64,000 nt of DNA, from contig CP004371.1 of the NCBI GenBank assembly GCA_000597885.1, positions 5,274,001 to 5,338,000 of the forward strand, given 5' to 3'. Under the pieces are notes generated by a model, which worked only from the letters and a program-made list of their open reading frames with translations, was not told the DNA's origin and did no database searches. This document shows, piece by piece, positions 1-64,000 of the stretch; within the stretch, counting starts at the first letter, position 1; every line of letters begins with the position of its first letter. A program made the translations under genes and the position numbers. This stretch comes from Flammeovirgaceae bacterium 311 (GTDB taxonomy: Bacteria; Bacteroidota; Bacteroidia; Cytophagales; Cyclobacteriaceae).

Positions 1-2
1 AG

Positions 3-353
3 GACTGTAGTTCTTTTTTTTCTCATTATTTGCTTTTGGCCAGTAAGGAAGGCGGGCAGACATTGGGCTATATAAAGAAGAATACCTATAAACCTACTGA
101 AGGCACCATAAGCCTACAGAAGCAAACGTATGGCTGGAAGGCTTTACATCGCCCTGATGGTAGCCTGATGCTCATGGACTGGCATAAAAGAAAGCTGTTT
201 ACCTATCATTACACAGATGACTTTGTGCGTTTAATGCTAAGTGATTATGGTCGGAATGATTTACAACTAATTCCACTTTTGTGCATTGGTTTATATTTGC
301 TGCCCATCTGGCACAGCGCTAATGATACTGGCTTGCTTACTTTTAAGCTGTAG
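3..353 (+). CDS. partial hypothetical protein, 5' end outside window
   Basis: The frame is open from the left edge to the stop at 353, so this is probably the C-terminal part of a longer gene. A TTG at position 30 is the first possible internal start but looks weak. The visible part is polar at first (GWKALHRPDGSLMLMDW, about residues 35-50 counted from the TTG) and has one hydrophobic stretch near the end (LIPLLCIGLYLLPIWH). I do not recognise a family. It ends about 80 bp before the IS3 element, which may have landed beside it or truncated its neighbourhood. Confidence 0.4.
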   Translation, partial: DCSSFFSHYLLLASKEGGQTLGYIKKNTYKPTEGTISLQKQTYGWKALHRPDGSLMLMDWHKRKLFTYHYTDDFVRLMLSDYGRNDLQLIPLLCIGLYLLPIWHSANDTGLLTFKL

Positions 354-448
354 CATACAAAATACTGTTTTTATGCGTTAAAAGAATTAGGCTTGACCAA
401 GGGTAATCTAATGGGGCTTGGATTTGCAACAAAAAAGTGGGCAAAAGA

Positions 449-1313
449 TTAAGCAGCTAAAGGTTTAGATTTTAGTAGTTGCTCCATTTGTGCAGGTGTA
501 CGATATCCCAGGCTGGAATGTAGCCTTGTTCTATTGTACCAGATTTCGATAAATTCGAAGATTTCCATAGCGGCAGCCTTCTGGTTCATGAATTTGTTTC
601 CATAGATACATTCTGTTTTCAGGGTCTTAAATCGGACCGCCGAAGCGGAAACTCTCTGCCACGGCATTGTCCCAGCAATTGGCTTTTCTACTCATGCTCT
701 GGCGGATCAAGGGGGTAACCCTAAGCTCTTTTCTAAACTCATCACAGGCGTACTGCACCCCTCTGTCAGAGTGGAAGATAAGCTTCTGAACAACGGGTCT
801 GTTTTTTAAAGCCATCTTCAAAGCAGCTATAGTAGTGTCTTTAGCTTTCATGGTATCGCTTAAGGCCCAGCCGACCACTTTTCTATCTGCTAAATCAAGG
901 ATTACCGTAAGATAAAGCCATCCAGCTAAGGTTCTTATATAGGTGATATCCGACACCCATGCCTGGCCTGTGGCAGCTGCTGTAAAGTTACGGTCCAGCA
1001 GATTTTCACTCACCGCAAAGCTATGCCTGGAATCAGTTGTAGTCTTGAACCTTCTTTTCATTTTGGCCCTGATGTTTGCCTGCTTCATTAATCTGGCTAC
1101 TCTGGGCCTGGAGACATACACATGTTTGCCTTTCAGGGCTTTGTATATCCTGGGGCTACCATAGCGTTGCCTACTTTTCTTATGCTCCTGCCTGATCAAA
1201 GATAGTATCTGTTGATTCTGCTGCTTTCTCTTTGATGCAGGTCGTTTCAACGAAGCATAGTAACCGCTTTTGCTCACTTTAAAGACTTTGCACATCCTCT
1301 CAACGGGAAACAT
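449..1313 (-). pseudogene. IS3 transposase orfB (DDE integrase), disrupted
   Basis: This is the integrase subunit of IS3-type transposition. The N-terminal part reads as a standard orfB: an HTH_21-like region (KSGYYASLKR, RYGSPRIYKAL), then the rve core with first Asp in WVSDITYIRT, second Asp in FHSDRGVQYAC and the CWDNAVAESF segment holding the third acidic residue. After AESF the frame is broken; the other frame resumes at once with KTLKTECIYGNKF and ends with the usual YNRTRLHSSLGYRTPAQME tail. Removing 16 nt at 632-647 restores one continuous protein of about 280 residues, which shows this is an insertion into a once-intact gene. Confidence 0.85.
632..647 (-). repeat. GC-rich 16-nt micro-insertion in IS3 orfB
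   Basis: The plus-strand block is TCGGACCGCCGAAGCG. On the minus strand, including one flanking base, it reads CCGCTTCGGCGGTCCGA, that is CCGC and GCGG arms around a TTCG tetraloop. Deleting it rejoins the codons of AESF and KTLKTE, so its boundaries are set within a base or two by the protein reading. It belongs to the CCGCNNCGGCGG group also seen at 3067, 14257, 22046 and 30704. Confidence 0.75.
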
Positions 1314-1327
1314 TGAGCTATGAGAGC

Positions 1328-1657
1328 TTATAAACCTGTAGACTTCCCGTCTCCCCTGGAGAAGATGCTTATTGCCTTTTTTAAGATGCGGGGGGCCGCC
1401 CCATCCCTTTCCATCTCCACATCTCTAAGCTGCTTCTGGAGCCCTGCTATCTCTGCTTCTTCTGGAGTATGTTTGGGCTTGCCATGGCCAGAGAAGCTGC
1501 CTTCTCCCTTATCTAAAAACTCCTTACGCCAGCGGGAAATGAGCTCCGGGCGAATTCCAAGCTCCGCTGCCAGTTCACTGAAGTTCTCTCTGTTCTGGCT
1601 GAGCTCCACGGTCATCAGCTTAAACTCCTTATCAAATTTTCTTCTTTCTTTGGACAT
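1328..1657 (-). CDS. IS3 transposase orfA (HTH) with 5-residue insertion
   Basis: This is the DNA-binding subunit of the IS3 element, 109 residues. It opens with the family's usual start (SKERRKFDKEFKLM), followed by a helix-turn-helix region (ELAAELGIRPELISRWRKEF) and a C-terminal coiled coil. Family members typically read MERDILKKAISIFS near the end; here five extra residues, GAAPR, split MERD from ILKKAISIFS. They are encoded by the 15-nt GC-rich block at 1388-1402. The frame survives, but the insertion lies in the leucine-zipper-like segment needed for orfA/orfB contact, so function is doubtful. Confidence 0.8.
   Translation of the reverse strand: MSKERRKFDKEFKLMTVELSQNRENFSELAAELGIRPELISRWRKEFLDKGEGSFSGHGKPKHTPEEAEIAGLQKQLRDVEMERDGAAPRILKKAISIFSRGDGKSTGL
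1388..1402 (-). repeat. GC-rich 15-nt micro-insertion in IS3 orfA
   Basis: The plus-strand block is GCGGGGGGCCGCCCC, placed between codons for Asp and Ile of the conserved MERD/ILKK junction. It has self-complementary GGGGC and GCCCC-type arms. It is similar to the block at 1719-1734 rather than to the CCGCNNCGGCGG group, so there may be more than one sequence class. Confidence 0.65.
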
Positions 1658-1718
1658 AGCGTTAAGTTATTGGTTTTTCGCTTAACTTATCGTCCACTCA
1701 AATGTAGCAGCTCCAGTT

Positions 1719-1734
1719 CGGGGCGGCCGCCGCC
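1719..1734. repeat. GC-rich palindromic block between IS3 and IS110
   Basis: CGGGGCGGCCGCCGCC lies just outside the IS3 end in otherwise AT-rich sequence. It contains the palindrome GCGGCCGC and resembles the 15-nt insertion at 1388-1402. The host sequence is non-coding here, so insertion cannot be proved by a reading frame. Confidence 0.4.
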
Positions 1735-1740
1735 TTTAGC

Positions 1741-1956
1741 TTTGGGAGGTAGTACAAAACCAAGATAGGCAGTAGTATCTTTAAAACATACCGGCTTAGG
1801 TGAACTATGGCCGCCGCTGGATAAGATCCTACCCGCGATTTAGTACCTAAGCCGGTTGATAAGGACAAGCTTCAAATAGAAATTCAGGCTTAAGGCCTAA
1901 TAGCAAGGTTTTGAAAGTGTCCCTATCCTTTTTGATTTATCCTTAAAAGTGAAGTT
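1741..1956 (+). ncRNA. candidate IS110 bridge RNA region (structured leader)
   Basis: The non-coding stretch directly upstream of the IS110 transposase contains a perfect 12-bp inverted repeat, ACCGGCTTAGGT at 1790-1801 and ACCTAAGCCGGT at 1845-1856, enclosing a 43-nt loop with a small inner hairpin (GGAT-AAG-ATCC). IS110 elements are known to express a bridge RNA from the non-coding end flanking the transposase, with stem-loops whose internal loops pair to target and donor. Location, length and structure fit; the pairing loops and the element boundary have not been established, and part of the loop (1809-1820) resembles the GC-rich micro-insertions. Confidence 0.4.
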
Positions 1957-2961
1957 ATGAAATTTTCTTTTTTCATCGGGGTAGACATTAGCAAAAAGAC
2001 CTTAGACTTTGCTGTAAGAGATCACTACAAGCTTATTTTTCATCTAAAGGTGGAGAACTCTGCGGCTGGCCTTAAAGAGTTCAAAGCCGAATGTAAAGCA
2101 CATGAGGTAGAATTAAAACACAGTCTTTTGTGCTGTGAGCATACTGGCCTTTACAGTCAATGCCTGCTTAGTCTGCTTTCTGGAGATGACTGTTCCCTGT
2201 GGCTGGAATCTTCCCTTCGAATCAAACGCTCCATAGGATTGCAAAGAGGTAAGAATGATAAAGTAGATGCCATCAGGATCAGTGAATATGCCTTCCGCTA
2301 TGCTGATAAGGCCCTGCTCTGGCAGCCAGAGCGAGAAGTGCTACTGGAGATAAAGCAGCTTGTTTCGTTGAGGAAAAGGCTTCTTAACGCCAAGAATGCA
2401 CTGAAAGTGCCTTTAGGAGAATTAGCTGGTTTCCAAAATAAGAAGCTTCTAAAAGAGCTGGAAAAACTGAATAAAAAGCCTGTTGAGGCACTGGAGAAGC
2501 AGATCACAACAATTGAGAAAAAGATCAGGAGTCTTATCAAAGAAGATGAAACGCTAAGCCAGCTTTTTGCATGGGTTACTTCTGTGGACGGCGTAGGTGA
2601 GGTGATTTTCTGGGAGGTTATCACTACCACTAACGAGTTTAAAATCTTTAAATGCCCCAGGAAATTTGCCTGCTACGCAGGCGTATCTCCATTTGAGCAT
2701 TCTTCAGGAACTAGCATTAGGGGGAAGACCAGGGTCAGCCAGTTTGCTAACAAGAAAATGAAAAAACTCTTCCATATGGGAGCGATGGCAGCCATATGTA
2801 AAGACGGAGAATTAGCCAACTACTACTTCAGGAAAGTAGAAGAAGGAAAAAGCAAAATGGCTGTACTTAATGCCATTAGAAACAAGATCATTCACAGAAT
2901 CTTTGCCTGCGTCAGAGACAACAGAAAATATGAAAAAATCTATACGACTGCGCTTGTTTGA
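1957..2961 (+). CDS. IS110-family transposase
   Basis: This 334-residue protein has the two-part IS110 layout. The N-terminal RuvC-like DEDD domain starts with FIGVDISKKTLDFAV (first Asp), followed by CCEHTGLY with the Glu and GKNDKVDAIRISEYA with the Asp pair. A coiled-coil middle follows (about residues 120-200). The C-terminal Tnp domain has VDGVGEV, CYAGVSPFEHSSGTS with the candidate serine, and a basic KKMKKLFHMGAMAA helix. Length is typical and no stop or frameshift is visible, so it may be active, unlike the other mobile genes here. The ATG at 1957 follows the structured leader. Confidence 0.9.
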   Translation: MKFSFFIGVDISKKTLDFAVRDHYKLIFHLKVENSAAGLKEFKAECKAHEVELKHSLLCCEHTGLYSQCLLSLLSGDDCSLWLESSLRIKRSIGLQRGKNDKVDAIRISEYAFRYADKALLWQPEREVLLEIKQLVSLRKRLLNAKNALKVPLGELAGFQNKKLLKELEKLNKKPVEALEKQITTIEKKIRSLIKEDETLSQLFAWVTSVDGVGEVIFWEVITTTNEFKIFKCPRKFACYAGVSPFEHSSGTSIRGKTRVSQFANKKMKKLFHMGAMAAICKDGELANYYFRKVEEGKSKMAVLNAIRNKIIHRIFACVRDNRKYEKIYTTALV

Positions 2962-3066
2962 ACCATAGAAATCGCGGATGAAGATCTCTGAACCTTTTTT
3001 ATTAATTTTTATAACAGTTCCAAAGCTAGGATCAGTAAGGAAAATTTTTTGAATGCAGAGTTCTTG

Positions 3067-3082
3067 CGGTCCGCCGCTGCGG
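3067..3082 (-). repeat. GC-rich 16-nt micro-insertion in IS256 remnant
   Basis: The plus-strand block is CGGTCCGCCGCTGCGG; its complement contains CCGCAGCGGCGG. Removal joins the codons of EFL to KQFKD, as in intact IS256 transposases. It is a member of the CCGCNNCGGCGG group. Confidence 0.7.
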
Positions 3083-3154
3083 AAGCAGTTCAAGGACTCT
3101 GGCGAGTTTGCATCCTTCATGGAAGAACTCTATGTCAGGGTCACCGAAAACCTG

Positions 3155-3173
3155 TCTGCCGCAGGTAGGGATG
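3155..3173. repeat. 19-nt insertion of a second type in IS256 remnant
   Basis: TCTGCCGCAGGTAGGGATG sits between TENL and LEGELDSHLGYEK; deleting it restores the family reading. It contains the short palindrome CTGCCGCAG and is flanked by CTG on both sides, which could be a 3-bp target duplication or chance. Its sequence is unlike the CCGCNNCGGCGG class. Confidence 0.55.
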
Positions 3174-3388
3174 CTGGAGGGTGAGCTAGACTCACACCTG
3201 GGGTATGAGAAGTATTCTTCAGAAGGGAGGAACAGTGGGAACTCCCGCAATGCTTAGACTTCTAAAAAGCTTAAAAGCAAGTTCTGGCCCTTTGGGAAAT
3301 CACTAAAAAATGGACACAGCCCCATCGCAATTGGGCTATCATCCTGAACCAATTCTTGAGCATCTACGAAGACAGATGCAGGCTTTAA

Positions 3389-3796
3389 TCAATTCAGAAT
3401 TTTGATTAACTTCATAATGCACGCCCGAAGAGGACGCAGGTGCTGCCGGGCCGCGCAGGCTGGGGAGCAACCTGCCAGCAATAGGGTAGGCCAAGTGGAA
3501 TGTAACCTGACCTGCCAATCAGGACTGGTTCTTCATCTCTCATTCTGCTTGCCATATGGCTAAGAAAACCCAATCATCGTTTAGCTGAATCTTCATTTAC
3601 ACAGTTTTCAAGACACTGTCTAAACAAGATAGACTTCGAATCCATCGAGTGGAGAATTCTAGGCAAAAACTTCATTCTTCAACCTAAGGATGTCAAACAG
3701 AACAATGGCATTTCCTATAGGTTATTGAACAATAAAGATCTTTGTTCCTTGCTTCAGCGGAGGACTAAGAGCTGATTGTATATAACATACCTGTTA
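3389..3796. other. unassigned sequence between IS256 remnant and CNNM gene
   Basis: About 400 bp without a convincing gene. A GC-rich imperfect hairpin lies at about 3438-3473 (CAGGTGCTGCC against GGGGAGCAACCTG). From about 3595 to 3774 one plus-strand frame is open without a start and reads IDFESIEWRILGKNFILQP; I do not recognise it, and it may be the end of another decayed gene. Confidence 0.4.
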
Positions 3797-4879
3797 ATGA
3801 CGCTATTAATTTTTTATCTTCTGTTAGCTTTGGTGGTCTCATTCCTATGTTCCATTCTGGAGGCATCGCTGCTAAGCTTTACCCCTTCCTATATAGAATC
3901 CCTAAGTGAAGAAAAACCCCAGCTAAGTGCGCAGCTTCGTAAGCTTAAAGATAAAGTTGACCAACCTCTGGCAGCCATTCTTTCCCTTAATACCATTGCA
4001 CATACCGTTGGAGCCGCAGGTGTGGGCGCACAGGCGGCCATAGTATTTAGTAGTGTAAGTACAGGCATTATATCTGGTATATTAACGATTCTTATTCTGG
4101 TGTTTTCTGAGCTAATTCCTAAATCCTTAGGAGCAAAGTATTGGAGACAGCTTGCGTTCTTTACGGCCAAAACGTTAAAAATCCTGATATGGGCCATGTA
4201 TCCCCTGGTGTTGCTTTCGAACGTGATCACTAAGATGATGGGGGGCAGTGCCCATGGCATGGTTGTTAGCCGTGAGGAGCTATCTGCGATGGCAGATATA
4301 GGTCAGCAGGAAGGAGTGTTCGCTGAAAACGAAACCCGTATCATAAAAAACCTAATAGCTTTTCAGGAAATCCAGGTTAGGGATGTGATGACCCCTCGCA
4401 CGGTAGTTGTGATGGCAAACAGCCAACTAACACTCAAGGAAGTATATAATGATAAAAGCTTTCTTCGCTTTTCCCGTATCCCTGTTTATGAAGGTAACCG
4501 GGATAACATTCTTGGGTATATGCATAAACATGAACTACTGGAAAAGCTAGCTGATGACCAGCACCACCTGCTAGTTAAAGATATTGTGAGGAATATACTT
4601 ATTGTACCTGATCACCTGAGCATACCGGTGGTTTTTGAGCGTTTGATGGAAAAGCGTGAACACATTGCCCAGGCCGTAGACAGCTATGGTGGTTTGACGG
4701 GAGTAGTCACCATTGAAGATGTAATGGAAACCCTGTTGGGAATAGAAATCGTTGATGAATTTGATAAGAGTCATGACATGCAGGAGTATGCCCGCCAAAA
4801 ATGGCATGAACGAGCGTTGAAGCTGGGACTGATAGAAGAAAGTGATACGCAAGATAGATTACGACCAAGAAAACAATGA
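3797..4879 (+). CDS. CNNM/CBS-domain membrane protein (CorC/HlyC-like)
   Basis: This is an inner-membrane protein of the CNNM (DUF21) family, whose members are linked to divalent cation export. An N-terminal CNNM domain of about 170 residues has four hydrophobic segments and the family pattern FLCSILEASLLS, LNTIAHTVGAAG and SELIPKSLGAKYW. A CBS pair follows (VRDVMTPRTVV, FSRIPVYEGNRDNILGY, and GGLTGVVTIEDVMETLLG with DEFD). The usual C-terminal CorC_HlyC domain is missing, which is common in short family members. I chose the ATG at 3797 because the TTG at 3776 adds seven residues ahead of the membrane segment. It appears monocistronic. Confidence 0.85.
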   Translation: MTLLIFYLLLALVVSFLCSILEASLLSFTPSYIESLSEEKPQLSAQLRKLKDKVDQPLAAILSLNTIAHTVGAAGVGAQAAIVFSSVSTGIISGILTILILVFSELIPKSLGAKYWRQLAFFTAKTLKILIWAMYPLVLLSNVITKMMGGSAHGMVVSREELSAMADIGQQEGVFAENETRIIKNLIAFQEIQVRDVMTPRTVVVMANSQLTLKEVYNDKSFLRFSRIPVYEGNRDNILGYMHKHELLEKLADDQHHLLVKDIVRNILIVPDHLSIPVVFERLMEKREHIAQAVDSYGGLTGVVTIEDVMETLLGIEIVDEFDKSHDMQEYARQKWHERALKLGLIEESDTQDRLRPRKQ

Positions 4880-4974
4880 AAAGGGATGATTTTTTAGATT
4901 ATGAAATATTTCTACTGATACCCCTTTTAAACTTTCCTTCAACATTCAAATGGTCTTCAGTCGGTGAACTATGT

Positions 4975-5601
4975 TCACATAAAGTATTTGCCCATCCCAA
5001 GGGTGAAGATCATAACTCCATAGAAGAAATGTTCAATACTCACAACTAGCAGGGAGTTGTACTTTGTATAGGTGTGGCTGAAAATAAGGCTTACCAGAAA
5101 AGCCCCTACGATCGCAACTCCATTTCCAAAGACAATGTGAGCGAATCCGAACAGTAAGCTGTTTACAAAAATGGAGGTACGCTGGCTGGCAAATAAGTCT
5201 CCATAACGCTGATAGTACCAGGTTCTGTAGACAATTTCTTGTGGAATAACTGACCAAAAAGGATACAAGCTTATTGTGAACAGATAACGCTCTAAATTCT
5301 CCTGAGGCAGGTAGTAAAGCAGCTCATGATTAAAAATTTAAACAAAGCAGAAGACTAGCAGCGACACCAAAAGAAACCTTCCAATTAGTTTTTTCCAGTT
5401 AACCGGCACCCTCCTTATGAATTGTCTGTTATCAAACCTTTTACTCCTATACAGCAGTACAAGGAATAGAATTGAAATTGAGACTAAAGGAATCAAGATG
5501 TAGATACCAGATAAGTATTATTTGGTAAACAAAGGAACTGCTATGTAAACTAGCAGTAGCTCTGATATCTTAATTCCTTTGTTTTGATACCAGATTACTT
5601 T
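4975..5601 (-). pseudogene. CPBP-family membrane protease pseudogene
   Basis: Read on the minus strand, one frame gives VIWYQNKGIKISELLLVY, several hydrophobic segments, then PQEIVYRTWYYQRY, SLLFGFAHIVFGN and SIEHFFYG, the motif order of CPBP (Rce1-like) intramembrane proteases. The frame holds two in-frame TAA stops (5518-5520 and 5338-5340), and two stops lie just upstream of 5601 with no start codon. The first motif has Gln-Glu in place of the usual Glu-Glu. The last 97 residues (from an ATG at 5268) could still be translated, but they lack half the fold. An intact CPBP paralogue is at 20936-21751. Confidence 0.75.
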
Positions 5602-5695
5602 TTATTATCAATCCGCTCGGGCTTTTGCTTTTCTGATCTAGCAGTGTTCAATGGAGTAGTAAGTGAAGATAACGTGATAAAACAGTTTTAAACAG

Positions 5696-7300
5696 TCATG
5701 GAGTGTCAAGAAAGAGTGCCAGGTGCTGAATGACTGTTTTCTTTTCCAAGCCTCCTGCCAAGGCACCAGTTGTAACGCCAACAGTACTGATAAAGGCTGC
5801 CAGCCGTACCTTATCACTAAAGAGCACCTCTGGCTTATCCAGTGTAGGCCAGGTAGTAATCAGATCTTCCGGGAATACATATAGTTCAATCACCATCATC
5901 AGTGCGCCAATCATCAGAAACAACCCAATGCATGCCAGCAGAATGCTTAGAAAGATCACCACATTGGCAATCGCCAGATGTTCTGTGATTACCCGCTTTT
6001 CTTTTCGGGGCATAAATAGCGATTGAATCTTGATCAGGTAAAAGGATGCCCCCAGTATGCTGGCTACAGCAAAGAAAATGGCAGTCTGGTTGTTCATGTT
6101 CAGCCCTACATCCCAGATCTCTGCTGTAAAGATCAGCAACAGGCTAGGTGCTACTGCAGCAGTAGCCAGACCTGGCAAGGAAAGCGGCAGCAGAATTGCC
6201 CAATTCCTGAGCAGTGGAGCAAGCACAGCTTTGGGATGCTTGATAGCCATCAAGAAGTGGAAAATAAGACTTTCAAGGCCTGTGCCTCCACGCAATTCCC
6301 TTTCCGGCAAATGCTCCACGCCTTTCCGCAGAGCAGTACGCTCTGCTTCGGTAAAGCTTGGGACCTCTTTCCTGTTTTCGCGGAAGACAAACGGAGCCAT
6401 CACTTTGCTCTTGTTGCGCTTTGTATGGTCCAGCCCACTCAGGTGTCCCATCAAATGCAGCAGCAGGGCGGCAGCGTTGGTGCGGACTGCTTCCGCGCTA
6501 CGTGTACGAATAGGCTTGCCTCGTGGGCTTGCCGTTAGCCTATGGGTAGAAACTACCACCACATGCGAAACGGGAGAGGCCAGGCCTGCCTCTACCCGAT
6601 TTCTTCTTGAGAGTAGCGCTACATCAGTGACAACTATTACAATATCATAAGGCCCTTCCGCCATTCTCATTGTTGCGGCATCCAGAAAGTCAGAGGGTTC
6701 CCGGGTATCATCTGAGCTTAAGGAAAAGGGCTCGACGATATGGAACGTCCATGGAATGTCCGTGGCAGATTCCATCTCTGGCTTGGTATCATGCACCAGA
6801 TGTTCTATAAAGGGCTGTATTTCACTGGGATCCAGGCTTGGTCTATGCGCCAGCAAAACTCCTACATGTATTTCCGGAGCTGGCTTTTCTCCCTGTGCCT
6901 CACGTAATTCGTTAAACAAGCGCTTTGAGGAGGTTAAGCCTCTGACAAAAGTAGTCGTTGTTGCTACTCTGCTAAGCTGGAGTACCATTATAGCCCGTAA
7001 TAGCCTAAATGCTCGAAAAGCAGGAACAAACAGGGCGATAAGTGTAAGCCAGTTCCGCTTTACATAGTCCAGCTTTCGGGGAGCCAGCACAAACTTGATC
7101 AGAAATTCCAGAATAAAAGCTCCCCATATGATCATTACCCAACGCTCCTGCGCCTGCGATAAACCGCTTAGCAGTTCTTCTACAAAAAGCCACAGCCAAA
7201 CAATGGATAGAATAAACATGGGACCTTCCAGCCAAGCTTCCAGCTTGTAGAGCAGGCGGAACCGCTTTTGTTTTGCATGTTCAGATGCAGCTTGTTCCAT
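5696..7300 (-). CDS. membrane protein with voltage-sensor-like N-terminus and metzincin-like motif
   Basis: This 534-residue protein does not match a family I can name. Residues 25-112 look like a voltage-sensor or ion-transport domain: hydrophobic helices (GPMFILSIVWLWLFVEEL, IIWGAFILEFLIKF) followed by an S4-like segment with regular arginines (FRAFRLLRAIMVLQLSR, 95-111). A soluble domain (about 140-330) contains HLMGHLSGLDH at 282-292, matching the HExxHxxGxxH zinc site of metzincins but with Leu for the catalytic Glu, and a Met-turn-like VMAPF at 300-304. The C-terminal 350-534 has about four more membrane segments. It may be a catalytically dead zinc-binding sensor; that is inference. 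Confidence 0.7.
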   Translation of the reverse strand: MEQAASEHAKQKRFRLLYKLEAWLEGPMFILSIVWLWLFVEELLSGLSQAQERWVMIIWGAFILEFLIKFVLAPRKLDYVKRNWLTLIALFVPAFRAFRLLRAIMVLQLSRVATTTTFVRGLTSSKRLFNELREAQGEKPAPEIHVGVLLAHRPSLDPSEIQPFIEHLVHDTKPEMESATDIPWTFHIVEPFSLSSDDTREPSDFLDAATMRMAEGPYDIVIVVTDVALLSRRNRVEAGLASPVSHVVVVSTHRLTASPRGKPIRTRSAEAVRTNAAALLLHLMGHLSGLDHTKRNKSKVMAPFVFRENRKEVPSFTEAERTALRKGVEHLPERELRGGTGLESLIFHFLMAIKHPKAVLAPLLRNWAILLPLSLPGLATAAVAPSLLLIFTAEIWDVGLNMNNQTAIFFAVASILGASFYLIKIQSLFMPRKEKRVITEHLAIANVVIFLSILLACIGLFLMIGALMMVIELYVFPEDLITTWPTLDKPEVLFSDKVRLAAFISTVGVTTGALAGGLEKKTVIQHLALFLDTP

Positions 7301-7592
7301 TTACAATCAGGGGTACATTTTGTATACTACAGGTCTTCATCTGTATGTATTTGTTACTTTGTCTAGAAAAAGCATTGGCAAGCTGATTTGTTTGGTAGCC
7401 CTTGTTAGGCTTGTAAAAGATGAAGACAAACAAAAGCAGTAGCAGCGTAAGTTATAAAGGTGTAATTGCAGCAAGACAGTAAGAACATTAATGTAACTGC
7501 CAGCCACACTTGTATTCAGTTGCGGGGTGTCTAATGTCATTAGGAGTGTGTTCTTTCTCTATTGCTTGCAGCATCCAGAAAATCGCGTTGTA

Positions 7593-8597
7593 ATGAAAGT
7601 CTTCAAGCAAATCCTCTTCTACTTCATCATTTTTGTAAGTGTACTGGTGATACTAGCAAGCCTGCTCTCCCTAATCTATGACCTGGCTTACTGGTATTCA
7701 AAGGTCGTGGATTTCCCAAGGCTGCAGTACCTGATCGTAGCGCTTATATGTCTTTTGATCTTTGTTCTATTGAACAAAAAGTGGGGGTTTGCTTCGGTGT
7801 TTCTGGCCGTAGGTTTGTTAACTGCTATCACCATACACGCTACACGGATATTACCTTATATAGTAGGAGATAAACCAGTTCCCGATGTAGCGCAAGAGGC
7901 AATAAGCCAGGAAAATAGTGTGGGGATTCTCATTGCCAATGTGCTAATCACGAATAAAGAGGCGGCAGACTTTCTAGAGATTGTAGAACAAACAGATCCC
8001 GACATGCTGCTAGTCATGGAAGTGGACCAATGGTGGGTAAACCAACTTCAAGGCCTGAAAGTAGAATATCCATATATTATGGAATATCCCCTGGAAAATG
8101 CCTATGGAATGGCACTTTACTCCAGATTTCCCCTTAAAGATACTGAAATCAAGTTCTTTAACCATGATGATGTGCCTTCCTTTCATGCTAAAGTAATACT
8201 TCCATCAGGTGAGGCCTTTAGATTTCATGGGATGCATCCAGTAGCACCAGTACCCAGTGATAAATATCCTGATAATGTAGGCGAAGAAGAAGTGGGCTTA
8301 TTGAAAGTTGGACAACTGGTTGCCGCAGAGTCACTACCTTCTATTGTTGCAGGTGACTTTAACGACGTATCCTGGTCGCACACCTCCAGATTGTTTGGTG
8401 ATGCTGGTAGCTTAAAGAATGTACGCCTGGGCAGGGGGCTTTACAATTCTTTCAACGCTAAATCACTGATCATGCGCTGGCCTCTGGATCATTTCTTTGT
8501 TACCAGGGAGTTTGCACTGCTGGAATTAGAGCGCTTGCGGAAGTTCAACTCTGACCATTTTCCCATGTTTGCCAAGCTGGTACTGCAAAAGCAGTAA
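7593..8597 (+). CDS. endonuclease/exonuclease/phosphatase-family membrane protein
   Basis: Three N-terminal hydrophobic segments (FYFIIFVSVLVILASLLSLIY, YLIVALICLLIFVLL, VFLAVGLLTAITI) anchor a periplasmic or extracytoplasmic EEP-fold domain. Visible EEP motifs are the VLITNKEA start in place of the usual N-rich strand, MLLVMEVDQWW with the metal-binding Glu, HGMHPVAP, IVAGDFNDVSWS with the Asp-Asn pair, and the terminal FNSDHFPMFA with the catalytic Asp-His. Members of this membrane-bound group are widespread and of unknown substrate. The ATG at 7593 is preferred to the ATG 66 bp upstream because it begins directly before the first membrane segment. Confidence 0.85.
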   Translation: MKVFKQILFYFIIFVSVLVILASLLSLIYDLAYWYSKVVDFPRLQYLIVALICLLIFVLLNKKWGFASVFLAVGLLTAITIHATRILPYIVGDKPVPDVAQEAISQENSVGILIANVLITNKEAADFLEIVEQTDPDMLLVMEVDQWWVNQLQGLKVEYPYIMEYPLENAYGMALYSRFPLKDTEIKFFNHDDVPSFHAKVILPSGEAFRFHGMHPVAPVPSDKYPDNVGEEEVGLLKVGQLVAAESLPSIVAGDFNDVSWSHTSRLFGDAGSLKNVRLGRGLYNSFNAKSLIMRWPLDHFFVTREFALLELERLRKFNSDHFPMFAKLVLQKQ

Positions 8598-8675
8598 CCC
8601 TTTTTTCACTCTACAGTTATCTTTGTTGAAACTATTTTGGTCAGCTTACAGTATTTTTTCAACTAAAGCACCAGT

Positions 8676-8834
8676 ATGCGTTTGATTACAGTTCGGGCTC
8701 CCAAGGGACTCGGCCAAAGAGTCGCGGAAATCGCTATTCAGTCAGGTATCCAGCAGGTGAGTTATCAGGAAGCAAAAGCCTTACGTTCAGATAACAGCAG
8801 TTCGGTACAGGATGTAATCTGCTCTTACCAGTAA
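8676..8834 (+). pseudogene. DUF389 N-terminal fragment
   Basis: A 52-codon reading frame, ATG 8676 to TAA 8832-8834. It starts MRLITVRAPKGLGQRVAEIA and continues SGIQQVSYQEA, resembling the regulatory N-terminal domain of DUF389 membrane proteins (compare the full gene at 17861-18796). The membrane domain is absent; the sequence becomes AT-rich intergenic DNA. It may be the leftover of a deleted gene or a stand-alone small protein. Confidence 0.4.
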
Positions 8835-8958
8835 ATTCCGTAAAACGTAAGCCTTCCATCAGTTAAACAAACACATCTATACAACCGATTGCAGCAATAG
8901 TTTCGTTCATAAAAGCTTGTTTCGGCAAAATAACGAGCCTTATTGTACATATTTTATT

Positions 8959-9012
8959 CAATCGTTTGCAATAATATGATTTTTCATTTAGATTAAATCG
9001 CAATCGATTGCG
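8959..9012. promoter_or_regulatory. two LacI-type operator-like palindromes
   Basis: CGCAATCGATTGCG at 8999-9012 is a perfect 14-bp palindrome with the central CG typical of LacI/GalR-family sites. A related half-symmetric copy, CAATCGTTTGCA, lies at 8959-8970, 40 bp (about four helical turns) away. A weaker GATTGCAGCAAT is at about 8886-8897. They sit about 200 bp upstream of the acetylesterase-xylanase genes and could make them inducible by a sugar. No LacI-family gene is in the window. Confidence 0.45.
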
Positions 9013-9210
9013 TAATAGCAACTTTTTAACACTGGTTGTAGAGTATTTTTTGCTGTAGGGAAAGGAAAGTGTTTTAGGTGGTTTGCGCTACCGGAATTGT
9101 ACTGAGTGATGAACCTGATGCTGGGTTGGCCTAGACTACAACAGTTGGCGGCTAAGGGCACCGGATATAGATGATGTACAACCCTATTTTTTACCTCAAA
9201 CAGTTTAATT

Positions 9211-11445
9211 ATGAGTACCTCTACTCTGAAAAGATTACTTTTCTTTTTCCTCTCCTTACTGTTAATCCCAAATGTGTTCGCACAGCTAAGCGTATCTCCC
9301 ATATTTGGTTCAGATATGGTATTGCAGCGTGGCACAGCTGTTCCCGTATTTGGCACAGCCTCGCCTGGAGAAACAGTTACCGTTCAGTTTCTGGGCCAAA
9401 GCAAATCGGCAGTGGCAGATGGAAGTGGCAAATGGCAGGTTAACCTTGCCAGCATGTCGGCCAACGCCTCTCCCAGTACGATGACTATATCTTCCGGTAG
9501 TGAAGTAGTATCCTATTCTGGCATACAAGTGGGCGAAGTGTGGCTGGTTAGTGGTCAGTCAAACATGGGCTGGCCCATGAGTAAAGCAGATAATAGCGCT
9601 CCCGCAATTGCAGACGCTGGCAATCACAATATTCGCCTGTTTCGCATGACGGCAGGTAACGGCCCTCATACCACTACCTGGCAGATCTCTAATTCAACTA
9701 CTGTAGGCAGTTTTTCTGCCGTAGGGTACTGGATGGGGTTAGAGTTATCGCAATGGATGGGTAATGTGCCTGTAGGGCTTATACAGGCTACTCATGATGG
9801 CACCGCTATCGATCAGTGGACCCATACCAATGGAGGCACCGCAGCAGATTATGAGGCCATGGTGAAGCCAATTCAGCCCTATGCTATCAAAGGAATAGGG
9901 TGGTATCAGGGAGAAAGCGATGGCGGAAATAGCAACTATGACGTATTGCTCACCGACATGATCGGAGAGTGGCGGTCAGACTGGGGGTTATCCGGCCTTC
10001 CTTTTGGGATCGTACAACTTACAGGAACTGAACGTTCCAAGGGAGCACGGCTCAGCCAGTACAATGTATCCCAAAAGGTACCTAATACCTACCTGATAGT
10101 TACCGCAGATTTACCCGGAGGAAATCAGTTGCACCCTACCACCAAAAAACCAGTGGGATTGCGGGCAGCGATTGGAGCCAGAGGAGCAGTATACGGAGAA
10201 AATATTCCCTATTCAGGCCCAGTACCTGATGGAGCTAACAGCTACGCTTCCGGCAGTACCGTCGTCCTCAACTGGCATTTTGTTGGAAATGGATTGATTA
10301 CCAGTGATGGATCAGCACCCTCTACTTTTCAGGTAGCTGGCAGCAACGGACGGTTTTCATCGGCCACCGCGACCATCGTGGGAAGCACTATCGAGCTTAC
10401 CAGTAGTGTCTCGGACCCAACAACAGTCCGCTACCAGTTTGGTTCGCTTGGCAATCTTTTCAATTCTGTAAACATTCCCATCGAAGGCGGAAACAGCACC
10501 TTAGATAAGCTACCTTCATCGATGTTTGAAGTTACACTTGGAGCTACACCCTCCAATATGTCTCCAACAGCTTCCTTTTCGCATTCAGCTTCAGAACTCT
10601 CAGTTAGTTTTGATGCCTCCGCGAGTGCGGATAGTGATGGTACTATCAGTAGCTGGGCCTGGGATTTTGGCGATGGTACTACAGGTTCAGGAGAACAAGC
10701 AAATCACACCTACTCCGCCTATGGTAGCTACACAGTTACCCTTACAGTAACAGACGATGCTGGAGCAACAGGGACTTCGTCACAAGTAGTTTCTTTAACT
10801 GACGGTGGTTCAGGAGGTGGCGAAACCGGAACCTCGCTACATGTGCAAAATATAGTCACCTACACGCAAAGTGCAGGAGCAGGTAGTAAGTCCGGAGTTG
10901 CTGAAGTATTTATTCATGACAACCAGGAAAGCCCTGTAAGTAACGCTACGGTTACAGGAACCTTCTCGGGAACATTTACCGGTACAGTAACTGGACAAAC
11001 TGGAACGGACGGCAAGGTAGTATTTACCAGCAACTCAACAGCAAAAGGCAATGTAACAGTAAACTTCTGTGTAGATAATGTCACCCATAGTTCGCTGAGT
11101 TACGATGCCAGCCAAAATGATATTTCCTGCACGGCAGGTGCTGCCGGAGCCAGAATGGCCACCGATAAAAATACAGTAGAAAAGTCCGTTCTTCCTGTAC
11201 ACCTTTATCCTAATCCTAGCCAGGATGGACACTTTTCTGTTACACTACCAGAAACGCTACGTTCTTCTGTGGCAGCGTTGGAATTAAGCATTTATGACCA
11301 GCAAGGAAAACTAGTACACCAGAAACACCTGGAAAACTCTTCTTCCACAATAAGTGTGGATACTTCTCTTCAACCTGGCATCTACCTGCTAAAAATCATG
11401 GGTGAAAATAGCAGCTACGAAAGCCGTTTTATTATAAGTCAATAA
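9211..11445 (+). CDS. secreted SGNH acetylesterase with PKD and T9SS sorting domain
   Basis: This 744-residue secreted enzyme belongs to the sialate O-acetylesterase/acetylxylan-esterase SGNH group. Signal peptide 1-25; catalytic region about 27-445 with the nucleophile in SGQSNMGWP (Ser117), oxyanion residues in IGWYQGESDG, and His308 in NQLHPTTKKPVG. Relatives usually have Asp two residues before this His; here it is Gln306. A PKD domain (about 450-530, WAWDFGDGTTGSGE), an Ig-like domain (about 540-640) and a T9SS type A sorting domain (about 660-744, YPNPSQDG, LQPGIYLLKI) follow. It lies 155 bp upstream of a GH10 xylanase with near-identical C-terminal modules, which points to deacetylation of xylan. 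Confidence 0.85.
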   Translation: MSTSTLKRLLFFFLSLLLIPNVFAQLSVSPIFGSDMVLQRGTAVPVFGTASPGETVTVQFLGQSKSAVADGSGKWQVNLASMSANASPSTMTISSGSEVVSYSGIQVGEVWLVSGQSNMGWPMSKADNSAPAIADAGNHNIRLFRMTAGNGPHTTTWQISNSTTVGSFSAVGYWMGLELSQWMGNVPVGLIQATHDGTAIDQWTHTNGGTAADYEAMVKPIQPYAIKGIGWYQGESDGGNSNYDVLLTDMIGEWRSDWGLSGLPFGIVQLTGTERSKGARLSQYNVSQKVPNTYLIVTADLPGGNQLHPTTKKPVGLRAAIGARGAVYGENIPYSGPVPDGANSYASGSTVVLNWHFVGNGLITSDGSAPSTFQVAGSNGRFSSATATIVGSTIELTSSVSDPTTVRYQFGSLGNLFNSVNIPIEGGNSTLDKLPSSMFEVTLGATPSNMSPTASFSHSASELSVSFDASASADSDGTISSWAWDFGDGTTGSGEQANHTYSAYGSYTVTLTVTDDAGATGTSSQVVSLTDGGSGGGETGTSLHVQNIVTYTQSAGAGSKSGVAEVFIHDNQESPVSNATVTGTFSGTFTGTVTGQTGTDGKVVFTSNSTAKGNVTVNFCVDNVTHSSLSYDASQNDISCTAGAAGARMATDKNTVEKSVLPVHLYPNPSQDGHFSVTLPETLRSSVAALELSIYDQQGKLVHQKHLENSSSTISVDTSLQPGIYLLKIMGENSSYESRFIISQ

Positions 11446-11454
11446 ATCTTTCTA

Positions 11455-11489
11455 CAGGGCGCAGTCTATTCATTGCGCCCTGTTTTTTT
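11455..11489 (+). terminator. rho-independent terminator after the esterase gene
   Basis: CAGGGCGCA and TGCGCCCTG form a 9-bp stem around a 9-nt loop, followed by seven T. It separates the esterase from the xylanase, so the two may be separate transcripts or attenuated. Confidence 0.85.
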
Positions 11490-11600
11490 CTGCTAAGGCG
11501 AGCCTGTCATTAATAACCACAAAGTCAGAGAAGAAACACTGCTCTGCCAGCAAATCTTATTAGAAACCAATTCCTTCTTTTTTAACTAAAATTTCCAAAA

Positions 11601-13763
11601 ATGAAAACTTATACATTTAAGGGAGTAGCTGTATTACTTCTATTACTCCTAGTAACTCCTGAGTTACATGCACAGATGGCTGCAGGACAAAGCAAGTTTG
11701 TAGGAAACATCTTTAGAAATACTGTTCCGCCTAGTTTTAATACCTATTGGAATCAGGTTACTCCTGAAAACTCAGGAAAGTGGGGCACAGTTGAAGGCGC
11801 ACGAGATATCATGAAATGGACAGACCTTGACCTGGCATATAATCATGCCCAGAACAATGGCTTCCCCTTTAAACAACATGCATTTGTATGGGGCATGCAG
11901 GAACCATCCTGGGTAAGTAGTTTACCACCTGCCGAACAGGCTGCCGAAGTGGAAGAGTGGATACAGCTTTATGCAGCCCGATACCCGAATACAGACATGA
12001 TTGATGTAGTAAATGAACCACTGCACCATGTCCCTTCCTATGCAGAAGCAATTGGTGGTAGTGGTGCCACTGGTTGGGACTGGGTAGTTTGGTCATTTGA
12101 AAAAGCCCGTCAATATATGCCAAACGCAAAGTTGATCCTGAATGATTATGGCATTTTAGGCAAGCGAAAAGCAACTACCGATTATATAAACATCATCAAT
12201 ATCTTAAAAGAACGGAATCTGATTGATGGAATAGGCGTGCAGGCACATGGATTGGAGTATGCACAAAATAGTGCTATAAAAAGCACTTTGGACAATCTAG
12301 CAGCTACTGGTATCCCTATTTATATATCAGAACTTGATTTGGAACTTGCCGATGACACAGAGCAGCTAAACCGCTACAAAAGTCTTTTTCCGCTCCTATA
12401 CGAGCACCCCGGAGTAGTTGGCGTTACCTTATGGGGATACATTGCAGGCCAGCACTGGAAGCCAGATGCCTATCTGTTAGGGCAAACGAATACAATTGGT
12501 AGTCAAACCCTAACCAGTACTTTTCAGAACTACACCTTTAGCGGCTCAGGAGATATACAGGTTCACCTTACCAACGATGATGTAGATAACACTAACGATA
12601 TGGAGGTAGACTATGTAATATTAGATGGGATTACCTACCAGGCAGAAGATATGGAAATCAATACAGGTGTGTGGCAGGATAACTCCTGTGGCGGCTCATT
12701 TAGCCAGTTGATGAACTGCAATGGCTATATACAGTTTCCGGCTGCTAGCCAAAGTATTACAATAAGAGCCCGTGGGGTAAATGGAACTGAAAACTTAGAA
12801 GTTCATGCTGTAGATATGACCATGGAAAGACCTGCCCTACAATGGCTGCGGTACGAATACTTTGGCGAAGCCAGCAATAGTGCTCCTACTGCATCCTTTT
12901 CTGCTACAGTTACAGATCTTACTGCCGCATTTGATGCTTCTGCCAGCTTTGACAGCGACGGCACTATTAGCAGCTACGCATGGGACTTTGGCGACGGCAG
13001 TACTGGATCTGGCGAGCTGGCAAACCATAGTTTTTCCGCATATGGCAACTACACTGTTACCCTTACAGTAACGGACAATGGAGGTGCCGTTGGTACATCC
13101 TCACAATTGGTTTCTGTTAGCGATGGCAGCACAGGTGGTAGCGGAAGTACTTTGCACGTACAGAAGGTTATAACCTATACACTGAGTGCAGGCGCCGGTA
13201 GTAAATATGGCGTAGCCGAAGTAACCATTCATGACGATCAGGAGAACCCGGTTAGTAATGCTACTGTCAGTGGTACTTTTTCAGGCACGTTTACAGAAAC
13301 TGCTTCTGGACAAACCGGTGCAGATGGTGTAGTTGTATTGCAAACTACTTCTTCAGCTAAAGGGAGTGTAACTGTTAAATTATGTGTAGACAATGTTACC
13401 CATGCCTCATACAGCTATGACGCCAGCCAGGATGATATTTCCTGCACGGCAGGTGCTGCCGGAGCCAGAATGGCCACTACATCAGAACCAGAAAAAGCCA
13501 CTCTGCTACCGGTCCGGATTTATCCGAACCCAAGCAAGGACGGCCGCTTTACCATCAACCTGCCTGAAGCACTTAAATCTACACAACCTGCAACGCTGGA
13601 GCTGAGCATATACAACCAGCTAGGAATGCTAGTGTATCACGATAACCCAAAAAATAGCGCAACAGCGTTAATAGTAGAGTCTTCGCTACAGCCGGGAATC
13701 TACCTACTAAAAATCAGGGGTGAGAAAGGCAGCTATCAAAGCAGACTTATAATAAGCAAGTAA
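11601..13763 (+). CDS. GH10 endo-1,4-beta-xylanase with inserted CBM, PKD and T9SS domain
   Basis: This secreted xylanase has 720 residues, signal peptide 1-24. The GH10 barrel shows FVWGMQEPSW, the acid/base in VVNEPLHH (Glu139), LNDYGI, VQAHGLE, the nucleophile in ISELDLE (Glu244) and TLWGYIAGQHWKPDAYLL. The final GH10 helix (ERPALQWLR, from residue 409) comes only after an insertion of about 110 residues (about 297-405) that looks like a calcium-dependent CBM36/60-type xylan-binding module (VDYVILDGITYQAEDMEIN, two Cys pairs). Then come a PKD domain (about 430-510), an Ig-like domain and a T9SS sorting domain (YPNPSKDG). It depolymerises xylan at the cell surface or outside. Confidence 0.9.
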   Translation: MKTYTFKGVAVLLLLLLVTPELHAQMAAGQSKFVGNIFRNTVPPSFNTYWNQVTPENSGKWGTVEGARDIMKWTDLDLAYNHAQNNGFPFKQHAFVWGMQEPSWVSSLPPAEQAAEVEEWIQLYAARYPNTDMIDVVNEPLHHVPSYAEAIGGSGATGWDWVVWSFEKARQYMPNAKLILNDYGILGKRKATTDYINIINILKERNLIDGIGVQAHGLEYAQNSAIKSTLDNLAATGIPIYISELDLELADDTEQLNRYKSLFPLLYEHPGVVGVTLWGYIAGQHWKPDAYLLGQTNTIGSQTLTSTFQNYTFSGSGDIQVHLTNDDVDNTNDMEVDYVILDGITYQAEDMEINTGVWQDNSCGGSFSQLMNCNGYIQFPAASQSITIRARGVNGTENLEVHAVDMTMERPALQWLRYEYFGEASNSAPTASFSATVTDLTAAFDASASFDSDGTISSYAWDFGDGSTGSGELANHSFSAYGNYTVTLTVTDNGGAVGTSSQLVSVSDGSTGGSGSTLHVQKVITYTLSAGAGSKYGVAEVTIHDDQENPVSNATVSGTFSGTFTETASGQTGADGVVVLQTTSSAKGSVTVKLCVDNVTHASYSYDASQDDISCTAGAAGARMATTSEPEKATLLPVRIYPNPSKDGRFTINLPEALKSTQPATLELSIYNQLGMLVYHDNPKNSATALIVESSLQPGIYLLKIRGEKGSYQSRLIISK

Positions 13764-13780
13764 AAAGCGACTACTAAAAA

Positions 13781-13815
13781 AAGGCAACGCTACTATATAG
13801 CGTTGCCTTTTTTTA
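13781..13815 (+). terminator. rho-independent terminator after the xylanase gene
   Basis: GGCAACGCTA and TAGCGTTGCC pair around a short loop and are followed by seven T; the A-run on the other side makes it potentially bidirectional. Confidence 0.9.
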
Positions 13816-14052
13816 TGCTTAATCTGAAAGCATATGCTTTTAACAGTGTCTCAATTTGTGCTTTTAACCAAAAGCTAACTCAAAGCACTCAGCAGCCGGA
13901 GGTTGTATTAGTCCTGGTTTATATAAGGAAAATGCCTGGCAATACAGGTAGGGCAATCTATCAAAAGCATGGATGTGCTTGAGGTAATGGAGCGGATTAA
14001 GCAGGAGATTGACACAGTTCAGTTGCATATTCAGGTAGATAATGGTAGTGAG

Positions 14053-14066
14053 CGCTCCACGCCGGA
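14053..14066. repeat. GC-rich 14-nt micro-insertion in IS3 remnant
   Basis: CGCTCCACGCCGGA separates the codons of DNGSE from FISKALD. Like the block at 632-647 read on its coding strand, it starts CGCT and ends in GA directly before TTT. It is less palindromic than the others. Confidence 0.5.
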
Positions 14067-14160
14067 TTTATCTCCAAAGCTTTGGATTTGTAGGCCTGTG
14101 TCAACAAAATCACGCTGGATTTCTCCAGACCATGAAAACCAACAGATAATGCTTATATTG

Positions 14161-14195
14161 AGCGGTCCCAGGCGGGCAGCCCACCTGGGACCGCT
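14161..14195. repeat. long near-perfect hairpin in IS3 remnant
   Basis: Two 17-nt arms (AGCGGTCCCAGGCGGGC, 14161-14177; GCCCACCTGGGACCGCT, 14179-14195) pair at 16 of 17 positions around a single A. There is no T-run, so it is not a standard terminator. It begins directly after the codons of AYIE, where the integrase reading is lost, which suggests it was inserted or created with the deletion. Confidence 0.7.
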
Positions 14196-14256
14196 ATAAC
14201 TGCTTCAGATCCATAGTTCTTTGGGAAATTTAACGCCGGAAGAGGCGATTGAAAGA

Positions 14257-14273
14257 CCGCAGCGGCGGCCGCG
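14257..14273 (+). repeat. GC-rich block, CCGCNNCGGCGG class, at IS3 remnant end
   Basis: CCGCAGCGGCGGCCGCG follows the last recognisable codons (PEEAIER). Its 12-nt core is identical to the complement of the core at 3071-3082 in the IS256 remnant, although the flanks differ. Confidence 0.65.
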
Positions 14274-14295
14274 ACAATTAAGCCAGGTTTCTTGA

Positions 14296-14683
14296 TTTTA
14301 CAGCGGTTCTAAATCTGAAAGAAGGTCACATCAGGCCCCGCCTGATGGTCTGAAAAAAAATTAAAAAGGAAACGAATTTGGAAATAAATGAAATTTATTA
14401 AAAATAAATTGCTTCAAATATGTATTTTATCTTGATTAAATTAAATTTTAGGTATGAGGGAATATCCTCCATCCAGATTTAGGGAACTGTGTCCAAGAGT
14501 GGTGTTAGGTACCGTAAAAAAGACCACTGCACATACGAGCAAATTGCCCGCTGCAGTTTCATGATTCCTGATAAACCTCCTGAACATGGTTTCCGTGAGA
14601 GCGATGGAGAAAAGAGTCATCTGTAGCTTTCACCCCAATTCGTCTGATATTTCCACATATAAAACCTTTAAACCAAAAATTCA
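14296..14683. other. AT-rich intergenic region before the MFS gene
   Basis: About 390 bp with no supported gene. It contains a strongly AT-rich stretch (14345-14455) and may carry the promoter of the MFS gene; I see no certain promoter or operator. Confidence 0.5.
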
Positions 14684-15916
14684 ATGAACGAAAGTCTTAA
14701 CAAAAGTGCCTTGTTTAATGGGAGTTGCTTTGCACTCATTACAACTGCCTTTTCTTTTTCTATCCGGGCAGGAATTCTCCCCCAATTGGGGCAGGAATTT
14801 GGCCTCTCTGCCGAACAACTTGGATTTATCAATTCCATGTGGTTTTTAGGATTTCCCATTTCCATGATTATCGGGGGCTTGGTATATCATTCTGTTGGCC
14901 CTAGAATTATTATGAATGTGGCCTTTATAGCCCATACTTTAGGGATTGTATTGACCATTTACGCAGGGGGATATACAACCCTACTTATTTCCACCCTTTT
15001 TATAGGCATTGGCAACGGGTGTACAGAAGCTGCCTGTAATCCTATGATTGCAGATATGTATTCTGGCGTGAAAATGAATAAAATGCTAGGCAGGTTCCAT
15101 ATGTGGTTTTCCGGAGGAATTGTTCTGGGGGCGCTCATTTCCAAATTTATGACCGATTTCGGATTAGGCTGGGAAGCCCAGGTTTGGGTGATTATGATTC
15201 CTACTATTATTTATGCGGTATTATTCTTTGGAAAAACTTTCCCCAGACCACAAGTGGAAGGATCTACCTCGCTGGCACAAAACTTTAAGGCTATGTTAAG
15301 CCCACTTTTTCTGTTCTTGTTTGCTTGTATGGCTCTCACCGCTATAACCGAGTTTGGTCCTAACCAATGGGTAAGCGTAATTCTGAGCAGCAGCGGAGCA
15401 GATGCCATGTTAATTTTAGCATTGACCTTCGGGGTAATCACTATTGGCAGGTTTTTCGCCGGCCCTATTGTTGGTCGATTGGGTCAGACGGGTGTTTTAC
15501 TTTCTGGTGCAATTTTAGCAACCATAGGCATTTATATGTTCAGCACTGTTACCGGACCCATGGCGTATGTGGCAGCCGTTATTTTCGCTTTAGGCGTAAG
15601 TTTTTTCTGGCCGGTTATGATTGGAACTACAGCTCAACGCGTTCCTCTGAGCGGTGCCTTGGGGATGTCTATTATTGGCGGGATAGGAATGTTTTCTACG
15701 GCCATTTTCCAGCCTATTATTGGCAGCTGGATTGATGGTTCTAGGGCAGAAAAAATGGCAGAAGGGCTTACCGGAGACGCTTTGGAATTGGCAGCTGGTC
15801 AGGACACCTTAGAGAAAATGATTGCATTTCCGGCCATACTGATTGTGTTGTTTACCATTTTGTTTTTCTGGCAGAAAAATCCTAAGGACACTAAAAAAGT
15901 GGCGCAACCGGTTTAA
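14684..15916 (+). CDS. MFS transporter
   Basis: This 410-residue inner-membrane carrier has about 12 hydrophobic helices. The loop after helix 2 reads GLVYHSVGPRII, a degenerate form of the MFS motif A, and ITIGRFFAGPIVGRLGQ in the second half is the equivalent repeat. FIGIGNGCTEAACNPMIADMY resembles the helix-4/5 region of sugar or organic-solute MFS carriers of Bacteroidota. No substrate can be assigned; neighbours give no clear pathway, although it follows the xylan genes. The ATG at 14684 sits after an A-rich leader. Confidence 0.85.
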   Translation: MNESLNKSALFNGSCFALITTAFSFSIRAGILPQLGQEFGLSAEQLGFINSMWFLGFPISMIIGGLVYHSVGPRIIMNVAFIAHTLGIVLTIYAGGYTTLLISTLFIGIGNGCTEAACNPMIADMYSGVKMNKMLGRFHMWFSGGIVLGALISKFMTDFGLGWEAQVWVIMIPTIIYAVLFFGKTFPRPQVEGSTSLAQNFKAMLSPLFLFLFACMALTAITEFGPNQWVSVILSSSGADAMLILALTFGVITIGRFFAGPIVGRLGQTGVLLSGAILATIGIYMFSTVTGPMAYVAAVIFALGVSFFWPVMIGTTAQRVPLSGALGMSIIGGIGMFSTAIFQPIIGSWIDGSRAEKMAEGLTGDALELAAGQDTLEKMIAFPAILIVLFTILFFWQKNPKDTKKVAQPV

Positions 15917-15965
15917 TACTTATTTCCTGCTCTGACCAGTTTCCATTCTAGTAGGGGAGGTTGCC

Positions 15966-16016
15966 AGGCATCAGCAGCTTAAGCTTTAGGTGAAGATTAC
16001 GCTGCTGATGCCTTTA
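15966..16016 (+). terminator. terminator-like hairpin after the MFS gene
   Basis: AGGCATCAGCAGC (15966-15978) and GCTGCTGATGCCT (16001-16013) form a perfect 13-bp stem with a 22-nt loop, followed by a short TTTAT rather than a long T-run. Confidence 0.6.
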
Positions 16017-16214
16017 TAAAAAGATAGCAGTAGCTTGTACTAAACATTATTTTAACCACCTGCCCCAATGTGGTAACGCGATAGGATTGCCCCAATGAAA
16101 TTGGTTTCACTAACAAGCTTTTAAAGGCAGTAAATACGTTTTGTATTAAAAAATGAGCAGGCTCTCATTTCAGAGTTCCCTTTTCACCATCAGGCGAAAA
16201 ATTAAATTTTAATC

Positions 16215-16610
16215 ATGAAAAAAATAAAAGGATCAAATGTAGTGCTGATGATCTTTTCGGTTATGTTATTGCTGACTGGCTGTCAAAATACAAAAGAAGA
16301 GCAAATGCGACATATTGTAGTTTTTAAGTATAAGCCCGATGCTACTGAAGAGCAAATAGAGAAGGTAACAAAGGCTTTCGGAGACTTAAAAGATAAGATA
16401 CCTGGTATTGTATCCTTCGAACATGGTATTAATGACAGCCCGGAAAATAAAAACCTTGGCTTTACCCATGTTTATTTGCTGACATTTGAAGATGCTCAAG
16501 CGCGGGATACTTATTTGCCGCATCCTGAGCACAAAAAGTTCGGCCAATTGCTGGGAGAGCTGGGAATCCTGGAAGATGCCTTTGTAGTGGATTATACTCC
16601 TGTGGAATAA
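16215..16610 (+). CDS. Dabb-family (stress-response A/B barrel) lipoprotein
   Basis: This small lipoprotein has 131 residues. A signal segment ends in the lipobox LLTGC (Cys at about 23). The rest is one Dabb domain: MRHIVVFKYKPDATEEQ, DKIPGIVSFEHGIN, LGFTHVYLLTFEDAQARDTYLPHPEHKKF. Dabb proteins form dimeric alpha-beta barrels; exported versions are common in Bacteroidota and have no firm function. An AT-rich inverted repeat between its stop and the convergent S66 gene (about 16622-16648) may end both transcripts. Confidence 0.85.
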   Translation: MKKIKGSNVVLMIFSVMLLLTGCQNTKEEQMRHIVVFKYKPDATEEQIEKVTKAFGDLKDKIPGIVSFEHGINDSPENKNLGFTHVYLLTFEDAQARDTYLPHPEHKKFGQLLGELGILEDAFVVDYTPVE

Positions 16611-16698
16611 ATAAAGATGTTTAATATTATATGTTGAATATAATATTTATTTGTAGCTCCCCCGAAAGTTTTCCCTCCCTGGCTGGAGATAAATGGAT

Positions 16699-17667
16699 TT
16701 AGTGCTCCAGAACTTCGATGGATGCTTTATTTTCCATCACCTTAAGCTTTACTTTTCCTCCTATGGGAAAGGTAAGCATGGGTACTGTGTGGCCAAAATC
16801 AACGTTGCCAACCACAGGTATTTTCTCCAACTCCTTTTTGCTTTTGATCGTTTTCCAGAATAAATCCCTGGTCATGCCGGTCTGCTTTTGAAAGCGCCCA
16901 ACAATAATTCCTAGTATCTTATCACTATTGGGCTGGTTTAAAATAGACTGCAGGGTGTTTTGTACATCCTTATAATCAATGACTTTATTGGCCTCCAGAA
17001 AGAGAATGGTGTTTTTTAGATCTGGTATAAACTCGCTGCCCAGCAAGAAATTCAGGGTCAGCAGGTTGCCTCCAATAGATTCACCTTCAGCCTCTCCCTC
17101 GTTCACTGGCCAGAACCTGTCTTCGTTTACAATCTTCTGCGTATCCCATTCAGAGTCGCAATAATGTTCAGCTGGTGTTAATGGAAAGGGAGCCTCTGAA
17201 AAGAAGGTCTTCCGCATGTGCTCAATTGAATAATCCACCAGCTTACTGGCCCCCAGCATAGTAAAATGGGGACCGTAATAGGTGACGATGCCTGTTTTAG
17301 CATAAAGTGCTTCTGCCAGGGCTGTAATATCCGATAGCCCGCAAATTATTTTAGGATCCTTTTTTACAAGCCCATAATCAATGTGTTTCAGCAGCTGGTT
17401 GGCACTGGAGCCACCCATGGCAGGAATACTACATCTTACTTTAGGGTCGGCATACGCATCATGCAGATCTTCCAGCCGCTTTTCAATGGAGGTGGTATCA
17501 AATTCATTGCGCTCATCCACATGCTTACCATAACTAACGGTAAGCCCTAACTCGCCCAGATTTTTCTCCCCTCGCTTTCTCATTTCTGTTGTAAAGGAGG
17601 GAGAAAAACCATGTGCGGGGGCAATTACGCGTACGTGGTCTCCGGCTTTCAATTTAGGTGGAATCAT
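16699..17667 (-). CDS. S66 family peptidase (LD-carboxypeptidase / MccF-like)
   Basis: This cytoplasmic serine peptidase has 322 residues. The S66 triad is visible: Ser112 in CGLSDITAL, Glu225 in FLEANKVIDY and His293 in VDFGHTVPM, with the N-terminal KLKAGDHVRVIAPA and the conserved AMGGSSANQLL loop. Family members either trim tetrapeptides during murein recycling (LdcA) or cleave peptide-nucleotide antibiotics (MccF). The long EWDTQKIVNEDRFWPVNEG insertion before SIGGNL is closer to the MccF side, so antibiotic or dipeptide-amide hydrolysis is possible. No signal peptide. Confidence 0.85.
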   Translation of the reverse strand: MIPPKLKAGDHVRVIAPAHGFSPSFTTEMRKRGEKNLGELGLTVSYGKHVDERNEFDTTSIEKRLEDLHDAYADPKVRCSIPAMGGSSANQLLKHIDYGLVKKDPKIICGLSDITALAEALYAKTGIVTYYGPHFTMLGASKLVDYSIEHMRKTFFSEAPFPLTPAEHYCDSEWDTQKIVNEDRFWPVNEGEAEGESIGGNLLTLNFLLGSEFIPDLKNTILFLEANKVIDYKDVQNTLQSILNQPNSDKILGIIVGRFQKQTGMTRDLFWKTIKSKKELEKIPVVGNVDFGHTVPMLTFPIGGKVKLKVMENKASIEVLEH

Positions 17668-17860
17668 GGCGGCGTTATTTCAATTAAATATTGGAAGCCC
17701 TAAGGGCTGAAATGTTCTGAGCAATTAAGGCATAAGGCAGTGCTAATGTTTGAATAAACCTCTAAAGCCAGCGTAAGCACAAATGCCTGCAGTTTTGGTG
17801 TCAATGAAAAGAGAAGAAATGCAGGTAAACACTATAAATGGATGAATTATACTCTGTGGT

Positions 17861-18796
17861 TTACATCCTGATGTCTCTTTTGTGGTAGTAGAACCGTGAC
17901 CAAGTGAAAACGATCAGGGAGAAAAAAAACACAAGGCCTACATCCATTAGAAATCGAACAAAGGCTTTTTCAACAATAGTAAAATCGCCGGTAACTGCAC
18001 CCATGCCTATTAAGGCGGCTGTAGGCACCAGGGCCAGTCCTATCATCACTCCAGAGGTAAACACAGACTTTTTAGTCGCTACCAGGAGTGCCCCCGCAAT
18101 ACTGGCCACGGCCGAAGCCAACAGCGAAGACAGGGTAACAGTGGTCCAGTATGTGACAAGCTTTTGTTCGGGCACATAGTAGCTGGCAGTGCCGGGAAGG
18201 GGGTCCTGACCAATTACTGGCAGCAGGGCTGTTGTTGCTGCAGCCCCCAGGATCAGCACCAGGTATCCTTTAAAAAAATCAATGCTGCCGTAGTACCAGG
18301 CTTTGTGCCGTGCGCAAATACCCAGGGCTACCCTGGTGATTGGCATAAAACCAGGTGCTATCAGCATGCCGCCAATAACGATGTGGAGTGAATTTGTTGC
18401 AATACCGATGCTGGCCAGCACCCCGGAAATAAACAGGATGAACAGCGTATTAATTGAGGTATTGCTGTCATTGCTAATGGTCATCTCCATTTCTTCCCAG
18501 CTTCCCTCATTGATATCGCGCTCTATGCTATGAGCGGATTGGGTAGGAATCATGCTGTCGGGTTCGCTGCTGGTTAAGGAAATACCATTTTCTTCGCCTA
18601 ACTCGTGCCCATCCAAAATTCTCATAATCTCGCTTACGCGTAAATTTGGCACTGCCAGCTGGATTACATCTCCGGGAGGATTCAATGATACCCCCCGGAA
18701 AACCTGCAACTGAAGTAAGTCCTTCTGATTTTTGAGGTCCTCCAGGATTGCATCGGTTTTAGCTGTGGGTGTAGTGATACTAAATATTCTTGCCAT
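17861..18796 (-). CDS. DUF389 domain membrane protein
   Basis: This 311-residue protein has a soluble N-terminal domain (1-90, MARIFSITTPTAKTDAILEDL) followed by five to six membrane helices. The DUF389 core shows IATNSLHIVIGGMLIAPGFMPITRVALGI, LASAVASIAGALLVA and SGVMIGLALVPTAALIGMG. DUF389 proteins are of unknown transport function. A truncated relative of the N-terminal domain is at 8676-8834. Confidence 0.85.
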   Translation of the reverse strand: MARIFSITTPTAKTDAILEDLKNQKDLLQLQVFRGVSLNPPGDVIQLAVPNLRVSEIMRILDGHELGEENGISLTSSEPDSMIPTQSAHSIERDINEGSWEEMEMTISNDSNTSINTLFILFISGVLASIGIATNSLHIVIGGMLIAPGFMPITRVALGICARHKAWYYGSIDFFKGYLVLILGAAATTALLPVIGQDPLPGTASYYVPEQKLVTYWTTVTLSSLLASAVASIAGALLVATKKSVFTSGVMIGLALVPTAALIGMGAVTGDFTIVEKAFVRFLMDVGLVFFFSLIVFTWSRFYYHKRDIRM

Positions 18797-19048
18797 TCGG
18801 TAGCACTTTAATTTTCTCTTTAAAACTGGTTGCTCTTTTAACAGGTTAAGTAAAAAGTTGTTTTTGGTATCAATTTAAGGTCCGGAAATTCATCAGAGGT
18901 AGTGCTTCAGCACCATCAGGCACAAATATGTTTCCAGCTCAAGAAAAAAGCTGTAGGGGAAAATCAGCTAGTAGAATGAAGATCAAAAATACAGGCATTC
19001 AGAACAATACCACATCTGCCTTAGCGGCAGTTTCCCTAGTATTTACTC

Positions 19049-19285
19049 TTACTGATAAAAAGTAGTATTCTGGCTCGCTTTATCTTTCTGGCAGCATGCC
19101 TGCCTTTCTTCAGTATGTCCAGTAAATACAACTTGCCAGCTTTCAGTCTCAAAATTGGTTTCTAAATACATATAAAGCCACTTTTTACCTACAGGGATGG
19201 TTCGATTTCCGCGGCACCGGCCGCTGCCACTCCAAATACTAAAAACCGCCTGGGTACTTTGCATAGGCAATTTTTTTTTGTACAC
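19049..19285 (-). CDS. small unrecognised open reading frame
   Basis: A 78-codon frame in the 534-bp gap between the DUF389 gene and the divergent alginate-lyase-like gene. It reads GNRTIPVGKKWLYMYLETN and ESWQVVFTGHTEERQACC, with protein-like composition, but I recognise no family. A 20-nt GC-rich palindromic block (19209-19228) encodes residues SGRCRG inside it, which suggests the frame may be a decayed gene carrying one of the micro-insertions. The rest of the gap, 18797-19048, holds nothing I can identify. Confidence 0.25.
   Translation of the reverse strand: MYKKKLPMQSTQAVFSIWSGSGRCRGNRTIPVGKKWLYMYLETNFETESWQVVFTGHTEERQACCQKDKASQNTTFYQ
19209..19228. repeat. GC-rich palindromic block
   Basis: CCGCGGCACCGGCCGCTGCC contains CCGCGG and the palindromic CGGCCG in an AT-rich setting. 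It resembles a slightly longer version of the block at 14257-14273 (the complement shares GCAGCGGC and GCCGCG). Confidence 0.4.
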
Positions 19286-19330
19286 TGCTGAAGTCTAAGC
19301 TAGTATGATTACTAAACAAAGCATTCAGGA

Positions 19331-20467
19331 ATGATTATCGGAAAGAATATCATATCTGTTCTTTTATTCTTGATGATGATTTGCCTGCAGTATCCAGCAA
19401 AAGGTTTTTCAGATATATATACCTGGCAAGCCATCTTCATGAATGAGCATGCCAGAAATGATTTGAGGCAGTATGTACGGGAAAATTCAGATGCCCGTAG
19501 AAAGTGGCTGGACATTCAGGCCCAGGCCGAACAGTATCTTAAAGATGCCCCAAGCCCTGTAGCAGTGATCCATTACGAGGGCTTGCTGAATAATCATCCG
19601 GACCGGGTGAAAACGGTAGCATCGTTGATGGATATGAGAAAGCTCGCGCATTTTTATTATGCCTGGATTATTACCCGGGAGCCGGTTTACCAGGAGAAGA
19701 TAAAGGAGTATGTAGTTGCCTGGACCAATACCTATCAGGCAACTGGAAATCCCATAAATGAAAACAAGCTGGAGGCTATTTACCTCACCTACTACATTAC
19801 CCGAGAAAATTTCACACGGCAGGAACAGGAAAAAGTAGATGGCTGGATCGGGGAGGTAGCCGATGCGGAAATAAACCGTCAGGGAGTTCCTATGAACAAC
19901 TGGCAGACCAAAAGAATAAAATTGCTTTTATACAGCGGTATTATTCTGAACGACGAATCCTATAAACAATATGCGTTACAAAAGTTCAGGGAGTATATCA
20001 ATCACTCGCTTAGGTCCGATGGGAGTTCCTATGACTTAGAGCAACGTGATGCCCTGGCGTATCATGTAAGCGGCTTAAAACCCCTGATCTTGCTGGGGAT
20101 TGTTTATGATCAGTTTAAATCTGAATTCGCCGAACAGTTTAATCCTTTTACCCATGTGTCGGCAAACAAGAGTTCGATAAAGAAATCCGTGGATTTTGTA
20201 AATGATTATGCCACAGGCAAAAAGCAGCACCGGGAGTGGGTTAATTCTAAGGTGAAGCTGGACCATGAACGGGCAAAAGCAGGTTTGGCGGAATACCAGA
20301 AAGGAAAGGTGTATGAACCGGCTGAAAGTTTAGAGTTGTATGAACAGGCTATGTATTTTGAGGATGATTATCAGAAAATAATAGATGCTATTTGCTTAGA
20401 AGAACAGGTTTCGGATCATTGCCATGGCTGGATGTATTATGTGGTGAAGGCAATAAAGAGAAAATAG
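19331..20467 (+). CDS. alginate-lyase-superfamily protein (PL5/PL38-like)
   Basis: This 378-residue exported protein has a signal peptide (about 1-25, LLFLMMICLQYPAKG) and an alpha/alpha-toroid lyase domain. Diagnostic segments are MNNWQTKRIKLLLYSGIIL, RSDGSSYDLEQRDALAYHVSGLKPLI and the long helical repeats around KLAHFYYAWIITREPVYQEK. In PL5/PL38 enzymes the equivalent Asn, His, Arg and Tyr act in beta-elimination on uronic-acid polymers; here the Asn-Trp-Gln and Arg-Asp-Ala-x-x-Tyr-His blocks are present but the Asn-Trp-His form is changed to Gln. Substrate could be alginate or another polyuronate. Confidence 0.75.
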   Translation: MIIGKNIISVLLFLMMICLQYPAKGFSDIYTWQAIFMNEHARNDLRQYVRENSDARRKWLDIQAQAEQYLKDAPSPVAVIHYEGLLNNHPDRVKTVASLMDMRKLAHFYYAWIITREPVYQEKIKEYVVAWTNTYQATGNPINENKLEAIYLTYYITRENFTRQEQEKVDGWIGEVADAEINRQGVPMNNWQTKRIKLLLYSGIILNDESYKQYALQKFREYINHSLRSDGSSYDLEQRDALAYHVSGLKPLILLGIVYDQFKSEFAEQFNPFTHVSANKSSIKKSVDFVNDYATGKKQHREWVNSKVKLDHERAKAGLAEYQKGKVYEPAESLELYEQAMYFEDDYQKIIDAICLEEQVSDHCHGWMYYVVKAIKRK

Positions 20468-20935
20468 TAATAAGCCTTGTAGTATAGCGAAAAAGCACTC
20501 CTTTTGGCATTGATATGGAATCTGCTAATTTACTACTCCTTGCCCAGCGTCTCCATCATCTCCCAGAAGCTTCCCACCTGCTTCAATATTTTCAATATCT
20601 GATTGGTTAAACTATGATTCTACAAAAGATACCAGCAACCACCCTTTGATTTTGAATATTGTTTAAAATTTATAGCCAGTTATTGACATGATGCCTTTAA
20701 GTACCAGTTTTCAGGAATTAGGTAAGTATAAAATTTAGCAGGAATTGACAAATGCAAATGTTGTGAAGGACCTAAATTTGGTTTAAATAGGCAAATAAAG
20801 TGAAGATGGTGATGAGCCATAAGTTCTGATCATTGGCATCACATTAAAAATTGCCTTGCATTTATAAAAGGGAGCGCCCCAAAGGGAGGCTCTGCAGGTC
20901 AGGCAGCGGGATATTTAACCGATCATCAGAATCAT
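20468..20935. other. intergenic region, no gene seen
   Basis: About 470 bp, AT-rich, between the lyase-like gene and the CPBP gene. A GC-richer segment at 20871-20900 (GGGAGCGCCCCAAAGGGAGG) could form a small hairpin. No terminator or operator is convincing. Confidence 0.5.
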
Positions 20936-21751
20936 ATGACAAAAGCACTTGGATATTCACTAGCGCTTATTATTGCAACGCTATTGGTTTTGATGTTAAC
21001 AGTACCCTTAGAGGCCAGCCTGTTTAATATTTATGAAAATAAACTAATAAGCAAACTGCTTGCTGCGTCAACCCTTAGATTTTTGATCATCATTGGCCTG
21101 GTGTACTTTATGATTAGAAAAGGTTTTTCTCAGTTCAACGGCCTGTATCCATCCTTTACTATTACCAATCTATCCCTATTCTTTATCGCTGTAGCAGTGA
21201 TTTTAGTCTTGTCGTATTCCAGCTATGAAATTTATCTGGAAACGCAGATTCACAAACTGGTGTTGTTTGGCATAAGCCAGGCCTTTGTTGGTATTTTAGA
21301 AGAGCTTCTTTTTAGAGGGATTGTTTTTCCCCTGTTTATCATTCATTATGCCGGCAAAAAACGCCCGGTTTTTAAAGCGCTTTGTCTGTCTTCACTGCTT
21401 TTCGGTCTTGTACATTTAGTTGGGCTGATCAGGCATCCCGAGAATATCTGGGGTGTTACCTACACCGTTATTTATGCAATCGGAATTGGGTTTCTGCTTG
21501 CATGCTTATTTTTGAGGACCAGGAATATCCTGGTTCCAGCTTTTATCCACTTTCTGATCGACTTCACAAATGCTGCTTATGACTTAAAAGAAGAAGTAGT
21601 AGCCCGTTCAGAACCCTCTCAAAGCACCATTTTACTCACCCTTGCCGTTGTGATTGCCATAGCTCTTTTTTGTTTTGGAGCAGGTATGTTCCTGTTTAAG
21701 CGTGTTCAGCCAGAAGAGTGGTTACAGAAAGCCTCCCTAATTAAAATATAA
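20936..21751 (+). CDS. CPBP family intramembrane glutamic endopeptidase
   Basis: This 271-residue polytopic membrane protein has about eight helices. The three CPBP motifs are intact: GILEELLFRGIVFPLF (Glu-Glu and Arg, motif 1), LLFGLVHLVGL (His, motif 2) and PAFIHFLIDFTNAAYD (His and Asp/Asn, motif 3). CPBP/Abi proteases cut prenylated or other membrane peptides and in bacteria are tied to bacteriocin processing or immunity; no such partner is adjacent. It differs from the decayed copy at 4975-5601. Confidence 0.85.
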   Translation: MTKALGYSLALIIATLLVLMLTVPLEASLFNIYENKLISKLLAASTLRFLIIIGLVYFMIRKGFSQFNGLYPSFTITNLSLFFIAVAVILVLSYSSYEIYLETQIHKLVLFGISQAFVGILEELLFRGIVFPLFIIHYAGKKRPVFKALCLSSLLFGLVHLVGLIRHPENIWGVTYTVIYAIGIGFLLACLFLRTRNILVPAFIHFLIDFTNAAYDLKEEVVARSEPSQSTILLTLAVVIAIALFCFGAGMFLFKRVQPEEWLQKASLIKI

Positions 21752-22045
21752 GTAATGACAGGCTGTAGCAGGATTAAATGTATTTTGATTGATGCAGGAT
21801 CATTCATAATTAAATTCTGGTCTCCAATGTGTGGTAATAAAGGTAGTTAGCAACCGCTAAGCGATTTAATATACTCTACAGGTACGTGAGATCACTCAGC
21901 ACCCCAATCATTTTAATACAACCAGGCTCGAACGCCTTCTAACAGGTGCCCCGGATTAATACTGCACCAATTTGATTCTCATCAACATACAAGACCTGAG
22001 AACTATGCATGGAGCAGCTTATGCTCATCTTTATTGATTTCTGAT

Positions 22046-22061
22046 CGGGCCGCCGGCGCGG
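22046..22061 (-). repeat. GC-rich block, CCGCNNCGGCGG class
   Basis: CGGGCCGCCGGCGCGG on the plus strand; the complement has core CCGCGCCGGCGG. It lies in the 511-bp gap 21752-22262, where both strands carry short open frames I cannot identify, perhaps remains of a decayed gene. Confidence 0.55.
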
Positions 22062-22153
22062 ATTTGATTTGGCAAAGCACCAGGTGTTCCCGCAGACCTC
22101 TCTATCATGTTGATTTTATAGGATTGTTCTGTTCCGGAGCGACTAAAATTTAT

Positions 22154-22193
22154 CAAGCCTGGTACTATACTTTCTCGTACAATACCAGGCTTG
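22154..22193. terminator. hairpin downstream of the M61 gene
   Basis: CAAGCCTGGTA (22154-22164) and TACCAGGCTTG (22183-22193) form a perfect 11-bp stem with an 18-nt loop. On the minus strand it lies 70 bp past the M61 stop codon, followed by ATAAATTTT; it could act as a weak terminator or RNA 3' stabiliser. Confidence 0.45.
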
Positions 22194-22262
22194 AAAAACA
22201 GGTCTTTACAATCTACAGCTAACAATAATGGCCCTTCACAATGTAAAAAACTCTACTGCTGA

Positions 22263-24593
22263 TTAGGGCATAGTATCAGGTTTTTTCGTGCTGATCAGTG
22301 TTTCAGGAATAGGGTTGTCTTTTCGTTCTGCATTCCATAAAATGTTGCTGATCCACCAGCGGCCCTGGTCGTACACGAGTTGGATGCTGTTAATGCCTCT
22401 CTGTTCAGGATTGGCATCTGGGGCAGGTTTAAAGTGGTATGCACTCCACACATGCGCCATTTCTCCAAAATACTTTATTTCCCGGCCAATTTCCTCTTCA
22501 AAAAAGCCATTGTTTGAAAAGTAGGGGCCGTTCATTTCCTTGTATTCATTGGGTTTGAAAGCTTTGAATGCCAGCTTCCCATCCTGTAAAGGGACCATTG
22601 CGGCCATTAGTGCATCTGGCTTGAACAAGCCATTGAACCTGTCCCAATCCCTGGGTCCTGCAGGGCCTGATATCACCTCATAAAGTGTTTTTACCACCGC
22701 CTCTGCAGATTTTACATCATCGGGAGAGATGAGTACCGGGTTTTGCTCTAACCACACGGCTCTGTATTTACGTTGCTGCGCTGTGGCATCGGGGTTAATG
22801 GTTAAGCTTGTAGGGCCGTGCACATCGATCAAAAGTGCTGGTGCCGTTAGCACTACTTCCTGGTAATCTCCGCTATGGGATTTTCTTAGCACCTTAACTG
22901 CTACTGTTGAGCCTTCTTTTGTGTTTTTGTTGTATTCCGATAACTGCTCGTTTAAAGTGTTTGGCAGCAGCTGATTTCCCTGCAGGCTTACAAGCAGGTC
23001 GCCCTTTCTATAACCCATTTCTTTTCCGAATTCATTCAGCTTGTCGGTGTTGTTTACCTCCAGCAACAGCTTTTCCTGGTTAAAGATGAGGCCAATATTT
23101 CCCAGGGTAGCGGCTTTTCTGTTAGGTTCCTTCTTAAGCACGATACCCACTTTATCAAAATATTCCTGATAAGGAATTGGCTGGTTGCCAGCTACATGTT
23201 TTCTAAAGAAGTCGCCAATTTCAGGATAAGTCAGCGCTTCAATTTGTGTAAATAACTGATCATCTTCAAAGGGCCTGTCCATGCCGTAGGTATTGCTTAG
23301 GGTTAACATCAGATCCTGCAGATCCAGCGCTCCCTCACTCAATTCTATCAACCTGATATCAAGCATGGCTGCAATCAGAGCACCCTTCTCATATACGTTC
23401 TGATATTCTGCTGCCCACTTGCCTGCACTTTCTTTACTTAGGGTTGTAAAGGGCAAAGTGTCGTTGTATTTGCCCTGTGAGATCTTAATTTTTTCGGCAA
23501 GCTTGGCAAGAAACTCATCAGCCGAGTTGAGGTTGCTTCTTACCTGTACATGATCTGAAGCATACTCTGTTACACCCTCGTAAAGCCATAAATGCTGGGA
23601 TAGTACAGGCTCATTAAAATTGAAGTCTGCAATTTCTTTCGAGTGGATGGTGAGCGGCGTAATAATATGAAAGAACTCATGTGCTGCAATATCGATCAGG
23701 TGCGGCGCCAGTATTTCCTGCGGCGCTTCTGAGAAATAATAAAAAGAAGACTGATTGTGCTCCAGGGCTCCCTGCCGTGGGTTTGCCTGTTTGGGATCGG
23801 CGAAGTACAGGATAAATGCATACTTATTTACAGGAAGTGTATTACCCAGATAGCGCTTCTGCGCCTGGAGCATTTTTTCAAACTGCTTTGCCAGGTAGGC
23901 AGAAGTTACTTTTTTGCCAGGGGCATAGACACTGATCAAAACATCGGTGTTGCCTACTTTCACAAAGGTAGTATCCGGTACATTGTACATGAAGGGGGCA
24001 TCTATCAGCAGATCGTAATTTTTTGTTCTGTACACATCTTTATCTGCTGAGGTGCTTAGGGGGCTTAACCCGGTGCTGCCGTAAAAAGACTGTGGCTTTG
24101 TAATGCTTACCTCAAAAGGAAGCTGCTTCATGCCCTCAAAATACCCGAAAAAAGCTGATGGCTGTATCACGAAGTTCTTTCCCTCCTCAATGTTGGAGGC
24201 GGCCATCATAAACACATTGTTGTCTAGCCCGGTATCCGTTATGTCATCTACGGTATAGGTTAAACTAACCAGTTTATCTGCTTTGCTGATCTGCCATGAG
24301 TTAACAGAGGTTTGTTGCACAGGTAGCTGCTTACCCTTTTTATCAAAGGCTTTCAGCGCTGATACAAACATGCCGTAATCACTTACCGCATAAGTACCTG
24401 GAATTATCTTCGGCATAAAAAAGGTAATGGTTCTCTGCTTAACAGGAGGTGCTTTTAAGGTTATCTCCAGCTGATCATTTTTTGCCCTGGTGAGATCTAC
24501 CGCATAGCGATAGGCAATTTCCTGGGCTTGTGCAGCACAGAGGTTGAGTATGCAAATCAGTACAGTACTTAAGAAGATGGCTATGGAACGCAT
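22263..24593 (-). CDS. M61 family peptidase with PDZ and NTF2-like domains
   Basis: This exported metallopeptidase has 776 residues, signal peptide about 1-23. The N-terminal beta-sandwich (about 25-190) is followed by a thermolysin-like domain with the zinc motif HEFFH (His305, Glu306, His309) and third ligand Glu339 in YEGVTEY. A PDZ domain occupies about 490-600 (GNIGLIF, GYRKGDLLVSLQG). The last 140 residues (about 635-765) form an NTF2/SnoaL-like domain (WDRFNGLFKPDALM, FSNNGFFEEEIGREIKYFG, NSIQLVYDQGRWWISNILW) that M61 proteins normally lack. M61 enzymes are glycyl aminopeptidases. It is followed by a small membrane ORF and a phosphatase gene on the same strand. Confidence 0.85.
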   Translation of the reverse strand: MRSIAIFLSTVLICILNLCAAQAQEIAYRYAVDLTRAKNDQLEITLKAPPVKQRTITFFMPKIIPGTYAVSDYGMFVSALKAFDKKGKQLPVQQTSVNSWQISKADKLVSLTYTVDDITDTGLDNNVFMMAASNIEEGKNFVIQPSAFFGYFEGMKQLPFEVSITKPQSFYGSTGLSPLSTSADKDVYRTKNYDLLIDAPFMYNVPDTTFVKVGNTDVLISVYAPGKKVTSAYLAKQFEKMLQAQKRYLGNTLPVNKYAFILYFADPKQANPRQGALEHNQSSFYYFSEAPQEILAPHLIDIAAHEFFHIITPLTIHSKEIADFNFNEPVLSQHLWLYEGVTEYASDHVQVRSNLNSADEFLAKLAEKIKISQGKYNDTLPFTTLSKESAGKWAAEYQNVYEKGALIAAMLDIRLIELSEGALDLQDLMLTLSNTYGMDRPFEDDQLFTQIEALTYPEIGDFFRKHVAGNQPIPYQEYFDKVGIVLKKEPNRKAATLGNIGLIFNQEKLLLEVNNTDKLNEFGKEMGYRKGDLLVSLQGNQLLPNTLNEQLSEYNKNTKEGSTVAVKVLRKSHSGDYQEVVLTAPALLIDVHGPTSLTINPDATAQQRKYRAVWLEQNPVLISPDDVKSAEAVVKTLYEVISGPAGPRDWDRFNGLFKPDALMAAMVPLQDGKLAFKAFKPNEYKEMNGPYFSNNGFFEEEIGREIKYFGEMAHVWSAYHFKPAPDANPEQRGINSIQLVYDQGRWWISNILWNAERKDNPIPETLISTKKPDTMP

Positions 24594-24633
24594 GGCTAAA
24601 TGGTTATATAGGTGAATGAATTAATTCAGAAGT

Positions 24634-24738
24634 CTATAAAATATACCGCCCTGTGAGTATGCCCAGTATCAACATGGTGATGCCTGCGATCACCAGTATG
24701 ATGATCTTTTTAACATCGGGCTGTTGCTGCTTTTTCAT
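24634..24738 (-). CDS. 34-residue single-pass membrane peptide
   Basis: The ATG at 24738 opens MKKQQQPDVKK, then one hydrophobic helix (IIILVIAGITMLILGIL) and the tail TGRYIL. It sits between the histidine phosphatase and M61 genes on the same strand, separated by 40-70 bp, and is likely co-transcribed. Polar start plus one helix is typical of short bacterial membrane proteins; no function is known. Confidence 0.45.
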   Translation of the reverse strand: MKKQQQPDVKKIIILVIAGITMLILGILTGRYIL

Positions 24739-24809
24739 GGTACCTTATTTAGATATGAGAGAAGTCGTAGCTGATGATTTACAGAAGGGCCTGTGCCGGT
24801 TTGCCTGTT

Positions 24810-25367
24810 CTACTTTACCACCAGTTTTAGGGTGGAAGATGCTCCTGAGTTGCTTTTACTGATGATGAAAACTTTGTCATACTCCTGCTCTGCGAGTGTT
24901 GTGAAGTTTTGCGTCCGGGTAAAATAGGTTAAGAGCACAGGTACTGTATTGGAGTGTGCGCAGATCACAATTTTGCCTCCTGTATTACTTTCCAGCATAG
25001 CCTTAAAGGCTTTTTCATCGATGGGGGAGTACTCCTGAATGCTGATTTTTTGCGCTGCAGCCAAAGGCATAACGGTTTGCTTTGTGCGCTGGTAAGGGGT
25101 TGCGTAAACAGCCGTAATTGCTTCCTGGCTTAGCAGTTCAGCAATTTTTTGGGCTCTTTTTAAACCTGCTGCCGATAAGCCGGGGTAACTGTTCCCTGCT
25201 TCATCTGCTTTTTCTGCATGCCTGATGACTATAATGGTGGTGATCCCTTCTTCCTGTTGGGCATAGGCCAGTGAGCCGGCAAAACCTGCCCACAGCATTA
25301 ACACGGCTAACAGGAGGGGGCCTCTCCATCCAAATGGCGTCCGGGACAGATAAATACTTTTGGGCAT
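24810..25367 (-). CDS. exported histidine phosphatase family protein
   Basis: This 185-residue protein has an N-terminal signal or anchor segment (GPLLLAVLMLWAGFAGSLAYAQ). The phosphoglycerate-mutase fold is shown by IIVIRHAEKAD (catalytic His50), the second Arg in ATPYQRTKQTV and the distal His in VICAHSNTVPVLL. Branch-2 SixA-like phosphatases of this size remove phosphate from small molecules or proteins; an exported one probably acts in the periplasm. It is the first gene of the minus-strand run ending with M61. Confidence 0.85.
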   Translation of the reverse strand: MPKSIYLSRTPFGWRGPLLLAVLMLWAGFAGSLAYAQQEEGITTIIVIRHAEKADEAGNSYPGLSAAGLKRAQKIAELLSQEAITAVYATPYQRTKQTVMPLAAAQKISIQEYSPIDEKAFKAMLESNTGGKIVICAHSNTVPVLLTYFTRTQNFTTLAEQEYDKVFIISKSNSGASSTLKLVVK

Positions 25368-25479
25368 TAATTTCTATTAAATTTTCCTTACTCAACCCCA
25401 AAATAAAGCCATTCATCATGTATACACTTGTTGATTGTTGCTCATTATTTCAACTTGAGCTTATTAATATGCTTTTAGT

Positions 25480-26424
25480 ATGCCTGCACAAAACATCTAC
25501 TATATCAATGACATGGCGCAGAAAACCCCTGCACAGGTGCCATTAAACAGGATGATTTTCTCTTCCTTTAAAACCTTTGAGACTGAAAGGGAAAGCTTTG
25601 GCTTTTCTATCAAAGCACCCCTAAAGGGAAGGGAAAGATATATTGTAGGAAAGAAGGCTTACAGCGTAGGCCCCGGAGAGTATTTTCTTGCAGGACACGG
25701 ACAACTGGTAGGCTACGACCTGAAGCACAAAAGTGCCATAGATGGATTTTGTGTGTACCTGGATGAACTGCTCGTCCGCAAAGCCCTAAGCTCCTATTTA
25801 CACAAAGAAGAGCGCTTATTGGAAGGACTTGATGAGGTTGTGAAGAACGAGCTAAAGCAGGGAAAATATATGTTCGAAAAAGATTTCTTTGCTATTCAGA
25901 TGCAGGCTTTAGCAAAGTACAGGGATGAAGAAATAAGTTCAGAAGAACTTAACCAGCTGTTTTATGCGCTAAGCCTGGAGACAGGCAGAATCATGCACCA
26001 GCACCACCAAAGAAAAGGCAGGCTTAGCAGTCGTAAAAAATGCACCAGGGAAGAAATCTACCTGCGACTGCAAACTGCAAAGGAGTTTTTGCATGCCCAG
26101 CTGCATTTACCCCTTAACATTCAGGAGGTAGCGAAGCACGCTTCGTTTTCCGAGTTTCATTTTATTCGTTGCTTTACCTCATGCTTTGGCTCCTCTCCCT
26201 ACCAGTACCTTACCCAATTACGGGTGGAAAAGGCAAAAGAGTTGATCGTGAACCAAAACTATCCATTGGCAGAGGTGGCAGCCATTTGTGGTTTTAGTGA
26301 TGAATGTACCTTCAGCAAGGTGTTTAAAAAGCAGGCGGGCATACCCCCGGGCATGTACAGGAAATTACATACAAAGCATTTATATGTGGTTGCAAAGCCT
26401 CTCCATACACAGGTGTTCTCTTAA
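25480..26424 (+). CDS. AraC-family transcriptional regulator
   Basis: This 314-residue regulator has a sensory N-terminal half (about 1-195) containing a cupin-like VGKKAYSVGPGEYFLAGHGQL segment. The C-terminal AraC DNA-binding domain (about 205-305) has both helix-turn-helices: LNIQEVAKHASFSEFHFIRCFTSCFG and YPLAEVAAICGFSDECTFSKVFKKQAGIPPGMYRK. The ligand is unknown. It is divergent from the phosphatase gene, sharing a 112-bp upstream region, and could control that gene or the S8 protease downstream. Confidence 0.85.
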   Translation: MPAQNIYYINDMAQKTPAQVPLNRMIFSSFKTFETERESFGFSIKAPLKGRERYIVGKKAYSVGPGEYFLAGHGQLVGYDLKHKSAIDGFCVYLDELLVRKALSSYLHKEERLLEGLDEVVKNELKQGKYMFEKDFFAIQMQALAKYRDEEISSEELNQLFYALSLETGRIMHQHHQRKGRLSSRKKCTREEIYLRLQTAKEFLHAQLHLPLNIQEVAKHASFSEFHFIRCFTSCFGSSPYQYLTQLRVEKAKELIVNQNYPLAEVAAICGFSDECTFSKVFKKQAGIPPGMYRKLHTKHLYVVAKPLHTQVFS

Positions 26425-26583
26425 GTTTCCCTTTATATGAGAAGCATTTCTTCTGTTTTAGTAAAGCATCATTTACAGTTTCTCATCGGTCATCCCCTCT
26501 TTTCTGCGACTATATAAAACTGGTTTTTTGGCTGGTATTTTCTCTTGTTCTTCACCTTAGTCTTCAACAAAACTAAAATAATC

Positions 26584-28512
26584 ATGAAAAGGGGATTGAT
26601 AATAGCAGTGTTCGCATTGGGGGTAATGGTAAACACAGCTTTGGCTCAGGACAAACAGCAAATTACCAGTGCAGACCAGTTGCCCAGGCGGACAATAGCC
26701 CTTAGCGGCAATGTAATGGATATTTATAACGATGATGAGCTGCTGAAGAAGCTTGCGGACCAGATCTCAAAAAACCTGGAAAACGATCTGGCTACCTATG
26801 ACATACAAGACAAAGCCACTTTAAAAGGGTATTATTCCACACTTATGATGCTGGACATTTGGGAGGGCAGGGATAGAGACGCATTAGAGAAGGTAAAACT
26901 TCTGGTAGCGCTTGAGGATAAGGAGGAAGAGAAAACAACCACCGGCCTAACTATTACTTCTTACATGAAGACCCGTGCAGAAGTGGGTACAGTCGTGGAT
27001 GATAATTTCAGGAAAGCCTTTGCCAAAAATTATGCAGAGGCAGTGCAATCCGTACCGGCAGCATACCGCAGTAAGTTTGCAGAAAAAACCAGGGCCACCC
27101 TTAGTATGATGAATCCTGAAGCTACCAAATCAGTTCTGGCTACCCAGCTACAGCCTTATATCGACAATGGTGGAGGACAGGTGCCGGAAGGGGTTCCGCT
27201 ATCATTGATTTCCACAAAAAGCTCTTTTGCTTTGATGGTGCCCATCAAAGAGGAAATGCTTAAAGTATTGGAGCAGCATACAGCGGTTGCAGAACAAAAA
27301 GCACCACTTGCCAATATATGGGCAGAAAGAGATGTTCAGGTCAAAGCCACTGCGAAAGCAGCACCTATAAAAGTAGCGGTGTGGGATACCGGAATCGATA
27401 CGGGGCTCTACCCCAACAAGCTGTTTGTAAATGCAAAAGAAGTTGCAGGCAATGCAATTGATGATGATAAAAATGGTTATGTTGATGATGTGCACGGCAT
27501 TGCCTTCGATTTTAAATCGGAAAGAACAACAGGATCACTGCTGAAAGAGCGTGAACCGGTACATAAGATTGCTGATCTGCAGCGCTGGGCAAAAGGTTCT
27601 TTTGATATGCAGTCTGGTATATCGAGCCCGGAGGCTTTGGAATTACAACAAAAAGTAGCCGGTTTAAAAGCAGATGAAGTGATTACATTCCAGGAAGACC
27701 TTAGCTGGTACAGTGTGTATAGTCATGGTACCCATGTGGCCGGCATCGTGGCAGAAGGAAACCCTTTTATCCGGATGATGTACGCCCGCTTAAGCTATGA
27801 TACAGGTTTCAAACCTGAATGCCCTACTGAAGAAAGACAGGCCGCTGTAGCAGAAATGTATAAGGATGTAATTGCCTATTTTAAAAAGAATGGCGTAAAA
27901 GTGGTGAACATGAGCTGGCGGTATAGTGCAGGTGGTTATGAAAGCATTTTAACGATGTACGGGATAGGGAAGGACCAGGAAGAACGGAAGGCAATGGCGC
28001 AGCAATGGTTTGCCAGGGAGAAAAAAGCCATGCAGGAGGCTATGAAATCGGCGCCCGAGATCCTGTTTGTGTGCGGATCGGGCAATGAAAACAATGACGC
28101 CAACTTTATGGAGTATATTCCGGCCAGTATTGATCTGCCAAATGTGCTGACGGTAGGTGCAGTAAACAGCTTGGGCAAAAGAACCTCTTTTACTACAGAA
28201 GGGAAAAGTGTGGATCTGTATGCCAATGGGTATGAAATTGAAAGCTTTGTACCGGGTGGCGACAGGATTAAATTCAGCGGTACTTCTATGTCTTCACCAC
28301 AGGTAGCCAATGCGGCAGCAAAAATAATGGCACTGAACCCCCGGCTTAAACCGGCACAGGTGGCCGGTATTTTACTCGAAACTGCAACTCCTTCAGAAGA
28401 AACTGCACAAATCAAATTGCTCCATACCCAAAAGGCACTTGAAAAGGCCCTGCAGTTGCGCAAAGACTATGATGGCAACCTGAGCCAGGTGATACAAACG
28501 GCCGGAAAATAG
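26584..28512 (+). CDS. exported S8 (subtilisin-like) serine protease
   Basis: This 642-residue secreted protease has signal peptide about 1-21 (IIAVFALGVMVNTALAQ). A helical propeptide-like region (about 25-255) precedes the catalytic domain. The triad is Asp268 (VAVWDTGIDTG), His381 (YSHGTHVAGIV) and Ser568 (FSGTSMSSPQVANAAA); the oxyanion Asn lies in VCGSGNENND. The spacing between Asp and His is long (about 113 residues), with a DDDKNGYVDDVHG calcium-site-like loop. The ATG at 26584 is preferred over 26545 because it starts the signal peptide. No sorting domain is visible. It is upstream of a LytS/LytTR pair with a 68-bp gap. Confidence 0.85.
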   Translation: MKRGLIIAVFALGVMVNTALAQDKQQITSADQLPRRTIALSGNVMDIYNDDELLKKLADQISKNLENDLATYDIQDKATLKGYYSTLMMLDIWEGRDRDALEKVKLLVALEDKEEEKTTTGLTITSYMKTRAEVGTVVDDNFRKAFAKNYAEAVQSVPAAYRSKFAEKTRATLSMMNPEATKSVLATQLQPYIDNGGGQVPEGVPLSLISTKSSFALMVPIKEEMLKVLEQHTAVAEQKAPLANIWAERDVQVKATAKAAPIKVAVWDTGIDTGLYPNKLFVNAKEVAGNAIDDDKNGYVDDVHGIAFDFKSERTTGSLLKEREPVHKIADLQRWAKGSFDMQSGISSPEALELQQKVAGLKADEVITFQEDLSWYSVYSHGTHVAGIVAEGNPFIRMMYARLSYDTGFKPECPTEERQAAVAEMYKDVIAYFKKNGVKVVNMSWRYSAGGYESILTMYGIGKDQEERKAMAQQWFAREKKAMQEAMKSAPEILFVCGSGNENNDANFMEYIPASIDLPNVLTVGAVNSLGKRTSFTTEGKSVDLYANGYEIESFVPGGDRIKFSGTSMSSPQVANAAAKIMALNPRLKPAQVAGILLETATPSEETAQIKLLHTQKALEKALQLRKDYDGNLSQVIQTAGK

Positions 28513-28580
28513 TAACAGCACCAGCCAGCCGGCTTGCTGCCTGATTCTATCAATGCATAACCTTAATAACAACGTTTAGC

Positions 28581-29672
28581 GTGAAAAAAACGCAGATTTA
28601 CTGGATGGGGCAGCTGTTGGGCTGGAGCGCAATGGCTTTACGGGAGGTGATTAACTACACCTTCTTTATTGTGGGGAAGTTTAACTGGGATTATGTTGTT
28701 TTTTTCTTTCTGCATGTGGCATTTGGAATAGGTGTTTCTCACCTCCTGCACCTGTGGCTAAGAAAAAGTAAAGTTTTCGAAAAGTCTGCACAGAAAATTG
28801 TGTCTATTGGAATCGGGCTTGTGCTGGGCTTTGCCTGTATACTGGGCCTGTTTTCGCTGGTGTTGTCAATTTATATGGATAGTGAAGCATCTCCGGATGT
28901 GCCCAATATTTTAGTGTATTACCTGGGCCTTAGCATGAACTGGATACAGGTTACCACACCCTGGATTTTGTTTTACTTCCTGTACAGGATTATGGAGCAG
29001 AACAATACTATCCGGAATGAAAAATTGCAGGCCATTAATCTGGTAAAGACTTCGGAGCTGGAATTGCTTAAATCACAGTTAAACCCCCACTTCCTGTTTA
29101 ATGCTCTGAACAGCATCAAGGCCCTGATATCTATTGAGCCTGAAAAGGCACGGGGAGCGCTCATTCAGCTAAGCGAGCTGCTACGCTTCTCGCTCAATTA
29201 CGAAAAGCAGACGCTGATCAGGCTTAGCCATGAAATGGAAGAGGTCGAAAAGTACCTTGAGCTGGAAAAGATCCGCTTCGATGATCGTCTGCAATATGAA
29301 CTGGTGGTTGATAAAACTGCAGCAAACGCGATGATTCCTCCTGCCCTGATTCTTACCCTGGTGGAGAATGCAATCAAACATGGAATATCCCACCAGATAT
29401 GGGGCGGAAAAGTAACGGTAAAGGCAAGGCAGCAGGATGCTAAGCTGGAGGTTGAGGTTAGCAATCCCGGCTATTATCAGCCCGTTGCAGAAAACAGGAT
29501 TGGCTTGAAGAATGTACAGGAAAGACTTGCCGGGCTCTATGGAAACAAAGCTAGTTTTACCATTAGGAATGGAAAGGAGCATACGGTCATTGCCAGGGTT
29601 TCGATAGAGGGCGAAAGAAAATCCAGACAAGCCGGAATAGATGCCACAGCGCTGTCTATTGAGATGCTGTGA
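28581..29672 (+). CDS. LytS-type sensor histidine kinase
   Basis: This 363-residue kinase has four N-terminal membrane helices (about 10-135), a short coiled linker, and a His_kinase domain with the phospho-acceptor in KSQLNPHFLFNALNSIKALI. The HATPase_c part shows LILTLVENAIKHG (N box) and RIGLKNVQERLAGLYG (G box). There is no extracytoplasmic sensor domain. The frame starts at a GTG (28581). It precedes the LytTR regulator at 29714 by 41 bp and clearly forms a two-component pair with it. Confidence 0.9.
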   Translation: MKKTQIYWMGQLLGWSAMALREVINYTFFIVGKFNWDYVVFFFLHVAFGIGVSHLLHLWLRKSKVFEKSAQKIVSIGIGLVLGFACILGLFSLVLSIYMDSEASPDVPNILVYYLGLSMNWIQVTTPWILFYFLYRIMEQNNTIRNEKLQAINLVKTSELELLKSQLNPHFLFNALNSIKALISIEPEKARGALIQLSELLRFSLNYEKQTLIRLSHEMEEVEKYLELEKIRFDDRLQYELVVDKTAANAMIPPALILTLVENAIKHGISHQIWGGKVTVKARQQDAKLEVEVSNPGYYQPVAENRIGLKNVQERLAGLYGNKASFTIRNGKEHTVIARVSIEGERKSRQAGIDATALSIEML

Positions 29673-29713
29673 CCTAAAAATGCTAATTTAAAGATCTGTA
29701 AAACCTTCAAGTG

Positions 29714-30439
29714 ATGACTCAACTTTCCGCCATTATTATAGATGATGAGCCCCTGGCTATTTCAGAACTCGCCCTGATGCTGAAAGTCCATCCCATTTGC
29801 AATATCATCGCTACTGCTCAAAATTCCGGAGTAGCGGTAGATCTGGTGAATGAAAAAAAGCCGGACCTGATATTTCTGGACATCAACATGCCCGGTAAGG
29901 ATGGCTTTGAACTGCTGGAAGAGCTTGAGCACATACCACAGGTTATTTTTGTAACAGCTTATGATGAGTTTGCCATCAAGGCATTTGAATTCAATGCACT
30001 GGATTACCTGCTCAAGCCCATTAACCCACACAGGCTGGCAGAGGCGCTGCAGCGTTCCCAAAAAGCGATAGCACAAGCCAAAGCAGGCAATGGGGAGCAG
30101 CAGCTAAGCCTGGATAAGCGAATATTTGTGAAAGACGGTGATAAATGCTTTTTAGTGCAGCTTTCGGATATTTACCTGATTGAAAGTAACGGCAACTATT
30201 CCCAGATCTTTTTTAAGGATCAAAAGCCTTTGATGCACAGATCACTGACCTACCTGGAAGAGCGCCTGCCATCATCCAGTTTCTTCAGGGCAAACCGCAA
30301 ACAGATCATCAATCTCAACTTCATCAAAGATATTCAGCCTTACTTCAGCAATACCCTGCTGGTGACCCTCCACGGCGGGAGTAAAATTGAAATTAGCCAG
30401 CGACAGACCATAAAATTCAGAGAGTTTAGCGGCATATAG
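29714..30439 (+). CDS. LytTR-family response regulator
   Basis: This 241-residue regulator has a receiver domain (1-120) with acidic pocket IIDDEP, phospho-acceptor Asp in LIFLDINMPGKDG, and Lys in YLLKPINPHR. The C-terminal LytTR DNA-binding domain (about 140-240) has KDGDKCFLVQLSDIYLIESNGNY and FFRANRKQIINLNFI. The partner kinase is immediately upstream. GTG at 29711 lies directly before the ATG at 29714; I use the ATG. Confidence 0.9.
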   Translation: MTQLSAIIIDDEPLAISELALMLKVHPICNIIATAQNSGVAVDLVNEKKPDLIFLDINMPGKDGFELLEELEHIPQVIFVTAYDEFAIKAFEFNALDYLLKPINPHRLAEALQRSQKAIAQAKAGNGEQQLSLDKRIFVKDGDKCFLVQLSDIYLIESNGNYSQIFFKDQKPLMHRSLTYLEERLPSSSFFRANRKQIINLNFIKDIQPYFSNTLLVTLHGGSKIEISQRQTIKFREFSGI

Positions 30440-30621
30440 GATCTTGCAGTCCTGATTAAGTGGAACAAACTGTCTGTTAGAATGGTGGCAGCTGCTTCTA
30501 CTCAAGCCCTGTCGTCATCGAGCTTAGGTTAGCTGTATGAAAATACAAAAAGGAAGACTTAATATGTTGACCAACATCAATCCAAAGCTACCGATGCGTA
30601 ACAAAGCGGTTACAAGAGACT

Positions 30622-30772
30622 ATTTTTTTAGAGAATGATCCGGATCTGCGTTACCTCCAAACCTTGCGGGGGTACAACAGCAGTTAAACAACAGGAATCT
30701 ATACCGCTACGGCGGGCAAGGTATGTCAATCAAACTGCTTTTAGAGTATATAATGCCTGTTAGGCGGTTTGG
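30622..30772 (+). pseudogene. tyrosine recombinase C-terminal remnant
   Basis: One frame reads FLENDPDLRYLQTLRG, YNSS, stop, TTGIYT, then a 15-nt extra block, then VCQSN. This matches the end of XerC/phage-type integrases (DLRYIQxLLGHxSSKTTxIYTHVS), including the catalytic Tyr region. The Lys codon of SSKTT is a TAA stop, the LGH His is Tyr, and the codon for the His after IYT is replaced by the GC-rich insert at 30704-30718. Only the C-terminal 50 codons remain. Confidence 0.6.
30704..30718 (+). repeat. GC-rich micro-insertion, CCGCNNCGGCGG class
   Basis: The core CCGCTACGGCGG (30704-30715) forms CCGC and GCGG arms around a TACG tetraloop. It falls between the codons of IYT and V of a recombinase remnant. 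The bases at the junction were altered or replaced, so exact ends are unsure. Confidence 0.6.
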
Positions 30773-30900
30773 ATTTCGGTCAGGAACAACTTATGTTAGG
30801 ATCTGGATCAAACAAAAATATTCTCCACAGTGGCGTACGTCCAGTTATTATGCCTCATTGTAGGGAGAACGACCTTGATGAAAATTTCGTAGATTTAGTC

Positions 30901-31131
30901 ATGGAAGATTTGCTAAATAGAATCACACTGAATCCTGATATTTGCCATGGTAAGCCTACCATCAGGAATAAAAGGTATCCAGTAGATTTAATTCTGGACC
31001 TGCTTACATCTGGCATGACTGAACAGGAGATCCTGGAGGATTATCCAGCACTGGAGCGTGAGAACATCTACGCCTGTTTGGCCTATGCAGCTAGGTTGAC
31101 CAAAACGAAGACCTATATTAAAACTGCATGA
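30901..31131 (+). CDS. DUF433 antitoxin-like protein
   Basis: This 76-residue protein is a complete DUF433 domain: RITLNPDICHGKPTIRNKRYPVDLILDLL, then GMTEQEILEDYPALERENIYACLAYAARL. DUF433 proteins are small winged-helix antitoxins usually paired with PIN-like DUF5615 toxins. The frame is open further upstream to 30769, but homology starts just after the ATG at 30901. Its stop codon overlaps the start of the toxin gene (ATGA at 31128-31131). Confidence 0.8.
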   Translation: MEDLLNRITLNPDICHGKPTIRNKRYPVDLILDLLTSGMTEQEILEDYPALERENIYACLAYAARLTKTKTYIKTA

Positions 31132-31483
31132 AGTTCCTAGTAGAGTTCTATTGCCTGCAAAACTTTGTGAAATTCTGAACATAGCCGGACTTGATGCTAT
31201 CTATTTGGACTCACTTCCAGATGGAGATGAAAGCACTGATAAGGAAATAGCATTATATGCCGATCAGCACAATCTGATTATCATTACAAAAGACTCTGAT
31301 TTTTACCACTCTCACATGATATTGCAGCAGCCAAAAAGACTGCTATTGATTACCACCGGTAACATCAAAAACAGAAGACTTTTTGACCTCATACGGGCTG
31401 ATGCGCAAATAATAAAGAACCTGTTCAATAGCTGTAATTATTTCGAAATGACTATTGGCAATATTATCGGGCATGAAAGATAA
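31128..31483 (+). pseudogene. DUF5615 PIN-like toxin, probably frameshifted
   Basis: The ATG at 31128 overlaps the antitoxin stop and opens MKFLVEF, the normal start of DUF5615 proteins. After seven codons the family reading continues in another frame: LPAKLCEILNIAGLDAIYLDSLPDG, STDKEIALYADQHNLIIITKDSDFY. A one-base loss at about 31145-31150 explains this. The downstream frame could also start at a TTG (31151), which would lack the first beta strand and its conserved Asp region. The PIN-like acidic residues in DKEI and TKDSDF are present. The toxin is therefore likely inactive while the antitoxin remains. Confidence 0.6.
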
Positions 31484-31651
31484 AAGTATAAACGAGGCAT
31501 AACCACAAAATAAAAACAAGTACTCTCACGGTTATAAGCTATTCTTGTGCAGACAGTTAGCTTTGCTTGCTTTCAGCGAGTGCCAGTGAATGAGCGCCTG
31601 CTTTATTCATTAGATGTTGCCAGCAATAGATCAGTTTAAACTAGCTAATCA

Positions 31652-33262
31652 ATGATATTTCAATCTGTTAGATGGTTTCCCTTAATCAGTTTGTTTGTGT
31701 ACTTCATGGCAGTATCACCAGGCTATTCACAAGTAGAAAAAGCAAAGGAATACCATCCTAATGGGCAAGTTAAATATAAGGGAAAATACATCAAGTGTAC
31801 TACGCATGAAAATAAGTACCCCTATATTACGAATTATGAAAAACGAAAATTTGGAAAGTGGATTTACTACTATCCGTCAGGGGTGGTGGCAGAAATCAAA
31901 AACTATACTAAAAAAGTAAGAAGATGTGATATAGCAATCTTCAAAGAGGGAGAATGGAAATATTTTAATGAAGATGGTGTTCTTTATCGGACGGAACAAT
32001 ATAATAATGATACACTGATTTATTCTGAAATAGAAATTTTTGAACATAAATCCCTGATAGGTAAGATTATTCTAAGTAAGCAATCAGGAGATACTCTATT
32101 CTACATCAGTAAAGACGGTAGAGGTAATTTAATACCAAATCCTTCATTTGATCAATATTTTTTCAAACCAGTTTCCGTAATTAATAAAGGGAAAAATCAG
32201 ATTGAGGAACTTATTCCCTACTGGCATTCTCCTGACATGGCAACTCCTGATTATTACCACCAATACAGAGGGGTGGCTGGTATACCGGAACATTTTGAGA
32301 CTGAACCAGAAGAAAAAGAGACAAATGGATATATTGGCTTATTACTCTATCGGGGAAGAAAAAGAGCACCTCAAGGATCTCTACTCTCTCATGAGGATAA
32401 AGAGCCAGAATATCTAAATGATTACAAGGAAAGTATACAATCTAAATTGGTTCAGAGGCTTAAAAAAGGCAAACACTATTGCTTTCAAGCCAAGATTGCA
32501 CTTTCACAGAATGCAGGCTATCATATAGATCGCTTTGAAGTACTTTTTACTGAAAACGCTGTTCGATATAGCTATGAACAATCCCCGGGAATCCCAACCT
32601 TATCTTTTTCTAATTTAGAAATAAGCCCAAAACTGTGGATGCCTATCTGCAAGGCTTTTACAGCATCAGGTAATGAGGCTTATATCACATTGGGGCGCTT
32701 TAGTAGTTTAGACGAGTTGTCAGTAAATCCTCTTGTACCGGAAAAGCACAGTGAATTAGACATAAACAGATCTGCTTATTATCTATTAGATGATCTGGAG
32801 TTATTTGAGGTGGCTTCATTGGAAGCCTGCGGGTGTAGGTCAAATGAGGGAGAATTAAAAATGGTAGCTGATAATGCCTTTGAGGAAACTAATTTAGAGA
32901 AAGTGATCGAGGGAAAGAGATACATCTTAAATAGTATTCGTTTCGATCTAGATAAATCAGTAATTAAAAATTCTTTTATTCCAGAGCTTGAAAGATTACT
33001 AAGTTATCTGGAAAATAATCCCTCAGCTCACATTCTTATTTTAGGTCATACCGATAATGCGGGCACTGAATTTTATAACCAAGAATTATCAAGTGAAAGA
33101 GCGGAGAAGGTCAGGGAGTGGCTGATTAATAATGGGATTGAAGAAACCAGGATTGATCATAAAGGTTTGGGTGACAAATTTCCACTACTCGAAAACACAT
33201 CTGAAGCAAGCAGGATCATCAATCGTAGGGTAGAATTTGAAATAGTAACAGTTGATGATTGA
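31652..33262 (+). CDS. OmpA-family protein with MORN-like repeats
   Basis: This 536-residue exported protein has signal peptide about 1-26. Residues 30-130 contain MORN/YwqK-type strands (EYHPNGQVKYKGKY, KFGKWIYYYPSGVVAEIKNY, EGEWKYFNEDGVLYRTEQY). The middle (about 165-400) is unassigned and beta-rich. The C-terminal OmpA-like domain (about 425-530) shows LNSIRFDLDKSVIK, ILILGHTDNAGTEFYNQELSSERAEKVREWL and SRIINRRVEFEI, which should bind peptidoglycan. Codon use is AT-richer than in neighbouring regions, in keeping with an acquired patch. Confidence 0.8.
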   Translation: MIFQSVRWFPLISLFVYFMAVSPGYSQVEKAKEYHPNGQVKYKGKYIKCTTHENKYPYITNYEKRKFGKWIYYYPSGVVAEIKNYTKKVRRCDIAIFKEGEWKYFNEDGVLYRTEQYNNDTLIYSEIEIFEHKSLIGKIILSKQSGDTLFYISKDGRGNLIPNPSFDQYFFKPVSVINKGKNQIEELIPYWHSPDMATPDYYHQYRGVAGIPEHFETEPEEKETNGYIGLLLYRGRKRAPQGSLLSHEDKEPEYLNDYKESIQSKLVQRLKKGKHYCFQAKIALSQNAGYHIDRFEVLFTENAVRYSYEQSPGIPTLSFSNLEISPKLWMPICKAFTASGNEAYITLGRFSSLDELSVNPLVPEKHSELDINRSAYYLLDDLELFEVASLEACGCRSNEGELKMVADNAFEETNLEKVIEGKRYILNSIRFDLDKSVIKNSFIPELERLLSYLENNPSAHILILGHTDNAGTEFYNQELSSERAEKVREWLINNGIEETRIDHKGLGDKFPLLENTSEASRIINRRVEFEIVTVDD

Positions 33263-33411
33263 TGTCTCATCCTCATGAAACATAGACGGTTTTCAGGTGC
33301 AAGTGCATTAAATGAATACATTAATGAAAAACAGCTGGCAATAACAGGCTGTACGTACTCTTAGCCATTGAACTAGAAAACTTCTACCTTATTGCCCATA
33401 TAGACACAGCG

Positions 33412-33462
33412 GTGAGCAGCGCTTGCTATATTCATATTCAACAGACGTTACCTGAAATAGCC
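33412..33462 (+). other. intergenic box shared with the region upstream of 31652
   Basis: GAGCAGCGCTTGCTATATTCAT, six to nine bases, then GACGTTACC and AAATAG lie just before the lipoprotein ATG. A similar array (GAGCGCCTGCTTTATTCAT, then GATGTTGCC and CAATAG) lies at about 31592-31628, just before the OmpA-type gene. The match is visible by eye only and its meaning is unknown. Confidence 0.3.
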
Positions 33463-33909
33463 ATGAGAAAAGCCCCTTTACTAACAATACTACTTTTTTG
33501 CGTTGGTTGCTGGTCTGATGATAAATGTCTGTCTCCAGATTGCGAACATTCCACAGAATTCAGATTTAATTTAGTTGACGCCTCAGGGGCAGATGTTATT
33601 TTTGATGGAACAAATCAATACGAAGTATCCGATATAGCTGTTGTAGATCAGCAGGGAGTTGAATATCAGATTGTTAGTGCTAAGATAACGTCTGTAGATG
33701 AAGTCCTGCTAGTTGATCTGAACGGACATGTCAATCATTATGATTTGCTGTTAGATGGGGAAAAGAAAGATTCATTTACTGTGAACTTTCGGGAGACAAA
33801 TGAAGAGTGCTGTGGGCACACCTATTGGATTGATAACATAAGATTCAACTCCTTACAAACCTATTTTCCATCGAATGATGTTGGCTCACTTCATATAAAA
33901 ATAAATTAA
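33463..33909 (+). CDS. hypothetical lipoprotein
   Basis: This 148-residue protein has a signal segment ending in FCVGC, a plausible lipobox. The mature part has several Cys (DDKCLSPDCEH, EECCGHTYW) and alternating hydrophobic strands; no family recognised. I use the ATG at 33463 because it starts the signal peptide; the GTG at 33412 would add residues encoded by the conserved upstream box. Nearby AT-rich genes suggest it is part of the same accessory patch. Confidence 0.6.
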   Translation: MRKAPLLTILLFCVGCWSDDKCLSPDCEHSTEFRFNLVDASGADVIFDGTNQYEVSDIAVVDQQGVEYQIVSAKITSVDEVLLVDLNGHVNHYDLLLDGEKKDSFTVNFRETNEECCGHTYWIDNIRFNSLQTYFPSNDVGSLHIKIN

Positions 33910-33989
33910 ACTGCAGGTAACACAGAATAAAGCCAGCGCCCTCACATCCTTCAGCCGGTGCTGAATTCAGCCGATTCTGGTGTGGAGTG

Positions 33990-34220
33990 CTAGGCAATTA
34001 ACTCATAAATCAGATAGTAATGACTGGTGAGTCTAATCTGGCCAGGCTCTGGATAAACCAAATTGGAAAGTTTGCCGATGAGCTCTCTTAGCTCTGTTTG
34101 CTTTTCATGGCTCTCTTCCACAAATAACTTGTGCTCTGCCTTCCTGATCAACTGCTGAAAATCCCGGCCAAACATCCAGTCTGCTAGCTTATTGTCAGTT
34201 ATGTTAATTAAACACAACAT
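33990..34220 (-). CDS. small hypothetical protein
   Basis: A 76-residue frame with ATG start, reading NKLADWMFGRDFQQLIRKAEHKLFVEE and QTELRELIGKLSNLVYPEPGQIRL. The composition is charged and helical, like a real small cytoplasmic protein, but no family is recognised. It is convergent with the lipoprotein gene. Confidence 0.4.
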   Translation of the reverse strand: MLCLINITDNKLADWMFGRDFQQLIRKAEHKLFVEESHEKQTELRELIGKLSNLVYPEPGQIRLTSHYYLIYELIA

Positions 34221-34651
34221 AGCGTTTGTTTAATTCTTATGGGTCATTGCCTTAAAAACAATTAACAACAGTAGTTATCATAAAATCTTAAGTAGACAGA
34301 ATTGTTTCAGAGTTTTCAATAAACATCCGGGAAAAGCACTACCTGCGCCCATCATAAATGCCCTTTCCTGGGCTGTGAGATGTTGTTACCACCTGGACGG
34401 GCCCATTAGCTGACAGGGTAACTAAAAAGGAAGTGGAATAACTACTACAGGCAAAAACTTCATCATCAACAGCTGCTTAAAAGTATGCTGGTGTTGAAAT
34501 CAGACTCATCTTACTGCATAAACCCTTTTTGCATGCCCTGAATTCCAGCATCTCTTTGCAGAGGAGGAGGAGCCAGCGTTATAGTAATATAGGAGTTATT
34601 TAGAAGTAGTTTAATGTGATTGAACTGCTTCTGGAATAAGGAAATACCTCC
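34221..34651. other. intergenic region, no gene seen
   Basis: About 430 bp with stop codons in all frames I read and no clear hairpin terminator. Confidence 0.5.
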
Positions 34652-35851
34652 TCATTTTTTAGTGTTGAAATGGATTTTTGGACCGTCCATTCCTTTTCCA
34701 TTTTCAGATGCATAAAAGGAGGCATCTATAGCACCCAGCGGACGGATGAGCAAACCTTTTGTTGTTCCATCCAACAGGCGTTGCAATACCGGTTCAGAAA
34801 TGGTGATATACGTTTTATCCCCGTTTTGCTCTGCCATCTCCGTGTCGTACATCATTTGCTCATTAAAGACCTCCTCATAAGGCTTGCCCTGCATCAAACT
34901 GTTGAAGGTAACTTTTCCCTGTTCCCAGTCGGGATCTCCGCCTAAGATCTCAATCACTCTGATTTTGCCAAATTCCATCCCATAATCCTGTCCGTAGGCT
35001 TCTATGTAGTTGCCGCCTTTTGAAACCGACTGGGTGGTTAACTCCAGTACAGCTGCTCCCTGTGCTTTCTGGTTTTTAAATTGCTTAAGATCCCACCGTA
35101 AAACTGCCCACTGATTTCCGTTCACGGTTAAAATCCTTGCATTACCCCCTTTCTCTTTTACCTGCCAGTCATTAAAGTTTACCTCGGGAAAATCAAGGTT
35201 GATCAGGGCGTCGTGGGTTACGTTCAGGTGGTTCGAAAATGTATTTAGGTCTGGAATAGGCGGATGATAAGGCACCCTAAGGCCTTTATCCGGATCAGCC
35301 TTTTTGGTGTTCACAATGTCAGCTTTAAAATAATCCACATCCACCTCGTACTGGCCTAATCCAAAATCGGTTACCCCTAACTGAACAAAAAGCGAATCGC
35401 CCGGAACTGCATCCAGGTTTCTGGTGGTCATGCTGATCACATGCCAGCTGGTATCCGGAATGTCAAACTCCATCAAGTCGTGGTGAAAGTCTGTGGTTTT
35501 TTGGGTATTGACCATGATGTTAAGCCTGCGCGGTGCCCTTGGAATTCGCACCCTGGCTTCCACCCGCAATTCAAAGGCAGGATCTTTTAGCTTTTCCAGC
35601 TTCAGGAAGGGAGCAACATTACGCTTGATGATGGTCCAGTAAGCGTTATGCCTGTCCTTGCTGGCATCTACCACCATAGTGGCATATCCCTGCTTTGGCA
35701 CAAAGTCTATGCTGGCATTCCCATCGCCCGGAAAAAAGAGCCAGCCTTCAAGTTTGTTATCCTCGAAGGAGTCTATAAACTGTGCCTGGCAGATGCCGGT
35801 AGCCATCAGTACCATCAGGAATACTGCTATTGTTTTTTGGATCATGTGCAT
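34652..35851 (-). CDS. secreted hypothetical protein, beta-sandwich type
   Basis: This 399-residue exported protein has signal peptide about 1-23. The first half (FIDSFEDNKLEGWLFFPGDGNASIDFVPKQGY, KDRHNAYWTIIKRNVAPFLKL, RVEARVRIPRAPRRLNIMVNT) reads like a carbohydrate-binding jelly roll. The second half (DFPEVNFNDWQVKEKGGNARILTVNGNQWAVLRWDL, ILGGDPDWEQGKVTF, LLDGTTKGLLIRPLGAIDASFYASE) resembles a second beta-sandwich of the sort seen in polysaccharide-utilisation proteins. No catalytic motif is recognised. It lies downstream of the beta-lactamase-like hydrolase gene on the same strand, 45 bp apart. Confidence 0.7.
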   Translation of the reverse strand: MHMIQKTIAVFLMVLMATGICQAQFIDSFEDNKLEGWLFFPGDGNASIDFVPKQGYATMVVDASKDRHNAYWTIIKRNVAPFLKLEKLKDPAFELRVEARVRIPRAPRRLNIMVNTQKTTDFHHDLMEFDIPDTSWHVISMTTRNLDAVPGDSLFVQLGVTDFGLGQYEVDVDYFKADIVNTKKADPDKGLRVPYHPPIPDLNTFSNHLNVTHDALINLDFPEVNFNDWQVKEKGGNARILTVNGNQWAVLRWDLKQFKNQKAQGAAVLELTTQSVSKGGNYIEAYGQDYGMEFGKIRVIEILGGDPDWEQGKVTFNSLMQGKPYEEVFNEQMMYDTEMAEQNGDKTYITISEPVLQRLLDGTTKGLLIRPLGAIDASFYASENGKGMDGPKIHFNTKK

Positions 35852-35896
35852 AAGAGGCTCTTTGTTTATGAGAATAAGTTAATGATTGCAGAAAAT

Positions 35897-37186
35897 TTAC
35901 TGCTTCTCTAAAGCTGTGGATACAGGGCCTTTATAGTTTCCGTAAACAGCATCCCTGAATTTTTTGTGCAAGGCGCGGTCAAAGGGGAAAACCTGCACGA
36001 ACAGCACGGCCGTGAGCTTGTTTTCAGGATCTACCCAGAAAAGGGTACTGGCTGCACCATCCCAGAAGAATTCACCCACCATACCATGATTCTCCTCCTG
36101 ATCCGCCGGTGGAAAGAGGCGCACCGCAAAGTCAATTCCAAAGCCCACCCGGCCTTTGCTTGGCAGCCACATGCGTTCGCTAACACTGTCAGACAAATGA
36201 TTGGTAGCCATCAATTTTACAGTTTCCGGCTTCAGGACTCTTGCCTCCCCAAGTGTGCCCCCATTCACCAGCATGCGTGCGAATTGCATGTAATCATCCA
36301 GGGTAGAGGTGTATCCCCAGCCTCCGGGTTTTAGGGGCCAGGGCCTGCCGTTGAAGGCATTGGCCTCTTCGTCGGGAATCCTGCCGAGCTGTCCGTCCTC
36401 GCTCATGCGGTACATGGCGGCAAGTTTCGTAAAGTCTCGGGGTACATATCGGGTATTCTCCATCCCCAGTGGATCCAGAATATTTTCCTCTACATATTGA
36501 TCGAAGGGCTTTCCAGACAGGCGTTCCACCAGAAAGGCCTGAACATCCACACTAACGCCATACGACCATTCCTCACCCGGATGAAAGGCAAGAGGCAGGC
36601 TGCCCAGTTTTTTTGCCATTTGGGCCAGGGTGTTCTCTTTGTTCATTGCATCGGCTTTTTTTACAAGCTCACCCAGTTGAGGATGATCCTCTTTGGCAAA
36701 GCCTGCCGTATGGCGGGTAAGGTCCCGAATGGTAATGGCACGTTGCGGGGACTCCAGTATTGTATTTCCGGAAGCATCTACACCAGCAAATACTTTCACA
36801 TTGGCAAATTCAGGAGCGTATTTTTCAACCGGATCATCCAGCTGAAAGGCTCCCTGCTCATAAAGCTGCATCAGTGCAACTCCCGTAATGGGTTTGGTCA
36901 TGGAATAAATCCGCACAAGGGTATTACGATCCATTTCGGTCCCAGCCTCCCGATCGGCATAACCAAAAGCGTTGTAGTACACCTCTTTGTCTTTTTCAAA
37001 AATAAGTGCAGACACGCCTGCTATCTGTCCTGAATCCACCAGGCTCTTCAAAGTTGAGTCAATACGGGCTTTTACCTGGCTATTTACCAGTGTTGCCTCC
37101 TGATCGCTTTGTTGCTGCATATCGGAAGACTGACAGGCAGTGATAGCAACAGCTATATAAAAAAAGGCGCAAATGATCCTTGGCAT
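35897..37186 (-). CDS. beta-lactamase-family serine hydrolase lipoprotein
   Basis: This 429-residue protein has an N-terminal lipobox (VAITAC). The class C beta-lactamase/DD-peptidase fold is shown by the SxxK motif in IYSMTKPITG, a Tyr motif in WSYGVSVDVQ (YGV in place of YxN) and the third-motif region HGMVGEFFWDGAAST in place of KTG. These features mark the EstB/serine hydrolase group that hydrolyses esters or peptides rather than beta-lactams. I take the ATG at 37186; 20 extra upstream residues (to 37246) would sit before the signal segment. Confidence 0.85.
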   Translation of the reverse strand: MPRIICAFFYIAVAITACQSSDMQQQSDQEATLVNSQVKARIDSTLKSLVDSGQIAGVSALIFEKDKEVYYNAFGYADREAGTEMDRNTLVRIYSMTKPITGVALMQLYEQGAFQLDDPVEKYAPEFANVKVFAGVDASGNTILESPQRAITIRDLTRHTAGFAKEDHPQLGELVKKADAMNKENTLAQMAKKLGSLPLAFHPGEEWSYGVSVDVQAFLVERLSGKPFDQYVEENILDPLGMENTRYVPRDFTKLAAMYRMSEDGQLGRIPDEEANAFNGRPWPLKPGGWGYTSTLDDYMQFARMLVNGGTLGEARVLKPETVKLMATNHLSDSVSERMWLPSKGRVGFGIDFAVRLFPPADQEENHGMVGEFFWDGAASTLFWVDPENKLTAVLFVQVFPFDRALHKKFRDAVYGNYKGPVSTALEKQ

Positions 37187-37490
37187 TGCATTGATGTTGA
37201 GTTGAAACAGTAAATGAACAGCAGGCAAGCTGCCTGCTACCAGCAATATAAAAAATATATAGGTCTGGAGGGGTGGTTTTTTGCAATCTGGTGAGTGGCG
37301 GTAAAATTGGGAGTTTTTGCTACCCGTCTAAATTTATTTTTCGCATCTTGATAGACCAAAACTTCATCTGCCATAAAATAAGAGGTATGAGCTGCAATCG
37401 TTGATTTTTTTGTACTTAAAAATGCTACGAATCACCAAATCTATACGTCATAAGCAGCTTATTCCTCTGCTACGTCTTAAGTTTATAATA

Positions 37491-39443
37491 ATGAAAAAAA
37501 GAGCAAAATGGGGGCTGCTGATCGCTGCTCTCCTGTTTTTATTCAATGCCAACAGCCAGGTTCGCCTTCCGCGACTGGTCAGCGATGGCCTGGTACTGCA
37601 AAGAGATACTGAAGTAAAAATGTGGGGCTGGGCTGCTCCCGGCGAAAGCTTAACGCTTGATTTTGCCGGAAATACCCATACTGCCACAGCCGGCCAGGAT
37701 GGCAAGTGGGCCGTAAACCTGCCTTCCATGAAAGCGGGCGGACCTTACGACCTGAACATTAAGGCCAGCAATCAGCTCACGATCAAAAACATCCTGATTG
37801 GTGATGTGTGGGTTTGTTCCGGGCAGTCGAATATGGAGCTCACCATGCAGCGTGCCTCACCTATATACCAGAAGGAAATTGCCGAGGCAGAAAATCCGAA
37901 TATCAGGTACTTTGATGTGCCCGACCGTTATGACTTTAACCAGCCGCAGGAGGATCTGACGAGTGGAAAATGGCTGGCGGCCTCACCGGAAAATGTACTT
38001 CAATTTTCTGCAGTAGCTTACTTTTTTGCCAAAGATCTCTATGCTAAGTATCGGGTGCCCATTGGCCTGATCAATGCCAGCCTGGGCGGTTCTCCGGTAG
38101 AGGCCTGGATCAGCGAAGAGGCGCTGAAAGCATTTCCTCATCATTATCAGGAAGCACAAAAGTTCAAGGACAGCGACCTGATCAGCCAGATCGAAGAAAA
38201 GGACAGAGCCATCAGCGATGCCTGGTATGCCAAATCAAGCAGGGAAGATGCCGGGTATAAAAACGCAACAGCGCGCTGGCGCAATCAGGAGTTTGATGCT
38301 TCTGGATGGCCCACAATGAATTTGCCCGGCTATTGGGCCGATACTGAACTTGGTTCCGTGAATGGGGTGGTATGGTTTAGAAAAGAAATTGAGGTTCCCC
38401 CCTCCATGCGGGGCAAAGCAGCCTACCTGGAGCTGGGCAGGATTGTCGATGCCGACTCTGTGTTCCTGAACGGAACCTTTGTGGGCAGCACCGGCTACCA
38501 GTATCCCCCCAGAAGGTACCAGGTGCCTGCGGGTATTTTGAAAGAAGGCAAGAATGTACTGGCCGTGCGGGTGATTAATAACTCCGGCAGGGGAGGTTTT
38601 GTAGAAGACAAGGATTATTATCTGGCAGCCGGCAGTGATACCCTGGATTTAACAGGACCCTGGCAATACCAGTTAGGAGCTTCCATGGATCCGCTTCCCG
38701 GCCAGACTTTTATCCGCTGGAAGCCGGTGGGCTTATACAATGGCATGATTGCTCCACTCCTGAACTACCCCATTAAAGGGGTTATCTGGTACCAGGGCGA
38801 ATCCAATGCCGACGAAGCAGCGGAATACCAGGAGCTGTTTACTACACTTATATCCGACTGGCGGCAAAAATGGGGACAGGGAAATTTTCCCTTTCTCTAT
38901 GTTCAACTGGCTAACTTTATGGAAACTGCCTCACAGCCCGGAGAAAGCGAATGGGCAGCACTGAGGGAAGCACAGCTTAAAACCCTAAGTGTACCTAATA
39001 CGGCCATGGCCGTGATCATCGATGTGGGGGAGTGGAATGATATTCACCCTTTGAATAAAGAAGACGTTGGAAAACGCCTGGCCCTTGCTGCACAGAAAGT
39101 GGCCTATGGCGATAAAAGGGTGGTACATTCCGGTCCGATCTTCGAGTCGATAAGCGTAAAGGGCAATAAAGCAGTGCTGAGTTTTTCCAATGTGGGCAGC
39201 GGCTTAATGGCCAAAGGCGGCGGTGAGCTAAAGTATTTCGCCATTGCCGGGGCCGATCATAAATGGGTATGGGCAAAAGCTAAAATTGAAGGGGGAAAAG
39301 TAGTGGTTTGGAGCGATAAGGTGACTAAACCGGTAGCCGTGCGCTACGCCTGGGCCAATAACCCCGAAGGCGCTAATTTATACAACAAGGAAGGCTTGCC
39401 TGCTTCACCCTTCCGTACCGATCGTTTACCCCTGAATCCCTAA
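37491..39443 (+). CDS. sialate O-acetylesterase-family protein
   Basis: This 650-residue exported SGNH esterase has signal peptide about 1-21. The catalytic parts are split: block with Ser113 in CSGQSNMEL, then after about residue 260 a GH2-like jelly-roll insertion (WFRKEIEVPPSMRGKAAYLELG, VFLNGTFVGSTGYQ, LAVRVINNSGRGG), then IKGVIWYQGESNADEA and Asp517-His519 in NDIHPLNKEDVGKRLA. All catalytic residues are present, unlike Gln306 in the paralogue at 9211. It likely removes acetyl groups from hemicellulose or other glycans. It is 13 bp upstream of the CE15 esterase gene and co-transcribed. Confidence 0.9.
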   Translation: MKKRAKWGLLIAALLFLFNANSQVRLPRLVSDGLVLQRDTEVKMWGWAAPGESLTLDFAGNTHTATAGQDGKWAVNLPSMKAGGPYDLNIKASNQLTIKNILIGDVWVCSGQSNMELTMQRASPIYQKEIAEAENPNIRYFDVPDRYDFNQPQEDLTSGKWLAASPENVLQFSAVAYFFAKDLYAKYRVPIGLINASLGGSPVEAWISEEALKAFPHHYQEAQKFKDSDLISQIEEKDRAISDAWYAKSSREDAGYKNATARWRNQEFDASGWPTMNLPGYWADTELGSVNGVVWFRKEIEVPPSMRGKAAYLELGRIVDADSVFLNGTFVGSTGYQYPPRRYQVPAGILKEGKNVLAVRVINNSGRGGFVEDKDYYLAAGSDTLDLTGPWQYQLGASMDPLPGQTFIRWKPVGLYNGMIAPLLNYPIKGVIWYQGESNADEAAEYQELFTTLISDWRQKWGQGNFPFLYVQLANFMETASQPGESEWAALREAQLKTLSVPNTAMAVIIDVGEWNDIHPLNKEDVGKRLALAAQKVAYGDKRVVHSGPIFESISVKGNKAVLSFSNVGSGLMAKGGGELKYFAIAGADHKWVWAKAKIEGGKVVVWSDKVTKPVAVRYAWANNPEGANLYNKEGLPASPFRTDRLPLNP

Positions 39444-39456
39444 AGCCTACTCCTCT

Positions 39457-40998
39457 ATGAAAAAATCCATATTATTCCTGCTTGCTTTTGGGGTTACTTC
39501 TGCTTTTGCGCAACAAACCACCACTGGAGCAGCCAATCAGTATCCGCCCCCGGTAAACTTCACTGCTGAGCAGGATCATCAGCACATGATGAAGCAGCTG
39601 GGCATCAAATCGCTTCGGCCGGGACCTAGTGGAGATGAATCGGCGCCTAATGCTGCCAATTATAACGAAGCCCTGGCAAACCCTTACCCAGACCTGCCGG
39701 AGGTACTTAGCCTGAAGAACGGGAAAAAGGTTACTACGCCGACCCAATGGTGGGAGAAGCGGCGGCCGGAGATTGTGGAAGATTTTGAACGGGAGGTCTA
39801 TGGCCGTGTGCCTATGAATGCCCCTAAAGTAAAGTGGGAGGTGCTGATAGAGGAAAAAGAAATGGTAGGCTGGATGCCGGTTCTGGCCAAACAGCTGGTG
39901 GGCCGGGTAGATAATTCAGAATACCCCTTGCTGGAAGTGAACATTAACATGACGGTGGTAACGCCCGCCAATGCCAAAGGCCCGGTACCGCTGCTGATGA
40001 TGTTTGGCCGCAGTGCACTGCCTGCCCCGGCACAGCCTCCAAAAGAAAGCCTGGAAAAGATAAATGCAGCATTAAAGGAGTTGCTGGTACAAACAGATCC
40101 TTCGCTAAAGGAGGTGTTTGAGCAATATCCGGCCTATAATCCCATAGCCTCTCAGGTGCCCACATTTGGTCCGCCGCCAGCCGGCGATCCGCCCACCACC
40201 CATCAGCTGCTGGCGTCAGGCTGGGGATATGCCCTTATTGAACCAGCCAGCATCCAGGCCGATAACGGTGCCGGCCTTACCAGGGGCATCATAGGCCTGG
40301 TAAACAAAGGACAGCCACGCAAGCCCGATGACTGGGGCGCTTTGAGGGCCTGGGCCTGGGGTGCCTCCCGCGGACTGGATTACCTGGAAACCGACCCGGC
40401 AGTAAATGCGGAACAGGTAGGGATAGAAGGAGTATCGCGCTTTGGCAAAGCAGCACTGGTCGCTATGGCATTCGATCAGCGTTTTGCTGTGGCCCTGATA
40501 GGCTCCTCCGGGCAGGGGGGTGCAAAACTACACCGCCGCAATTTTGGCGAAGCCGTGGAGAGCTTAACCAGCAGTTACGAATACCACTGGATGGCAGGTA
40601 ACTATCTGAAGTATGGCGCTGCCGAAGCTACTTTTGGCGCTAAAACAGCCAAAGATCTACCAGTCGATGCTCACCAGCTGATTGCGCTATGTGCTCCACG
40701 TCCTACCTTTATTAGCTACGGCATACCCGAACAGGGAGATGCTAAATGGCTCGACCAGCAGGGCAGCTATATGGCCACTGTCGCCGCCGGACCTGTTTTT
40801 AGGCTGTTAGGTGCTAAAGGCCTGGGGGTTACTGAAGATTATAAAACGGCTAAGATGCCCCATGTGAATGTTGGTTTGCTGGAGGGTGAATTAGCCTGGC
40901 GGCAACATGATGGCGGCCATACCGATGCCCCAAACATCAAATACTTTATTCCCTGGGCAAATAAATTTATAGAAGAGAAGAACGGGAATTCCCGTTGA
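39457..40998 (+). CDS. CE15 glucuronoyl methylesterase-like enzyme
   Basis: This 513-residue exported alpha/beta hydrolase has signal peptide about 1-18. CE15 hallmarks are the nucleophile in GVSRFGKAAL (Ser327), the following RFAVALIGSSGQGGAKLHRRNFGE, APRPTFISYGIPEQGDAKWLDQQGSY and the catalytic His in RQHDGGHTDAP. CE15 enzymes cut the ester between glucuronic acid on xylan and lignin alcohols. In place of the usual GCSRxGK motif it has Val for Cys. It follows the acetylesterase gene by 13 bp. A perfect 16-bp palindrome (AACGGGAATTCCCGTT, 40981-40996) overlaps the last codons. Confidence 0.85.
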   Translation: MKKSILFLLAFGVTSAFAQQTTTGAANQYPPPVNFTAEQDHQHMMKQLGIKSLRPGPSGDESAPNAANYNEALANPYPDLPEVLSLKNGKKVTTPTQWWEKRRPEIVEDFEREVYGRVPMNAPKVKWEVLIEEKEMVGWMPVLAKQLVGRVDNSEYPLLEVNINMTVVTPANAKGPVPLLMMFGRSALPAPAQPPKESLEKINAALKELLVQTDPSLKEVFEQYPAYNPIASQVPTFGPPPAGDPPTTHQLLASGWGYALIEPASIQADNGAGLTRGIIGLVNKGQPRKPDDWGALRAWAWGASRGLDYLETDPAVNAEQVGIEGVSRFGKAALVAMAFDQRFAVALIGSSGQGGAKLHRRNFGEAVESLTSSYEYHWMAGNYLKYGAAEATFGAKTAKDLPVDAHQLIALCAPRPTFISYGIPEQGDAKWLDQQGSYMATVAAGPVFRLLGAKGLGVTEDYKTAKMPHVNVGLLEGELAWRQHDGGHTDAPNIKYFIPWANKFIEEKNGNSR

Positions 40999-41044
40999 GC
41001 ATTATAGGATTGAGTAAGGGGAAATTTTTAATTTGAACTGAGTG

Positions 41045-41335
41045 ATGGGGAGATTCAATACACAAGTTTTCCCTGATGTAGTTGATGCTAAAGGCCAAAC
41101 GGTTACCCGGGCAGATCATCCCATCACTTTTGAGATATCAGGTCCCGGGAAGATCGAATCCACGGATAATGGTGACCCCACCATTTTTCTACCCTTCACC
41201 AGCCATGAACGGGAGGCATTCAATGGTCTTGCCCTGGTTGTGATCCGTTCCAGGGTTAAGGATGGGGACAAAATAAAGGCTACTGCAAAATCAGATGGTT
41301 TGAAAGATGCTCAAATAGTTGTTAATAGCCAGTAA
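41045..41335 (+). pseudogene. orphan C-terminal domain of a GH2 glycosidase
   Basis: The 96-codon frame reads VVDAKGQTVTRADHPITFEISGPGK, IESTDNGDPT and HEREAFNGLALVVIRS, followed by KIKATAKSDGLKDAQIVV. This is the Ig-like C-terminal domain found at the end of GH2 beta-galactosidases of Bacteroidota. No catalytic part precedes it; only 46 bp separate it from the CE15 stop. A GTG lies at 41042 and an ATG at 41045. It is most likely the tail of a deleted GH2 gene, though it could be expressed as a small stand-alone domain. Confidence 0.65.
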
Positions 41336-41505
41336 TTGAGCTGATAGGAAATTTCCCGAGGAATTTTGTCAGGCGAAACTGCCAGCTCTATAAATTTAAA
41401 AAAAGTATTCTTATGCAGGGAAAGCTCTTGAATGATGCGGCTCCTGGCTGAGGGAGAACTCTCTTTTCCTGAAAAAGCATCCAGTCTACTGTGAAAGTGG
41501 AGGCT

Positions 41506-42234
41506 TTAATGCAATCCTTTTAACATCCTGAAAAAGTGCTCATTATAAGTGTCGCTGATTGGTATGATTTTATCCGCTATTCTAATCCTGTTTTTTTCTA
41601 TATGGTCAATTTTATCGATGGCAACTATAAATGATCTGTGGACCCGGACAAAATTATGGGAGGGAAGGTGTTCTTCTATTTTAGCAAAACTCAGTAGAGT
41701 CATAATTTTTTCTTTGCAGGTATGTATCTGCAGATAATCTTTCATACCCTCAATGATCATGATCTCTTTGATAGAAACTTTTTGAATCCGATATCCAACC
41801 TTTAGGAATAAATACTCCTGTTCATTTTGAAAATCTGATGCTGCCTCCTTCTTTTCCGGTAATTGCTTGCTGCTTTGGTCCTGGTATAGTCTCAAAACAC
41901 TTTTGTAAAATCTTTCAAATGAAAAAGGCTTGAGGAGATAATCCTTTACTTCCAGCTCAAACGCTTTCAGGGCATATTGATCATAAGCAGTAGTAAGGAT
42001 GATCATCGGGCGGGGGTTCAGCATTTGCATAAAGCTTAGCCCATCAAGAGCAGGCATATTTATGTCCAGGAAGAGCAGGTCCGGTTTATCCTTCTCCATT
42101 GTGGAAGAAGCCTCCAAAGGGCTGGAGAAAGTGCCTTTTAAATTCAGAAAAGGTACTTTCAGTATATACTCCTCTAGAATTTCCTGTGCAAGAGGCTCGT
42201 CATCCACTATATAACATGTCAGTTTTTCGTTCAT
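41506..42234 (-). CDS. LytTR-family response regulator
   Basis: This 242-residue regulator has a receiver domain with YIVDDEP, phospho-acceptor Asp in LLFLDINMPALDG and Lys in DYLLKPFSFERF, then a LytTR domain (about 140-240) with LFLKVGYRIQKVSIKEIMIIEGMKDYLQIHT and NFVRVHRSFIVAI. Its first 35 bp overlap the end of the kinase gene, so the pair is translationally coupled. The divergent ABC transporter operon at 43512 is a likely target. Confidence 0.9.
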   Translation of the reverse strand: MNEKLTCYIVDDEPLAQEILEEYILKVPFLNLKGTFSSPLEASSTMEKDKPDLLFLDINMPALDGLSFMQMLNPRPMIILTTAYDQYALKAFELEVKDYLLKPFSFERFYKSVLRLYQDQSSKQLPEKKEAASDFQNEQEYLFLKVGYRIQKVSIKEIMIIEGMKDYLQIHTCKEKIMTLLSFAKIEEHLPSHNFVRVHRSFIVAIDKIDHIEKNRIRIADKIIPISDTYNEHFFRMLKGLH

Positions 42235-43243
42235 GATTTTGTAAATGAAGAGGGTGGATTTTTAAAACTACTTTAAAAAATTCTTCCGAGCTGGAGACCT
42301 CAAAAACATGTTGACCAGGATAGAGTAACTGCAGCCTTTTTTTAACATTCGTTAAACCAATCCCTCCAACTTCCTGAATGGCTGCTGCTTTACCATCTCC
42401 GGTGGGGTTCTGAATGCTGAAGATAAGGCTATTCTCTTTTATCTCTATGCTGAGCCTGATGTCTCCTTCATTTAAGCGGGCGGGACTGTGTTTATACGCA
42501 TTTTCCAGAAAGTGTATAAATAATAAGGGAGCGATCTGGCAGGAATCTGTGTCACCAACTACTACAAAGTCTACAATGGATGTTTTTTTATACCTAAGCT
42601 GTTGCAAGCTGATAAAGTCTTGTAAGTATTCAATTTCTCTGTTAAGGGCAACAGTATCGGCGTTTGCTTCATAAAGCATATAGCGCATCATAGAAGATAA
42701 ACGCATGATAGCTTCAGGGGTAGCAGGAGAGTTTTTGAATGACAGTGTATGAATATTATTTAGGGTATTGAACAGAAAATGCGGATTGATTTGCCATTTC
42801 AAATATGAGAGTTCTGCCTGTGCCGCCTGTTTTTCCAGGCGTTCCCGTTTAAATTCATTGATAACCCAGTTCTCTATTGCTCTTGCTACCCAGCTCAGTA
42901 TTACAAAAATGATAACAATGCTGAAGAGAGTGGTAAAGAATTGGTCCAGGAAAGTAGACCAGTCATTTATTTCTCCCTTATAGGCCAACAAAAAGGGTAA
43001 GGGGCCCAGCAACAGAACCAAAGTCAGGCCCAGTAAATACAGGCCGAACTTTCTGCTATTCCAAAAACGGGTTAAAATGAAGAAGTGGCTGTAAAAAACA
43101 GATAAACTGGAGAGTATTAAAATTCCTGCCAGGTAAAGCCAGTTTGCGTGGCCTTCACTCCAGAATACCCAGCATAGAAACAGGAATAGCAATATCCAGC
43201 CAAAAAGGTGAATAAGAAAGAATACCTTTTTTATACGTTCCAT
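42200..43243 (-). CDS. LytS-type sensor histidine kinase
   Basis: This 347-residue kinase has four membrane helices (about 8-130), a linker coiled coil, and the phospho-acceptor in KWQINPHFLFNTLNNIHTLS. The ATPase part shows FIHFLENAYKHSP and GIGLTNVKKRLQLLYPG. No periplasmic domain is present, so it probably senses membrane or cytoplasmic signals. It overlaps the regulator gene by 35 bp and is divergent from the ABC exporter, with a 268-bp shared upstream region. Confidence 0.9.
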   Translation of the reverse strand: MERIKKVFFLIHLFGWILLFLFLCWVFWSEGHANWLYLAGILILSSLSVFYSHFFILTRFWNSRKFGLYLLGLTLVLLLGPLPFLLAYKGEINDWSTFLDQFFTTLFSIVIIFVILSWVARAIENWVINEFKRERLEKQAAQAELSYLKWQINPHFLFNTLNNIHTLSFKNSPATPEAIMRLSSMMRYMLYEANADTVALNREIEYLQDFISLQQLRYKKTSIVDFVVVGDTDSCQIAPLLFIHFLENAYKHSPARLNEGDIRLSIEIKENSLIFSIQNPTGDGKAAAIQEVGGIGLTNVKKRLQLLYPGQHVFEVSSSEEFFKVVLKIHPLHLQNHERKTDMLYSG

Positions 43244-43511
43244 TTAACAAAGATATTCTTTCTTTTGACTTCCATTAAGGCTACTCTGCCAGTCACTTTT
43301 TTCACTCTGCGAAATAACCTATCGCATCTACAAACGCCTTGGTCTAGGCAAAGCAGAAACTGGTAGATTCTTTTCCAGGCTAAGTATATCTCTTTTTTTA
43401 TTGGTTCCCGCTCACTGTTCCTTTGAGTAAAGCTGCCAGACTTATGAAGATTATAGGGAAGGCAGTATTTGCCCCTTTTAACTATAACTAACTGATTTAT
43501 CCCCAGATGCT

Positions 43512-44435
43512 ATGGAACATTCCCAGGTAAAGCTGTCAATACGTAATGTCTCTAAAACCTACGCCAACGGTGTTAAAGCCTTACAAAAAATTTCGCTGAC
43601 CATACCCCCGGGAATGTATGGTCTGCTAGGTCCCAATGGTGCTGGTAAATCCACCCTGATGCGTATTCTGGCTACACTACAGGAGCCCGACGGGGGAGAA
43701 ATATTTTTAGGTAATATTGATGTGATCAAAGAAAAGAACGAGATCCGCAAAACTTTAGGTTATCTGCCCCAGGAATTTGGGCTTCTGGCAAAAGTATCTG
43801 CAGAGAAGCTTCTCGATCATTTTGCAGTACTCAAAGGGATAACGCATCGGGCCTCACGCAGAGAAGTTGTAGAGGGCTTACTAAAACAAACAAATCTTTG
43901 GGACAAGCGAAAGCAGAAACTCGGAGGTTTTTCTGGTGGCATGAAACAGCGCTTTGGTGTGGCTGTGGCCTTGCTGGGAAATCCAAAGCTGATGATCGTG
44001 GATGAACCAACGGCAGGCCTGGATCCAGCAGAGCGGGTGCGATTCTTAAACCTGTTGAGTGAGCTGGGAGAAAACAGCGTGGTGATTCTTTCAACACACA
44101 TCGTAGAGGATGTTTCAGAGCTGTGCACAAATATGGCGGTCATTAACAAAGGAGAAATACTGCTGGAGGCGCAGCCGCTGCAGGCAGTCAAAGAATTAGA
44201 AGGAAAAATCTGGTGCAGGTTGATAGAGAAAAATACCCTACCTGAGCTGGAGCGTGATTATCAAATTATTTCTACAAAGCTATTGAGCGGGCGCACAATG
44301 GTGCATATTTACAGCAATGAGGTTCCCGGAGATAGATTTGAGCTGGTGGAACCCGACCTGGAGGATGTCTATTTTTGTACGATGGCAGGATACTACCGGG
44401 CTGGTCAGCAGCAAATGAAGGAGGTAGTGTCATGA
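43512..44435 (+). CDS. ABC transporter ATP-binding protein
   Basis: This 307-residue ATPase has Walker A GPNGAGKST, Q-loop GYLPQEFGLL, signature FSGGMKQR, Walker B LMIVDEP and H-loop LSTHIVED. The C-terminal 80 residues form the regulatory tail of exporter ATPases (LEGKIWCRL, EDVYFCTMAGYY). It is the partner of the permease-peptidase fusion that starts 4 bp before its stop (ATGA overlap). The substrate is unknown. Confidence 0.9.
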   Translation: MEHSQVKLSIRNVSKTYANGVKALQKISLTIPPGMYGLLGPNGAGKSTLMRILATLQEPDGGEIFLGNIDVIKEKNEIRKTLGYLPQEFGLLAKVSAEKLLDHFAVLKGITHRASRREVVEGLLKQTNLWDKRKQKLGGFSGGMKQRFGVAVALLGNPKLMIVDEPTAGLDPAERVRFLNLLSELGENSVVILSTHIVEDVSELCTNMAVINKGEILLEAQPLQAVKELEGKIWCRLIEKNTLPELERDYQIISTKLLSGRTMVHIYSNEVPGDRFELVEPDLEDVYFCTMAGYYRAGQQQMKEVVS

Positions 44436-47400
44436 AGTTTTGGGAAATTTTCAGGTTTGAAATTTACTATCAGTTACGCCGGCCTTCTACCTGGTTCTAT
44501 TTTCTGGCTATTTTGGGGCTCATATGCCTGGTGCTGGATGAGTTTATAGATTATGCTGCCCGTACCGGAGGAGAGATGCTGCTTAACTCTCCGGTAGCGG
44601 TAGCGGAAATTACAGGCTATGCCAGTAAATTTTCGTTGTTGCTCATTGCGGCGCTGGCAGGAGATGGAGCAATGCGCGACATCCAGGCAGGAATGCATCC
44701 GCTCCTATACACAACTTCCCTCAGTAAAATTTCCTGTTTGGGCGGCCGCTTTCTTGGCACCTTCTCCATTGCAGCTGCGCTGATGCTCATGGCTGTTCCT
44801 GCCAGCCTGGCAATTGCCAGCTTTACAGCGGATACAGCTTATTTCGGAGCGTTCAAACCTCTTGCTTATATCAATTCAGGTCTCTTTCTTACGCTACCCA
44901 ATGTTTTTATAGCTACTGCTTTAATATACTCCATTGTATTCTTTAGCCGGAGAGCCATGGCTGCTTATCTGGGTGGAATAATAATTTTTGTGCTAAGTAC
45001 CTTTAGTCTGGAAATTTTTGCCGGAAACTGGACGATGGGAAAGCTGATAGATCCTTCCGGCATAACCGTAATAAATGCATTGAGCACGTCATTGCCTCCT
45101 CTGCAATTAAATTCAGAATTAGTCGAATTGAAGGGCTTTCTGCTCGCCAATCGGGCTCTTTGGATAAGTATCACACTAATCATAGGCGTGATGGCTTATT
45201 TTCGCTTTCAGCTTTCGTTTGATACACAGGCAATCAAGGGTAAACAGGCGGTATCATTAAATACAGATGCGCCAGTGAGTGAAAGGCCAGCTCCGGTTAA
45301 AGTCTTTAATGCGATGGGGTCGTTCAGCACTAAAATCCGGATCTTTCAAACCACTGCGCTCGCATGGCACTACTTCCGGGAAATCCTGCTTAGTCCCACA
45401 GGTTTGGCAATTCCGGCAATTGCTATTTATGCCTTCATCATTATTCCTAATTTGGTCCAGGGGCCGCTTTCAGTTCCTGGACTTCCTACTACTCACCGGA
45501 TCACTATGATTATGAACAACGCTGCCTTAGAAATTATGGTAGTGATGTTCATTACTCTAATTACGGGGCAAGTGCTTTGGGGAGAACGGGATGCACGGCT
45601 TCATGAAATTTCCGATGCAGTGCCTATTCCCACCACGCTGGTGATTATCAGTAAATTTATAGGCTTAGCGTTAGTGCTTATTACTTTACAGGCTGCAATA
45701 ATGGCAGCGGGTATTTCTATTCAAATGGTGAACGCTTATTTCCAGCTGGAAATAGGACTGTACCTGCAAGTGCTTTTTGGATTTCAGCTGGTGGATTACC
45801 TCCTGCTTGTTGCTGTCGCAATGGTTGTGCATGTAGTTGTAAACCAAAAGTATGTAGGTCATATGCTGGTGCTGCTTTTTTACTTATACACCATGATGCT
45901 ATCAAAGATAGGTATTGAGCACAAACTGCTGGCTTTTGGTTCTGATCCTGGTTTAGCCTCTTCCTCATTTTACCGGCAAGGGCCTTTCATGCTTCCCTGG
46001 ATTTTCTTTAAGCTCTACTGGATAGGATGGGCCCTGGTCTTTATGGTCATTGCACAACATTTTTGGATACGGGGCAGAGAGACAGGCTTCAGAAGTAGAC
46101 TTAAACAAGCTTACAAAGGCTTTAAAAGATCTCGGGTGCTGTTAGGAGCTATGATCCTGGTTGTTATAATGGGTGCTGCCATTTTTTACAACACGAATAT
46201 TTTAAATGAATACCACACTGCAGCCGACAGAGTTGAACAACAGGTCAGTTACGAACGACTGTACGGAAAATACACAAGTATTCCGCAGCCACACCTCACA
46301 GGAACCAGGGTACATATTGAACTTTATCCTGACCGTAGGGAAGCCGTTGTAGAGGGGATTTATAATCTTAAAAACAGCAGTAAAAATTTTATAGATTCCA
46401 TACACTTAGATGTTGCCCGGGAGGTTGAGACCAGTGGTATAAGTTTTAACAGGAAAGCCACAGCAGTGCTAACCGACAAAAAGCTTGGCTACCTTATCTA
46501 TGCGCTGGAACAGCCGCTCCGGCCGGGTGATTCCCTGCAAATGAATTTTGAAGTTCGTTATAAGCCGCAGGGTTTTACCAACCGTGAAATAAATACTGCT
46601 GTAATAAACAATGGCACCTACTTTAGTAATAAGGACTGGTTTCCTGCAATGGGTTACCAGGCCGGCCGGGAGCTGAGGAGCGACAGGCTGCGAAAAGAAT
46701 ACGGCCTTACCAAACGCGGAAAATCCCGTTCCCCTCATGATGCTGAAGCAGTACAAGATATATTCGGTCAGGAACAGATCATTTTTAGAGCAACAGTAGG
46801 TACGGCCAGCGGCCAGATTGCTGTAGCTCCGGGTTCCCTTATCAAGAGATGGTCGGAAGGAGGAAGGCAGTATTTTCAATATGCAGCAGACAATCCCATC
46901 CGGAACATGTATCACATCTATTCAGCAAACTATGCGGTGCGGGAAACGCGATGGAGAGAGGTAGACATCCATATCTTTCACCAGCCGCAGAATACACTTA
47001 ATCTGGACAGGATGGAAAAGGCAATGAAAGCCTCCCTGGCGTATTATTCAGAAAAATTCAGTCCTTATCAGTTTCGCCAGCTCAAGCTGGTAGAATATCC
47101 CGACCCCGGAACAGGTGGCATTTCCTTCCCAGGTACCATTGGGTATACATCAAATTTTGCCCTCCTTAATACAGAGGGAGATTCCAGGGAATTAGATCTT
47201 CCTTTTGCCGCGGTGGCTCATGAGGTGGCCCATCAGTGGTGGGCCCATCAGCTTATTCCTGCAGGGGTAGAGGGTGCAGCTTTAATTTCAGAAAGCCTGG
47301 CATGGTACAGCGCATTTGGAGTTGTGGAACAGGTGTATGGACCCGGGCACCTGCGAAATCTTGTAGAGGCTATGCGCCAGGCTTACCTGAGCCCCCGCTC

Positions 47401-47998
47401 CAGAGCTGCTGTACCCCTGCTTCAGGCAGAAGATTATTTTTTGGGATATAGAAAAGGACCGTTGGCCATGTACGCCTTACGGGAATACCTGGGAGAAGAA
47501 CAGCTAAACCTGGCGTTACGGAACCTGCTGAGCAAGTTTAAATCTGGCGAGCCTCCCTTCGCCACCTCTCTCGATTTTTATAGGGAAATTCAGGCGGTAA
47601 CGCCAGATTCACTTCAATACCTGCTAAAAGATCTTTTTGAAATAAATACTTATTGGGAGCTTGAGATGAAAGAGGCAGGTTTAAAACCAGCTGATGATGG
47701 AAACTGGCTGGTAATGATGGACGTGCTTGCCCGAAAGGTACAGGTGGATACAGCTGGTGTAGAAACCGAAATTCCCATGGATGATTTGATCGAGGTAGAA
47801 GTTTTTGGAGAGGGTAAAGCAGGAATCAAGAATACCTTGTACCTAAAAAAACAAAGAATCCGGTCAGGAAACAACAGGATTGTTGTAAGGGTATCGCAGA
47901 AGCCTTTGGAAGCGGGTATTGATCCGCGTAATCTGTTGATTGAAACTGAAATGTATGATAATATAAGGGAGGTAACGAGCGCTAAGAAATTGAATTAA
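44432..47998 (+). CDS. ABC permease fused to an M1 aminopeptidase
   Basis: This 1188-residue membrane protein has two permease halves (about residues 1-300 and 320-590, each with about six helices). A final membrane helix (VLLGAMILVVIMGAAIFY) leads into an extracytoplasmic M1-type domain (about 620-1188). The zinc site HEVAH starts at His930, with the third ligand in ALISESLAWYS; the M1 substrate motif GAMEN is replaced by PGTGGISFPGTIGY. The ATG at 44432 has a strong GGAGG 8 bp upstream, unusual for the phylum. Such fusions are known in Bacteroidota; one idea is that the peptidase acts on an exported peptide. Confidence 0.85.
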   Translation: MKFWEIFRFEIYYQLRRPSTWFYFLAILGLICLVLDEFIDYAARTGGEMLLNSPVAVAEITGYASKFSLLLIAALAGDGAMRDIQAGMHPLLYTTSLSKISCLGGRFLGTFSIAAALMLMAVPASLAIASFTADTAYFGAFKPLAYINSGLFLTLPNVFIATALIYSIVFFSRRAMAAYLGGIIIFVLSTFSLEIFAGNWTMGKLIDPSGITVINALSTSLPPLQLNSELVELKGFLLANRALWISITLIIGVMAYFRFQLSFDTQAIKGKQAVSLNTDAPVSERPAPVKVFNAMGSFSTKIRIFQTTALAWHYFREILLSPTGLAIPAIAIYAFIIIPNLVQGPLSVPGLPTTHRITMIMNNAALEIMVVMFITLITGQVLWGERDARLHEISDAVPIPTTLVIISKFIGLALVLITLQAAIMAAGISIQMVNAYFQLEIGLYLQVLFGFQLVDYLLLVAVAMVVHVVVNQKYVGHMLVLLFYLYTMMLSKIGIEHKLLAFGSDPGLASSSFYRQGPFMLPWIFFKLYWIGWALVFMVIAQHFWIRGRETGFRSRLKQAYKGFKRSRVLLGAMILVVIMGAAIFYNTNILNEYHTAADRVEQQVSYERLYGKYTSIPQPHLTGTRVHIELYPDRREAVVEGIYNLKNSSKNFIDSIHLDVAREVETSGISFNRKATAVLTDKKLGYLIYALEQPLRPGDSLQMNFEVRYKPQGFTNREINTAVINNGTYFSNKDWFPAMGYQAGRELRSDRLRKEYGLTKRGKSRSPHDAEAVQDIFGQEQIIFRATVGTASGQIAVAPGSLIKRWSEGGRQYFQYAADNPIRNMYHIYSANYAVRETRWREVDIHIFHQPQNTLNLDRMEKAMKASLAYYSEKFSPYQFRQLKLVEYPDPGTGGISFPGTIGYTSNFALLNTEGDSRELDLPFAAVAHEVAHQWWAHQLIPAGVEGAALISESLAWYSAFGVVEQVYGPGHLRNLVEAMRQAYLSPRSRAAVPLLQAEDYFLGYRKGPLAMYALREYLGEEQLNLALRNLLSKFKSGEPPFATSLDFYREIQAVTPDSLQYLLKDLFEINTYWELEMKEAGLKPADDGNWLVMMDVLARKVQVDTAGVETEIPMDDLIEVEVFGEGKAGIKNTLYLKKQRIRSGNNRIVVRVSQKPLEAGIDPRNLLIETEMYDNIREVTSAKKLN

Positions 47999-48278
47999 GC
48001 ATGTAATTCTGCATTTTAGAATACAACAAACCACCCTGGCAAAGCGCTGTGTTAACAGGCATATTTTTTGAACAGGTTAAGAAATATTCAACTGCAGGAA
48101 AATGTATCATACGATAGCATGTGGAAATATTGCCATGGGCAAACCTATGCCATAACCCATGATGGTCTTTACATACTGTTAATGTATATGTTTTGGCCTG
48201 TACTTAGTGTGTGAGAAGGCATAAAAAAATCCCTGAGTACAACTCAGGGATTTTTGTGTTATTTAAGCTGATGAATCA
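47999..48278. other. short intergenic region between convergent genes
   Basis: Contains the bidirectional terminator described separately; otherwise nothing identified. Confidence 0.5.
48223..48257. terminator. bidirectional terminator
   Basis: AATCCCTGAGT (48229-48239) and ACTCAGGGATT pair around a tiny loop; an A-run precedes and a T-run follows, so it can stop transcripts from both the ABC-M1 operon and the convergent beta-helix gene. Confidence 0.85.
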
Positions 48279-50432
48279 CTATTTGATCAGCTTAACCTTT
48301 TGGGTGCTTGTTTCTCCCTGGATTATCAGGAAATACATGCCTTTAGACCATTTGCCCTGGTCTATATTCCACAGGTGTTTGCTTCCCTGAGTATCTACAG
48401 TAAAAGCTTTTTCTGCCATTACTGTGCCGTTGACAGAATAGATAGAGGCTTTCACCACTTCCTTCTGTTCCATGGCAGGAAACTCCAGCCATAGCCCGTT
48501 TTGTGATAGTGGGTTAGGATAGGCAGCAAAGCCCGCTGCGGACTTGAGCTCATCCGCTGCTGGCTGTGCAAGTCGGCTGGCGCTGAGGTTGTAGCTGTAT
48601 TCCACCAGGTCTTTTCTTACTTCCTTATAGTTGCCCAGCTTAAAGCCTGTGCCGATGCTGCTGGCGCCTCCTTTATAGATGGCAAGAGCACCATCTTCAT
48701 CTTCAAACTGATTGTTTCCATCTCCACAACCACCTACATAATCGAGCTGAATTTTATGATCAATTCCGGCTACAGTTGGATCTCCCACTTTAAAGGTTTC
48801 TCCAGGCTGTAATTCGCCGTAAAGGTTAATTGAAATACAGGAGGTATTGTCGGGGCCAAAGCCTACCAGCACATGATCGTCCATTTGAGCGGGATAATCA
48901 CTGGTATTTGTAATCTCTACGTATTCTATATCATTATCTACCAGGTTTTCTTCAGTAATACCAACGTTGAAGTCTGTAATTTCTAAGGTGGTCTCAAAAC
49001 GTTCACTGTTAGCTTCGTAGGCTCCTTTATCGGCCTGGCCGTCCTGAGGCCGAATAAAACCCCGGGCATCAAAATTATTCTCTGTTGTATTGGTACCTGA
49101 ATTGAGCGCCGGACTATCGGCCTGCAGAGAACGCGTTGGGACTGCTTCGTCGTCGTTCTGGTTAAGACCGTTAAGTTTCGGATCAATACCAACATCTCCA
49201 TTGCCAATTTCATCTCCTTCTTTCAGGCGGAAGGCTCCTGATGCATTCTTGGTACCAACCAGGTTATATCCTTCTGAGGTAAAGGTTTTACCACCCTTGT
49301 TGTCGTAAAAGTCAGTGCCGGGCTGTTTGCCATCTTCGGTGTCATCGCCTGCGGAGTTGCCGGCTATGATGTTATTTTTTATTGTTGTTGAACCTTCAGT
49401 TTCCTCTTCACCATCAATATAGCGGGCGTGGGCAATACCACCGCCTGATCCGCCTTCTCCGTCTTCACCAGCTTCGCCGCCATTCACACCTGCAGCTCCG
49501 CTGGTAGGATCGCCGCCTCTGTTGTCCGTAATGGTACTATTAGTCAGTGTGAGCGAACCGGCATTATAAATAGCTCCTCCGTTGCCACCATTGCCACCCC
49601 GGCCACCATCTGCTGGTTCACCATCGGATTGCCCGGTTCCCGGACTACCGCCGTCGCCTGTACCGTTTCCGGAAAAGGTGCCCCGGTTAATGGTTACCTG
49701 GGCATCTTTGCCAATAAAGATCGCACCTCCGTTACCGCCACTTCCGCCATTGCCGCCATCGATTAAATCAATAGAGCTGGCCGGGGCTACACCGTTGCCG
49801 CCGCTCTGAGTAAAATTACTGCTGAAGGTTACCTGGTCCATGTCTACAGTCAGGCCTGGCGCAATACGCAGCGCGCCGCCATCTTCACCATCCTCGCCAT
49901 GAATACCATTTGGCCCTGAATTATCAGCATTGCCATTATTACCTGCGCGGGCCGTACCACCGGTAAAGTGGATGCGTTCAATAGAAACCGGGCTGCCCGA
50001 TACCAGATCCAGTATTCGGTCATTGGGACTAATGCTGATGGTAGGACCAGGTGTACCAGTACCCTGCAGGAGCAGGGAGCTAAAACTGCCGTTGATGTCC
50101 AGATCGCCGTAATCATTATTGTTTTCGTAGGTATTAGCCTCAACGTCCGGGGCTACTCGCCCGAGTACAAATTCGCCTGAATTCCCACCGGGTAAAAAAC
50201 CGGGAATTACAATGGTGACATCTAATCCATCGCTGGCATTGGCTTCGTCAATAGCTGCTCTTAGGGTGCAGCGACCTGCTTCATCTTCACAGACTCCGTC
50301 GCCAGGATTGGCATCACGGGCGTTGCTATCGTCATTGGCATCTGTTACAATAAACTTGATACTTTGGGCAGCAGCCGGTGCTGATGCCCCTAATAAAAAA
50401 ACAAGTAAAATAATCGGTACAATTTTCTGCAT
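48279..50432 (-). CDS. secreted beta-helix protein with T9SS sorting domain
   Basis: This 717-residue surface protein has signal peptide about 1-22. It opens with a CSLREA-type segment (CEDEAGRCTLRAAIDEAN). Residues about 140-420 are a right-handed beta-helix rich in Gly (GGNGGNGGAIYNAGSLTLTN, GGGIAHARY), followed by a choice-of-anchor Q motif (LQADSPALNSGTN, DARGFIRPQDGQADKGAYE). Residues about 465-600 resemble a lamin-tail or similar beta domain (EYVEITNTSDYPAQMDDHVLVGF). The last 80 residues form a T9SS type A sorting domain (AYPNPLSQNGL, GMYFLIIQGE). It may be an adhesin or a pectin-lyase-fold protein; no catalytic residues are evident. Confidence 0.85.
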   Translation of the reverse strand: MQKIVPIILLVFLLGASAPAAAQSIKFIVTDANDDSNARDANPGDGVCEDEAGRCTLRAAIDEANASDGLDVTIVIPGFLPGGNSGEFVLGRVAPDVEANTYENNNDYGDLDINGSFSSLLLQGTGTPGPTISISPNDRILDLVSGSPVSIERIHFTGGTARAGNNGNADNSGPNGIHGEDGEDGGALRIAPGLTVDMDQVTFSSNFTQSGGNGVAPASSIDLIDGGNGGSGGNGGAIFIGKDAQVTINRGTFSGNGTGDGGSPGTGQSDGEPADGGRGGNGGNGGAIYNAGSLTLTNSTITDNRGGDPTSGAAGVNGGEAGEDGEGGSGGGIAHARYIDGEEETEGSTTIKNNIIAGNSAGDDTEDGKQPGTDFYDNKGGKTFTSEGYNLVGTKNASGAFRLKEGDEIGNGDVGIDPKLNGLNQNDDEAVPTRSLQADSPALNSGTNTTENNFDARGFIRPQDGQADKGAYEANSERFETTLEITDFNVGITEENLVDNDIEYVEITNTSDYPAQMDDHVLVGFGPDNTSCISINLYGELQPGETFKVGDPTVAGIDHKIQLDYVGGCGDGNNQFEDEDGALAIYKGGASSIGTGFKLGNYKEVRKDLVEYSYNLSASRLAQPAADELKSAAGFAAYPNPLSQNGLWLEFPAMEQKEVVKASIYSVNGTVMAEKAFTVDTQGSKHLWNIDQGKWSKGMYFLIIQGETSTQKVKLIK

Positions 50433-50944
50433 TTTTTAGATCTATTTTTAGGGTTAAAAAATTGATAATAACCAAAGGTCGTATAAAGCCAACCAGCATA
50501 AACCTTATTTGTTGCTTCGCCTGCTAATAGAGTGGTGTGTGATTTGAATAGTATTGTGTTGTTAATCAGCCAGATAATTTAATGATTTTAGTAGGTGCTT
50601 TCTTATTAGGTGCTTTTTCTGAAATCCAATTTAGCAAGCTGTGAATTAAGATATATGTTTTACGCAGGTATTGTTACTATGTCTTCAGTAAAAACAAAAT
50701 ACTCCGCTTGTATGGCTAACAGGCAGAGCGTTTTGAAGCATAAAAAGAATCTATAGCAAAGGATAAAAAAGATCATTCCTGTTATTTAGGAAAGGACATA
50801 TGGCTAGTTTTTCACTTCTCCCCGGGAGTAGAGAAAATGACTTTCATGCTTTAGACCGGGTGTAAATTGTGAAAGAGCGTACTGTTCCAGTAGCAGCAGA
50901 AATGCAGCAAAAGTAATTATAAGTCTGTCCGTTAGCAGGAACGT
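50433..50944. other. intergenic region, no gene seen
   Basis: About 510 bp, AT-rich, holding the promoters of the beta-helix gene but no feature I can define. Confidence 0.5.
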
Positions 50945-51358
50945 TCAAAAATCTCCTTTCTGGCTGCGGCTTGCTTTTTTCTGTGCCTGTATTTGTTTGC
51001 CGGCCAGCCGGCGTTGCACCGAACCTTTTGTGGGTTTGGTTGCCTTTCGCTTTTTCTGCTTCCTGAATGCCTGGCTTAAGAGTTCATAAAACCGCTCAGC
51101 ACATTGCTCTTTATTCTGTTGCTGACTGCGTGATTCCTGGCATACCACCTGCAGATATCCCTCGTTGTTGATGCGGCGGGCCAGCTTTTGCTGTAGCAAA
51201 TTTTTTTCTCCTTCTGTCAGCAGTGCAGAACCTGCTACATGGAACCGCAACTCAACTTTGGTCTCGACCTTGTTTACATGCTGACCACCAGCACCGCCAC
51301 TTCTGGATGTCTGATAAGTAAATTCACGCTCCAAACCACGTTCTTTTAAATCCTGCAT
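50945..51358 (-). CDS. arfB: peptidyl-tRNA hydrolase ArfB
   Basis: This 137-residue ribosome-rescue factor has the RF-1-type core TSRSGGAGGQHVNKVETKVELRF with the GGQ motif that hydrolyses peptidyl-tRNA on stalled ribosomes. The C-terminal tail is basic (RKQKKRKATKPTKGSVQRRLAGKQIQAQKK), as needed to enter the empty mRNA channel. The length matches the family. I use the ATG at 51358; a frame open to 51463 would add 35 residues without homology. Confidence 0.9.
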   Translation of the reverse strand: MQDLKERGLEREFTYQTSRSGGAGGQHVNKVETKVELRFHVAGSALLTEGEKNLLQQKLARRINNEGYLQVVCQESRSQQQNKEQCAERFYELLSQAFRKQKKRKATKPTKGSVQRRLAGKQIQAQKKASRSQKGDF

Positions 51359-51738
51359 ATTGATATTCTGAGAAACGGCCCTGGCTGGTGCCATCAAAAA
51401 TAAGGAATACTGTTCAATGGTCTCCAGTTTCCTATTATTCCTATAACGGCCTTTAAGGCTCAAGCGTTTTTTGTTTCCAGCTTTGATGAGTTACAACCTA
51501 ATACCCTCCTGAATTCGTCATACTGAAGTATGCTGTACATGCAGCTGCCAGTTATAAAATCAGAAACCTATTGGCTGGTTTGGACAATAAAACAGTCTCT
51601 AAAGTAGTATATAATGTACGTTAGTATTTGAAGTGTAATTTTTTAAGCCCTTGTGTGGACGAACGACATCAGCAGGAGAGGGTCTTGGGTGCAACTAGTA
51701 TTTGCTGTCTACTTTTTTGAAAGCATTTGATATTTTTT
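51359..51738. other. divergent intergenic region
   Basis: About 380 bp between arfB and the kinase gene. No gene or clear operator; likely promoters for both. Confidence 0.45.
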
Positions 51739-53247
51739 ATGCCAGTACTAAAGCAGAATGATGTATTCGCCGGTAGATACCTTTTAGACCAGCTTATAGG
51801 TGAAGGGGGATTCTCGGAGGTGTGGATGGCCAAAGATCAGATGGCCGATGATTCAGTGGTAGCCATCAAGATCTATACACCAGGGCAGCGACTGGATGAC
51901 TGGGGCCTGCGACAATTTAAAAACGAATTTTCACTCACCCATAACCTGGCTCATCCGCATTTGCTGAAGGTGAACCATTTTGATGTGGCAGATGGCGCGC
52001 CCTATCTGATCATGACCTATTGTCCCTATGGGTCGGTGGGAGAAGGATTACGTAAAACGGGTGTTTACAGCGAACGACAGGTGGCGCAGGTCATGTGCCA
52101 GATAGGATCGGCACTGGAAGAAATTCATCGCCAGGATCCCTCTATCATACATCAGGATATTAAGCCGGATAATATTTTGCTCCTGCGGCCGGAAACCTTT
52201 ATGCTGGCAGATTTTGGCATCAGCAGCCGGATCAGGAATACCTTAGCCAGGACAACTGTCAATATACAGGCGCTTACAGTGGCTTATGCGCCCCCCGAAC
52301 GATTTGACCAGCATCCCACTGCCGATGCTGCCAGTGATATATTTTCTCTGGGTGTAAGCCTTTACGAGATGTGCACCAATACTTTGCCCTGGGAAGGTGC
52401 AGGCGGCCAGTGTCTGCTAAAAGGTGCACGCATACCAGCACTTTCGGACCATTTTTCCACCGAACTAAGTAAAATTCTGGTATCCTGTATGTCGGCAGAC
52501 AGGAGCAAAAGACCTACCGCCACAGAAATTCAAAAGTTAGGCAGGCAATACCTGGAAACGGGGCAATGGCATACGGCTAAACAAAAAAGTAAGCTGCTCT
52601 ACATGAACAAGGTGCTGGTTTCTTCATTAGCTACTGCAGCCTTTGCATTTATGGCGATTGCAGGAGTAGCGTTTTACGATTTTAAATCAGCCGAATTGCC
52701 GGCAAAACCCAAAGATGTAAGTGCAGCAGCATTTGTAGCAGGGGAAACAGAAGCAGAGAAAGATATCCCTGCTACAACAGAAAAAGCCAAAAGCAGCAGC
52801 CCACAGCAGGAAAGTAATGAAATAAAGCCGGTAAAGGTGCTGAAGTCCGCAAGGCCTGTTACGAAAAAACAAGTTCCGGTGCAGCAAAAAAGCAGCCCGA
52901 AACTGGTACAACAGAGAAAAGTTGAAATTCCTGAAGAACCGAAGGTTAAGACACCCATTTTAGTGGAAGATGATTTTGAGGCTCAGTCAATTGAGCTGCA
53001 TGCTGCGCCGGCAGATGCTCAGCCGGCAGTCAAAACTCCTCAGCCACTGCCAGAGAAAACCGCAGCCACAGCGGTTTCACAAAAGAGTAGTAGCAGCACT
53101 TCAAAAGCAAACAGGCCTTCTACAAGTAATACAGCTATTCCCAAAGCTAAAAATCCTGTATTTAAGGCCTGGCCAAAATCCAGGATAATTAAGAAAAAGA
53201 ACCCACATCAGAAGCGAGTAAAGAAACTGAAAAGGCGCTTTTCCTGA
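51739..53247 (+). CDS. membrane Ser/Thr protein kinase
   Basis: This 502-residue Hanks-type kinase has the P-loop LIGEGGFSEVW, Lys in VAIKIY, the catalytic loop HQDIKPDN (Gln where Arg is usual), DFGIS and APPERF. The kinase domain covers about 10-275. A single membrane helix (VLVSSLATAAFAFMAIAGVAFYD, about 297-320) follows, then about 180 exported residues rich in Lys, Pro, Ala and Gln of low complexity and a very basic end (KKKNPHQKRVKKLKRRF). The HQD loop predicts a non-RD kinase, not needing activation-loop phosphorylation. It stands alone with no phosphatase next to it. Confidence 0.85.
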   Translation: MPVLKQNDVFAGRYLLDQLIGEGGFSEVWMAKDQMADDSVVAIKIYTPGQRLDDWGLRQFKNEFSLTHNLAHPHLLKVNHFDVADGAPYLIMTYCPYGSVGEGLRKTGVYSERQVAQVMCQIGSALEEIHRQDPSIIHQDIKPDNILLLRPETFMLADFGISSRIRNTLARTTVNIQALTVAYAPPERFDQHPTADAASDIFSLGVSLYEMCTNTLPWEGAGGQCLLKGARIPALSDHFSTELSKILVSCMSADRSKRPTATEIQKLGRQYLETGQWHTAKQKSKLLYMNKVLVSSLATAAFAFMAIAGVAFYDFKSAELPAKPKDVSAAAFVAGETEAEKDIPATTEKAKSSSPQQESNEIKPVKVLKSARPVTKKQVPVQQKSSPKLVQQRKVEIPEEPKVKTPILVEDDFEAQSIELHAAPADAQPAVKTPQPLPEKTAATAVSQKSSSSTSKANRPSTSNTAIPKAKNPVFKAWPKSRIIKKKNPHQKRVKKLKRRFS

Positions 53248-53410
53248 TTTACGCCGGGCTTTGTTATAAATACTGTCATATTACTGTGATGGCGCATAAG
53301 GAGGAAGAAATGAAGCCATTTGGGTTTAAGCTCCTGTTAGCTGTTAAGAATACCTGTAAAAGGTAAGCCCCTTATGCCGGTACAGTAAAGTACAGCATAC
53401 ATACATCTTT

Positions 53411-53467
53411 TTAAATCTTTATCTAGAACTTCGAATGTTTTTAAGATAAAGATTTAAGATAAAGATT
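53411..53467 (+). promoter_or_regulatory. inverted and tandem repeats just before the GH78 start
   Basis: TTAAATCTTTATCT (53411-53424) and AGATAAAGATTTAA (53444-53457) are a perfect 14-bp inverted repeat with a 19-nt loop. The right arm overlaps a tandem pair of TAAGATAAAGATT (53442-53454 and 53455-53467). The block ends three bases before the GTG start at 53471, so an mRNA hairpin could shift between alternative pairings, or a protein may bind the repeats. Confidence 0.5.
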
Positions 53468-53470
53468 ATA

Positions 53471-56266
53471 GTGAAGATTTTAATTAAACTGATTTTACTG
53501 AATGCCCTGTTTGCTACTCAGGTGTATGGTGCTATTAATCCTCCCGAAAACCTTAGGGTTGATTATAATACCACACCTATGGGCATTGATAATCCTGAAC
53601 CGGGATTTTCATGGGAGCCTGAAGATGTGAACAGGAGTGCAGTGCAGTCGGCTTACAGGCTCATTGTAAGTTCAACACAGGAAAAACTCGATAAAAATGA
53701 AGGCGACCTTTGGGATTCGGGGAAAAGAAAATCCAATCAAACCATTCAGGTTATTTATAGAGGTAAGCCCCTACAATCCAATACCCGCTATTTCTGGAAA
53801 GTGCAAAGCTGGAACGGAAAAGATGAAGGATCAGAGTTCAGTCCTCCAGCCTGGTTCCATACCGGCCTGTTTAATACCAGTGACTGGAAAGGCATATGGA
53901 TTACTGATGGAATGGAATTCCCTAAGAAGGACGAAGGTTTTTATGATAAAATACCTTCACCGCTGTTCAGAAAAAGCTTTTCAGTAAGTAAAGAAGTAAA
54001 AAGGGCCAGTTTATTTATTAGTGGTTTAGGCTATTATGAAGCCTTCCTGAATGGAAAAAAAGTAGGCGACCACCGGCTGGATCCTGGCTGGACACAATAT
54101 GCAAAAACGGTGTATTATGCCGCGTACGATGTTACGCCCCAAATTCAAAAAGGCGAAAATGCCATTGGGGCTATGTTGGGTAACGGATGGTACAACCCCC
54201 TTCCCATGAAGATGTTTGGCAGGTGGAACCTTCGTGAGTTTCTTACCATCGGAAAGCCAAAATTACTTGCTCAGCTGGAAATAGAATATACCGACGGAAG
54301 CCGTGAAACAGTGGTTACCGACAAAGACTGGAAGGCATCGGGAGGTCCTGTAGTTAAAAATAATGTTTACCTGGGAGAATGGTACGACGCCCGCCTGGAG
54401 AAAGAAGGCTGGCAAAAAGCAGGATATCGTGATGCTAAGTGGCAAAAGGTGCAGCCTGTCGAAGCCCCTGCCGGAACACTTACCTGGCAGTATATTCCGG
54501 CCATAAAGCAAACTAAAACTATTATTCCAAAAGCCATCAGCTCACCGGCACCCAATACCTATGTGGTGGATATGGGCCAGAACTTTGCCGGGGTTATCAA
54601 AATGAAAATGACTGCCCCTGCAGGTACTGAAATCAGGTTTCGCTATGCAGAACTACTGTATAAAGATGGTAATCTGGATTTTCGTACCACAGCTGCCGCT
54701 CAGATAAAAAAAGGCGGTATTCAGGGAGGACCCGGCGCTCCGGAAACTGCCTGGCAGGAAGACCACTATTACAGCAAAGGACAGGGCGTGGAGATTTTTG
54801 AGCCCAGGTTTACTTTTCATGGGTTTCGCTATGTGGAAATAACCGGACTGCCGTACAAGCCCTCTTTGAATGATATCGAAGGGATCAGGCTTAACTCCGA
54901 TCTTCCCGATAATGCTTCTTTCCAATCTTCCAACCAGTTGTTCAATAAGGTGCAGGAAATGGCAGAGTGGACGATGCTTAGCAATGTGTACAGCGTAGAA
55001 TCTGACTGCCCGGCACGCGAAAAGTTTGGCTATGGCGGTGATATGGTTACCGCCGGTGAAACCTATATGTACAATTATGATATGGCTAATTTCTATGCCA
55101 AAGCAGTACGTGATTTTACCAACGATGCCTTACCCAGTGGTGCCATGACAGAATGCGCTCCCAACATTGGCATAAATGCAAGAGGGGTGGTGCCTGGTAC
55201 CGGCCCTGTAGGCTGGACGCTCGCTCACCCTTTTCTGGTAGAAAAGCTTTACAAATATTATGGAAACCTGGAACTAGTAAAGGAGCAGTACCAGCCTATG
55301 AAGGACCTGGTGAATTTTTACCGTGAGCATGTTCCCAATCATATTATTACAGTTGGCATTGGCGACCATGTAAGCATAGATGAACGGCCAACGCCGGTAA
55401 CCAGTACTGCCTTTTATTACCATCATGCCAGAATTTTGTCTGATATGGCCCGGCTGCTGGGGAAGAAAAAAGATGCCCAAACCTATAATGCATTGGCCGA
55501 AGACATTAAGCAGGCTTTCATAAAAGAATTTGTTGATGAGAAAAGCGGCAAGGTGTACACCCACACACAGGCGGCACAGGTGTTTGCCCTTTACTACGAT
55601 CTGGTTCCGGAAAATACAAAAAACCAGGCGCTTCAGGTACTGAAGGATGAAATATTCATGAAGCATAAAGGCCACTTATCTACCGGCATCTTCTCTACTA
55701 AAATGATGCTGAATTACCTCAGTGACCAAAACCTGGATGAGGTCAGCTATAGCATGATGAACCAGAAAGAATATCCCGGCTTTGGCTATATGGTTAATAA
55801 TGGGGCCACCACCTTGTGGGAAAACTGGGCTTTTAAAACCGGTGACAGTAAGAATCATCCCATGTTTGGTTCCATCAGCGAATGGTTTCACAAGTCCCTG
55901 CTGGGTATTCAGCAATCTGATAGTTCAGTGGCATTCAGCGATATTGTGATAAAGCCTTCTGTTGTTGGCGGCTTGTCCTGGGCAAAGGGACATTACCAGT
56001 CTGTGCGGGGAAGGATCAGCAGTAACTGGTGGAAGTTTGGAGATGATCTTCACCTAAGTATTGAAATTCCTGCCAATACAAGGGCTACAGTCTATGTGCC
56101 TGCCATTAGCATAGGCCGCCACGATATTTATGAAGGGCAGTCCAGGCTAATTAGTGAAGATGAGGAAAGTGAAAAACAGGATGATATCAGATTTATACGG
56201 AAAGAACCAGGCTATTTTGTCTTTAGCGTAGGGTCCGGACAATACGATTTTGTGGTAAGACAATGA
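53471..56266 (+). CDS. GH78 alpha-L-rhamnosidase
   Basis: This 931-residue exported enzyme has signal peptide about 1-20. The N-terminal fibronectin-like and jelly-roll domains (NPPENLRVDYNTTPMGIDNPEPGFSW, AYRLIVSS, NTRYFWKVQSW) precede the (alpha/alpha)6 barrel. The catalytic acid region is ESDCPAREKFGYGGDM at about 510-524, and further GH78 blocks are ECAPNIGINARG, FYYHHARILSDMARLLGKK and FGYMVNNGATTLWENW with the catalytic base Glu. It removes alpha-L-rhamnose from pectic or arabinogalactan chains. The GTG start has no upstream alternative in frame. Its stop overlaps the GH30 start (ATGA), so the two are translationally coupled. Confidence 0.9.
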   Translation: MKILIKLILLNALFATQVYGAINPPENLRVDYNTTPMGIDNPEPGFSWEPEDVNRSAVQSAYRLIVSSTQEKLDKNEGDLWDSGKRKSNQTIQVIYRGKPLQSNTRYFWKVQSWNGKDEGSEFSPPAWFHTGLFNTSDWKGIWITDGMEFPKKDEGFYDKIPSPLFRKSFSVSKEVKRASLFISGLGYYEAFLNGKKVGDHRLDPGWTQYAKTVYYAAYDVTPQIQKGENAIGAMLGNGWYNPLPMKMFGRWNLREFLTIGKPKLLAQLEIEYTDGSRETVVTDKDWKASGGPVVKNNVYLGEWYDARLEKEGWQKAGYRDAKWQKVQPVEAPAGTLTWQYIPAIKQTKTIIPKAISSPAPNTYVVDMGQNFAGVIKMKMTAPAGTEIRFRYAELLYKDGNLDFRTTAAAQIKKGGIQGGPGAPETAWQEDHYYSKGQGVEIFEPRFTFHGFRYVEITGLPYKPSLNDIEGIRLNSDLPDNASFQSSNQLFNKVQEMAEWTMLSNVYSVESDCPAREKFGYGGDMVTAGETYMYNYDMANFYAKAVRDFTNDALPSGAMTECAPNIGINARGVVPGTGPVGWTLAHPFLVEKLYKYYGNLELVKEQYQPMKDLVNFYREHVPNHIITVGIGDHVSIDERPTPVTSTAFYYHHARILSDMARLLGKKKDAQTYNALAEDIKQAFIKEFVDEKSGKVYTHTQAAQVFALYYDLVPENTKNQALQVLKDEIFMKHKGHLSTGIFSTKMMLNYLSDQNLDEVSYSMMNQKEYPGFGYMVNNGATTLWENWAFKTGDSKNHPMFGSISEWFHKSLLGIQQSDSSVAFSDIVIKPSVVGGLSWAKGHYQSVRGRISSNWWKFGDDLHLSIEIPANTRATVYVPAISIGRHDIYEGQSRLISEDEESEKQDDIRFIRKEPGYFVFSVGSGQYDFVVRQ

Positions 56267-58701
56267 ACATGCAGACAATGTGGAGTACTATGTATAAATC
56301 CCTTTTATTATCCATTATAATATTAAATATTGTTGCCTTAGCCCCTCCGGGCATTGCCTTTGCACAGGTACAAAACATTGAGATTGATGTTGAAGAAAGG
56401 TATCAGACCATTGAAGGCTTTGGCACCTGTGTTATTGATTTTCTGAGTAGCCCTGAAATGCCGGGCTATTTCGATGATTCGCTCTATAATATGGCGGTAA
56501 ATGATCTGGGTATGTCTATGCTCCGGCTTTCTTTTCCTCAAAGCATGGAATGGAAAAATGATGACGGGGATCCGGATCATTTCAACTGGCCGGCCTTTAG
56601 CATGGAGCAGCTGCATAAAAGAATGCAGGTGGCACAGGAATTTCAGAAGAGGGGGGTGGATAAAGTGCTGGTTTCTACCTGGTCGCCGCCTGAGTTTACC
56701 AAAACCCATCGTTCTACCATTTTTGGAGGCCACCTGCGCATGGATATGTACGAGGAGTATGCAGAGAATTTTGCAGCCCTGGTGATAGCAGCTAAAAAAA
56801 ACTGGGGGATCAACATAGGGGCAGTAGGCTTACAAAATGAGCTGCTCTTTATCGAACCCTATAAATCCTGTATCTATAATCCCTATCAGGCCAGAGAAGC
56901 GGTTAGGGTTCTGCAGCGGAAATTCCAGAAAGAAGGCATACAGGCAAAGATCATAATGCCAGAAGAGATGATGGCGCTGCACAGGATGAAAGCCTATGTT
57001 GGTCCTGTAATGGCCGACCAGGAAACCAGCAGGTTTCGGGGAGCCCTGGCTGCTCACAGGCTCGAAGATGGTGAGAAGTTAAGCGAATGGAAAGAATTTT
57101 CAGCTCCTTTTAACAAGCAAAGCTGGATGACAGAAACCTCCGGCCATTCTACAGACTGGCAGGGTGCACTGGAGCTGGCAGAGGATATCCATGAGCACCT
57201 GGTGCTGGGTAATTTTTCCGCCTGGATATACTGGCAGCTTTCAGAAAACAAGGATGATGTGTATTCCCTGATGAACAAGCATACACCACTTCCTAAATAC
57301 CATACCTCCAAACATTTTTACCGCTACATCCGTCCCGGAGCCCGGCGGGTTCAGGCCAGTACTTCCGGGCAGGTACTGGCTTCGGCCTTTGTACATCCGG
57401 TAAGCGGCCAGCTAACGGTGGTACTGGTAAATAAGCACACAGAGGCTGCTAACATAAGGCTTGCCCTCAGGAATTTTAAAATGAAAGATTTCAGTGGGTA
57501 TCTATCTACCGAAGGGGCATACTTTGCAGCCATCAAAAAGTACAGGTCCGGGAAATCTCTTCAGATGCCGGCTAACGCTGTAATTACGCTTATTGCACAA
57601 GATAAAGGCCTGGCTACTGAGCAGGAGGTGGAACCCTGGCCTGAAGCCTGGATTCCCTCCGACGGAGATCCTCTTTCCTATTATGGCACAATGGAGGGAA
57701 CACCCCCTTCCAAAGCTGATCATGCCAGCTTACTGGCCAGGGTTGGTAACCTGGAAAAGCTCACAGAAGCGCTCAAAGGTATTTCTGTAAATGATACGGT
57801 TTATAATGGTTGGACCCCTCTGCATTTTGCTGCTTTGGCTGGTCAGGCAGAAATCATGAAATACCTCATCAGCCAGGGAGCAGATGTAAATCAGCCTGCT
57901 GCCGGCGGCTGGTCGCCCTTTCACATGGCAGCCTCAGCTTTTGGCGGAAACGGACATGATGGGCAAAAAGTCACCAAAGACAGAATTCTGCAAATTGCCC
58001 TGGAGGCTAAGCCAGATGTGCAGCAACGCACCAATGATGGCTGGACTGCCCTGCATGCCGCTGTCATCAATTCCCATACCGCCTGGAGCCAGGATGAATC
58101 AGAGGTTATCCGGAGAGTTGATGCCCTGATACACGCGGGTATTGACGTAAATGTGACTGATAAAGAGGGGAGATCGCCTCTTCACTGGGCGGCATGGCAG
58201 GGTTACGAATCTATGGTGCAGGTACGGCCGGCAGTGGTAAATGAGCTTATCAAAAGAGGTGCAGAAGTAAATATGCAGGACAGCCAGGGCAATACTCCTT
58301 TGCATTATGCAGTTCTAATGGGCTACCCCTCTATCATAGAGGCCCTCCTGGATGCCGGGGCAGCGCCTGAGCTTAAAAATCATAAGAACGAATCTCCATT
58401 GTTCCTTGCAGAGAAGGCCGCTTATTGGAATGTGTGGCAACTATTGCAGGGTCAGCGCACAGGCGTGAATGCCCGGGTGGATGCAGAGCAGGAGCCTAAA
58501 AGCGATGGTAAACTGGGCAGAGCGCTCCTCCAGGCAGCCTGGAAAGGAGAAGAACAAGAAGTTAAACGTTTACTGGACGCCGGGGCAGACGTTTTTTTTC
58601 GTGACAGTGATGGTTTTCGGGCCATTGACCGGGCAAGAGATGGTGGCCACACAGAAATTGTGCGCTTGATTCAGCATAAAATAGATGAACTAAAGCAGTA
58701 G
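56263..58701 (+). CDS. GH30-family glycosidase with C-terminal ankyrin repeats
   Basis: This 812-residue exported enzyme has a signal peptide (about 10-35) then a GH30 barrel: IEGFGTCVIDF, MSMLRLSFP, LVSTWSPPEF, acid/base Glu193 in VGLQNELLF (family Pro changed to Leu) and nucleophile Glu291 in SWMTETSG. A beta domain (about 355-447, VLASAFVHPVSGQLTVVLVN) closes the GH30 unit. Residues about 486-806 are some six ankyrin repeats (NGWTPLHFAALAGQAEIMKYL, DGWTALHAAV, EGRSPLHWAA, QGNTPLHYAVLMGYPSIIEALLDAG, LLQAAWKGEEQEVKRLLDAGAD). Ankyrin repeats on a secreted glycosidase are rare. It is coupled to the GH78 gene. GH30 activities include glucuronoxylanase and several beta-exoglycosidases; which applies is unknown. 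Confidence 0.85.
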   Translation: MNMQTMWSTMYKSLLLSIIILNIVALAPPGIAFAQVQNIEIDVEERYQTIEGFGTCVIDFLSSPEMPGYFDDSLYNMAVNDLGMSMLRLSFPQSMEWKNDDGDPDHFNWPAFSMEQLHKRMQVAQEFQKRGVDKVLVSTWSPPEFTKTHRSTIFGGHLRMDMYEEYAENFAALVIAAKKNWGINIGAVGLQNELLFIEPYKSCIYNPYQAREAVRVLQRKFQKEGIQAKIIMPEEMMALHRMKAYVGPVMADQETSRFRGALAAHRLEDGEKLSEWKEFSAPFNKQSWMTETSGHSTDWQGALELAEDIHEHLVLGNFSAWIYWQLSENKDDVYSLMNKHTPLPKYHTSKHFYRYIRPGARRVQASTSGQVLASAFVHPVSGQLTVVLVNKHTEAANIRLALRNFKMKDFSGYLSTEGAYFAAIKKYRSGKSLQMPANAVITLIAQDKGLATEQEVEPWPEAWIPSDGDPLSYYGTMEGTPPSKADHASLLARVGNLEKLTEALKGISVNDTVYNGWTPLHFAALAGQAEIMKYLISQGADVNQPAAGGWSPFHMAASAFGGNGHDGQKVTKDRILQIALEAKPDVQQRTNDGWTALHAAVINSHTAWSQDESEVIRRVDALIHAGIDVNVTDKEGRSPLHWAAWQGYESMVQVRPAVVNELIKRGAEVNMQDSQGNTPLHYAVLMGYPSIIEALLDAGAAPELKNHKNESPLFLAEKAAYWNVWQLLQGQRTGVNARVDAEQEPKSDGKLGRALLQAAWKGEEQEVKRLLDAGADVFFRDSDGFRAIDRARDGGHTEIVRLIQHKIDELKQ

Positions 58702-58740
58702 AATCTGCTGCCCGGCCCAGGCACAGTAATGCTCCTGCTT

Positions 58741-59373
58741 CTAAATCAGCCCTCTTTTATGCGCTTCATTTACCAGGCTGGCGGTGTTTTTAGCTCCCAG
58801 CTTTTGGGTAATGTTCAGGCGGTGGGTTTGTACGGTGCGCAGGCTGATAAAGAGCGTGTCGGCAATCTCCTGGTTGGTGTGTTCTTTGGCAACCATGGCC
58901 AGAATTTCCTCCTCGCGCTTGGTGAGCAGTACTTCGTGCAGATTTCGCTTCTTGCCCGTCAGCATTTCCTCCATCATGTTCTTCTGGATCTGCTGATCAA
59001 TATACTGCTGGCCGCCTATGACAGTATCGATGGCCCTGTACAGGCTCTGCTGATCGGTGTTCTTGAGCAGATAGCCCCAGGCCCCGTTGCGCATCATCTG
59101 CTTTACGTAATGTGACTCCTCAAAATTGGTAAGTGCAATCACTTTAATATAAGGGTACTGCTGGGTAATAATTTTGCATAGCTCTATACCACTCTGGCCG
59201 GGCATCTGGATATCAAGCAGGAGCACATCAGGCTGCTGCTCCTGCAGGGCTTTCAGTAATTGCTCACCATTGGTGACAGCAAAAAGCACCTTGAATTGCT
59301 CGTTACTTTCCAGCATGGCCTTAAGGCCGCCAATAACCAGCAGATGGTCGTCAGTAATGGCTATTCGTATCAT
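58741..59373 (-). CDS. NarL/FixJ-type response regulator
   Basis: This 210-residue regulator has a receiver domain (ITDDHLLV, phospho-acceptor Asp54 in VLLLDIQMPGQSG, Thr-Asn in VIALTNF, Lys in YLLKNTDQQ) and a LuxR-type helix-turn-helix (LTKREEEILAMVAKEHTNQEIADTLFISLRTVQTHRLNI). The cognate kinase gene ends 10 bp upstream. Convergent with the GH30 gene, 39 bp apart. Confidence 0.9.
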   Translation of the reverse strand: MIRIAITDDHLLVIGGLKAMLESNEQFKVLFAVTNGEQLLKALQEQQPDVLLLDIQMPGQSGIELCKIITQQYPYIKVIALTNFEESHYVKQMMRNGAWGYLLKNTDQQSLYRAIDTVIGGQQYIDQQIQKNMMEEMLTGKKRNLHEVLLTKREEEILAMVAKEHTNQEIADTLFISLRTVQTHRLNITQKLGAKNTASLVNEAHKRGLI

Positions 59374-59383
59374 GGGTATTTAC

Positions 59384-61369
59384 TTATACTGCTGTTGTTT
59401 CGGTGATAGCTTTCTCAAGGAATGGCGTTATATCAAATTCTGCATAGACGGTGGTGCCTTTACCTGGAGCGGAATCTATAGAGAGCTCCCCGTGCATATC
59501 CTTTACCCTTGCCCTTAGGTTATCAAGGCCAATGCCTTTGCCTTCACCTGTTTCAAATCCCACTCCATTATCCTCCACCGTCAGGCAAAGCTGGTGCTCG
59601 TGCAGGCTTAGCTGCACCAGGGCCTGTGAGGCATGAGCATGTTTGATGATGTTGTTGACCAGCTCCTGCACCATGCGGTAGAGCACCAGCTTAAAGTTGC
59701 TCTTGAGTTTGATGCTTTCTCCCAGGTAGTAGAAGTCTACCTGCAGGGCAGGATTACTCACTGATTTGCAGAAGCTGGCCAGGGCCTGGTCCAGCTCATA
59801 GCGGATGAGCATATCAGGAGAGAGGTTGTGGGCAATGGTTCTTACCTCGCGGGAGGCAGCATCCAGCATGGAGGAGGTATGGTGGAACTTCTGTGCATGC
59901 CCTGCCCAGTCCATCTCGTTCTGCAGCACGCTTAGGTGCATCTTGGTGGCAGAGAGAATGCCACCCACACCATCATGAAGTTCTCTGGCCAAACGGCTTC
60001 TTTCTTTTTCTTCTCCTTCTATCATGGCCATGAGTACCTTTAGCTCTCCTTCCTGCCGCAGGGCGTGCAGGCGCTGTGCATTGGTTTTCTGCTTATCGCG
60101 GTATCGCATGTAGAAGATGATGATGCCCGAGAGCAGGGCTATCACAGCAATGAGCGAAAGGTAGATCAGGTTGTTCTTTTTCTCGATCTCCAGGCTGTTT
60201 TGAGCCAGCAGCAGCTTTTGCTGGGCAATCTCCTTTTCCTTCTGCGTGGTCTGATACTCAATCTCCATCCGGTGTATGCTCTGCTGGGTCTGGGCCCCCA
60301 TCAGTGAGTCGTTGAGGGCCTGGTACTTCTTGTGATACTCCAGCGCAAGTTCCGGATTATCAAGTTGCTCCAGCATCTGAGATCCTATGCGGTAAAGCAG
60401 CCGGAGTTCGTTAGATGCATTGATACTTTTTCCAACAACCAGCCCTCTGCCCAGGTAGTGCAGGGCCTGCTCTAGCAGGTCCATTTTCATGTAGGTAGTA
60501 GCCAGTCCTTTGTTAATATAAAGCTCATGCAAAGGGTCGGGGTGATAGTGCAGAACCTGCAGGCCCTGCTGATAATAGGCCAGGGCTTGCTGGTAATGCT
60601 GTTGTTCCATTTCTGCCTCTCCCAGGTTTTCGTAAGCAAAAAGTACCTGGTTCAGATTGCCGGTAAGTTGTCCCAGCTTTAACACTTCCAGCAGATATTC
60701 TGTAGCATTTTTGTATCGCCTGGCCAGAAGTTCACTGGCACCCATATTATTTAGGCTCTGCGAGATCGCAAAGGTATCTTTTAATTGCAGGGCAATCCCG
60801 TAGCTTTTTTCTGCATACTGAAAGCATTTGCCGGCATCCCGTAATTCTCCGAATACAGAGGCCAGGTTATTACTGTATTTCATCTGGCTTTTTACATCAC
60901 CCAGCGCTTCTGCCAATTCCAGGGCTTTCAGGAAGTTGATAACGGCAGCCTCCAGACTGCCCATATTGGAATACATGTAGCCGGCATTGTTGTACCCCCT
61001 GGCCAGCTCTCTTTTGTCAATTTTTTTACTGAGCTCGATCTGCTCCAATGCCAGCTCCAGGGCTTCTTTGTACATACCCTTTTGATTCAGCACTTTTATC
61101 TGAAGCCCCAGGGCATTGTTGATGCCCCTCAGGTATCCGCTTTTTCGTGCAAGCGTAGCGGCCTCCAGATAATATAATTCAGCAGAATCAAGCTTTTCTT
61201 TCTCCAGCTGCGCATTACCCTGCTCCAGCAGTTGCTGTACCTGCAGGGAGTCTGGGGTAGATTTGCCAGCCCAGCCCGGAGAACTCGTCAGGAGCAGGGA
61301 CAGAACCAGCAGGTAGCCCAAAATACGGGCGCGGCAGTCCATGCAAAGCAGGGTAAGGCAATAGCGCAT
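59384..61369 (-). CDS. TPR-containing sensor histidine kinase
   Basis: This 661-residue kinase starts with a signal segment (about 15-35), then five to seven tetratricopeptide repeats (about 50-340, for example NNAGYMYSNMGSLEAAVINFLKALELAE, NNLASVFGELRDAGKCFQYAEKSY). A coiled coil and one membrane helix (LIYLSLIAVIALLSGIIIFYM) follow, then a HisKA_3 motif ERSRLARELHDGVGGILSAT and HATPase motifs ELVNNIIKHAHAS and GIGLDNLRARVKDMHG. The exported TPR domain is the probable sensor. It is the first gene of the two-gene operon with the NarL-type regulator. Confidence 0.9.
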   Translation of the reverse strand: MRYCLTLLCMDCRARILGYLLVLSLLLTSSPGWAGKSTPDSLQVQQLLEQGNAQLEKEKLDSAELYYLEAATLARKSGYLRGINNALGLQIKVLNQKGMYKEALELALEQIELSKKIDKRELARGYNNAGYMYSNMGSLEAAVINFLKALELAEALGDVKSQMKYSNNLASVFGELRDAGKCFQYAEKSYGIALQLKDTFAISQSLNNMGASELLARRYKNATEYLLEVLKLGQLTGNLNQVLFAYENLGEAEMEQQHYQQALAYYQQGLQVLHYHPDPLHELYINKGLATTYMKMDLLEQALHYLGRGLVVGKSINASNELRLLYRIGSQMLEQLDNPELALEYHKKYQALNDSLMGAQTQQSIHRMEIEYQTTQKEKEIAQQKLLLAQNSLEIEKKNNLIYLSLIAVIALLSGIIIFYMRYRDKQKTNAQRLHALRQEGELKVLMAMIEGEEKERSRLARELHDGVGGILSATKMHLSVLQNEMDWAGHAQKFHHTSSMLDAASREVRTIAHNLSPDMLIRYELDQALASFCKSVSNPALQVDFYYLGESIKLKSNFKLVLYRMVQELVNNIIKHAHASQALVQLSLHEHQLCLTVEDNGVGFETGEGKGIGLDNLRARVKDMHGELSIDSAPGKGTTVYAEFDITPFLEKAITETTAV

Positions 61370-61699
61370 GAGCGTAATAGTATAATGAGGGGAAGTCTTT
61401 GAACAATATTACAAAAAAAATCAGACAATTCTTTTTGTAATTGGCTGGAAAATATGGTGGTACCGCTGTGGGCAGTGGTTTCTATGATTTTTTAAGCCTG
61501 TTGTTAAAGGCAGAGAAATGAAGGATAAAAAGGGCCAGGTGTGCTGCCACTCAAGCAGGATGTTGAGGCATTAGAGCTCCTACGTAGTACTACGTATTTC
61601 TCATTATCATTTTTTCTACGCACAAATAAGGCTTGGCGCCAGCCTAAATTTGTACTATACAATCAGACAAAAGAATCAATCACCCTATTAATCAATGTC
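61370..61699. other. intergenic region, no gene seen
   Basis: About 330 bp upstream of the TPR kinase and small secreted proteins. Likely promoters for both directions; none can be defined. Confidence 0.45.
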
Positions 61700-61903
61700 A
61701 TGATAAAGTACCTCATATCATTCAGCCTCCTGCTGTTCTGTTTAACTTCCGGGGCTTTTACATTGATGACCAAAGCCGACATCATCATAAATGACAGCCA
61801 TTCCATGAGCCTAACCAGTGAGTGCCCGGGGCATTCTTGGAAGTGTAAACAGTTTGTCACTGCTCTGCTTTGGTGCAGAGTAGCAGGTGAACGGATAAAG
61901 TAA
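61700..61903 (+). CDS. small secreted peptide, doubtful
   Basis: A 67-codon frame from the ATG at 61700 begins with a good signal sequence (MIKYLISFSLLLFCLTSGAF) and continues TLMTKADIIINDSHSM with several Cys later (SECPGHSWKCKQF). No family recognised. The short length and lack of a clear downstream structure keep confidence low. Confidence 0.3.
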   Translation: MIKYLISFSLLLFCLTSGAFTLMTKADIIINDSHSMSLTSECPGHSWKCKQFVTALLWCRVAGERIK

Positions 61904-61995
61904 GGGTAGAATTCTGCCAGACTATTTTTCTGCTGACTCTTGGTGCCACTTGTACAGTATTCCTGGTGCTTCAGCGATGTTTTAAAGTTAATACT

Positions 61996-62436
61996 ATGTT
62001 AAACGCCTTCATCTCATTTATACGGTTATCGCTGATGTGGTTTGCGCTGATGGTTTCGATCTCCACAGCACATTCTGTACCACCCCTGGAAGCTAAACGG
62101 GACCAGCTGATGGAAAAACGATTTAGCGATTCTCTGGCAGCCCTTCGGGAACAGGATGATGCCAAAACAATAGCGCTTCTGAAAGCCATGGCCCATGAAT
62201 TTACGGAGGAAATGGAAAAGCTTAAACCCCAGTACCAGGAATGGTACCTCTCACTATCGGCAGCAGAAAAACGAAAGCTCTTATACGAGACAGATACTAA
62301 AAACTGGCTGCAGCTGATGCAGGAAATACAGTTCGATGCCTGCATACAGCGCCGTTTCAGAGAGAATCAGAAGCTGAAACAGGAATATGAAAGTATTCAG
62401 TTTTTATGCGACAAGGCCGCCGAGATAGCACAGTAG
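61996..62436 (+). CDS. hypothetical secreted protein
   Basis: This 146-residue exported protein has signal peptide about 1-26 (LSLMWFALMVSISTAHS). The mature part is helical and charged (KRDQLMEKRFSDSLAALREQDDAKTIALLKAMAHEFTEEMEKL, QEWYLSLSAAEKRKLLYETD) with two Cys. No family recognised. The ATG at 61996 begins the signal sequence. Confidence 0.6.
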   Translation: MLNAFISFIRLSLMWFALMVSISTAHSVPPLEAKRDQLMEKRFSDSLAALREQDDAKTIALLKAMAHEFTEEMEKLKPQYQEWYLSLSAAEKRKLLYETDTKNWLQLMQEIQFDACIQRRFRENQKLKQEYESIQFLCDKAAEIAQ

Positions 62437-62577
62437 CAGCAATACTAAAAAAGTCGGGTAGCTAACCATGGACTGGTGCTGCCGCTGTTCCAATCAGATC
62501 CACCTATTCGCCGCCCCTGGGGAAGCAGTCAATCAAGCATAATTAATCAAACAAATAACCCTTAATTTTTTACAATC

Positions 62578-63189
62578 ATGAAAAAGTTTCTGTATCCAAT
62601 TTACGCGCTTGCCATGCTGGCAATGGTTTCATGCACCGACGATGACGACAAGGTGCCAGCCCCGGAGCCTATGCCCACCAATGCTGTTTCCTACAATGGC
62701 AAAAACTATGATATCGACAACGGCACCATCATCGACTGGGGTTTCTGGGAGAATCACTATAACTACGACATCTTCCTGACAGACGGTATCATGGATTTTG
62801 AAAACGAAACAGCCCCAGGTGCCACTTTTGTAATCTATGCCGAGCTCTGGTCGCCAGGTACTGAAGACTTCTCTACCGGGACCTTTACCTTCGATGACAG
62901 TGGTAATACTGCTGGAAAACGATTCTTTGAAAGCCTCACTGTGGTGATCGATAGCAACAACAGCGGAGAGTTAGATGAAGAAGATGACGAGCTAACCGCA
63001 AAGGCAGGAACCTTTAAGATTTCCGCATCAGGCACACGCTATTCTGTAGAAATGGATGTAATGCTTAGCAATAACAAAGCCCTGAAAGGCACTTACAGCG
63101 GCACTTTCGAGAAATTTGAAGGTACACTGGAAGAAATGCCGGGCGGCAGGCAAAGAACTAAAAAGCCAGCTAAACTAAGCTTTAAATAA
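62578..63189 (+). CDS. hypothetical lipoprotein
   Basis: This 203-residue lipoprotein has the lipobox in MVSC (Cys about 19) followed by the acidic TDDDDK typical of surface-exposed lipoproteins of Bacteroidota. The mature part is beta-rich (VSYNGKNYDIDNGTIIDWGFW, NYDIFLTDGIMDFENE, GTFKISASGTRYSVEMDVMLSNNKALKGTYSG). No family is firmly recognised, though the fold may be a small lipocalin-like barrel. It is 95 bp upstream of the YceI gene on the same strand. Confidence 0.7.
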   Translation: MKKFLYPIYALAMLAMVSCTDDDDKVPAPEPMPTNAVSYNGKNYDIDNGTIIDWGFWENHYNYDIFLTDGIMDFENETAPGATFVIYAELWSPGTEDFSTGTFTFDDSGNTAGKRFFESLTVVIDSNNSGELDEEDDELTAKAGTFKISASGTRYSVEMDVMLSNNKALKGTYSGTFEKFEGTLEEMPGGRQRTKKPAKLSFK

Positions 63190-63284
63190 TTTATCTGAAC
63201 CTGATGCTTATAGTGAGCAGGATGTGAATCCAGTAATACTATCTATCAAAAACATCATTCTAAAAACAGGACTATCCTAAAATC

Positions 63285-63956
63285 ATGAAAAATTTATTGT
63301 TGCTTCTATTCACTGGTTGCTGTGTTGCATTTACCAGCTGCGAAAAATCTGAAGTATTATCAACCTCCGGCGAATTATCGGCTGAACAGCGAGCGAATGC
63401 CTCGGAAAATGCCGCCAGACAATCTTTTGCTTTGGATGCCGAAAACTCTGTGGTAGAGTGGTGGGGCAGTGGCCCCGCCGCCAGCCATCACGGCTCTTTT
63501 GCTGTGAGCGGAGAGCATATTGAAGTGGTAAACGGCAAAGTGAAAGAGGGAAACTTTTCTATTCCCATTGCCTCAATTAAAAACTTTGATCTGCCCGAGC
63601 ACATTAAGCCTATACTGCTGGACCACCTCAAGAGCGCCGATTTTTTTAACATGGCGCTGTATCCTGAAGCCAGCTTTAGCTTCCAGAAAATGATTCCGCT
63701 CACTAAAGCTGTTGAAGGTGCTGTTGAAGGTGCTAACTATATGGTAAGCGGTGATTTTACCATGCTGGGAAAAGCAATTGCCATTTCCTTTCCGGCCCGT
63801 GTGTTGGTGGTAAAGGAGCAGCTAACAGTAGAAGCTAAGCTGAAAATTGACAGAACCCGCTGGGGGATGAACTATGCCGCCGATCCTGCGCTGGGAGATC
63901 ATCAAATTTATCCGGAAGTTGATCTGCACCTGAAGCTGCAAGGGCATAAACAGTAA
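63285..63956 (+). CDS. YceI-family lipoprotein
   Basis: This 223-residue exported protein has a signal segment with a lipobox in FTSC. The YceI domain (about 45-220) shows SVVEWWGSGPAASHHGSFAVSGEHIEV, GNFSIPIASIKNFDLPEHIKPILLDHLKSADFF, YPEASFSF and the closing IDRTRWGMNY. YceI proteins form lipocalin-like barrels that bind polyisoprenoid lipids. A terminator follows the stop. Confidence 0.85.
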   Translation: MKNLLLLLFTGCCVAFTSCEKSEVLSTSGELSAEQRANASENAARQSFALDAENSVVEWWGSGPAASHHGSFAVSGEHIEVVNGKVKEGNFSIPIASIKNFDLPEHIKPILLDHLKSADFFNMALYPEASFSFQKMIPLTKAVEGAVEGANYMVSGDFTMLGKAIAISFPARVLVVKEQLTVEAKLKIDRTRWGMNYAADPALGDHQIYPEVDLHLKLQGHKQ

Positions 63957-63966
63957 ACCTAAGAAA

Positions 63967-63999
63967 GCCTTGTGCGGGAGATAGCTCTTTGCACAAGGC
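63967..63999 (+). terminator. hairpin after the YceI gene
   Basis: GCCTTGTGC (63967-63975) and GCACAAGGC (63991-63999) form a 9-bp stem. The window ends before any T-run can be seen. Confidence 0.6.
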
Positions 64000-64000
64000 C

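Follow-up and report, generated by a model that had tools for sequence, protein, structure and literature searches.

Several described systems come close to the elements reported here. Rickettsia palindromic elements, which are far longer, insert into genes, where in-frame copies survive. IS200/IS605 elements transpose as single-stranded DNA, insert 3′ of a short target without duplicating it and are recognised through hairpins. Small dispersed repeats of cyanobacteria were reportedly described by Elhai et al. in 2008. The available part of PMC2884548 gives their length as some 20 bp. Yeast mitochondrial GC42 has 42 bp, and the accessible sections of PMC4478555 describe clusters flanked by AG or ACT repeats that are read as target duplications. 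Repeats carrying a CGTC tag have also been reported in Bacteroidetes (PMC3733652, in part).

The window, a stretch of 64,000 nucleotides from Flammeovirgaceae bacterium 311, contains elements that share features with each of these systems. As in the Rickettsia case, they insert into genes and can survive in frame (one confirmed case here). They resemble IS200/IS605 in that a short target lies 5′ of the insertion point and is not duplicated, and differ in lacking a gene and a linked Y1 enzyme and in being too short for distinct left and right ends. Like the yeast GC clusters as portrayed in those sections of PMC4478555, they are short GC-rich palindromes of sporadic presence, with conserved stems, changes in the loops and merged double-length forms, and in both cases the mechanism of amplification is open; in contrast, they are bacterial, measure 14–16 nt, cause no duplication and have two overlapping hairpins. 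They share with the cyanobacterial repeats very small size, dispersal and proposed mobility (PMC3116915 and PMC2884548, each in part); at 14–16 nt they differ from those of some 20 bp and lie outside the cyanobacteria, a comparison made by description only. With REP and REPIN sequences, as far as the same source and PMC3733652 extend, they have in common short palindromes and inverted pairs, although they are untagged, shorter and without a consistent neighbouring Y1 transposase. We found no description of these elements in the open-access literature searched.

Inserts in the window

The sequence-only reading had proposed that GC-rich micro-insertions interrupt IS3 orfB, IS3 orfA and an IS256 gene. 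All three interruptions are borne out by homologous copies without the blocks, which are hence not native bases (Table 1). The ends first given for the blocks were off by no more than 1 to 4 bases; the one placed at 3155–3173, for example, is 3151–3169. The earlier list did not include the insert at 3445–3458.

Table 1. Host elements, inserts and candidate blocks in the window
Feature	Position	Strand	Basis
Host IS3 element, two inserts	419..1715	-	Pfam HTH_Tnp_1, rve, HTH_21
Main-family insert CCGCTTCGGCGGTCCG, 16 nt, IS3 orfB	633..648	-	Empty copies L114, L115, L117, L121, L130
15-nt GC-rich insert, second kind, IS3 orfA	1388..1402	.	Absent in L114, L115, L204
IS110-family element, open 334-aa ORF	1723..2977	+	ORF without insert
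IS256 remnant, three inserts, outer limits approximate	2978..3520	+	Comparison with copies
Main-family insert CCGCAGCGGCGGACCG, 16 nt, IS256 transposase remnant	3067..3082	-	Absent in L213, L215, L217
19-nt insert CCTGTCTGCCGCAGGTAGG, IS256 remnant	3151..3169	.	Absent in L213, L215, L225
14-nt insert GCCGGGCCGCGCAG, near IS256 remnant 3′ end	3445..3458	.	Absent in L215, L213
Candidate 14-nt insert, second IS3 remnant (NGSE/FISKALD)	14053..14066	.	Reading frame fit only
Main-family block, one base short, near end of second IS3 remnant	14257..14272	+	Also in L102
Main-family block CCGCGCCGGCGGCCCG	22046..22061	-	Pattern match only
Partial main-family block CCGCTACGGCGG, tail ACCG missing	30704..30717	+	Pattern match only

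No frame lesion was seen in the window's IS3 besides its two inserts. The orfB insert lies directly 3′ of the AES-F codons, after which the reading resumes in a different frame; the orfA insert, being a multiple of three, is in frame. Both are absent from the IS3 of Cesiribacter sp. SM1 and of Pontibacter harenae. In the IS256 remnant the main-family insert was placed between NAEFL and KQF, at a site that is filled likewise in L205 and L225 and in an altered form in L228; this insert and its 19-nt neighbour are both lacking in two copies in the same genome. The block near the end of the second IS3 remnant recurs at the corresponding place in another species. Among the fetched loci we found no empty copy for this block and no homologue covering the candidate insert upstream of it.

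Sequence, spread and folding of the 16-base unit

Five blocks were thought to share a core, and the window indeed contains five exact copies of the 12-mer CCGCNNCGGCGG; the shared core can be extended to 16 bases, CCGCNNCGGCGGACCG. When one mismatch in the 12-mer is permitted, the window has 9 matches, whereas shuffled sequence averages 1.06 and not one of 100 shuffles gave as many as 9. Genome-wide, the 12-mer is enriched about 3-fold over its reversed pattern, the copy-number control used throughout (47 versus 16), and taken alone its matches are partly chance. Several of them fall within long open frames. The exact 16-mer gives 20 copies in the window's genome versus 0 for the control, 38 versus 0 in the three genomes of the genus and 115 versus 2 in the 118 genomes of the family, where 21 genomes contain it. 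Two genomes of the sister family have 113 versus 0 (G483) and 16 versus 0. These counts are far above the control rather than at the level of composition and, together with the empty copies of the IS, they show that the family of micro-insertions is real. Outside the order, a hand tally gave 114 matches versus 67 for the control, with 0 to 7 per genome, so that part of the overall excess of the pattern may be unrelated to movement; individual genomes gave, for example, 7 versus 4 (G293) and 6 versus 0 (G131).

The main-family unit comprises positions 2–17 of YCGCNNCGGCGRACCGN. A single hairpin had been proposed; co-variation supports folding, but into two overlapping and mutually exclusive hairpins, each with 4 bp and a loop of 4 bases. 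The first spans positions 1–12, using the target base Y1, and the second positions 6–17. The 6–17 pairing is present at 79 of 92 sites in G483 (expected 38.2) and, in a test of which the G483 result is independent, at 64 of 78 de-duplicated sites (expected 48.1), neither value being reached in 20,000 shuffles. This is a GC-rich palindrome whose structure is conserved across copies. In a variant of the core the outer C–G pair is replaced by T–A: by hand count, with a pattern permitting A, C or T at position 1 and any base at 12, these positions are C–G at 58 and T–A at 29 of 103 places in 31 genomes. Six of the 29 T–A pairs belong to a single tandem array. The pair is broken at 16 of the 103 places, seven of which lie in one array, and in G483 the 1–12 pairing exceeds the shuffles weakly (69 Watson–Crick pairs versus 63.1; 270 of 20,000 shuffles were as high). 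The alternative pairings 0–13, 5–18, 5–17 and 6–18 had no or weak support in G483. A staggered layout of two hairpins was found in 8 of the 16 insert kinds tested (expected 1.81), the other half being without it.

Empty sites, target and location of copies

Of 83 sites tested for empty copies, whether paralogues or copies in other species, 21 passed a script filter and 17 were accepted on inspection. Matches for L011, L018, L060 and L082 were dropped because the partner was poor or itself filled, and L080 was kept despite a difference at position 1 in its partner. At the accepted sites the net gain is 16 bases, or 15 in one case (L087), and no target base is lost; none of them has a target-site duplication, a feature of MITEs and yeast GC clusters. 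Nor does a one-base duplication explain the sites, since bases 1 and 17 differ at 633–648 and at the tRNA sites. The family therefore has dispersed copies with pre-insertion sites. The usual insertion point is directly 3′ of an A–C or A–T step: at 81 sites A precedes Y in 57 and a pyrimidine follows position 17 in 62, with no preference in the flanks beyond A at 0 and pyrimidines at 1 and 18. Two IS3 copies at ∼55% identity have the identical variant at the identical codon, so that either the target rule is more than A–Y or conversion has occurred.

Insert length is narrowly distributed. Of 49 clean gaps of 12–40 nt between fetched copies, 44 have at least 75% GC, and all 44 measure 14, 15, 16 or 28 nt; these rows represent ∼32 distinct events by hand count, and most of their loci had been fetched through the 16-mer, a bias towards the 16-nt class and not towards other lengths. 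One IS3 pair has eight inserts; an uninserted copy extends over the part that contains seven of them.

The proposed location, inside dead mobile genes, holds for the IS genes and is too narrow, as copies also occur in spacers, in group II intron genes and in tRNA genes, two of which stand next to an intact twin. A tRNA-Thr of 73 nt stands beside an 89-nt copy (L332), a tRNA-Arg stands beside a copy carrying the insert (L047), and one group II intron gene has the confirmed in-frame copy, of 15 nt rather than 16. Of the 31 places matched in the window's genome by the pattern that permits any base at position 12, IS genes hold 14 and ABC genes 2; the other 15 are for the most part spacer-like (contexts read by eye). 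Stop-to-stop frames of at least 60 codons cover 11 of the 15 spacer-like sites in this genome (G000), and at L406 and L408 the element precedes the apparent start. An in-frame insertion in the paralogous ABC genes L002 and L003, which read the 16-mer as RSAGA and RSAVA, was withdrawn; the 16-mer there may be native, since a solved ABC transporter aligns at that point with one residue's difference. Inserts outnumber other frame lesions in the IS compared closely, namely the window's IS3, the eight-insert IS3 pair and the IS256 in L107. Transposons may be favoured as targets or may only tolerate the insertions.

Origin and meaning of the inserts

We consider it probable that the inserts are ultra-small mobile hairpins, non-coding and non-autonomous, that are moved in trans and survive chiefly in neutral DNA. 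The earlier interpretation as a very small mobile repeat is thus supported, at the level of sequence comparison. The main-family unit would insert 3′ of A–C or A–T with the target neither duplicated nor lost, its fold being recognised by a trans-acting enzyme, most likely on single-stranded DNA. The copies found would be those that landed where an insertion causes little damage, in dying transposons, redundant tRNA genes and spacers, with rare in-frame copies retained in genes.

It is possible, though a good deal less probable, that a mutational process is at work, in which replication or repair in these bacteria adds short GC-rich palindromes through template switching or fold-back synthesis, with the 16-mer as its favourite product. 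Such a process would fit three observations: the same IS copies contain several inserts that are unrelated in sequence yet nearly equal in length; one IS insert measures 14 nt in one copy and 28 nt in the second; and some G483 copies are embedded in larger inverted repeats (at 9 of 92 sites the flanks form inverted repeats of at least 10, versus 2 of 184 control positions). However, a constant 16-mer across 16 genera in the family search, the 6–17 co-variation and the uniform NN bases of some genomes (AG at 14 of 14 in G002) all point to copying from existing copies.

REP or REPIN elements moved by a RAYT-type Y1 transposase would also be short palindromes in many copies, and among 100 listed places in G483 we counted by hand 12 inverted pairs with identical NN no more than 150 bases apart. 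One G483 copy (L402) lies ∼210 bases upstream of a Y1_Tnp gene, for which chance is not unlikely given 134 pattern matches in 6.4 Mb. Y1_Tnp was sought in 6 and then in 26 genomes, and the element was present in one of 55 fetched loci of ∼3 kb each (0 of 25 in the first set, 1 of 30 in the second). G029 and G100, with 11 and 6 copies, have no PF01797 match, whilst some genomes that lack the exact 16-mer, among them G003, G007 and G012, do have Y1_Tnp. The consensus of the 81 sites has neither a GTAG nor a CGTC tag, and the net 16 nt (14 and 15 for other inserts) is below the 20–40 bp of REPs given in the available text of PMC3733652. This origin appears unlikely.

We regard host-directed inactivation of mobile elements by micro-insertion as equally doubtful. 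It would account for the dense clustering: one IS3 has 8 inserts within 1.3 kb, and a stretch of 1.4 kb has 5 blocks that lie in IS1-like genes or next to them. However, with 14 of the 31 places in IS genes, IS are not the sole targets, and the open frame of the IS110-family element has no insert, its three copies in the genome being 100% identical.

The inserts could conceivably be transparent, skipped by ribosomes or lost from the RNA so that interrupted transposases stay active; byps, in the mitochondria of Magnusiomyces, offer a parallel for skipped inserts. The eight-insert IS3 is present in two copies, 98% identical and matching only between the IS ends, with all 8 inserts common to both and no other common frame lesion seen. 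Two IS256 copies from different species have one rare insert in common, with a dN/dS of 0.041 for their coding pieces; for the shared IS256 inserts, the two-against-one site counts were 62, 62 and 81. On the other side, the IS3 copies are 12 substitutions apart, of which 8 of 11 coding ones alter the amino acid (hand count), and a one-base frameshift is private to each of them. Both IS256 copies contain a stop codon (read by eye), the in-frame group II intron copy has the length expected if it is translated, and sites recur in distant IS3 copies, so that a shared site need not mean shared descent. We therefore give transparency little credence. If true, the eight-insert IS3 could still transpose, the insert-bearing IS256 genes would have stayed under selection, and the inserts, as mobile two-hairpin cassettes, would be for bacteria what byps are for mitochondria.

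Chance matches in GC-rich sequence, or native gene bases, could explain some of the 12-mer matches, given the control count and the long open frames noted above, but are refuted for the 16-mer by the reversed-pattern controls and the clean empty sites and are extremely improbable as a general account.

If the preferred reading as trans-moved mobile hairpins is right, these would be among the smallest mobile DNA units we know, without coding capacity or room for two separate ends. The inserts bear on the death of insertion sequences. Since they offer a target preference, alternative hairpins that co-vary, numerous copies and empty sites, the spread of very small palindromic repeats becomes testable in bacteria.

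Copy number and empty sites

The sequence-only reading had described GC-rich hairpin micro-insertions in dead mobile genes, five of them sharing a 12-base core, and all five exact copies were recovered in the window. In G000, the single-contig genome (6.67 Mb) that holds the window, the core occurs 47 times, against 16 for the reversed pattern. The flanks of these matches revealed a longer common unit, CCGCNNCGGCGGACCG (the element, or 16-mer), with 20 copies in G000 and 38 in the three genomes of the genus, the reversed control giving 0 in each case. Across 118 genomes of the family there were 115 matches and 2 for the control, the carriers being 21 genomes from 16 of 84 genera. A freer pattern, HCGCNNCGGCGNACCG, gave 31 places in G000 (control, 0). 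A phylum-wide search of 395 genomes with the pattern YCGCNNCGGCGRACCG and a control gave 113 vs 0, 16 vs 0 and 5 vs 1 in three genomes of a sister family of the same order (G483, G363 and G304, respectively); outside the order there were 0 to 7 matches per genome, or 114 against 67 for controls by hand tally, a small excess.

An automatic search found an empty relative, that is, a homologous copy without the insert, among the fetched loci for 21 of 83 sites, and 17 were accepted on inspection. The net difference was 16 bases in all but one, a 15-base insert in a group II intron reverse transcriptase whose reading frame is kept. Compared with relatives from Cesiribacter sp. SM1 (the closest) and Pontibacter harenae, the window's IS3 has two extra GC-rich blocks of 16 and 15 bases, with no further gap inside the aligned ORFs. 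The IS256 remnant of the window has 16- and 19-base blocks that are missing in two copies in G000, and a further 14-base block downstream. An IS3 with eight inserts shares all of them with a second copy (98% identical), in which the sixth is 28 bases long. A third copy (76%) is without inserts across its covered part, which spans the first seven, the eighth falling past its end. Manual alignment with this empty copy gave net lengths of 14, 14, 16, 16, 15, 14 and 16 bases.

Clean gaps of 12–40 bases, gathered unguided from the fetched loci, returned the same lengths for six of these seven, the second being absent from the list. Of the 49 rows, which partly repeat single events (∼32 distinct by hand count), 44 were at least 75% GC and only 14 (14 rows), 15 (12), 16 (16) or 28 (2) bases long; the remaining five were less GC-rich. 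Copy number against controls and the empty sites thus confirm the GC-rich hairpin inserts.

Coordinates of individual features
Feature	Location	Observation
Window	G000:C1:5274001-5338000	
IS3 element	G000:C1:5241235-5242540	eight GC-rich inserts
Palindromic GC-rich block	window 1719-1734	where IS3 meets an IS110 element
IS110-family element	window 1723-2977	3 copies at 100% identity in G000; 95% in another species
33-base palindrome, GCGGTCCCAGGCGGGCAGCCCACCTGGGACCGC	window 14162-14194	within the second IS3 remnant
Apparently tandem array	G030:C1:2819391-2820031	6 HCGCNNCGGCGNACCG places at 125-base spacing; 16-mer in each unit
Apparently tandem array	G009:C23:37981-39023	7 HCGCNNCGGCGNACCG places ∼172 bases apart; 16-mer in each unit
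Element near a Y1 gene	G483:C14 (L402), 1275-1291	∼210 bases upstream of the gene (1501 onward); separate hairpin between

Two overlapping hairpins

The unit was numbered Y1 C G C N5 N6 C G G C G R12 A13 C C G N17, where Y1 is usually the target base, already present in the empty site (e.g. L248 compared with L080, L074 and L194). Positions 1–4 can pair with 9–12, and 6–9 with 14–17, the two hairpins being mutually exclusive. For the second, positions 6 and 17 were left free in every search pattern. They pair in 64 of 78 de-duplicated sites, where 48.1 are expected (0 of 20,000 shuffles), or in 37 against 25.0 when only Watson–Crick pairs are counted (p 0.00035). In G483, where sites were fetched with positions 1, 6, 12, 13 and 17 free, 79 of 92 pair against 38.2 expected (0 of 20,000 shuffles); de-duplication leaves 61 sites, of which 51 pair (25.3 expected).

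The 1–12 pair is judged most fairly on the HCGCNNCGGCGNACCG list, since that pattern excluded only G at 1 and left 12 free. By hand count, its 103 places comprise 58 C–G, 29 T–A and 16 others, with 6 of the T–A coming from one array and 7 of the remainder from a different one. In G483 this pair is weakly supported (69 Watson–Crick vs 63.1, a value reached by 270 of 20,000 shuffles). The target also shows a preference: among 81 sites, position 0 is A in 57 and position 18 a pyrimidine in 62.

Range of sites and of inserts

Translated pieces place the element in IS1, IS3, IS5, IS256 and group II intron reverse transcriptase genes, the IS families being named by eye except where Pfam matched. By manual reading, the 31 HCGCNNCGGCGNACCG places in G000 comprise 14 in IS genes, 2 in ABC genes and 15 elsewhere, mostly in spacers built from short phrase repeats. 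In the paralogous ABC ATPase genes (L002 and L003) the 16-mer, which reads in frame as RSAGA and RSAVA, may be either native or inserted. ARAGORN identified tRNA-Arg(TCG), tRNA-Asn(GTT) and tRNA-Thr(TGT) with an insert, each of 89 bases; on manual reading the insert interrupts the anticodon loop in tRNA-Arg(TCG) and the T arm in tRNA-Asn(GTT) and tRNA-Thr(TGT), the last of which adjoins an intact 73-base twin. The same T-arm place holds the insert in a tRNA-Arg(TCT) copy whose neighbouring copy is intact (L047) and in two stretches resembling tRNA (L074); ARAGORN calls none of these three.

In G483, 9 of 92 sites are flanked by inverted repeats of 10 bases or more, compared with 2 of 184 control positions. 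Among 100 listed places in this genome, 12 inverted element pairs with identical bases at positions 5–6 lie no more than 150 bases apart (hand count); some, as in L305, L321 and L357, occupy both arms of long spacer hairpins. The 16-mer is also built into a larger spacer repeat, which has a hairpin ending in GCCAGATTG and a GC-rich tail; there are several copies of it, and each of the genus's three genomes has the repeat (L018, L092, L103, L106 and L109; in part L012, L048, L049 and L060). L069, L070, L071 and L086 are similar sequences from G036, G030 and G101 in which a comparable distance separates the 16-mer from a possible ATG downstream of it, which is unlike random insertion.

Other kinds of insert recur: CCGGGCCCCGGCGG and CCGCCGGGCGGCCCC are each found within one mismatch at 4 places (the latter in L195, L208, L212 and L082, from 12 rows of a shorter probe), and a 28-base palindrome in L200 and L212. 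Two staggered 4-bp hairpins are present in 8 of 16 insert kinds, against 1.81 expected from shuffles. IS110-related remnants in G002, of the same genus (L211, L212), hold several GC-rich inserts; the three identical IS110 copies have none in the ORF.

Probable mobility, possible mechanism and known parallels

Mobility of the element is strongly suggested. The earlier interpretation as a small mobile repeat is supported, with a consensus that is longer than first described, a second hairpin, additional insert kinds and a broader range of sites.

Neutral survival explains most of the sites. Slow neutral accumulation sits badly with two observations. The ancestor of the two eight-insert IS3 copies gained eight inserts with no other common frame lesion seen, and since their split these copies have acquired 12 substitutions and two one-base frameshifts, whereas no more than one of the changes affects an insert. 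Two IS256 copies of different species have one rare insert in common at dS 1.57 and dN/dS 0.041. Repeated insertion at favoured sites could produce such patterns, and IS3 copies at ∼55% identity do have the same site and variant; so could a burst of insertion, short conversion, or expression that tolerates the insert.

IS200/IS605-type transposition is single-strand. The element resembles this group in its clean 16-base step, lack of target duplication, dependence on folding and short A–Y target, and by analogy may be moved in a similar way. Genes for Y1_Tnp (PF01797), the candidate mover in a REP/RAYT reading, are not consistently linked to the element, because only one of 55 such fetched loci holds a copy (0 of the first 25, from five genomes; 1 of the next 30, L402 in copy-rich G483), two genomes with copies are without PF01797, and Y1 genes are also present in genomes without the exact 16-mer.

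A search of open-access papers found no description of the element. The best parallel is the yeast mitochondrial GC clusters, in which, too, stems are conserved, loops vary and merged forms occur. Of these, GC42 measures 42 bp, and AG or ACT repeats border the abundant clusters (PMC4478555). The nearest bacterial kind is the small dispersed repeats of cyanobacteria (Elhai et al. 2008, as cited in PMC3116915 and PMC2884548). REPs reported from Bacteroidetes carry a CGTC tag (PMC3733652), whereas the element does not. The element can thus be classed with the very small mobile palindromes already known, here following a structural rule of two overlapping hairpins.
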